From Phycisphaerae bacterium (GTDB taxonomy: Bacteria > Planctomycetota > Phycisphaerae > Tepidisphaerales > Tepidisphaeraceae), in assembly GCA_030448225.1 (NCBI GenBank), contig JAUJNJ010000055.1:15564-41731 (forward strand): a stretch of DNA of 26,168 nucleotides, read 5' to 3'. A program made the translations under genes and the position numbers. Shown here one piece after another: positions 1-26,168 of this stretch. Each line of letters begins with the position of its first letter. The stretch's first letter is position 1. The notes beneath the pieces were generated by a model, which was not told the origin of the DNA, did no database searches, and saw only the letters and a program-made list of their open reading frames with translations.

Positions 1-683
1 AGCCGCCGGGGTCCTCCTCGTCGGGCTCGAACTCAACGAGATGAACTTGGCGGAGATGTTGGTGCTGCAGTGATCGAAGACGAGGTCGTCCTTGCGCCAG
101 CGGCTCGAGACCGTACCCTCCTGGTCATCACGGTCACCAGCAGCGACGACCACGGCGATGTCGCCGAACTTCCCGCCGGCGTTCATGCGGATGCCACGCC
201 GCCGACCGTGCGCCGAGGATGCCGGCGAGACACTCGAGCCCCGCGAGCCCCTGGCGGACCGTGCGGAGCAACGGTTTCTGCATGTCGACGCCGGAGCCGA
301 TCTCGAGCGCGGTTCTTCTCGAACTTCACGCAGCGCGGTGCTCGTGGTCGAGGCGGAAGGCCGCGCGTCGACGCCGTCGTCGTTCACCAGCACGTTCGCG
401 CCAAGGCCCAGCGGCGCAGCGCGTGCTCGACGGCGGCGACCGAGCGGGTCAGCGTCGCATCGCTGGGGGAGCCGAAGTTCACGAGATAGGGCGCGTGCAC
501 GTAGACCGGGATGCCGTTCTCGGCGCATCGGGCCATCGCGCCGCGCAGTTCGTCGAGGCTGCGTGGCCGGATGAACCAGCGGGCGGGGCCGCCGATCTTG
601 TACCAGGTGAACTTCGCCAGCGGCACGTGCTCTTCGACGTAGTCCGACAGGCCGGAGAAGGGGCTTGCGAGCTGCATGGTCAT
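1..683 (-). CDS. murB: UDP-N-acetylenolpyruvoylglucosamine reductase MurB (partial, frameshifted, with 86-nt insertion)
   Basis: MurB makes UDP-MurNAc by reducing the enolpyruvyl group with NADPH and FAD in the cytoplasm. Residues 1-62 read as a clean MurB N-terminus (PLAKFTWYKIGGPARWF, then a helix ending GIPVYV). The expected continuation LGLGANVLVNDDG resumes only at position 411; between them, 412-497 encodes an unrelated piece resembling endonuclease IV. Downstream, MurB motifs are readable but in changing frames: FRLDHEH, FEKNRAR, GSGVDMQK, LLRTVRQGLAGLECLAG, IRMNAGGKFGDIA. Several single-base indels are therefore needed, and the gene runs off the left edge. ATG at 683 was chosen; ATG at 677 is equally possible, and neither has a clear ribosome-binding site. 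It is last in the visible mur cluster, about 420 bases downstream of murC. Family identity is firm. Whether the breaks are real or assembly errors is not decided. Confidence 0.8.
412..497 (-). other. Endonuclease IV-like 86-nt insert inside murB
   Basis: Read on the minus strand in the murB frame, this stretch encodes HAPYLVNFGSPSDATLTRSV and then AAVEHALRR. The pattern HAPYL-N--SP, followed by a Ser and an L-R helix, is the signature of endonuclease IV (Nfo) AP endonucleases and has no counterpart in MurB. MurB homology stops exactly before the insert (GIPVYV) and resumes right after it (LGLGAN). The preceding PVYV also fits endonuclease IV, so the left junction lies in shared sequence. The length, 86 nt, is one short of 29 codons and shifts the frame. 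No other part of an nfo gene is visible in the window. Confidence 0.65.
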
Positions 684-918
684 TGCGGTACGTCCGTTCG
701 TCGTCGCCATCCTCGGCCGCGCGGGGGACGCGCGCGGGCGCGGCCGGGGCGGCGGCCGCGATAACTTAGCAGCGACCCCGGCTCATCCACCAGCGGCCGC
801 GCGGCGCTTCTGCCAGATTTTCGGCGGGACCCACTCGTCCGGCGCGGAAGGAGCGGAGGATCTCTGACAACCTGTTGCGAAGCAATCGGGCGCACGAGTC
901 GGATCAAGCCCGCGGTCT

Positions 919-995
919 GCACCTGATAGCCTCGGGCGGAAGCCCGAGGTCTTCCACGGAGGACCGACGGTCTTCCGCCCGCGGCTATCAGATGC
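919..995. repeat. 24-nt inverted repeat in murC-murB gap
   Basis: Arms at 919-942 and 972-995 are reverse complements with two mismatches; the core is TGATAGC followed by CTCGGGCGGAAG, against CTTCCGCCCG followed by CGGCTATCA. The left arm also contains a smaller hairpin (CTCGGGC at 931-937 with GCCCGAG at 942-948), so two folds compete. No U-tract follows, so a classical intrinsic terminator is not supported. The rest of 711-1106 shows no gene. Confidence 0.7.
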
Positions 996-1106
996 GCCCG
1001 GAGGGTTGACGGGGTCCGGGAGCTTTCGAGCCGGTGGATCATCCACCCCCAAACCCTGCGGGAGCACCTTGCCGCGCGGCAGCAGCAGCGACTCCCGCGC
1101 CGCACC

Positions 1107-2591
1107 TCAAGCGACGACGAGGTCGCGCCCGATCTGCCAGACGTCGCCGGCGCCCATGGTCACGACGAGGTCGCCGCCGCGCACCTCGCCGCGCAGGTAG
1201 TCGACGATCGAGTCGAACTGCGGCAGGTGACGCGCCCGCTGGCCGTTGGCGACGACGCGGCCCACGAGGTCTTCCGCGTGCACGCTCGACCGCTCGGCCT
1301 CGCTGTCGCGCACGAAGTAGATGTCGGGCACGATCGTCTCGTCGGCGGCGGCGAAGCTCGTGGCGAAGTCGTTCAGCAGGAACCGCGTGCGGCTGTGCTG
1401 GTGCGGCTGGAAGACGCACAGCAGCCGGCCCGGCTGGTAGCGCTCGCGCAGCGCCTTGAGCGTGGCGCGGATCTCGGTGGGGTGGTGGCCGTAGTCGTCG
1501 ACGACCGTCGCCCCGTTGTAGCGGCCCATCTCGGTCATCCGCCGGTCGACGCCGGTGAACGCGCCGATCGCGTCGGCGGCGTCGGACGGGTCGACGCCGC
1601 ACGCCGCGCAGGCGGCGACCGCGGCGGTCGCGTTGAACAGGTTGTGCTCGCCCGGGACCGACATCCGCAGCGTCGCGACCTGCCGCCCGTTGTGCAGCAC
1701 GTGCCCGCGGGGGCACCCGTGCTCGATGCCGGCCATCCGCGTGCTCCACGTCGCCTCGCGGTCGAGCGCGACCCACTCGACGCGCGTCGCCAGCCCGGCG
1801 ACCGCCTCGCCGACGCGCGCGTCCTGGCCGTTGGCGATGATCAGCCCGTCGGTGGGCACGAGGCGGAGGAACGTGCGGAACGAGCCGACGATCTCCTCGA
1901 TGCCGCTGTAGCAGTCGAGGTGGTCCTCCTCGATGTTCGTCACGATCGCGACGCGCGGGTAGAGCGCGTGGAAGCTGTGGTCGAACTCGCACGCCTCGGC
2001 GACGAACGCCTTGCCGCCGCCCGAGCGGCTCCCGCCGCCGCCGAGCTGGGGGACGGTGCCGCCGATGACGAAGCTCGGGTCGGCGCCGCAGCGGATCAGC
2101 GCGTAGCTGATCATCGCCGACGTCGTCGACTTGCCGTGCGTCCCCGCGACGGCCACGCCGTACCGCTCCTGCATCACGAGGCCGAGCAGCTCGGCGTACT
2201 TCACGACGCGCAGTCCGTGGCGGCGGGCGGCGAGGTACTCGGGGTTGTCGTCCTTCACCGCGGCGGTGCGGACCACGAGGTCGACGCCGGGGAACAGTTG
2301 CTGGCCGCTCTGGTCGCGGGTGATCGTGGCGCCGTGCTTCGTGAGGTCGAACGTCTGCGGGTTGGGGCTGGGCTCCGAGCCGCTGACGAACGCGCCGCAG
2401 TCGAGCAGCATGCGGGCCAGCCCGCTCATCCCCGACCCGCCGATGCCGATGAAGTGGACCCGCCGGCCGGCGAAGCGGCTGGCGGTGGCGTTGTACGGGA
2501 ACGATTTACCGAGCGGCGCCGGCGCGGCGGCGCCGCCGGCGGGGGCGGCGACACGCGAATCCGTTCGCGACTCGCTCAAGGCATTTTCCAT
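1107..2591 (-). CDS. murC: UDP-N-acetylmuramate--L-alanine ligase MurC
   Basis: MurC adds the first residue, L-alanine, to UDP-MurNAc using ATP. The 494-residue product is intact. The Rossmann motif GIGGSGMSGLA (residues 49-59) binds UDP-MurNAc, the P-loop GTHGKST (150-156) binds ATP, NIEEDHLD (219-226) contains metal/ligand contacts, GEHNLFN (314-320) and DDYGHHPTEI (365-374) are typical of MurC. About 38 Ala/Pro/Ser-rich residues precede the Rossmann fold, longer than in most relatives. The ATG at 2591 follows an A/T-rich stretch with no recognisable Shine-Dalgarno sequence. The gene lies between murG, from which it is separated by a heptamer repeat array, and murB. It carries no frameshift, unlike both neighbours. 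Confidence 0.97.
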   Translation of the reverse strand: MENALSESRTDSRVAAPAGGAAAPAPLGKSFPYNATASRFAGRRVHFIGIGGSGMSGLARMLLDCGAFVSGSEPSPNPQTFDLTKHGATITRDQSGQQLFPGVDLVVRTAAVKDDNPEYLAARRHGLRVVKYAELLGLVMQERYGVAVAGTHGKSTTSAMISYALIRCGADPSFVIGGTVPQLGGGGSRSGGGKAFVAEACEFDHSFHALYPRVAIVTNIEEDHLDCYSGIEEIVGSFRTFLRLVPTDGLIIANGQDARVGEAVAGLATRVEWVALDREATWSTRMAGIEHGCPRGHVLHNGRQVATLRMSVPGEHNLFNATAAVAACAACGVDPSDAADAIGAFTGVDRRMTEMGRYNGATVVDDYGHHPTEIRATLKALRERYQPGRLLCVFQPHQHSRTRFLLNDFATSFAAADETIVPDIYFVRDSEAERSSVHAEDLVGRVVANGQRARHLPQFDSIVDYLRGEVRGGDLVVTMGAGDVWQIGRDLVVA

Positions 2592-2630
2592 TGAAAAAGG
2601 AAAAATGCCGCAACGCCGCCTATATTTTCT

Positions 2631-2700
2631 TACGCACTACGCACTACGCACTACGCACTACGCACTACGCACTACGCACTACGCACTACGCACTACGCCC
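2631..2700. repeat. Heptanucleotide tandem array (TACGCAC)n
   Basis: Nine perfect copies of TACGCAC run from 2631 to 2693, followed by a tenth with one change (TACGCCC, 2694-2700). On the minus strand the unit reads GTGCGTA, and because seven is not a multiple of three every reading frame meets a TAG within 21 bases. The murG reading frame enters the array and takes its stop codon there (2679-2681). No spacers separate the units, so it is not a CRISPR array. Short tandem heptamers of this kind are known from cyanobacteria as STRR repeats; the comparison is only by form. Confidence 0.95.
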
Positions 2701-3833
2701 TGCATTCCGTTCCCCATCATTCCCGTCACGACCTTCGCCACCGCCCCGGCGGCGTCGGGCTTGCCGAGGGCCTTGGCGGCGTCGGCCATGCGCGGCGGCG
2801 GTCGAGGTCGTAGAGCAACGACTGCAGTACGGGCCGCAGCTTGTCGGCGTTCGCGCGGCGATCCTTTTCGTCGTCGACCAGCACCGCCGCCCCCGCGTCG
2901 CTCAACACCTTGGCGTTCAGCCGCTGGTGCTGGTCCTTGTGGAACGGGTAGGGCATCAGGATCGACGGCACGCCGCACGCGGTCAGCTCCGCGCAGCTGC
3001 TGGCGCCGGGCGCTCAAGCGCCAGGTCGGCCACGGACCACACGTCCGCCATCCCGGGCGTGAAGTCGATGATGCGGGCGGCGACCGATAGGTCGCGGTAG
3101 CCGTCGCGGACGCTGTCGGCATGTTCGCGGCCGGTCAGGGTGCAGGATCTGCCTGACCCGCGGAGCGTCACGTCGCTCAGCATCGTCGAGCGCAGCCTCG
3201 TTCACGGTGCGCGCCGAGCGACGCGCCGGTGACGACGAGCGTGTGCAGCATCGGGTCGAGCCCGAAGGCGCTCGTCGCGGCCTCGCGGGCGGGTAGCTCG
3301 CGGATGTCGGTGCGGATCGGGCAGCCGGTGACGTGCAGCTTGTTCCGCTCGGAGCCCGAGACGTAGTCGGCCGTCACGTCGAACTGGCAGCAGATCGCGC
3401 CGACGTGCTGCATGAGGTACTTGTTCGCCTTGCCCGGGATGACGTCGGGGTTGAGCACCGACGTGGGGATCTTCCGCTGCGCCGCCACCCGCACCGCCAC
3501 GCCCGCCGCATAGCCGCCGAGGCCGAGGACGGCGACGGGCCGGCGCTGCTTGAAGATGCCGCGGACGAGGTCCTTCGTCTCGCGCCAGCTCTTCCAGAAC
3601 TTCAGCAGCCCGCCGACGTTCGTGACCGACGGGAGCGGGAGGACCGGCTGGGGGATGAACTCGAACCCGGTCGACTCGAGGATGACGCGGTCGATCTCGC
3701 GGTTCGTGCAGAGGAAGACCGGCTTCACGTCCGGCACGAGGTGCCGCATCGCTTCGGCCACCGCGATGCCCGGGTAGAGGTGGCCGCCGGTGCCGCCGCC
3801 GGCGAGGAAGAGGGTGTGGGGAGAGTCGGGCAT
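2679..3833 (-). CDS. murG: UDP-GlcNAc:lipid I N-acetylglucosaminyltransferase MurG (frameshifted C-terminal half)
   Basis: MurG transfers GlcNAc onto lipid I at the inner membrane face to make lipid II. The N-terminal half is clean: FLAGGGTGGHLYPGIAVAEA holds the family glycine-rich loop, then GLGGYAAGVAV and a LVVTGASLGA start of the second domain. From about 3210 downwards the frame changes at least five times (near 3207, 3170-3130, 3010 and 2790), yet the order of motifs is kept: TVNEAALDD, ILH-LTGREHADSVRDGY, FTPGMADVWSVADLALER, then GVPSILMPYPFHKDQHQRLN for UDP-GlcNAc binding. At 3207 a CG pair appears lost from a GCGCGC run. The ATG at 3833 is preferred over TTG at 3845. The last codons and the stop lie inside the heptamer array. 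I expect the real gene to be intact. Confidence 0.88.
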
Positions 3834-3882
3834 CGTTTGATTCAATACAGTGGTCGGGAACGGGGCGACGTTGTTCGCTTCG

Positions 3883-4087
3883 CGTGACGAGTGACGAGTG
3901 GTGCGTGAAGCGGCTCGGAACGACGCGTCACTTAGGTGGACCGATCAGCCTTGCACCTGGTCTGCGGTGCGCTCCGTTTCGTGCCTCGCGTCCTTCCGAA
4001 GCGCCGTTCGTCGAACGGCGGCTAAACGAGACGGGCACGCACCCCGGTACGCCGGACGTATTCACGGATCACTCGTCACTCGTCACG
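3883..4087. repeat. Perfect 18-nt inverted repeat between ftsW and murG
   Basis: CGTGACGAGTGACGAGTG at 3883-3900 is the exact reverse complement of 4070-4087. Each arm is itself a short direct repeat of the word GTGACGA. The 169-base interior has no gene but holds a small hairpin, GCCGTTCG at 4003-4010 with CGAACGGC at 4012-4019. The element fills most of the 299-base ftsW-murG gap. Confidence 0.85.
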
Positions 4088-4132
4088 TCTCGATCGCATC
4101 ATTTCTCGCTCGCCACGGAGCACCCATCGCCC

Positions 4133-5338
4133 TCACGCCGCGGGCCGGAGTAGGGTCGTCGCCGCCATGTCCGGTTGTTCCGGCAACGTGTACGACGGCT
4201 CCAGCGCGACCTCCTCATCATGGCCGAACCGGGTGATGCTGTACAAGAGCCCCAGCGCGCCGCAGGTGATGATCAGCCCGCTGCCGCCGGCGCTGACGAG
4301 CGGCAGCGACAGGCCCTTGGTGGGCACGCTCACCGTCGCCACCGCCATGTTGATGACGGCCTGCAGCCCGATCATCGACGCGATGCCGAACGCGAGCAGC
4401 CGGCCGAACGTGTCGCGCTTCTGGCGGATCACCTGCCAGGCGACGAACAGGATGCCGAGGTACAGCGCGGCCGTCAGCATCGCGCCGAAGATGCCGAGTT
4501 CCTCGCAGATCACGGCGAAGATGAAGTCGGTCGTGTCCTCCGGCAGGTAGCCGAGCTTCTGCACGCCGTTGCCGAGGCCGCGCCCGAACAAACCGCCGGT
4601 CGAGAAGCTCAGGAGGCTCTGGATCATGTGATACCCCTCGCCCTGAGGCGAGGCGTAGGGGTCGACGAACGCGGTCATCCGGCGCCAGCGATACTCCTCG
4701 CTCATCACGAACCACAGCGCCGCCGCCAGCGCCGGCGGGATCACCACCGCCAGGTGCCACAGCTTCACCCGGCCGGCGAGCAGCATCGTGACCGAGCACA
4801 GGCCGATCAGGGCCGCGGTACCGAAGTCTTGGATGACGACGAGGAGGCAAATCATCCCGACCGGGACGAGCGTGACGAAGAACCCGCCGAAGCGGTCGAG
4901 GTTCACCGGCCGGCGGGCGAGCCACCAGGCGAGGAAGAGGACCGTCCCCCACTTGGCCAGTTCTGACGGCTGCACCTGGATCGGCCCGAGCAGGATCCAC
5001 CGCCGCGCACCGTTGACCTCCCGCCCGATCCCGGGGACGAGTACCAGCACGCACGTCAGCGCCGCCGCCGCCAGCGCCCACAGGGCCGGCGACCGCCAGA
5101 GCGGGGCGTCGCGGCGGGCGAGGTTCTTGTAGTTCAGGTTTCCCGCCCCGAAGAACATCGCGACCGCCAGGCCGGCGTAGACCAGGTGCTTGGTGCCGCG
5201 CTGCGACCATTCCCACCCGACCTGGCCGGTCACGTTCGACGCCGCCGACTGCACCATCAGCACGCCGAGGCACAGCAGCGACAACACGCACACCGCCAGC
5301 ACGTCGCGAAGCCGCATCCGGTAGATCGAAGCTTCCAT
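4133..5338 (-). CDS. ftsW: Lipid II polymerase / cell division protein FtsW (SEDS family)
   Basis: FtsW is a multi-pass inner-membrane glycosyltransferase that polymerises lipid II for septal peptidoglycan. The 401-residue product is intact and shows about ten hydrophobic segments. Conserved SEDS stretches are present: NGARRWI (109-115) with IQVQPSELAKW (120-130), QDFGTA (170-175), the extracellular loop EDTTDFIFAVICEELG (267-282) whose Asp271 fits the essential aspartate of the family, and LPLVSAGGSG (345-354). ATG at 5338 gives the expected short cytoplasmic N-terminus; Met8 is an alternative. It follows mraY by 123 bases where murD would normally lie. RodA is less likely because of the mur context. 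Confidence 0.93.
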   Translation of the reverse strand: MEASIYRMRLRDVLAVCVLSLLCLGVLMVQSAASNVTGQVGWEWSQRGTKHLVYAGLAVAMFFGAGNLNYKNLARRDAPLWRSPALWALAAAALTCVLVLVPGIGREVNGARRWILLGPIQVQPSELAKWGTVLFLAWWLARRPVNLDRFGGFFVTLVPVGMICLLVVIQDFGTAALIGLCSVTMLLAGRVKLWHLAVVIPPALAAALWFVMSEEYRWRRMTAFVDPYASPQGEGYHMIQSLLSFSTGGLFGRGLGNGVQKLGYLPEDTTDFIFAVICEELGIFGAMLTAALYLGILFVAWQVIRQKRDTFGRLLAFGIASMIGLQAVINMAVATVSVPTKGLSLPLVSAGGSGLIITCGALGLLYSITRFGHDEEVALEPSYTLPEQPDMAATTLLRPAA

Positions 5339-5461
5339 TACGGCTGTTATCGGGCTTGGCCGGAACGCGGCTTGAGGGAAGGTCCGGAGGGCGGGAATCG
5401 GTGGAGAGGATGCGGGGCGCCGACGGTTAAGATCGGCAGGTTGACTGTCCGTCAGCCAGTC

Positions 5462-6625
5462 CTACCGCAGCTTCACCGTCGCCAGCGCCATCGCCGCCAG
5501 CATCGCGCCGATGAGCCAGAAGCGGACGACGACCTGCGCCTCGGTCCACCCCTTCTTCTGGAAGTGGTGGTGGGCGGGGGCCATCAGGAAGACCCGGCGG
5601 CCCTGGCCGAAGCGGATGCGGGTGTACTTGAAGTAGCTCACCTGGATCAGGACCGAGATCGCCTCGAAGACGAAGATGCCGCCGACGAGGAAGAGCATCA
5701 GTTCCTGGCGGATCACGATCGAGAGGTAGCCGATCAGGCCGCCGAGCGCGAGGGAGCCGGTGTCGCCCATGAAGACGCGGGCGGGGTTGCAGTTGTACCA
5801 GAGGAACCCGAGGCAGGCCCCGGTGATCGCGCCGGCGACGACCGCCATCTGCCCGGTCGAGCCCGCGCCGTTGGGGCCCTCGATGAAGGGGAGGAGCAGG
5901 TACGCCGCCAGCTCTCGGATGCCGACGAAGAGGGAGAGGACGAGGAACGCGAAGCCGACGAGCGCCATGCACCCGGCGGCGAGGCCGTCGAGGCCGTCGG
6001 TGAGGTTGACGGCGTTGGACGTGCCGGTCATCACGAGCGTGCCGATCAGCATGTACAGCCAGAGCGGGAGCGCGACCCAGTAGTTCTTCACGAACGGGAA
6101 GTAGAAGCGCGTGGCCTCGGGGATGTTCTGGCCGTAGCGGTAGGTGAAGTACGTGAGGATCAGCGCCAGGCCGATCTGGAACGCGAGCTTCTCGCGGCCG
6201 GTCAGGCCCTGCCGGCTGCCGGTGCCGCGGCGGGCGGCGGTGAGCTTCAGCCAGTCGTCGGTCGCGCCGACCCCGCCGAGCCACACGAGGCAGACCATCG
6301 CCATGTTGACGTAGAAGTTGCCGAGGTCCGCCAGCAGGAGGGTCGTCGTCGCGATCGACGCGATGATGAGCGCCCCGCCCATCGTCGGCGTCCCCTTCTT
6401 CCCCTCCATCATCTTGTCGACGTCGGCCTGCCCGAAGTTCGGGTTGTCGCCGATCTTCTGCAGCCGCAGCCACGCGATGAACCGCGGCCCCAGCGCCACG
6501 ACGAGCACGAAGCTCACCAGCACGGCCACCGCCGACTGGAACGTGACCATGTTGAAGACGCGCAAGAAGCCGGCGCCGTGGTCTTCGAGCCAGGGGAGGT
6601 AGTGCTTGACGAGCAGGAAGAGCAT
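5462..6625 (-). CDS. mraY: Phospho-N-acetylmuramoyl-pentapeptide transferase MraY
   Basis: MraY transfers phospho-MurNAc-pentapeptide to undecaprenyl phosphate, making lipid I. From the ATG at 6625 the product is 387 residues with about ten membrane segments. Key motifs are all present: KKGTPTMGG (76-84), TDDW (122-125, the DD pair), NAVNLTDGLDGLAAG (204-218), MGDTGS (286-291) and the APAHHHFQKKGW loop (349-360) with its three histidines. The open frame continues 47 codons upstream, but that part is low-complexity and MLFLLVKHYLPWL is a normal MraY beginning. No strong Shine-Dalgarno motif is visible. It lies 253 bases downstream of murF; that gap (6626-6878) shows no gene. Confidence 0.96.
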   Translation of the reverse strand: MLFLLVKHYLPWLEDHGAGFLRVFNMVTFQSAVAVLVSFVLVVALGPRFIAWLRLQKIGDNPNFGQADVDKMMEGKKGTPTMGGALIIASIATTTLLLADLGNFYVNMAMVCLVWLGGVGATDDWLKLTAARRGTGSRQGLTGREKLAFQIGLALILTYFTYRYGQNIPEATRFYFPFVKNYWVALPLWLYMLIGTLVMTGTSNAVNLTDGLDGLAAGCMALVGFAFLVLSLFVGIRELAAYLLLPFIEGPNGAGSTGQMAVVAGAITGACLGFLWYNCNPARVFMGDTGSLALGGLIGYLSIVIRQELMLFLVGGIFVFEAISVLIQVSYFKYTRIRFGQGRRVFLMAPAHHHFQKKGWTEAQVVVRFWLIGAMLAAMALATVKLR

Positions 6626-6878
6626 GAGGTGTCGCGGCGTAACGTGTCGTGCGCCCGTGCGCCGAATCTCCGGGTCGCCCGCCCGGGGGCGAAGGGCCCT
6701 TCCACCCGCGCGATTGCCGCGCGGCGTCGCCGCGTCGGCGGGCGTGAGCGCGGACGCGCGAGGCAACGGTCGACGACGACCCGGCCCTCGGCGCGCGCAC
6801 GAGGATCACACGGGGGCGCGGCCCTCTTTACCCCAAGTCATCGTCATCGGCAAACGGGGTCGAAAGGGGAAGCGCGGT

Positions 6879-8294
6879 TCACGCGAGCGCGCTGGCGACC
6901 GCTTCGAGCCGCACGGCACGCGACGCCTTCAGCAGCACGAGGTCGCCGGCGCGGAACTCGCCCTTGAGTTCCGCGGCCGCCGCGGCCGAGTCGGGGAAGC
7001 TGCGGATCGACGCCGCCGGCAGCCCGCGCGACAGCGCGCCCTCGGCGATGTGCGACGCGCCGCGGCCGACGCAGACGAGCAGGTCGAGCTTGCACCCCGC
7101 GGCGAACTCCCCGACCTCGCGGTGGTACCGGTCGCTCGCCGGGCCGAGTTCGCGCATCTCGCCGAGCACCGCCACCCGGCGGCCCTGCTGCGGCGGCAGG
7201 GCGGCGACGGTCTCCAGCGCGGCGATCATCGAGTGCGGGTTGGCGTTGTACGCGTCGTTCAGCAGCGCGATGCCGTTCACGCGCTGCAGTTGCAGCCGCA
7301 TCTCCGGGCCCTTGGCGGTCGAGAGGTTGTGGAAGACCTGCTCCTCGGGCACGCCCATCTTCCGCGCCACCGCGATCGCGGCCAGTGCGTTGGCGGCGGT
7401 GTGGCGGCCGAGCATCGGGACGAACACCTCGCGGCGGCTGCCGTTGAGGCGGAAGCGGACGCCCGCCTCGTCGCAGCGGACGTCGGTGGCGAACAGGTCG
7501 TTCTTCGGGTCGAACCCGAACGTCAGCCGCTGCCCGCGGTACTGCGCGACCGCCTCGAGCAGCCCCGGGTCGTCGCCGTTGACGACGAGCATGCCGCCGG
7601 GGTTGAGGCCGAGCACGACGCTGGCGTTCTCGCGGCGGACGCCGATCAGGTCGCCGAGGCCCTCGAGGTGCTCGGCGCCGATGTTCGTGATCACCGCGAT
7701 GTCCGGCCGGGCCATCTCGCTCAGCGGCTGGATCTCGCCGGGGTGGTTCGTGCCCATCTCCAGCACGAGGTAGTCGTGCGCCGGGTCGGCGGCGAAGACC
7801 GTGAGCGGCACGCCGATGTCGTTGTTGAAGCTCTTGGGCGAGATCGTGCCGCGGAGGCGCAGGCCCACCGCCTTCTCCGCCGGGTTGCCGCCGAGGGCCG
7901 CGTGGACGAGGTGCTTCGTGCTCGTCTTGCCGTTCGACCCGGCGACCGCGATCACCTTGCCGCGCAGGTCCTGCCGCACGCGCTTGGCGAGCTTCCCGAG
8001 CGCGACGCGCGTGTCGGCCACCTGGATCAAATACAGCTCCGGCGGGGCGTCGGCGGGGGCGGCGTCGGCGGGGGCGGTGTCGACTACGGCGGCGATCGCG
8101 CCGCCGGCGGCGGCCTGGCGGAGGTAGCCGTGCCCGTCGAAGTTCTCGCCCCGCAGCGCGACGAACAGCGACGCCGGCCGCATCGCCCGCGTGTCGGTGC
8201 AGACCGCCTCGACCTTCGGCACGCCCGGCCCGAGCGGCGCGAGCGACTTGCCGGCGACGGCCTGTCGAACGTCTTGGAGCGAGAGTGGTTTCAT
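6879..8294 (-). CDS. murF: UDP-MurNAc-tripeptide:D-Ala-D-Ala ligase MurF
   Basis: MurF adds D-alanyl-D-alanine to UDP-MurNAc-tripeptide, using ATP. The 471-residue product is intact and of normal length. The ATP P-loop is GSNGKTSTK (119-127); KSFNNDIGVPLT, EMGTNHPGEI and NIGAEHLEG follow in the expected order, then LGRHTAANALAA, NDAYNANPHSM and LGEMRELG in the third domain. A proline/alanine insertion of about ten residues sits near residues 74-85. The ATG at 8294 begins the typical MKPLSLQDV. It lies 244 bases downstream of murE, a gap that holds only a hairpin. Confidence 0.96.
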   Translation of the reverse strand: MKPLSLQDVRQAVAGKSLAPLGPGVPKVEAVCTDTRAMRPASLFVALRGENFDGHGYLRQAAAGGAIAAVVDTAPADAAPADAPPELYLIQVADTRVALGKLAKRVRQDLRGKVIAVAGSNGKTSTKHLVHAALGGNPAEKAVGLRLRGTISPKSFNNDIGVPLTVFAADPAHDYLVLEMGTNHPGEIQPLSEMARPDIAVITNIGAEHLEGLGDLIGVRRENASVVLGLNPGGMLVVNGDDPGLLEAVAQYRGQRLTFGFDPKNDLFATDVRCDEAGVRFRLNGSRREVFVPMLGRHTAANALAAIAVARKMGVPEEQVFHNLSTAKGPEMRLQLQRVNGIALLNDAYNANPHSMIAALETVAALPPQQGRRVAVLGEMRELGPASDRYHREVGEFAAGCKLDLLVCVGRGASHIAEGALSRGLPAASIRSFPDSAAAAAELKGEFRAGDLVLLKASRAVRLEAVASALA

Positions 8295-8452
8295 GGGCGT
8301 AAGGCGAACGTCCTGCTCGCGCTCACGGGAGCGGTGAGACAGACCTGTCGGTCACGCGGGCGGGCGTCCTGCCCGCGCGCTTCGAGCCGCGCGCCGATCC
8401 CGCGACTCGCGCGACGCGCCCGGGACTTCCTCGCACCGTTCGAGCGCCGCTC

Positions 8453-8499
8453 GCGCCTTCGCGATCCTGCGCCGTGCGCCACTTCGATCGCGAAGGCGC
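8453..8499. repeat. 14-nt perfect inverted repeat in murE-murF gap
   Basis: GCGCCTTCGCGATC at 8453-8466 pairs exactly with GATCGCGAAGGCGC at 8486-8499, leaving a 19-base loop. There is no following U-tract in either direction. A second small hairpin (GCGGGC ... GCCCGC) lies near 8360. This may be an attenuating or mRNA-stabilising structure within the operon; that is inference. Confidence 0.6.
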
Positions 8500-8538
8500 C
8501 AGCGACGATCCCGCGCATCCCGGCGCCAGGTCACCCGC

Positions 8539-10020
8539 TCACGCCGCGGCGGCGGACTGCGCCTGCAGCGCCCGCGTGGCCTCCTCAACGTCGTCGAAGC
8601 GGTGCCGGTGCCCGTCGATCTCCTGGTAGTTCTCGTGCCCCTTGCCCGCGATCAGCACGACGTCGCCCGGTTCCGCGTCGGCGATGATCCGACCGATCGC
8701 GGCCCGGCGGTCCGCCTCGATCACGGCCGACCGGGCGCCGGCGGCGGAGAAGCCCTTCCTCACGTCTTCCAGGATCGCGACCGGGTCCTCGGTGCGCGGG
8801 TTGTCGCTCGTGAGGTAGACCGCGTGGGCGTGCCGCTCGGCCGTGCGGGCCATGCGCGGCCGCTTCGTGCGGTCGCGGTCGCCGCCGCAGCCGAACAGGA
8901 CGCGGAGCTTGCCGCGCGTCAGCGGGCGCAGGGCGGTCAACACGTTCTCCAGCGCGTCGTCGGTGTGGGCGTAATCGACCAGCACCGAGAACGGCTGCCC
9001 GGCCCGCACCGCCTGGAGGCGGCCAGGGGCGCCGTGCGCGCGTCGCGCAGGCCGTTGGCGAGTTGCTGGGCGGTCAGGCCGAACGTCTCGCCGACGAGGG
9101 CGGCGGCGGCCAGCGCGTTCTCGACGTTGTGCCGCCCGAGCATCGGCAGGTTCACCTCGGCCTTGCCGTCGGGCGTGTGGAGCGTGAACGTGCACCCGTC
9201 GCTCGTGTACGCCGCGCCGCTGGCGCGGTAGTCGGCGGCCTTGCCGAAGCCGAATCGGATGACGCGGCCCTGGCAGTCCCGCAGGACGCGCTCGGACCAC
9301 TTGTCGTCGCCGTTGACCACCGCGACGGCCGACGCGTCGAGCGACGCGAACAGGCGGGCCTTGGCGGCGGCGTAGTTGTCCATCGTCTTGTGGTAGTCGA
9401 GGTGGTCGCCGCTGAGGTTCGTGAACGCCGCCCCCGCGAAGCCGACGCCCGCGACGCGGCCCTGGTCGAGGGCGTGGCTCGAGACCTCGATCGCGGCGCG
9501 CGGCACCCCTTGTCGCGCATCGACGCGAGCAGGTCGGCGATCTCGCACGCCGGGCGTGGTCATCGTCGCCTCGTGGCGGGTGCGGCCGTCGTCCACCTCG
9601 ACCGTGCCGATCATCCCGCAGCGGTTGTTCGCCTTGGCCAGCAGGTGGCGGGCGAGGTAGGTGACGGTCGTCTTGCCGTTGGTCCCGGTCACGCCCAGCA
9701 CGCACCTTGCTGCTCGGCTGGCCGTGGCGGAGGTTGGCCAGGAGCGACGACACGACCGCCGCGTCCTTCACGACCACGTGCGGCAGGCCCCCCTTGGCCG
9801 CGCCGGCGGCGAGGCCCTGCGACAGGATCGCGACCGCGCCGCGGGGCGCGGGCGTCTTCAACGAACTTCGCGCCGTCGGCGTTGAGGCCGGGGCGGGCGA
9901 TGAACAGGTCGCCGGGCCGGACCTGGCGGCTGTCCTCGCGGACGCCGCCGATCTCGACGTTCGGGATGCCGGTGAGCGGAAGCTGGGGTCGAACTGCTTG
10001 AGGAGGCTGTGCAGGAGCAT
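8539..10020 (-). CDS. murE: UDP-MurNAc-L-Ala-D-Glu:meso-diaminopimelate ligase MurE (frameshifted)
   Basis: MurE adds the third residue of the stem peptide. The C-terminal third is clean: VLVDYAHTDDALENVL, FGCGGDRDRTKRP, then TSDNPRTEDP, whose DNPR signature marks meso-DAP specificity in this family, and GKGHENYQ. Upstream, the frame breaks at about 9028, 9513, 9545, 9705, 9855 and 9990, while motifs stay in order: GGVREDSRQVRPGDLF, GVTGTNGKTTVTY (P-loop), EVSSHALDQGRVAG, NLSGDHLDYH, MLGRHNVENALAA. Breaks are explained by loss of one base in C or G runs (9990, 9513) or of a CG/GT pair (9545, 9705, 9855). The ATG at 10020, beginning MLLHSLL, was chosen over ATG at 10059; GGGAAGGGA lies just upstream. 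It is the first gene of the visible cluster. Confidence 0.9.
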   Translation of the reverse strand: MLLHSLLKQFDPSFRSPASRTSRSAASARTAARSGPATCSSPAPASTPTARSSLKTPAPRGAVAILSQGLAAGAAKGGLPHVVVKDAAVVSSLLANLRHGQPSSKVRAGRDRDQRQDDRHLPRPPPAGQGEQPLRDDRHGRGGRRPHPPRGDDDHARRARSPTCSRRCATRGAARRDRGLEPRPRPGPRRGRRLRGGGVHEPQRRPPRLPQDDGQLRRRQGPPVRVARRVGRRGGQRRRQVVRARPAGLPGPRHPIRLRQGRRLPRQRRGVHERRVHVHAPHARRQGRGEPADARAAQRRERAGRRRPRRRDVRPDRPATRQRPARRAHGAPGRLQAVRAGQPFSVLVDYAHTDDALENVLTALRPLTRGKLRVLFGCGGDRDRTKRPRMARTAERHAHAVYLTSDNPRTEDPVAILEDVRKGFSAAGARSAVIEADRRAAIGRIIADAEPGDVVLIAGKGHENYQEIDGHRHRFDDVEEATRALQAQSAAAA

Positions 10021-10021
10021 G

Positions 10022-10062
10022 TGGGATATCCCTTCCCCGTGGGCGTGCCGGGTCGGCACGCC
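10022..10062 (-). promoter_or_regulatory. Palindrome and hairpin upstream of murE
   Basis: GGGATATCCC at 10023-10032 is a perfect 10-bp palindrome 2-12 bases before the murE start and overlaps its likely ribosome-binding region. Directly upstream, GGCGTGCC (10042-10049) pairs with GGCACGCC (10055-10062) around a five-base loop. Together they could form an operator or leader structure that limits murE translation. This is inference from symmetry only; the rest of 10063-10260 shows no gene and no convincing promoter. Confidence 0.3.
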
Positions 10063-10276
10063 GTCTCACCGCGCCGCTGTGTGGCGGCAGCCGCCACGCT
10101 GGGACGAGCCGGCATCCGTGCCGAACTCGGGCGGGAGCGTAACAACGCGGGTAGCGCGAATCAACCACGGGGGCGACCGCACTCATACGATTTATCGGCC
10201 GTCGGGGTTGTGGGCTTGGAAAAAGGATGCGGACACGCAGGATGACCGGCTACGAATGACGGAAGGCGGGTGAAGC

Positions 10277-10838
10277 GTGGGAAATCGTGGCGTACTCATC
10301 GCACTGCTCGCGCTGCTGATCGGCATGGTCGGCTGGGTCTACGTGCAACTCCAACCATTTGAGACGGTAACCCTCACCTCGCTATCGCCGAACGACCGCG
10401 TGGCCGTCCTGCTCGTGGAGATCGGCGGCGCGTTCAAGCTCGACCGGAACTTCCGGCTCCGAATCCGACTGACGGACAGCCTGGAGGAGCAAACGATCTT
10501 CGAATCACCCGACGAAGGCCGGCCGCCCGGGACCGAACGAATCGTCTGGTCGACCGATGGCCAACGCTTCCTGCTGATCGGGAGGAAGTTTAACGTGCGG
10601 CCGGAAGCGGAACTGCCGGGCGGGGAGTCGCTCTACCTCATGTACGACCGGCGGTCGGGCCGGTTGTGGTGCAACGCGGAGCAGCAAGAGAAGTTCCCGC
10701 CGATCACGCCCGAGGAAGCCGCTTCAAACCGAGTGGGCGACGCCGGAGTGGCCGCCGGCGAAACAGGTCGGCTCGCCGACCTCCCGCCCCGGCGGCGTGC
10801 CTCAGACGTCCCCCTCCACCCCGTTGCTGCCGAAGTAG
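10277..10838 (+). CDS. Membrane-anchored protein of unknown function (probable frameshift near 10721)
   Basis: A GTG start at 10277 follows GGAAGG at 10261-10266. Residues 5-25 are one hydrophobic segment (VLIALLALLIGMVGWVYV), so the protein is probably an N-terminally anchored or secreted protein. The soluble part contains IVWSTDGQRFLLIGRKF and ESLYLMYDRRSGRLWCNA, which resembles a single beta-propeller-like strand set; no enzyme motif is visible. In the starting frame the reading continues to 11230, but that is antisense to the next gene and loses protein-like composition after residue 150. A one-base shift near 10721 gives a sensible end (QTEWATPEWPPAKQ) with a stop at 10836-10838. The end is therefore uncertain. 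The gene is divergent from murE. Confidence 0.5.
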
Positions 10839-12241
10839 ATCGCCGCGCCGTTGCGGATGTGCTTCGGCAGGTTGCCGCGTTCCTTCAACTGGTCCTCGGC
10901 CGCGGCGTAGAGCGGGCTGATCTCGATCGTGGCGTCGGGCTCGCCGTCCTTCGTGGGCACTGCGACGCCGGCGGCGCGGAGCCAGCGGGCGTTGCGGCGG
11001 ATCTGGTCGCGGCGGCAGGTGGCGGGGGAGTCGGTCCCCTCGGCGTTCTTCACCGGGCTGAACTCCTCGGCCCGGTCGGTCTCCAGCACGATCGCGTTCT
11101 TCGCCAGCGGGATCGCGTCGAACACGAACTGCTCGAGCTTCACCGCGTTCGGCTTGTCGGGCTTGACGGCGTTGCCCGCCTCGTCGACGTGCCCGACCTT
11201 CTTCTCCGCCCGGTGCCACGGCAGCTTTAATTCGCCGCCGGCGTTGAGCCGCTCGATGAACGAGACGCGCAGCGCGTGGATCGCGATCGACCCGGCGTTG
11301 AACCGCAGCGACCCGTCGGCCGCCGTCTGCCTCGCCAGTTCTTCCGGCAGGTCGCTGTACTCGATCACCTGCAGCACGCCGTCGCCCACCACGAAGTTGC
11401 CGACCTTCTCGAGCGGGCCGGCCTTGGGGACCGTCTTGCTGCTCATCTCGCTGCCGGTGAGGTCGTGGAGGCCGAGGAACAGCGGGTCTACGCAATAGAC
11501 GAGCGGGTTGTCGACCTGGAAGTAGGACAGGTGCTCGACGCCGCGCCGCTGCATGTCGTCGAGCGCGCCAGTGCGCTTCAGCGCCCGCAGACTTCCCCCG
11601 TGACCGTCGGCGGAAAGGGCGAGGCTGTCCCGCGTCTCCAGCAGCATGCGCCCGTCCATCGCGAACGCGGGCATCATCCCCTGCTGGAAGAAGAAGACGT
11701 CGGCGGGGTTGTAGCCGAAGTAGGCGTTCTTCTTGAAGAACGCGCGGGTGGGGGCGTCGTTCACCTCGCTCGTCATCACGTACCACGGGATCGTCTTCCC
11801 CGCGTCGCGCGAGCGGGCGAGCAGTTGCTCGGCGAAGACCTGGAACAGCGGCTTGCTCTTGATTGGCGTGACCGGGTACTCGCCCTTCGGCCCGTCGTAG
11901 CCGAGGCGCGTCCCCTGGCCGCCGGCGACGAGGAACGCGCCGACCTTCCCCTCCTTCAACAGCTGCCGGCCGCGGGCGTCGGCGTCGCGGTAGAGTTTCT
12001 TCTGCTGCTCGGTGGCGGGGACGCGCGGGTAGATCTCGACCGGCCGGATGTCCTTCGGCAGGTGGATCTCCGGCTTGTTCCGCACGTACTCGTCGGCGAG
12101 CCGCGTCATCTGCTGCGGGTCGAGCGCGCCGAGCTGCGCCGACAGCTTCGCCCGCCCGGCGTGGTCGAGCTTGTCGTAAAACCGCAAGACCGATTCCTGC
12201 CCCGCGCCCGCCAGTTTCAACCGAAGTGTCTGCAAATCCAT
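10802..12241 (-). CDS. UAP1-type UDP-N-acetylglucosamine/UDP-sugar pyrophosphorylase
   Basis: This 479-residue protein matches the eukaryotic-type UDP-GlcNAc pyrophosphorylase (UAP1/AGX) family, which joins UTP and a hexosamine-1-phosphate. The nucleotide loop AGGQGTRLG (106-114) and PKG (118-120) come first, then YVMTSEVNDA, FFQQGMMPA, SADGHGG (210-216) and QVDNPLV (242-248). The C-terminal part KLEQFVFDAIPLAKN and EEFSPVKNAEG is characteristic of UAP1 rather than bacterial GlmU. ATG at 12241 is favoured over ATG at 12292 because GGGAG lies about eight bases upstream. It may feed the nearby mur pathway with UDP-GlcNAc, but the sugar specificity cannot be read from sequence, and UDP-glucose/galactose pyrophosphorylase activity is possible. 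Its end overlaps the convergent upstream gene by about 37 bases. Confidence 0.85.
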   Translation of the reverse strand: MDLQTLRLKLAGAGQESVLRFYDKLDHAGRAKLSAQLGALDPQQMTRLADEYVRNKPEIHLPKDIRPVEIYPRVPATEQQKKLYRDADARGRQLLKEGKVGAFLVAGGQGTRLGYDGPKGEYPVTPIKSKPLFQVFAEQLLARSRDAGKTIPWYVMTSEVNDAPTRAFFKKNAYFGYNPADVFFFQQGMMPAFAMDGRMLLETRDSLALSADGHGGSLRALKRTGALDDMQRRGVEHLSYFQVDNPLVYCVDPLFLGLHDLTGSEMSSKTVPKAGPLEKVGNFVVGDGVLQVIEYSDLPEELARQTAADGSLRFNAGSIAIHALRVSFIERLNAGGELKLPWHRAEKKVGHVDEAGNAVKPDKPNAVKLEQFVFDAIPLAKNAIVLETDRAEEFSPVKNAEGTDSPATCRRDQIRRNARWLRAAGVAVPTKDGEPDATIEISPLYAAAEDQLKERGNLPKHIRNGAAIYFGSNGVEGDV

Positions 12242-12285
12242 GACCGTCTCTCCCGTGCCGCAATGCTTATCGGAAGGGGTCGGGA

Positions 12286-12548
12286 TTGGCAACGCCGGGG
12301 TTGCGGCGATTTCGTCTAGCGAGGGCGTTGGACGAGACGGAAGCTCGGGCCGACGATTCCCGCGAGGAGATCCCGCACGGCACCTACTTCCTCGCGCTGT
12401 TCAACCGCGGGCGGGCAGCGTGCTCACCGCGCTCGTCGCCTACTGCGCCCGCCAGGCCGATCGCCAGTACACGATCGGCGGAAAGCTCGACCGGATCATC
12501 GCCGCGAACGCCAACGCCGGCGCGAACGCGGACGACACGGCGGCGTGA
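12286..12548 (+). pseudogene. Small unrecognised gene or C-terminal gene remnant (frameshifted)
   Basis: Two frames together give one protein-like stretch: ARALDETEARADD, EEIPHGTYFLALFNRG, then after a one-base shift near 12413 in a G-rich run, SVLTALVAYCARQADR and QYTIGGKLDRIIAANANAG, ending in a stop at 12546-12548. I do not recognise the family. There is no convincing start: only a TTG at 12286, 45 bases from the divergent pyrophosphorylase start. It may be the tail of a lost larger gene. Codon-level composition after the shift looks coding, which is the main support. Confidence 0.35.
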
Positions 12549-12633
12549 TCGGCGAGCGTTCCCGCGCGTGCACTCATCCTGGAGCGGGTACGCCACAACA
12601 TTTACAGTGTGGCGTCATACCGCCGCCGACCGT

Positions 12634-12732
12634 CATCCCGAGGAGCGACAGCGACGAGGGATCTCGGGGTGGAGTAGTGCGCGTCTACCCAACCCGAGAT
12701 CCCTCGGGTCGCTACCGCTCCCCTCGGGATGT
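12634..12732. repeat. Imperfect inverted repeat, about 35-40 nt arms
   Basis: The segment 12634-12668 (CATCCCGAGG ... GATCTCGGG) pairs with 12693-12732 (CCCGAGATCC ... CTCGGGATG) with a few mismatches and gaps. Each arm combines the words CCCGAGG, AGCGACAGCGAC and GAGGGATCTCGGG. It lies alone between the remnant at 12.5 kb and the tRNA terminator; the rest of 12549-12869 has no gene. Similar phrases are widespread in bacterial intergenic DNA (from memory), so it may be a dispersed repeat family. Confidence 0.7.
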
Positions 12733-12869
12733 CGATTCACACAGCACGGGAATGGTCCGGCCGGTCAGGGGTCGATAGTGACGTGAGGCCGCTCACCCTT
12801 AACCCGCTCCGCGATTACAGGCCGAGATGACGGGAAACGCGAGCACGCGCGTTGGGCTGCAAAACGAAG

Positions 12870-12896
12870 AAGCCCCGGACGAGTTGTCCGGGGCTT
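12870..12896 (-). terminator. Intrinsic terminator of tRNA-Phe
   Basis: AAGCCCCGGAC (12870-12880) and GTCCGGGGCTT (12886-12896) form a perfect 11-bp GC-rich stem with a five-base loop. On the minus strand it is followed by CTTCGTTTT, a moderate U-tract. It begins 11 bases after the tRNA 3' end, so it should end the tRNA transcript. Confidence 0.85.
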
Positions 12897-12906
12897 CCTG
12901 TCGGGA

Positions 12907-12979
12907 TGGGCAGAGCCGGGATCGAACCGGCGACACCGGCATTTTCAGTGCCGTGCTCTACCAGCTGAGCTATCTGCCC
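12907..12979 (-). tRNA. tRNA-Phe (GAA)
   Basis: The minus strand folds into a 73-nt tRNA. The acceptor stem is GGGCAGA with TCTGCCC, with A as discriminator base at 12907. The D arm has AGCTCAGCTGGTAGAGC, the anticodon arm is CGGCA-CTGAAAA-TGCCG with anticodon GAA, and the T arm contains GTTCGATC. CCA is not encoded. It stands alone, with its own promoter and terminator. Confidence 0.97.
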
Positions 12980-12995
12980 GCCGAGAACAGGAGGC

Positions 12996-13023
12996 ATTTT
13001 ACGCGGCCGAATCGGCTTTGCAA
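12996..13023 (-). promoter_or_regulatory. Sigma-70-like promoter of tRNA-Phe
   Basis: On the minus strand TTGCAA (13018-13023) is separated by 16 bases from TAAAAT (12996-13001). The -10 hexamer matches five of six consensus bases, and initiation would fall about 10 bases before the tRNA 5' end. The promoter is bracketed by a 9-nt inverted repeat, GAACAGGAG at 12984-12992 and CTCCTGTTC at 13026-13034, which could be an operator-like symmetry or part of a terminator for the upstream gene. Confidence 0.6.
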
Positions 13024-13043
13024 GACTCCTGTTCCTCCGCCGA

Positions 13044-14432
13044 TCACTGGGGCGGCTCAAGGCGGATCACCTTCGTGGTCCCCTCGCGCAGGACGACCAT
13101 CACGACCGCCTCTTTCGGCTTGGCCTTGCGGAAATCGTCGTACGCCTTCTTGAACGGCTCGAGGCCGGTCACCGGCTCGCGGTTCAGTTCGGTCACGATG
13201 TCGTTCGGCTGAAGGCCGCCGGTCTGGGCGGCGCTCTGCGGGCGGATCAGGGCGACGACCACGCCCTTGGCGTCCGGTTGCAGGCGCTGCGCGTAGGCGT
13301 CCATGAACACCAGTTCGCGGACCGAGAACCCCAGGTCCTCGGCGTAGTGCCGCTTGGCGGTGTTGGGGCGGCGGGGCATCTCGCCGAGCGTGATCTTCAC
13401 GTCGGTCGGGGCCTCCCCCTTCTTGCTGATGACCGACAGCGTGACCGGCTCGCCCGGCTTCATGCGCATGATCTTGCGCTGCATGATCTGCGGCAGCTCG
13501 CTCGCCTCGTCGCCGCGCTCGAGCGGCTGGCCGTTGAACTTCACGATGATGTTCCCCTTCTTCAGCCCCGCCTTGTCGGCCGCGGCCCCGGGGATCACGC
13601 CGCCCACCTGCACGGCCGGCTGGTTCTGCAGGCCGAACACCTCGGCGACCGCCTCGTTCACGCCGGTGAGCTGCATCACGCCCATCCACGGCAGCACGAT
13701 CGGCTTCTGGGGGGTCGGCGGGTCGGCGAAGCTCTGCATGAAGTCGCGCGCCGGCACGAAGAACGTCGGCGGCTGCTGGATGGCGGCCAGCGTGTTCTGC
13801 GGGTCGTTCAGCAGCGGCACCTGCCCCTGCTGGAAGCTGACGAGCCCCACCGCCTTGCCGCCCGTGGTGAACACCGGCGACCCGACCGCCGCCAGCCCGC
13901 CCTGCACGAGCACCTGCGGCGTCTCGCCGCGCAGCAGCGCCGACACCTGCGACTCCATGAAGTACGGCTTGTAGTTCGCCGCCCGCGGCAGCATCCCGAC
14001 CGACACCACCGTGTCGCCGATCGCCACGGTCCCCTCCTCGAACTTCAGCGGCTTCCAGTCCTGCTTCTCCTTCGTCTTGAGGAACGCCAGGTTCGTCCGC
14101 TCGTCGCGGCCGTAGAAGACGGCGTCGAGCTCGGTCGGGTCCTTGTCCTCGTGCGGCACGACGATCTTGAAGTCGCGCATCTGCTCGTCGGGGATCTGGA
14201 CGTTGAACAGCACCATCGGCGCCATCACCAGACCGTCGGCCCCGACCACGATGCCCGCGCCGATCAACTCGTGCCGCTGCAGCTCGGTCGTCAACGTGTA
14301 CTTCACCGCCACGAGCGACGGGCCGACCTGCGCGTACAGCTTCTGCGCCTGCTCGGGCGTCACCTCCGCCGCGCGAGCGGTACCGGCGGCGACGAGGAGT
14401 GCGACGAGTAGCGAGAGGGAACGTCGGAACAT
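13044..14432 (-). CDS. HtrA/DegP-like double-PDZ protein lacking the catalytic triad (pseudoprotease)
   Basis: The 462-residue protein begins with a signal peptide (residues 1-21, ending ARA), a trypsin-like domain (about 30-235) and two PDZ domains (about 258-350 and 365-460). Compared with the HtrA encoded next door, the triad positions are changed: the His of TNFHV corresponds to Met73 in APMVL, the Asp of TDLAIV to Asn114 in TNLAFLK, and the Ser of GNSGGP falls at Val183 in AAVGSP. It should therefore be periplasmic and proteolytically inactive, perhaps a chaperone, sensor or partner of the active protease. GGAG lies about seven bases before the ATG at 14432. The alignment is by eye, so the equivalence of the serine site is the least certain. 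Confidence 0.82.
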   Translation of the reverse strand: MFRRSLSLLVALLVAAGTARAAEVTPEQAQKLYAQVGPSLVAVKYTLTTELQRHELIGAGIVVGADGLVMAPMVLFNVQIPDEQMRDFKIVVPHEDKDPTELDAVFYGRDERTNLAFLKTKEKQDWKPLKFEEGTVAIGDTVVSVGMLPRAANYKPYFMESQVSALLRGETPQVLVQGGLAAVGSPVFTTGGKAVGLVSFQQGQVPLLNDPQNTLAAIQQPPTFFVPARDFMQSFADPPTPQKPIVLPWMGVMQLTGVNEAVAEVFGLQNQPAVQVGGVIPGAAADKAGLKKGNIIVKFNGQPLERGDEASELPQIMQRKIMRMKPGEPVTLSVISKKGEAPTDVKITLGEMPRRPNTAKRHYAEDLGFSVRELVFMDAYAQRLQPDAKGVVVALIRPQSAAQTGGLQPNDIVTELNREPVTGLEPFKKAYDDFRKAKPKEAVVMVVLREGTTKVIRLEPPQ

Positions 14433-14461
14433 CGAATCTCCGTTGAGAAGTCAGCGGTTCA

Positions 14462-14612
14462 CTCCCTCTCCCCCGTACGCGGGGGAGAGGGCAGGGGTGA
14501 GGGGCGGAGCCGGACGTGGGCGCGGCCGAAGGAACCGGGACGTCGGGGAAGTTGCGGTTTACGCCGCTCGGCCCCTCACCCTAACCCTCTCCCCCGCGTA
14601 CAGGGGAGAGGG
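14462..14612. repeat. Inverted pair of 42-43 nt phrases between the two HtrA-like genes
   Basis: The phrase at 14462-14504 and that at about 14571-14612 are near reverse complements. Each contains its own hairpin, for example CCTCTCCCCC at 14465-14474 with GGGGGAGAGG at 14481-14490 around GTACGC. The words CCCTCTCC and GGGTGAGGGG recur. A looser pair of GGATGA words follows (14633-14647 and 14698-14730). The whole 300-base gap 14433-14732 consists of these repeats plus about 70 bases of plain sequence; no gene is seen. Confidence 0.75.
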
Positions 14613-14732
14613 GACCAGCGGCACGCGATCGTCGGATGATGGATGACGAAAGGCCACGATGCCTCGGTGCGGCCATCACGTCTCGTCGCGCCGGCCGCTT
14701 CATCCTTCATCCCTCCCCACTTCATCCTTGGA

Positions 14733-16292
14733 CTAATACGTGACCTTCAGCACCGCCGACTGCTGGCCGCGGCCGCGCTGGATCTCGAGCAGGACGCGGG
14801 TGTCCTTCTTCTTCTTCGCGTCGTCGTAGAACTTGGCGAGTTGTTCGAGGTCTTCCACCGCCTCGCCGTTGACGCTGCGGATCACGTCGCCCTCGAACAG
14901 CTCGGCCTTCTGCGCCGGCTGGCCCGTGCTCATCGAGGTGATGACCGCGCCGAGGTCGTCGTCGAGCTGCTTCTCGTTCGCGTACGTGCGCGTCACGTCG
15001 CGGACCGACAGGCCCCAGTCCTTCAGCTCCTTCTCCTCGCCGACGGCCCCCTCGAGCTTCTGCGTCTTGGCCGCGAGGCTGATCGTCTCCTTGCCGCGCT
15101 TGATCGTCATCGTCACGTCGGCGCCGATCGGCAGGTCGGCGATCATCCGGCGGACCGGGGCGATCTCCTCGGGGAACCGCACGTTCGTCGGCTTGCCGTT
15201 CACCTCGAGCAGGATGTCCTGCGTCCGCACGCCCGCCTCGGCGGCGACCGACCCGCGGTCGACGCTGTTGATCAGCACGCCGCGGTTGATGTCGATGTCG
15301 TAGAACGTCTCCAGGTCCTGCAGCGGCTTGAACTCCACGCCCAGGTCGCTGCGCTCGACGCGGCCCTTCTTGTCCGGGCCGGCGGTGGCGAGGATCTCGG
15401 CGACCACCTCCTTGGCCGCGTCGATCGGCACGGCGAAGTTCAGGTTCTGCCCGCCGCCGCGCGTGTTGATCCCGACGACCTTGCCGGTCATGTCGACCAG
15501 CGGGCCGCCGCTGTTGCCCGGGTTGATCGGCGTGTCCATCTGGATCCAGTTGGAGAAGTCGCCGGTCTCGTACTCGTCGATCGTCATCGGGTCGGGGTAG
15601 AACGTGCGCTCGTTGTTCGACACGACGCCGAGCGTCATCGTGCGCGCCAGCCCGAACGGCGTGCCGATCGCCATCACGTCCTGCCCGGGGATCAGCGCGC
15701 CGCTCGTGCCGAGCTCGGCGTGCTTGAACTTGATCCCGCGCTTGCGGATCGTCTCCATGTCCATCTGCACGATCGCAAGGTCGGTCCAGTGGTCGTCGCC
15801 GACGAGCTTGGCCGGCACGCGCTCCTTGTTGAACAGCGTGACGTAGATCTCGGCGGCGCGGCCGGCGACGTGGAAGTTCGTCAGGACGCGCCCCTCGTCG
15901 TCGATGATCACGCCCGAGCCCAGCCCGCGGCGGAACGTGCGCTTGCCCTCGGAGTAAATCTCCTGCGCCACGTCGAGGCGCACGACGGCGGGGAAGATCC
16001 GGTCCGTCACGTCGACGACCGCCCTGGGCGTGGCCGACGGGAAGGGCGTCTCGGCCTCCTTCGCCGCCGGCGACTTGTCCGCCTTCGCGGCCGCCGCCTC
16101 CGATTCCTTCTCCGTCCCCGCGCCCTTCGACTGGATGCCCGGCGTCAGCCCCGCGGCCGCCTGGTCGCGGTCGCGCATCTTCGTCGCCGACGGCGGGACC
16201 TGCGCCCGCGCGCCGCCGGCGAGCAGGGCGGCGGCCAACACGGCGCAACACGTGACGTGTACGGTGGTCGTCCTCGTCGTCGTTCTCTGCAC
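14733..16292 (-). CDS. HtrA/DegP-family periplasmic serine protease with two PDZ domains
   Basis: This 519-residue protein has an N-terminal export signal ending near GGARA (residue 30), a low-complexity Ala/Lys/Glu linker (about 40-85), a trypsin-like protease domain and two PDZ domains (about 315-410 and 424-517). The triad is complete: His141 in TNFHVAG, Asp171 in WTDLAIV and Ser261 in NPGNSGGP. Family members degrade or refold damaged envelope proteins. The start is GTG at 16292, supported by AAGGAG six bases upstream. The adjacent HtrA-like gene lies downstream in the same direction, and the two may be co-transcribed through the 300-base repeat-filled gap. The neighbour's protein shares the architecture, suggesting duplication. 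Confidence 0.93.
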   Translation of the reverse strand: MQRTTTRTTTVHVTCCAVLAAALLAGGARAQVPPSATKMRDRDQAAAGLTPGIQSKGAGTEKESEAAAAKADKSPAAKEAETPFPSATPRAVVDVTDRIFPAVVRLDVAQEIYSEGKRTFRRGLGSGVIIDDEGRVLTNFHVAGRAAEIYVTLFNKERVPAKLVGDDHWTDLAIVQMDMETIRKRGIKFKHAELGTSGALIPGQDVMAIGTPFGLARTMTLGVVSNNERTFYPDPMTIDEYETGDFSNWIQMDTPINPGNSGGPLVDMTGKVVGINTRGGGQNLNFAVPIDAAKEVVAEILATAGPDKKGRVERSDLGVEFKPLQDLETFYDIDINRGVLINSVDRGSVAAEAGVRTQDILLEVNGKPTNVRFPEEIAPVRRMIADLPIGADVTMTIKRGKETISLAAKTQKLEGAVGEEKELKDWGLSVRDVTRTYANEKQLDDDLGAVITSMSTGQPAQKAELFEGDVIRSVNGEAVEDLEQLAKFYDDAKKKKDTRVLLEIQRGRGQQSAVLKVTY

Positions 16293-16497
16293 TACCGACT
16301 CCTTGGTGATGCCGTCCGTCCGACCTCGGGGCCCGCCGAAGCGCCGCGTTATCGACCGGCGTCGGACCGATCGCGGCCCGCGATGGGCGGCGGGCGCGTC
16401 CGGCTCACGGTAAGACGCGTGCGGACCGGGGATTCTATCGCCGCAAAGATCCGCTGTCGGCCCTTTGGGGGTGACTTGTCGATATTACCCGCGAAGG

Positions 16498-16527
16498 TTG
16501 ACGTTGTCGCACGCCCGCCCTTATCAG
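16498..16527 (+). promoter_or_regulatory. Possible promoter in divergent gap
   Basis: TTGACG (16498-16503) and TATCAG (16522-16527) are separated by 18 bases and point toward the RdgC-like gene 310 bases away. The distance and the inverted repeat in between weaken the case. The 545-base divergent gap 16293-16837 contains no gene that I can see. Confidence 0.25.
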
Positions 16528-16601
16528 GTCGTGGTTTGGTCGGTGACGACGGAGCTCGGGCCCGCGGCTCCGGCGAGCTTCCAGCGGGTTCGAGGAGCGT
16601 G

Positions 16602-16753
16602 GAACCACGGGGACACGGAGACACGGAGTAAAGACGAGGACGGAAGATGGAGGATGGCAGACGGAGATGCTCTGCGCATCACGCTTCCTCCAGCCTTGCA
16701 TCCGTAGATGCTGCCCTCCGTCTTCTCTCCGTGTCTCCGTGACTCCGTGGTTC
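16602..16753. repeat. 27-nt inverted repeat of ACGGAG words
   Basis: Arms at 16602-16628 (GAACCACGGGGACACGGAGA...) and 16727-16753 are reverse complements with two mismatches. Each arm is three or four iterations of the word ACACGGAG. The 98-base interior has no gene. The element lies in the leader of the RdgC-like gene. Confidence 0.85.
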
Positions 16754-16837
16754 AATTCGCTCTCGCTCGTCCGAGGTTTCCGTACGTCCGCAGTCTGACG
16801 TCGCCCGCGTTCCGCTTGTTCTGTCGGAGAAAGTGTC

Positions 16838-18028
16838 ATGGGTTTCGCTTCCGGTTCCGTGTCGTTCCGCCGTTTCGCCGTCGTCGGCAAGAATCCCAAG
16901 CTCCCGGACCAGGCGCTGATCGACAAGCTGCAAGCCAACGCGCTGCGCCCCGGCGAGATCGGCGTGCCGGAGGAGGTGGAGTACGGGTGGAGCGGCGGGC
17001 GGCACGTGCTCGACGGCAACTTCAGCTTCGAGCACAACGTCTTCGCCGACGCGATGCACTTCGCGCTGCGCGTCGACACCAACAAGGTGCCCGGCGAGCT
17101 GAAGAAGGCCTACGAGATGATGGAGGAGGAGGCCGTCGCCGCCGCCAACCCGTCGGGGTTCATCAGCAAGGGGCAGAAGCAGGAGGTGAAGGAGTCGATC
17201 CGCCAGAAGGTGGAGGACGAGATGCGCACCGGCCGCTTCCGCCGCAGCAAGCTGCTGCCGGTGCTGTGGGACGTGCCGGGCGCGGTCGTCTACTGCTCGG
17301 CCGGCGGGGCGGCGTTCGAGAAGCTCGCCGAGCTGTTCGAGCGCACGTTCGACCTGCAACTCGTCCCGCTGTCGGCCGGCTCGCTCGCGCTGCGCCTGCT
17401 CGAGCCGCGCGGCCGGCGGCGCGACTACGAGGACCTCAAGCCGACACGCTTCGTCCCCGGCCCCGAGGGCGAGAGCGTCTACCCCGAATACCCGTGGGTC
17501 GCCAAGGGCCCCGAGCCGAAGGACTTCCTCGGCAACGAGTTCCTCCTGTGGCTCTGGCACGAGGCCGACGCCAAGACGAGCATCGTCCATACCGAGCAGG
17601 CCGGCGAGGTCACGGTCTACTTCGACCGCAGCCTCGACCTCGACTGCGCGTACGGCCAGACCGGCAAGGACAACCTCCGCGGCGACGGCCCGAGCCGCGG
17701 CCCCGAGGCCCGCGACGCGCTGCGCACCGGCAAGCTGCCGCGGAAGGCCGGCCTCGTGCTCGACGCCGACCGCCAGCAGTACACGCTGACGCTCAACCCC
17801 GAAGCGCTCGCCTTCGGCAGCGCGCAGCTCCCCGACGTCGAGGACGCCGACAGCGCCCGCACGCTCTTCGAGGAGCGCATCGGCCTGCTCCGCGACCTCT
17901 GCCGCGCGACCGACGCGCTGTTCGACACGTTCCTGAAAACCCGCGCCAGCTCCGCCTGGGAAGGCTACGTCGGCCAACTCCGCCGCTGGATCATGCAGGT
18001 CCCCAAAACCGAAACCGCCGCGGCGTGA
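16838..18028 (+). CDS. RdgC-like protein (putative recombination-associated protein)
   Basis: The 396-residue product resembles RdgC, a DNA-binding ring protein that modulates RecA-dependent recombination in proteobacteria. Supporting features are the N-terminal FRRFAVVGKNPKLPDQALID strand-helix, the KVPGELKKAYEMMEEE segment, the lysine/glutamate-rich KQEVKESIRQKVEDEM helix and LWDVPGAVVYCSAGGAAFEK before ELFERTFDLQLVPLS. The protein is about 90 residues longer than E. coli RdgC; the extra part is C-terminal. GGAG lies eight bases before the ATG. The last 28 codons are duplicated just downstream. The similarity is by memory of family pattern and not a computed alignment; a planctomycete-specific relative with another role is possible. 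Confidence 0.6.
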   Translation: MGFASGSVSFRRFAVVGKNPKLPDQALIDKLQANALRPGEIGVPEEVEYGWSGGRHVLDGNFSFEHNVFADAMHFALRVDTNKVPGELKKAYEMMEEEAVAAANPSGFISKGQKQEVKESIRQKVEDEMRTGRFRRSKLLPVLWDVPGAVVYCSAGGAAFEKLAELFERTFDLQLVPLSAGSLALRLLEPRGRRRDYEDLKPTRFVPGPEGESVYPEYPWVAKGPEPKDFLGNEFLLWLWHEADAKTSIVHTEQAGEVTVYFDRSLDLDCAYGQTGKDNLRGDGPSRGPEARDALRTGKLPRKAGLVLDADRQQYTLTLNPEALAFGSAQLPDVEDADSARTLFEERIGLLRDLCRATDALFDTFLKTRASSAWEGYVGQLRRWIMQVPKTETAAA

Positions 18029-18136
18029 GGGGGCGGTGGCGCCAGTTCCGCCTGGGAAGGCTACGTCGGCCAACTCCGCCGCTGGATCATGCAAGTCCCC
18101 AAAACCGAAACCGCCGCGGCGTGAGCGGCGGTGGGG
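17945..18136 (+). repeat. 96-bp tandem duplication of the 3' end of the RdgC-like gene
   Basis: The segment from 17945 repeats from 18041, an offset of 96 bases. About 84 bases up to the stop codons (18026-18028 and 18122-18124) are identical except for two substitutions, AGC/AGT and CAG/CAA, both silent. Because 96 is 32 codons, the second copy is in frame with the first across the first TGA. Confidence 0.95.
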
Positions 18137-18212
18137 CGGAGCCTTAACGCGGCGGACCGCTGGTCGGACCGCAGTTCTCGGCTGCCGGCTTGCGCGGTAC
18201 GATGTGACCGTG

Positions 18213-18445
18213 ATGGTCGAGCAACTCGAGGACGTCCTGCACGCGCAGCCCTTTCGCCCGTTCACGATCCACATGGGCGACGGCCGCTCCTTTCTCGTGA
18301 AGCACCAGGATTTCGTCTCGCGCTCGCCGTCCGGCCGAAGCCTCATCGTGTACGGCGACGACGACCGCTTCAGCATTCTCGCGACATGCTGCTCGTGACG
18401 GAACTGGAAGTTCACGCCCCCGGAAATCCGGAGGCCGCCGCCTGA
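18213..18445 (+). CDS. Small 'PFRPF' protein of unknown function (frameshift near 18383)
   Basis: The reading frame begins MVEQLEDVLHAQPFRPFTIH, continues with MGDGRSFLVKHQDFVSRSPS and LIVYGDDDRFSIL, then a one-base loss near 18383 moves it to DMLLVTELEVHAPGNPEAAA and a stop at 18443-18445. The whole is about 77 residues. I recall short proteins with the same LR/PFRPF/DGR/HP.F pattern in planctomycetes; their function is unknown. The ATG has no Shine-Dalgarno sequence, but TACGAT sits nine bases upstream, a possible -10 element of a leaderless transcript. A paralogue lies 245 bases downstream. Confidence 0.65.
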
Positions 18446-18689
18446 CGTTGATCGTGTCCGTCGGGACTGCAGGCAAGCCGAACGTTCGGTGTTGCCGGTG
18501 CGACGCTGAAGGTGGTGAGATCGCCCAGGCATCTCGTCCACCGACGGGGTCGATTCGTCCCGCTGCTGCGGCCAACGCGCCGACAACCGCCATATGGTTG
18601 TAGATAGTCGGGGCAGACCGCGCCGGGCTCCAGACTGCCCATAGCCATTCCGTCTGCCATAGGGCGCACGGTCTTGTTACTATGCTGCC

Positions 18690-18941
18690 ATGACAGCCGA
18701 CACGCTCCGCGAAATTCTCCGGCGTAAGCCGTTCGAGCCGTTCCGCGTCGTCATGAGCAGCGGCGAAAGCTACAACGTGATGCACCCGGAGATGGCACTT
18801 GTCAGCGCCCGCTCGCTAATCCTCGCCCTTCCGGATCCGACGGAGCCGGAGGGGGAACGCCTCGCGTTCTGCTCATACCTGCATGTGGCCCACATCGAAG
18901 TGCTTCGCCCGTCTGACGCGACGGAACGACGTGCGAGCTGA
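18690..18941 (+). CDS. Small 'PFRPF'-family protein, paralogue of the previous gene
   Basis: This 83-residue protein starts MTADTLREILRRKPFEPFRV and shares with its neighbour the layout LR-x-PF-PF, a short Gly/Ser turn (MSSGESYNVMHPEMALVS), a strand LILALPDP and a C-terminal strand HIEVLRPSD. Function is unknown. It is intact. There is no Shine-Dalgarno motif; TACTAT lies six bases before the ATG, again compatible with leaderless transcription. The gap before it (18446-18689) shows no feature. Confidence 0.7.
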   Translation: MTADTLREILRRKPFEPFRVVMSSGESYNVMHPEMALVSARSLILALPDPTEPEGERLAFCSYLHVAHIEVLRPSDATERRAS

Positions 18942-19016
18942 CGGCTTACGAAGCGGCGACGCCGCCGCCCACAATTGATTGCAGGGTTCCTCAGCCTTTT
19001 GCCACCAGCCGGCGAA

Positions 19017-20447
19017 TCACTTCTCCCGCGCCCGCAGCACGCGGATGCCCTGCAACAGCGGCAGTTTCGACGGGCAGACGTAGCTGCAGATGCCGCACTC
19101 GATGCAGGCGTGGAGGCCGTAGCGTTCGGCCATGACCGGGTCGTCGCGCTGCGACGCCTCGAGCAGGGCGGCGGGCTGGATGCGGACGGGGCATCCCTCG
19201 ACGCACCACGCGCAGCGGATGCACGGGTCGGGGATGCCGTCGTCGTCGTCCCCCGCGACGAAGACGGTCAACTCGCTGCCGCCGACGACCGCGTCGGCGC
19301 GGACGCGCACGTCGCGGAGCGGGCTGCCGGTGCGGAGGATCACGTGCTCGCACGGCACGCCGGCGAAGGCCAGCACGTCGCGCAGGGACGCGCCGACCGG
19401 GCAGGTGAGCAGGTGCGCGCGGCCGTCATGGTGGACGGCGATCGGCACCGCCGCCGCCGCGGCCGGGTTTGCGCCGGGGCCGAGGAAGGTGCGGCCGACC
19501 GCCATCGCGGCGGCGGCGTCGAGCAGGAGCACGCCCTGGGTCGTGGGCAGTTCGCCGTACGGCAGCTTACGCCGGGTGAGGGCGTGGAGCAGGATCGTCG
19601 GGTTGGCCCGCGGGTACTCGTTGTCGACCGGCACGAGCCGCACGCCCGCGGCCGCGGCCCGCGCGACGGTGCCCGCGTCGACCCGCGCGGCGGTCGCCGT
19701 CTCGACGACGACCCACGCGGTCGTCGCGCCGGTCAGGCGGGCGAGCAGCGCGACGCCGGCCACGATCTCGCCCGCGTGCTCGCGGGCGAGCGTCGACTGC
19801 AGCGGCAGCGCCGGGTCGAGGTCCAGCGCGTTGCAGACGAGCGTGTCGACCGGCCGGCGGAGGCAGGCGTTGAGCTGCGCCAGCAGGTCGGGGCTGGCCC
19901 ACCGGTCGGCCCAAAGGCCGGCCCCGCGGAAGCGGTCGACCCACTGCCCGAGCATCGACCCGTGAATCGTGTGCAGCGCCTCGCGCAGGTCGGGCAGCGG
20001 CGGGGCGACCCACGCGGAAGGGGCCGGCGTGCCGCGCGCGACGACGGACGCGGGGCGCGCTGATTCTGATGTCGAGCCGGGCGGCCTTGGCGTGGCGTGG
20101 GGCGACGGGCGGCCGGGTGCGGGCGGTTCGTCGGGCCCCGCCACGTCGAGCACGACCGCGGGGACCTCGGCGCCGTCGAGCAGGCGCGCCCGGCCGATGC
20201 CGCAGACGACGCCGCCGAGCGGCGCGAGCGGCGCCGGCGCCGACTGCGGCACCGACTGCGTCAGCGGCTCGCCCGCCTCGACCAGCGTGCCCGCCGGCCG
20301 CGGCGCCGCGTCGGCCGGCCCGATGCCGAGCAGCGGCACGAGCAACCGCCGCGGCGCCGGCATCGCGCGGAACGACGACGACGCCGGCGACCCGCCCGGC
20401 GGCGGGGCGGTGGGCGAGGTCGGTCCGGCGAGGTCGGTGCGGCTCAT
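19017..20447 (-). CDS. RnfC-like iron-sulfur oxidoreductase (orphan)
   Basis: The 476-residue protein matches the RnfC/PduS-like family, whose members pass electrons from NADH through flavin and two [4Fe-4S] clusters. The N-terminal beta-barrel region (about 35-100) is followed by a Pro-rich linker (105-150), the Rossmann-like domain with TLVCNALDLDP and REHAGEIVAG, the LHALTRRKLPYGELPTTQGV segment, and a C-terminal ferredoxin domain with cysteines 409, 412, 415, 419 and 448, 451, 454, 458. RnfC usually sits with rnfABDGE; none is present here. The usual KYP-GGEK flavin motif is altered to EYPRANP. It could donate electrons to a cobalamin or another redox enzyme; the partner is unknown. ATG at 20447 is the only reasonable start seen; Met29 is an alternative. 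Confidence 0.8.
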   Translation of the reverse strand: MSRTDLAGPTSPTAPPPGGSPASSSFRAMPAPRRLLVPLLGIGPADAAPRPAGTLVEAGEPLTQSVPQSAPAPLAPLGGVVCGIGRARLLDGAEVPAVVLDVAGPDEPPAPGRPSPHATPRPPGSTSESARPASVVARGTPAPSAWVAPPLPDLREALHTIHGSMLGQWVDRFRGAGLWADRWASPDLLAQLNACLRRPVDTLVCNALDLDPALPLQSTLAREHAGEIVAGVALLARLTGATTAWVVVETATAARVDAGTVARAAAAGVRLVPVDNEYPRANPTILLHALTRRKLPYGELPTTQGVLLLDAAAAMAVGRTFLGPGANPAAAAAVPIAVHHDGRAHLLTCPVGASLRDVLAFAGVPCEHVILRTGSPLRDVRVRADAVVGGSELTVFVAGDDDDGIPDPCIRCAWCVEGCPVRIQPAALLEASQRDDPVMAERYGLHACIECGICSYVCPSKLPLLQGIRVLRAREK

Positions 20448-20583
20448 GGCGAGCGATTGTACGGGGTTACACGTCGAAGAGGACGGGCAGGAAAGCGCGG
20501 GTGCGCGCGCGGTGTTGCTGTGCGTCTATTCTGTCTCTGCCGCGGACGGGTGTGTCGCTCGGTGTGCGTTCCGGGCGATGCGT

Positions 20584-21415
20584 TCAACTTCCGAGTTCGA
20601 TGTTGTTCTGCTTCAGGATCGCCTTCAGCGCGTCGGCCGCCACCTTGAACAGGTCAGGGCCCGTCTCGCCGTGCGAGTGGCCGGTGACCTTCAGGTGCGG
20701 CTCGAGGCTGACGAACCCGCGGTAGCCGCTGGCGTAAGCGTCCGGCACGATCGTCGGGATGTCGCCGTCGCCCTGGCCGGCGGGGACGACGTTGCCCGAG
20801 CCGGTCTGCGCGTCCTTGATGCGGATGTGCGCGGTGTACGGCTTGAGCAGCTTCCAATTGTCGAGCGCTCGCCGACCTGCACGAAATTGGCGAAGTCGGA
20901 ACGCGCCGCAGCTTCGGCGAGTCCACCGACCGCATCAGGTCGAGGCACCGCCGGCCGACGTCGCCGAAGATCCCCTTCTCGTTCTCGTGCACGAGCGCGA
21001 CCGGCCGGTCGCGCAGGAGTTCCACCTTCCGGCGGAAGCGGTCGACCACCTCGTCGCGGTGCGGGTCGATCGGGCCTTCCCCTCGCCGCCGGCCGGGTAG
21101 TAGCTGAACACGCGGATGAAGGGCGCGCCGAAGAACTCGGCGGTGTCGACCGCGATCTTGAACCGCTCGAGGTGCTCGCCCCACGGCCGGTCGATCGCGA
21201 CCTTGCCGATCGGCGACGCGACGCTGATCACGCCCAGGCCGTTGTCGCGCGCTTCGCGCGGATCTCATCGCGCCGGGCCGGGTCGAAGTCGAGCACGTTG
21301 ACCTTGTCGACCGAGCCGCAGCTCGAAGTGCGTGACGCCGTTCTCCGCGGCAGACGCGGATCTGCTCGTCGAGGTTCGGCGAAATCTCGTCGGCGAATGC
21401 GGACAGTTTCAGCAT
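20584..21415 (-). CDS. Sugar phosphate isomerase/epimerase-family TIM-barrel protein (frameshifted)
   Basis: A protein of about 275 residues can be pieced together from all three frames: MLKLSAFADEISPNLDEQIRV, SVDKVNVLDFDPARRDEIRA, VISVASPIGKVAIDRPWGEH, FKIAVDTAEFFGAPFIRVFS, VALVHENEKGIFGDVG, FANFVQVGE, HIRIKDAQTGSGN and a tail ending NNIELGS with stop at 20584-20586. These fit the xylose-isomerase-like TIM barrel family (AP_endonuc_2), with metal-binding Glu/His sites in VHENEKG and the HIRIKDA strand. At least five indels break it. Substrate cannot be told. It is in the same direction as the RnfC-like gene, separated by 136 bases. Confidence 0.7.
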
Positions 21416-21511
21416 GTTCGTCGGCTCCCGGTTCGCGATGGGCGGTCATGGTCGGCCACGCGCGGCGGTCGTCAAGCGGACGACGCGGACGACCGTCGGC
21501 AGGAGTCTCGT

Positions 21512-21595
21512 TAGCCACCGATGGGGCACCGATGGTCACCGATGAAGACAGAGCAGAAGCATAATCGGTGACCATCGGTGCCCCATCGGTGGCTA
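21512..21595. repeat. Perfect 32-nt inverted repeat (CACCGATGG words)
   Basis: Positions 21512-21543 and 21564-21595 are exact reverse complements around a 20-base loop. Each arm is three iterations of a ten- to eleven-base word around CACCGATGG. It lies between divergently transcribed genes (epimerase-like and aminotransferase), so a terminator role is unlikely. A cruciform or processed RNA hairpin is possible. Confidence 0.95.
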
Positions 21596-21620
21596 CGACT
21601 CGGCTACGCGCGGGTGCGCG

Positions 21621-22874
21621 GTGGAACGGTTGCGGGTTCTCCGTTACCGTCCTCGCGTGCCCCACGATGACCCGCAGATCCCGCCGCCCCCGCCGCCGCT
21701 TCGGGCGGGGTTGCTCGACGAGTTCCTGCTCGAGCCGGGGGTGACGTTCCTCAACCACGGGTCGTTCAGCGCGGTGCCGCGGGCGGTGTTCGAGCGGCAG
21801 ACGCAGTGGCGGCTGCGCGTCGAACGCGCCGGTCGAGACGCTCGTCCGGCAGCTCGACGGGCTGCTCGACGAGGCGAAGCGCGTCGTCGGCGTGGCTCTG
21901 GGGCGCGGCCGGCGGACTTCGGGTTCGTCACCAACGCGACCGAGGGCGTGAACACGGTCCTCCGCGCCTCCGCGCTGCAATCGGGCGACGAGATGCTCAC
22001 GACGACCCACGTCTACCCTGCCGTGCGAAAGGCGATGCACCACGTCGCCGCGCGGCGGGCGCGCAACGGTGCGCGAGATCGACGTGCCGCTGCCCGTCGC
22101 GTCGGCGGCGACGATCGTCGACGCGGTGACGGCGGGCTGCACGCCCCGCACGCGGCTCGTCGTGATCGATCACGTCACCTCGCCGACCCGGGCTGGTCTT
22201 CCCGGCCGGGGCGGTCGTGGCGGCGTGCCGGGCGCGGGGTGTCGACGTGCTGGTCGACGGGGCGCACGCGCCCGGGCATGCTGCCGCTCGACGTCATGTG
22301 GCGATCGGCCGCGGCGTACTACGCGGGCAACCTGCACAAGTGGACGTGCGCGCCCGAAGGGCGGGGTTCCTCTGGGTCCGGCCGGACCGGCAGGCGGGCG
22401 CACCGCTCGTCGTCAGCCACCGGTGGGGCAGGGGATCGACCGCGAGTTCGCCTGGCAGGGCACGCGCGACGTCGCCGCGTGGCTCACCGTGCCGGCGGCG
22501 ATCGCGTGGATGGACCATCTCGGCGGGGCGCGGGAAAGCGCGAGCACAACGGGGCGATGGCCGTCTGGGCGCACGCGATGCTCGCCCGGCGTCTCGGCGT
22601 GGCGATGCTCAGCCCCGCCGATGGGTCGCTCCTCGGGTCGATGGCCGCCGCGCCTCCCCGCGCCGCTGGACGCGATGACCGACCCGGCGGCCATGGCGTT
22701 CCAGCAGCGCAGTTGTACGACCAGTACCGCGTCGAGGTGCCGCTGTTCCCGTGGGCCGGCCGGTGGCTGTTCCGCGTGTCGTGCCAGGTCTACAACGTGC
22801 CCGATGACGCCGAGCGACTGGGCGACGTGCTGGCGGACGCCGCCCGCGCCGCGACGGCCGGCGGGGCGACCTGA
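21621..22874 (+). CDS. Class V aminotransferase (isopenicillin N epimerase-like), frameshifted
   Basis: PLP-dependent fold-type I enzymes of this group include isopenicillin N epimerase, cysteine desulfurases and related lyases. Readable in order over three frames: VTFLNHGSFSAVPRAVFERQ, LVRQLDGLLDEAKRVVG, FGFVTNATEGVNTVL, TTTHVYPAVRKAMHHVAAR, TRLVVIDHVTSP, VDVLVDGAHAPG (the Asp contacting PLP), YYAGNLHKWTCAP (PLP lysine), FAWQGTRDVAAWLTVPAAI and VEVPLFPWAGRWLFRVSCQVYN. At least eight indels break the frame, both gains and losses. The start is uncertain: GTG at 21621 opens the frame, and GTG at 21658 gives a shorter N-terminus. The natural substrate cannot be inferred. Confidence 0.72.
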   Translation: MERLRVLRYRPRVPHDDPQIPPPPPPLRAGLLDEFLLEPGVTFLNHGSFSAVPRAVFERQTQWRLRVERAGRDARPAARRAARRGEARRRRGSGARPADFGFVTNATEGVNTVLRASALQSGDEMLTTTHVYPAVRKAMHHVAARRARNGARDRRAAARRVGGDDRRRGDGGLHAPHAARRDRSRHLADPGWSSRPGRSWRRAGRGVSTCWSTGRTRPGMLPLDVMWRSAAAYYAGNLHKWTCAPEGRGSSGSGRTGRRAHRSSSATGGAGDRPRVRLAGHARRRRVAHRAGGDRVDGPSRRGAGKREHNGAMAVWAHAMLARRLGVAMLSPADGSLLGSMAAAPPRAAGRDDRPGGHGVPAAQLYDQYRVEVPLFPWAGRWLFRVSCQVYNVPDDAERLGDVLADAARAATAGGAT

Positions 22875-22972
22875 TCGGCCGTCGCCGGCAGATGAAACAT
22901 TTCGCCCCGCGCGTGGTAAAGATTACGGGAGCGATCTTTTCCACGGTTTCCGATTGCTGCGCCCGACGCCAT

Positions 22973-22994
22973 CCCGCCCGCCGAAGCGGGCGGG
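22973..22994. repeat. 9-bp GC hairpin with UUCG-type loop
   Basis: CCCGCCCGC (22973-22981) pairs with GCGGGCGGG (22986-22994). Read on the minus strand the loop is TTCG closed by C-G, an exceptionally stable tetraloop. No U-tract follows on either side. The surrounding gap 22875-23081 has no gene. Confidence 0.7.
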
Positions 22995-23081
22995 CCGCCG
23001 TCGATGCCGGCGGCGCGGCAGCGCGTGGCTGATCCGCCCGATCCGATTCACTCTGGCACCGGACAACGCGAGGAACACACC

Positions 23082-24211
23082 GTGACGCGACCTTCCCCTC
23101 TCCCGATCTCCCCTGTTTCGGTTCGGGCCCTTGGCGTTGCTGGCCGTGATCGCGGGCCTGCTCGCGCCTGTTGCGGGCGTCGCGCGGGCGGCGGACGATC
23201 AAGCGTCGTGGCTCGTGTTCGAGGGGAAGGACGGTCCGGGCAAGGGGAAGCACGTCGTGCTGATCAGCGGCGACGAGGAGTACCTCTCGAAGAGGCGATG
23301 CCGCAACTCGGCAAGATGCTGGCGAAGCACCACGGGTTCAAGGCCACCGTCCTGTTCCCGATCGACAAGAAGACGGGCAAGATCGACCCCAACGTGCGCA
23401 TATCCCCGGCCTGGAGGCGCCGAAGTCGGCCGACCTGATGGTGATCGCCACGCGCTTCCGCGACCTGCCGGACGACCAGATGCAGCACGTCGTCGACTAC
23501 CTCGACGCCGGGAAGCCGGTGATCGGCCTGCGGACGGCGACGCACGCGTTCAACATCAAGGGCGACAAGAAGTTCGCCAGGTACTCGTTCAACTACAACA
23601 AGGACGACTGCAAGGAAGGCTTCCCCGCAGGTGCTCGGCGAGACGTGGGTGAGCCACCACGGCAAGCACAAGGTGCAGAGCACGCGCGGCATCGTGGCCG
23701 AGGGCGCGAAGGATCACCCGATCCTCCGCGGCATCAAGAGAACTCGATCTGGGGCCCGACCGACGTCTACGGCATCCGCAACCTGCCGGACAACGCCAAG
23801 CCACTGGTGATGGGCCAGGTGCTGGTCGGCATGAAGCCTGGACGACAAGCCGCTGGAGGGGGAGAAGAACAACCCGATGATGCCCGTCGCGCGGACGCGC
23901 ACGTACAAGGGCGCGCTGATGGCAAGGAGGGGCGGGTCTTCACCACGACGATGGGCGCCGCGACCGACATGCCCGCCGGAGGGCACCCGCCGGATGCTGG
24001 TGAACGCCGTCTACTGGGCCGCCGGCCTCGAGGACAAGATCCTGTCCGAGGGGGCGAAGGTCGACGTCGTCGGCCCGTTCAGCCCACCGCCTACGGGTTC
24101 GACGACTTCGTGAAGGACAAGTCGCCGAAGGACTACGTGGCGGGGGGCGGAGGATCTGCTGGTTGGGGGAAAGTGAGCAGGTATCGGGCGGGGCGCCGGA
24201 ATGGCCAATGA
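23082..24211 (+). CDS. Secreted ThuA-domain protein (frameshifted)
   Basis: Joined across frames, this is a protein of about 375 residues with a signal peptide (LALLAVIAGLLAPVAGVARA) and a ThuA-like glutamine-amidotransferase fold: KHVVLISGDEEYLSEEAMPQ, DLMVIATRFRDLPDDQMQHV, DAGKPVIGLRTATHAF, WVSHHGKHK, AKDHPILRGIKENSIWGPTD, KPLVMGQVLVGMKP, NPMMPVARTRTYKGALMAKE, RVFTTTMGAA, MLVNAVYWAAGLEDKIL. Such proteins are common in planctomycetes and often linked to polysaccharide breakdown; activity is unknown. AGGA lies seven bases before the GTG at 23082. About ten single-base indels occur, for example loss of a base at about 23293, 23405, 23740 and 23925 and gain at about 23630 and 23985. The stop (24209-24211) lies inside the following repeat. 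Confidence 0.78.
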
Positions 24212-24510
24212 CGAAGCCCCAATGACCAACAAATGACCAAGTCCTAATGACCAATGAAGACATGACGCGTTTCGGTATGCGGTGACCTCGGCCGCGCCGG
24301 AGCGATGAACACCTGGAGTCGCCGGTGGCGTCTGCGGATAACCGCCGACGCCACCGGCGACTTTGCTTGGCCGATGCCCCATCCCAACCCTTGGTCATTG
24401 AATCATTGGTCATTTGTTGGCCATTGGGGCTTGGTCATTTCCCCTTCCCGTGCTTCGTCATTAGTCATTGGTCATTGATTGGTCATTGAGCCTTGGTCAT
24501 TGGCCATTCC
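24199..24510. repeat. Inverted clusters of (GGTCATT)n words around a hairpin
   Basis: The left cluster (24199-24262) contains three AATGACC words plus variants; the right cluster (about 24390-24510) contains six GGTCATT words plus four one-base variants. About 35 bases of each, around TGGTCATTTGTTGG and CATTGGGGCTT, pair with few mismatches. The stop codon of the ThuA-domain gene falls inside the left cluster. No gene is visible between the clusters; a separate hairpin lies at 24317-24362. Confidence 0.85.
24317..24362 (+). terminator. Possible terminator hairpin after ThuA-domain gene
   Basis: AGTCGCCGGTGGCGTC (24317-24332) pairs perfectly with 24347-24362, and the 14-base loop contains a further four-pair stem (GCGG/CCGC). 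TTTGCTT follows, a short U-rich run. The position, about 105 bases after the stop and before the argB promoter, fits a transcription end. The U-tract is weak, so termination is inferred. Confidence 0.5.
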
Positions 24511-24538
24511 CGTTCCTCGTCCCCGCGCCCGCCGATCT

Positions 24539-24567
24539 TTGACACCCCGCGCCGCGCCTCCTAAACT
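24539..24567 (+). promoter_or_regulatory. Strong sigma-70-like promoter for argB
   Basis: TTGACA (24539-24544), a perfect -35 hexamer, is 17 bases from TAAACT (24562-24567), a four-of-six -10. Start of transcription would be near 24574, leaving a leader of about 33 bases before the argB ATG at 24607. No arginine-operator sequence was recognised. Confidence 0.65.
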
Positions 24568-24606
24568 CTCCGCTTTTCGTTTTCCCCCGCGCGCGGACGC
24601 TTGCCC

Positions 24607-25497
24607 ATGCTTCACCCGGCGATCACCCAAGCCGCCTCCAAGGCCACCGGCCTGGTCGAGGCGCTGTCGTACATCCAGCGGTTCCACGACAAGGTCGTGG
24701 TCGTGAAGGTCGGCGGCTCGATCATGGACGACGAGGGGGCGCTGTCGAACATCCTGACCGACATCGTCTTCATGAACTACGTCGGCATGCAGCCGGTCCT
24801 CGTGCACGGCGGCGGGAAGGCGATCAACGACGCGATGGAGAAGGCCGGCCTCGTCCCGCAGATGGTCATGGGCCGCCGCTACACCGACGAGCGCACGCTC
24901 GCGATCGCCGAGCACGTGCTGTGTAACCAGGTGAACCGGTTCATCGTGAACTTCATCCAGGCGCAGGGGTGCGAGGCGATGGGCCTGCACAGCCTCAGCA
25001 GCGTTGTGCTCTTCGCCGACAAGACCTACCTCCAGGGCCCCGACGGGCGGCGGATCGACCTCGGCTACGTCGGCGACGTGCGGACCGTCAACGCCCGGCT
25101 GCTCCAACTGCTCGTGCAGGCCGACTCGATCCCCTGCATCGCGACGATCGCCCGCGACCCGGCCGGCGGGAAGCTCAACGTCAACGCCGACACCGCCGCC
25201 GGCGCCGTCGCCGCCGCCATGAAGGCCGAGAAGCTCGTCGTCGTCTCCGACACCCACGGCATCCGCTCCAACCCCGACGACCCGGCGTCGAACGTCAGCC
25301 ACCTGACCGTCGCGCAAATCGACGAGATGGTGAAGTCCGGCGTGATCTCCAAGGGGATGCTCCCCAAGGTCGAAGCCTGCGTTCAAGCCCTGCAGGGCGG
25401 CGTCGCCAAGACGCACATCATCGACGGCCGCATCCCCCACGCGCTGTTGCTGGAGATTTATACTGAGGCCGGGATCGGCACTGAAATTGTGCTCTGA
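24607..25497 (+). CDS. argB: Acetylglutamate kinase ArgB
   Basis: ArgB phosphorylates N-acetyl-L-glutamate with ATP, the second step of arginine synthesis, in the cytoplasm. The 296-residue product is intact and of normal length. VVVVKVGGSIM (about 31-41) and LVHGGGKAINDAM are the nucleotide and substrate loops; VNADTAAGAVAAAMKAEKLV and VVSDTHGI form the ATP-binding C-terminal lobe; GGVAKTHIIDGRIPHALL is the typical end. ATG at 24607 was chosen; a TTG six bases upstream is in frame. It has its own good promoter and precedes argF, with which it probably forms an operon. No argC, argJ or argD is visible; the aminotransferase upstream is not ArgD-like. Confidence 0.96.
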   Translation: MLHPAITQAASKATGLVEALSYIQRFHDKVVVVKVGGSIMDDEGALSNILTDIVFMNYVGMQPVLVHGGGKAINDAMEKAGLVPQMVMGRRYTDERTLAIAEHVLCNQVNRFIVNFIQAQGCEAMGLHSLSSVVLFADKTYLQGPDGRRIDLGYVGDVRTVNARLLQLLVQADSIPCIATIARDPAGGKLNVNADTAAGAVAAAMKAEKLVVVSDTHGIRSNPDDPASNVSHLTVAQIDEMVKSGVISKGMLPKVEACVQALQGGVAKTHIIDGRIPHALLLEIYTEAGIGTEIVL

Positions 25498-25601
25498 TTT
25501 TGGATTTTGGATTGCGGATTTTGGATTGAAAGGCGCGGGCATCGCGAGCCGTTTCGGTCACCCAATCTGCAATCCAAAATCCGCAATCCAAAATCCAAAA
25601 T
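25497..25601. repeat. Perfect 32-nt inverted repeat filling the argB-argF gap
   Basis: 25497-25528 and 25570-25601 are exact reverse complements with a 41-base loop. The arms iterate the word ATTTTGG/GGATTTTGGATTG. The first arm starts on the last base of the argB stop codon, and the second ends on the T of the argF ATG. The right arm also continues into more CAATC words outside the perfect pairing (25563-25569). Confidence 0.97.
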
Positions 25602-26168
25602 GAAACATTTCACCGCCATCTCCGACTGCACGCCCGAGCAACTGCGGCACCTGCTCGACGTTTCGTATCGGTTGAAGAAGCAACTGACGGAGAACGGGCG
25701 GAACGACCCGCTGCTGGCGGGCAAGACGCTGGCGCTGGTGTTCGAGAAGCCGAGCCTGCGGACGCGCGTCAGCTTTTCCGTCGCGATGACCCACCTCGGC
25801 GGCACGGGGCTGATCCTGCGCGACGAGGAGGTCGGCCTCGGCAAGCGCGAGCCGGTCGAGGACGTCGCCCGCGTGCTGGCCGGCATGTGCGACGGCATCA
25901 TGGCCCGCACGTTCGAGCACGAGAAGATCACCGGGCTCGCCAAGTGGTCGAGCGTGCCGGTCATCAACGGCCTCACCGACTACAGCCACCCCTGCCAGGC
26001 GATGGCCGACCTCATGACGCTCGAGGAGCGGTTCGGCGTCGGGCAACTCAAGGGGCGCACGCTCGCGTACGTCGGCGACGGCAACAACGTCGCCCGCTCG
26101 CTGTCGGTGGCGTGCGGCAAGCTCGGGATGCGGTTCGTGCTCGCCAGCCCCGGCGCCTACGCGCTGCC
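25600..26168 (+). CDS. argF: Ornithine carbamoyltransferase ArgF (partial)
   Basis: ArgF condenses ornithine and carbamoyl phosphate to citrulline. The visible 189 residues, cut by the right edge, begin [32 protein letters not shown] is the carbamoyl-phosphate loop (S-x-R-T-R), [15 protein letters not shown] the following helix, [19 protein letters not shown] carries the HPCQ motif, and [14 protein letters not shown] begins the ornithine domain. Aspartate carbamoyltransferase is less likely because of HPCQ and the argB neighbour. The ATG at 25600 is the natural start but lies at the end of a perfect palindrome and has no Shine-Dalgarno sequence. Confidence 0.96.

Follow-up and report, generated by a model that had tools for sequence, protein, structure and literature searches.

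Inverted word arrays in a Phycisphaerae genome are probably gene-less shells of two miniature mobile element families

Introduction

Arrays of words 7–9 bases long are on record from the intergenic DNA of several groups of bacteria, and in the accessible text of these reports their origin is not agreed (PMC2700814, PMC2670836, PMC4679880). The same question is raised by a 26,168-nucleotide stretch of DNA from a Phycisphaerae bacterium (Planctomycetota), here called the window. A preliminary description listed repeats at nine places in it and suggested that they come from one generating process rather than being copies of one element. We compared these sites with loci in the genomes of relatives.

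Results

Repeats in the window

One fixed detector (seed 10, gap ≤300, score ≥18) found 7 strong inverted repeats in the window, and none of 30 dinucleotide shuffles contained any. The structures are thus well in excess of chance. Beyond these seven, the window also has a direct heptamer array and one further hairpin. Inverted repeats were recovered at 8 of the 9 listed places (919–995, 3883–4087, 12655–12706, 14464–14612, 16602–16753, 21512–21595, 24186–24522 and 25497–25601). The ninth, 2631–2698, gave no inverted partner in the inverted-repeat search of the window and is a direct array. As described earlier, the repeats lie in gaps of differing gene orientation and share an architecture despite unrelated sequence. 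RNA-fold z-scores were −8.3 to −13.8 at six folded sites. The sites fall into at least three kinds: iterated 7–12 base words, said to make up nearly all arms, were found in inverted arms at five of the nine (3883, 16602, 21512, 24198 and 25497), whereas 2631 is direct only and 919, 12634 and 14464 are hairpins without one iterated word.

The word-array sites are as follows (no strand is assigned to repeats):

2631..2698: direct heptad array, TACGCAC × 9.7, perfect; overlaps the end of the ORF at 2679–3122
3883..4087: inverted heptad arrays, word GTGACGA, four-helix type; arms 27 nt, 93%; spacer 151 nt; between murG (start 3845) and ftsW (stop 4133)
16602..16753: inverted CACGGAG arrays, three words per arm; spacer 82 nt; GxxExxY-type shell; RNA fold z −9.6
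21512..21595: perfect inverted CACCGATG arrays, three per arm; arms 32 nt, 100%; spacer 20 nt; GxxExxY-type shell; RNA fold z −13.8
24198..24510: inverted heptad arrays, word AATGACC; arms 54 nt; spacer 205 nt, holding its own hairpin (24317–24362); search match 24186–24522
25497..25601: perfect inverted heptad arrays, word ATTTTGG; arms 32 nt, 100%; spacer 41 nt; RNA fold z −8.3

Sites 16602 and 21512 have three C[AG]CN[AG]A[GT] words in each inverted arm, which places them in the GxxExxY word class; no GxxExxY gene lies in their spacers. Sites 3883, 24198 and 25497 have words at 7-nt steps, with a period-7 identity of 0.68–0.80 in the better arm. Their spacers are too short for a four-helix-bundle gene and hold none, and for this reason we call them shells rather than intact members. 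The direct array at 2631 was also assigned to the heptad (four-helix) word class. Neither gene was present among the 30 window ORFs scanned. Each site has a different word within the window, as noted before, but these words are found again at further loci and in further genomes. The AATGACC word of 24198 also brackets a four-helix gene in genome G012 (L419), and the 21512 family also occupies the argB-argF gap of G017 (L091).

Hairpin families

Three sites are hairpin families separate from the word arrays:

919..995: hairpin-armed inverted pair; arms 28 nt, 89%; TAGCC-hairpin layout, REP-doublet-like; RNA fold z −8.8
12634..12732: long GC-rich hairpin GTCATCCCGAGG ... CCTCGGGATG, upstream of a tRNA-Phe gene; RNA fold z −8.9
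14464..14612: CCCTCTCC-type hairpin-armed pair; arms 47 nt, 89%; RNA fold z −10.1

At 919, CTCGGGCGGAAGCCCGAG lies inside the left half with its inverted partner 21 nt further, and the entire site folds into a single long hairpin. Y1 transposase genes of relatives (L144, L146, L148) are flanked by TAGCC-hairpin arms whose stem sequence differs from that of 919. An element similar to the 12634 hairpin is present in G014 (L207: GTCATCCTGAGG ... CCTCAGGATGAC). The 14464 family is also found in G014, in a cluster of six, and near-identical full arms occur in L127 and L134.

REPINs and REP doublets are inverted pairs with a weakly conserved spacer, intergenic and many per genome, a description that fits 919–995 (PMC3116915). 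REPIN/RAYT systems have been noted in Planctomycetes (PMC3733652). We regard 919 as a REPIN-like site whose mover would be a RAYT transposase. If the word arrays were REPIN-like too, all sites would be moved in trans by RAYT (Y1, HUH) transposases, and the GxxExxY and four-helix genes found between arms in relatives (see below) would be captured passengers. Y1_Tnp was found in 26/26 genomes of the order; at 18 of 30 loci the Y1 match stands between inverted arms, some of which match dispersed families of the repeat census. The word arrays also share the overall REPIN layout, an inverted pair with a variable spacer. However, REP arms are palindromes and word-array arms are iterated words, and in none of the 30 Y1 loci inspected, which are fewer than half of all Y1 matches, is the gene bracketed by a word array. 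The lone CACGAAG pair (L143) lies beside a Y1 gene that has its own hairpin arms. Passenger genes would also leave the match between word type and gene type unexplained. We consider this extension to the word arrays unlikely.

Arms around GxxExxY and four-helix genes

In relatives, inverted arms bracket two kinds of small gene. GxxExxY proteins have invariant active-site residues (PD-(D/E)XK nuclease family), and the four-helix genes are those for the four-helix-bundle "23S rRNA intervening-sequence protein". When arms were scored within 350 nt on each side of the gene (score ≥16), they were found around 35 of 40 testable GxxExxY loci (25/29 and 10/11) and 57 of 78 four-helix loci (24/30 and 33/48); 5/40 and 21/78, respectively, had no arms at this threshold. 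Random positions in one genome, G014, gave arms at 3 of 600.

The word type tracks the gene. The motif C[AG]CN[AG]A[GT] occurred at 26/27 GxxExxY loci and 1/26 four-helix loci, whereas period 7 occurred at 0/27 and 19/26. The same rule was followed at 9/10 held-out GxxExxY loci of other groups, 9/10 remaining GxxExxY loci, 28/34 further four-helix loci and all 9 cyanobacterial plasmid loci. Two four-helix loci (L291 and L384) carry words of the other class. Spacers are mostly unconserved among copies of one family. In G014 the heptad shells come nearest to L278, a four-helix element of that genome (rank 1 of 26). For its GxxExxY-type shells, the two resident GxxExxY elements tested were not the nearest and ranked 9 and 11 of 27.

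Empty sites

The gene-bearing elements are discrete insertions in relatives. L328 has empty counterparts in L334, L335 and L341 (plasmids 97–98% identical), and L344 has them in L350 and L351; both are plasmid kin of the four-helix-type elements. The L307 element is absent from four relatives, and at one occupied site there is a gene-less derivative (L349). Among the relatives compared, which are not close, we saw no insertion polymorphism for any window site or for shells of the gene-less kind as such.

A transposon moved by a DDE-type transposase would be expected to leave a target-site duplication of fixed length. Candidates for such duplications are TAAT or GTAAT (L328) and TTCT or TTCTA (L344). 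Over 91 loci at k=4 we found no general duplication: 3 were seen and 4.3 expected at GxxExxY loci (n=35), 3 and 2.2 at four-helix loci (n=27), and 0 and 3.4 at shells (n=29).

The argB-argF gap

The array at 25497 spans a whole gap, from the argB stop to within the argF start codon:

24601..25497, + strand: argB (amino acid kinase), left neighbour in the gap comparison
25600..26168, + strand: argF (carbamoyltransferase), right neighbour; runs off the window

A lenient scan found inverted repeats, with differing words, in 9 of 21 readable argB-argF gaps; 11 of 21 had none, by script and by eye. Presence thus varies among genomes, here compared at family-level distance. In this gap and in a second one, the same place holds different words in different genomes.

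The arrays could also be regulatory or structural sites maintained by selection, either paired protein-binding sites or RNA hairpins that stabilise or end transcripts. The strong RNA folds of the window sites and the nine occupied gaps are consistent with this, and so is the reading given to such arrays in the accessible text of the Geobacter and cyanobacterial reports (PMC2700814, PMC2670836). Against it stand the gaps without a repeat, the gene-bearing versions, the empty sites at 97–98% identity and the families at unrelated loci. As an origin of the arrays we judge regulation quite unlikely; the arrays may have been put to host use later.

The differing words also bear on a local process of the kind suggested in the preliminary description, in which slippage, inversion or hairpin-templated repair would build arrays on the spot. 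Each arm mirrors the irregularities of the other at 25497 and 21512 (32/32). The arm at 21512 shares its frame with the GxxExxY arm of L251, and the two arms differ at one and the same base in every copy of the word. This difference and the differing words at the two gaps still call for concerted word change in place, or for repeated use of one site. However, the same word and outer frame recur in families at unrelated loci, arms stand on both sides of genes, and there are empty sites. We judge a local process very unlikely to be the source of the arrays, though it may operate secondarily on elements that have already inserted.

Discussion

We put at roughly 0.7 the probability that the window's five inverted word arrays are shells, lacking their gene, from two miniature mobile element families; the direct array at 2631 is probably another such shell. 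The earlier view of one generating process rather than element copies survives in the residue of word change described above. It does not fit the families that recur across loci and genomes, the longer versions that enclose one specific small gene matched to the word type, or the gene-bearing insertions with empty sites.

In this model an intact element is about 400–600 bp long, and its two inverted arms, of 2–5 iterated words each, enclose a single small gene. This is a GxxExxY gene where C[AG]CN[AG]A[GT] words stand at 8–11 nt steps, and a four-helix-bundle gene where the words stand at 7-nt steps. We infer that the window's own copies arose by movement of such elements. The element protein may bind the iterated words, like iterons, on folded arms. 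The element ends would then be nicked or cut, by GxxExxY in one family and by some partner in the other, allowing copying or movement of the element into gaps between genes. Elements that lose the gene may be moved in trans or persist as fossils. The words would change jointly, either through mutual copying among arms and repeats or through a shift in the preference of the protein.

The closest known relatives may be the intervening sequences (IVSs) of 23S rRNA that carry an S23p/four-helix-bundle gene, in which inverted arms likewise bound the element and the protein family is the same. In Coxiella, tandem heptamers lie beside the S23p gene, and the accessible text suggests IVS mobility (PMC4990558). 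IVSs lie inside 23S rRNA, whereas the present elements lie between protein genes or on plasmids, have heptads mostly in both arms, and are gene-less in the window. An Rfam scan of the window found tRNA only and no 23S rRNA gene, so its word arrays are not 23S IVSs proper.

Paired word arrays have been described before and were then read as regulatory. Geobacter metallireducens has paired "global regulator binding sites" (classes 1–4), in which tandem words are paired on opposite strands, a variable distance apart (PMC2700814). The CACGGAG word at 16602 corresponds, as its reverse complement, to the class 2 consensus TCTCCGTS[Y], and class 4 is CCYTC-based, as is 14464. These sites were read as IHF/HU-type, and the accessible part of that report describes no enclosed gene or mobility (PMC2700814). 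Cyanobacterial STRRs are intergenic 7-bp tandem repeats able to form hairpins (PMC2670836), and TAACTGA arrays are almost only direct repeats (PMC4679880). Both are presented, in the text accessible, as arrays of unknown or regulatory role (PMC2670836, PMC4679880), whereas here such arrays are tied to four-helix elements with empty sites. In the literature searched we found neither a link of word arrays to GxxExxY or four-helix genes nor their empty sites.

We tentatively propose a broader reading. GxxExxY and the four-helix-bundle/S23 protein could move, or be essential partners in moving, two classes of miniature mobile element that have gone unrecognised in several phyla, each protein recognising its own iterated words in inverted arms. 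Cyanobacterial STRRs, Geobacter paired sites, Planctomycetota word arrays and ribosomal IVSs could then be intact, gene-less or rRNA-resident forms of these elements.

Both proteins are widespread, and we know of no established role for either. The tie between word type and gene, together with the empty sites, gives the arrays and the genes a testable origin as a mini-element in which two arms surround one gene. The spread of ribosomal intervening sequences would also become open to experiments outside the ribosome.

Repeats in the window

The window has 69% G+C over its 26,168 bases and carries a mur/ftsW cluster, an HtrA-like protease gene, argB, argF and tRNA-Phe. The nine best matches of its MraY (59–68% identity) all come from Phycisphaerae MAGs. 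The repeats reported in the preliminary description are real. Of nine places, eight are inverted repeats and the ninth, at 2631, is a perfect direct heptamer array. They exceed expectation for shuffled DNA: a fixed detector found 7 inverted repeats in the window and 0 in each of 30 dinucleotide shuffles. The claim that arms consist of iterated words held at 3883, 16602, 21512, 24198 and 25497, but not at 919, 12634 and 14464.

Repeat sites of the window by start coordinate (heptad, words at 7-nt steps; GxxExxY, a small PD-(D/E)XK-type nuclease gene)
2631: direct array, heptad by word measures
3883: word GTGACGA, heptad type
16602: word CACGGAG, GxxExxY-type
21512: word CACCGATG, GxxExxY-type
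24198: word AATGACC, heptad type
25497: word ATTTTGG, heptad type
919, 12634, 14464: neither type by word measures

The spacer of the AATGACC pair contains a 21-bp hairpin (24317–24362, 95% paired), which is terminator-like or a nested element. A 96-bp unit occurs in two tandem copies, 95% matching, at 17943–18134. Against an intact relative (L007), the match of murE (8572–10053) is split over frames -3, -1, -3 and that of murG (2792–3818) over frames -1, -3, -2; these frameshifts would be either assembly errors or broken genes.

Small genes enclosed by word arms

When more widely spaced word arms were looked for in an initial set of loci, five arm pairs had gaps above 300 nt. Four gaps, of 438–530 nt, held one small ORF each: GxxExxY in L186 and in L017, a four-helix-bundle protein in L008 and, again in L186, an ORF of 157 aa. 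In the fifth (L008, 18221–19181, gap 847), no small gene was recognised by eye. The 157-aa ORF, between CACGGAG arms (L186, 2779–3366), matched no Pfam or NCBIfam family and is a possible third kind of cargo.

The reverse test started from the genes. PF13366 (GxxExxY) gave 42 matches in 21 of the 26 genomes of the order, and PF05635 (the four-helix or S23p family, annotated as 23S rRNA intervening-sequence protein) gave 87 in 22. All 42 GxxExxY matches (40 testable) and 78 of the 87 four-helix matches were taken, and the best ungapped inverted repeat was scored between the 350 nt left and the 350 nt right of the gene match. At a score of at least 16, inverted arms bracketed 35/40 GxxExxY loci (25/29 plus 10/11) and 57/78 four-helix loci (24/30 plus 33/48). 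Random positions of the same geometry, with G014 as the sole genome, gave 3/600.

Two word-array pairs of L008 (genome G007), at 15383–15900 and 18221–19181, are spanned by long continuous open frames (1344 and 688 codons), as though coding sequence could accommodate them; one of the two encloses the four-helix gene. The longest arms observed, ~78 nt on a 6-nt step, surround a four-helix gene in G027 (L293).

Among 8,000 candidates scored, 7,996 were relatives of GxxExxY. D79, E89 and K91 are invariant in an alignment of 52 sequences, as would be expected of PD-(D/E)XK nucleases. The structure model (pLDDT 92.4) comes closest to a Cas4-type nuclease, SSO0001; the weaker matches are numerous and include Hjc. 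Relatives of the four-helix protein include the solved structure 2gsc (Xanthomonas campestris) and, more weakly, DGR Avd.

Word type and gene type

Word types were compared at loci scoring at least 15. At least two C[AG]CN[AG]A[GT] words per arm, a motif fixed after inspection of these same arms, were present at 26/27 GxxExxY versus 1/26 four-helix loci (Fisher 7.5e-13). Period-7 arms were found at 0/27 versus 19/26 (Fisher 5.5e-9). Held-out loci gave the following: remaining GxxExxY loci of the order, motif 9/10 and heptad 0; further four-helix loci, motif 1/34 and heptad 28/34; GxxExxY loci from Verrucomicrobia and other Planctomycetota, motif 9/10 (14 tested). Four-helix loci on cyanobacterial plasmids were heptad in 9/9 (11 of 30 records taken, two under threshold), two of the nine (L328, L329) being the same insertion. 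Exceptions are L291 and L384, four-helix genes in CACGAAG-type arms.

AATGACC, the word at 24198, brackets a four-helix gene in G012 (L419), and the arm frame at 21512 is that of a GxxExxY locus in G022 (L251), with CACAGATG changed to CACCGATG in every copy.

One gap, different words

The argB-argF gap was readable at 21/24 loci (not at L228, L229, L233). By a lenient scan (score at least 10, without shuffle control), 9/21 had an inverted repeat, the window included and L089 and L090 at just 11. Word-like arms, with words that differ, are present in eight of the nine; the arms of L225 are hairpins. The L232 gap, a tenth, is degenerate and was assessed by eye. The repeat in G017 belongs to the CACCGATG family of window 21512. 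Three genomes of ~85% identity differ in what they hold at the L308 gap: a GxxExxY gene within CACGGATT arms, and two gene-less pairs unlike each other. The alternatives are that elements enter the same gap anew or that a resident element changes its words all together. At another GxxExxY site, in two related genomes (L304 in G048, L322 in G047), the left arm is common and the interior is swapped for other nested word arrays.

Insertions and empty sites

Empty sites were found for gene-bearing elements of other genomes by comparison with their relatives. Two Trichormus records and Scytonema carry a heptad element with a four-helix gene at a Nostocales plasmid site that lacks it in the inspected Aulosira, Microchaete and Nostoc carneum records (97–98% identity); L336 is a decayed copy there. 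For a second element, carried by a Nostoc sp. ATCC 53789 plasmid, the site is empty in two plasmids related to it (~92% identity). The junctions read as short duplications, TAAT or GTAAT at the first site and TTCT or TTCTA at the second, depending on where the element's end is placed. A general test over loci found no excess of target duplications, so these two cases may be atypical.

L345 has element-free relatives (L347, L348), but ~40 nt of their sequence is replaced. L349 carries a gene-less version at the same site (arms of 28 nt, spacer of 163 nt), which offers a glimpse of a shell arising. The GxxExxY element of L307 is absent from four relatives (78–83% identity), which have 14–25 nt instead. 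Relatives of L330, L333 and L342 lack the gene, with junctions that are not clear-cut. In L342 (Picosynechococcus sp. PCC 7003 plasmid) the four-helix gene separates cas10 from cmr3 in a type III-B CRISPR cluster; L352 (PCC 7002 pAQ6) lacks it there.

Repeat families and Y1 transposases

From G014, a closed 7.19-Mb genome of the order of relative G003, 1.2 Mb was sampled as 60 segments, each of 20 kb. The sample held 142 such inverted repeats at a score of at least 17. Some families have palindromic arms in REP-doublet style (GTAGGGTCCGCCTTGGCGGAC, cluster of 14; GTGACACGGGCTTCCAGCCCGTG, 13; TATAGCCCAGGGC, 8), and others have arms made of words. The CCCTCTCC family, the type of window 14464, forms a cluster of six; the biggest cluster, with 38 members, joins several families through single linkage. 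A later filter gave 32 gene-less word arrays, of which 16 have C[AG]CN[AG]A[GT] words and 13 are heptad. Within families arms are conserved, whereas spacers mostly are not. Arms of GTAGGGTCCGCCTTGGCGGACGCG are identical in G014 and G015 although flanking DNA scarcely aligns. Density varies by genome: five contigs each, chosen by number, gave 0 in 78 kb (G008) and 1 in 28 kb (G003).

Y1_Tnp, the domain of RAYTs that move REP/REPIN hairpins, is present in 26/26 genomes of the order. Inverted arms flank it at 18/30 loci examined, and such arms, e.g. TAGCCCAGGGCAACGCCCTGGG (L148), match G014 families. Window 919–995 has a TAGCC-hairpin layout. Word arrays bracketed the Y1 gene at none of the 30 loci.

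Relation to known repeats

Earlier reports describe related arrays: opposite-strand tandem-word pairs, including TCTCCGTS[Y], interpreted in 2009 as putative sites for global regulators of Geobacter metallireducens (PMC2700814), heptamer STRR hairpins in cyanobacteria (PMC2670836) and tandem heptamers adjoining S23p in the Coxiella IVS (PMC4990558). In the literature searched we found no link of word arrays to GxxExxY or to four-helix genes outside rRNA, and no empty sites of word-array elements. The repeats are best read as REPIN-like hairpins together with shells of miniature mobile elements, the latter belonging to two gene families, and not as products of one new generating enzyme.
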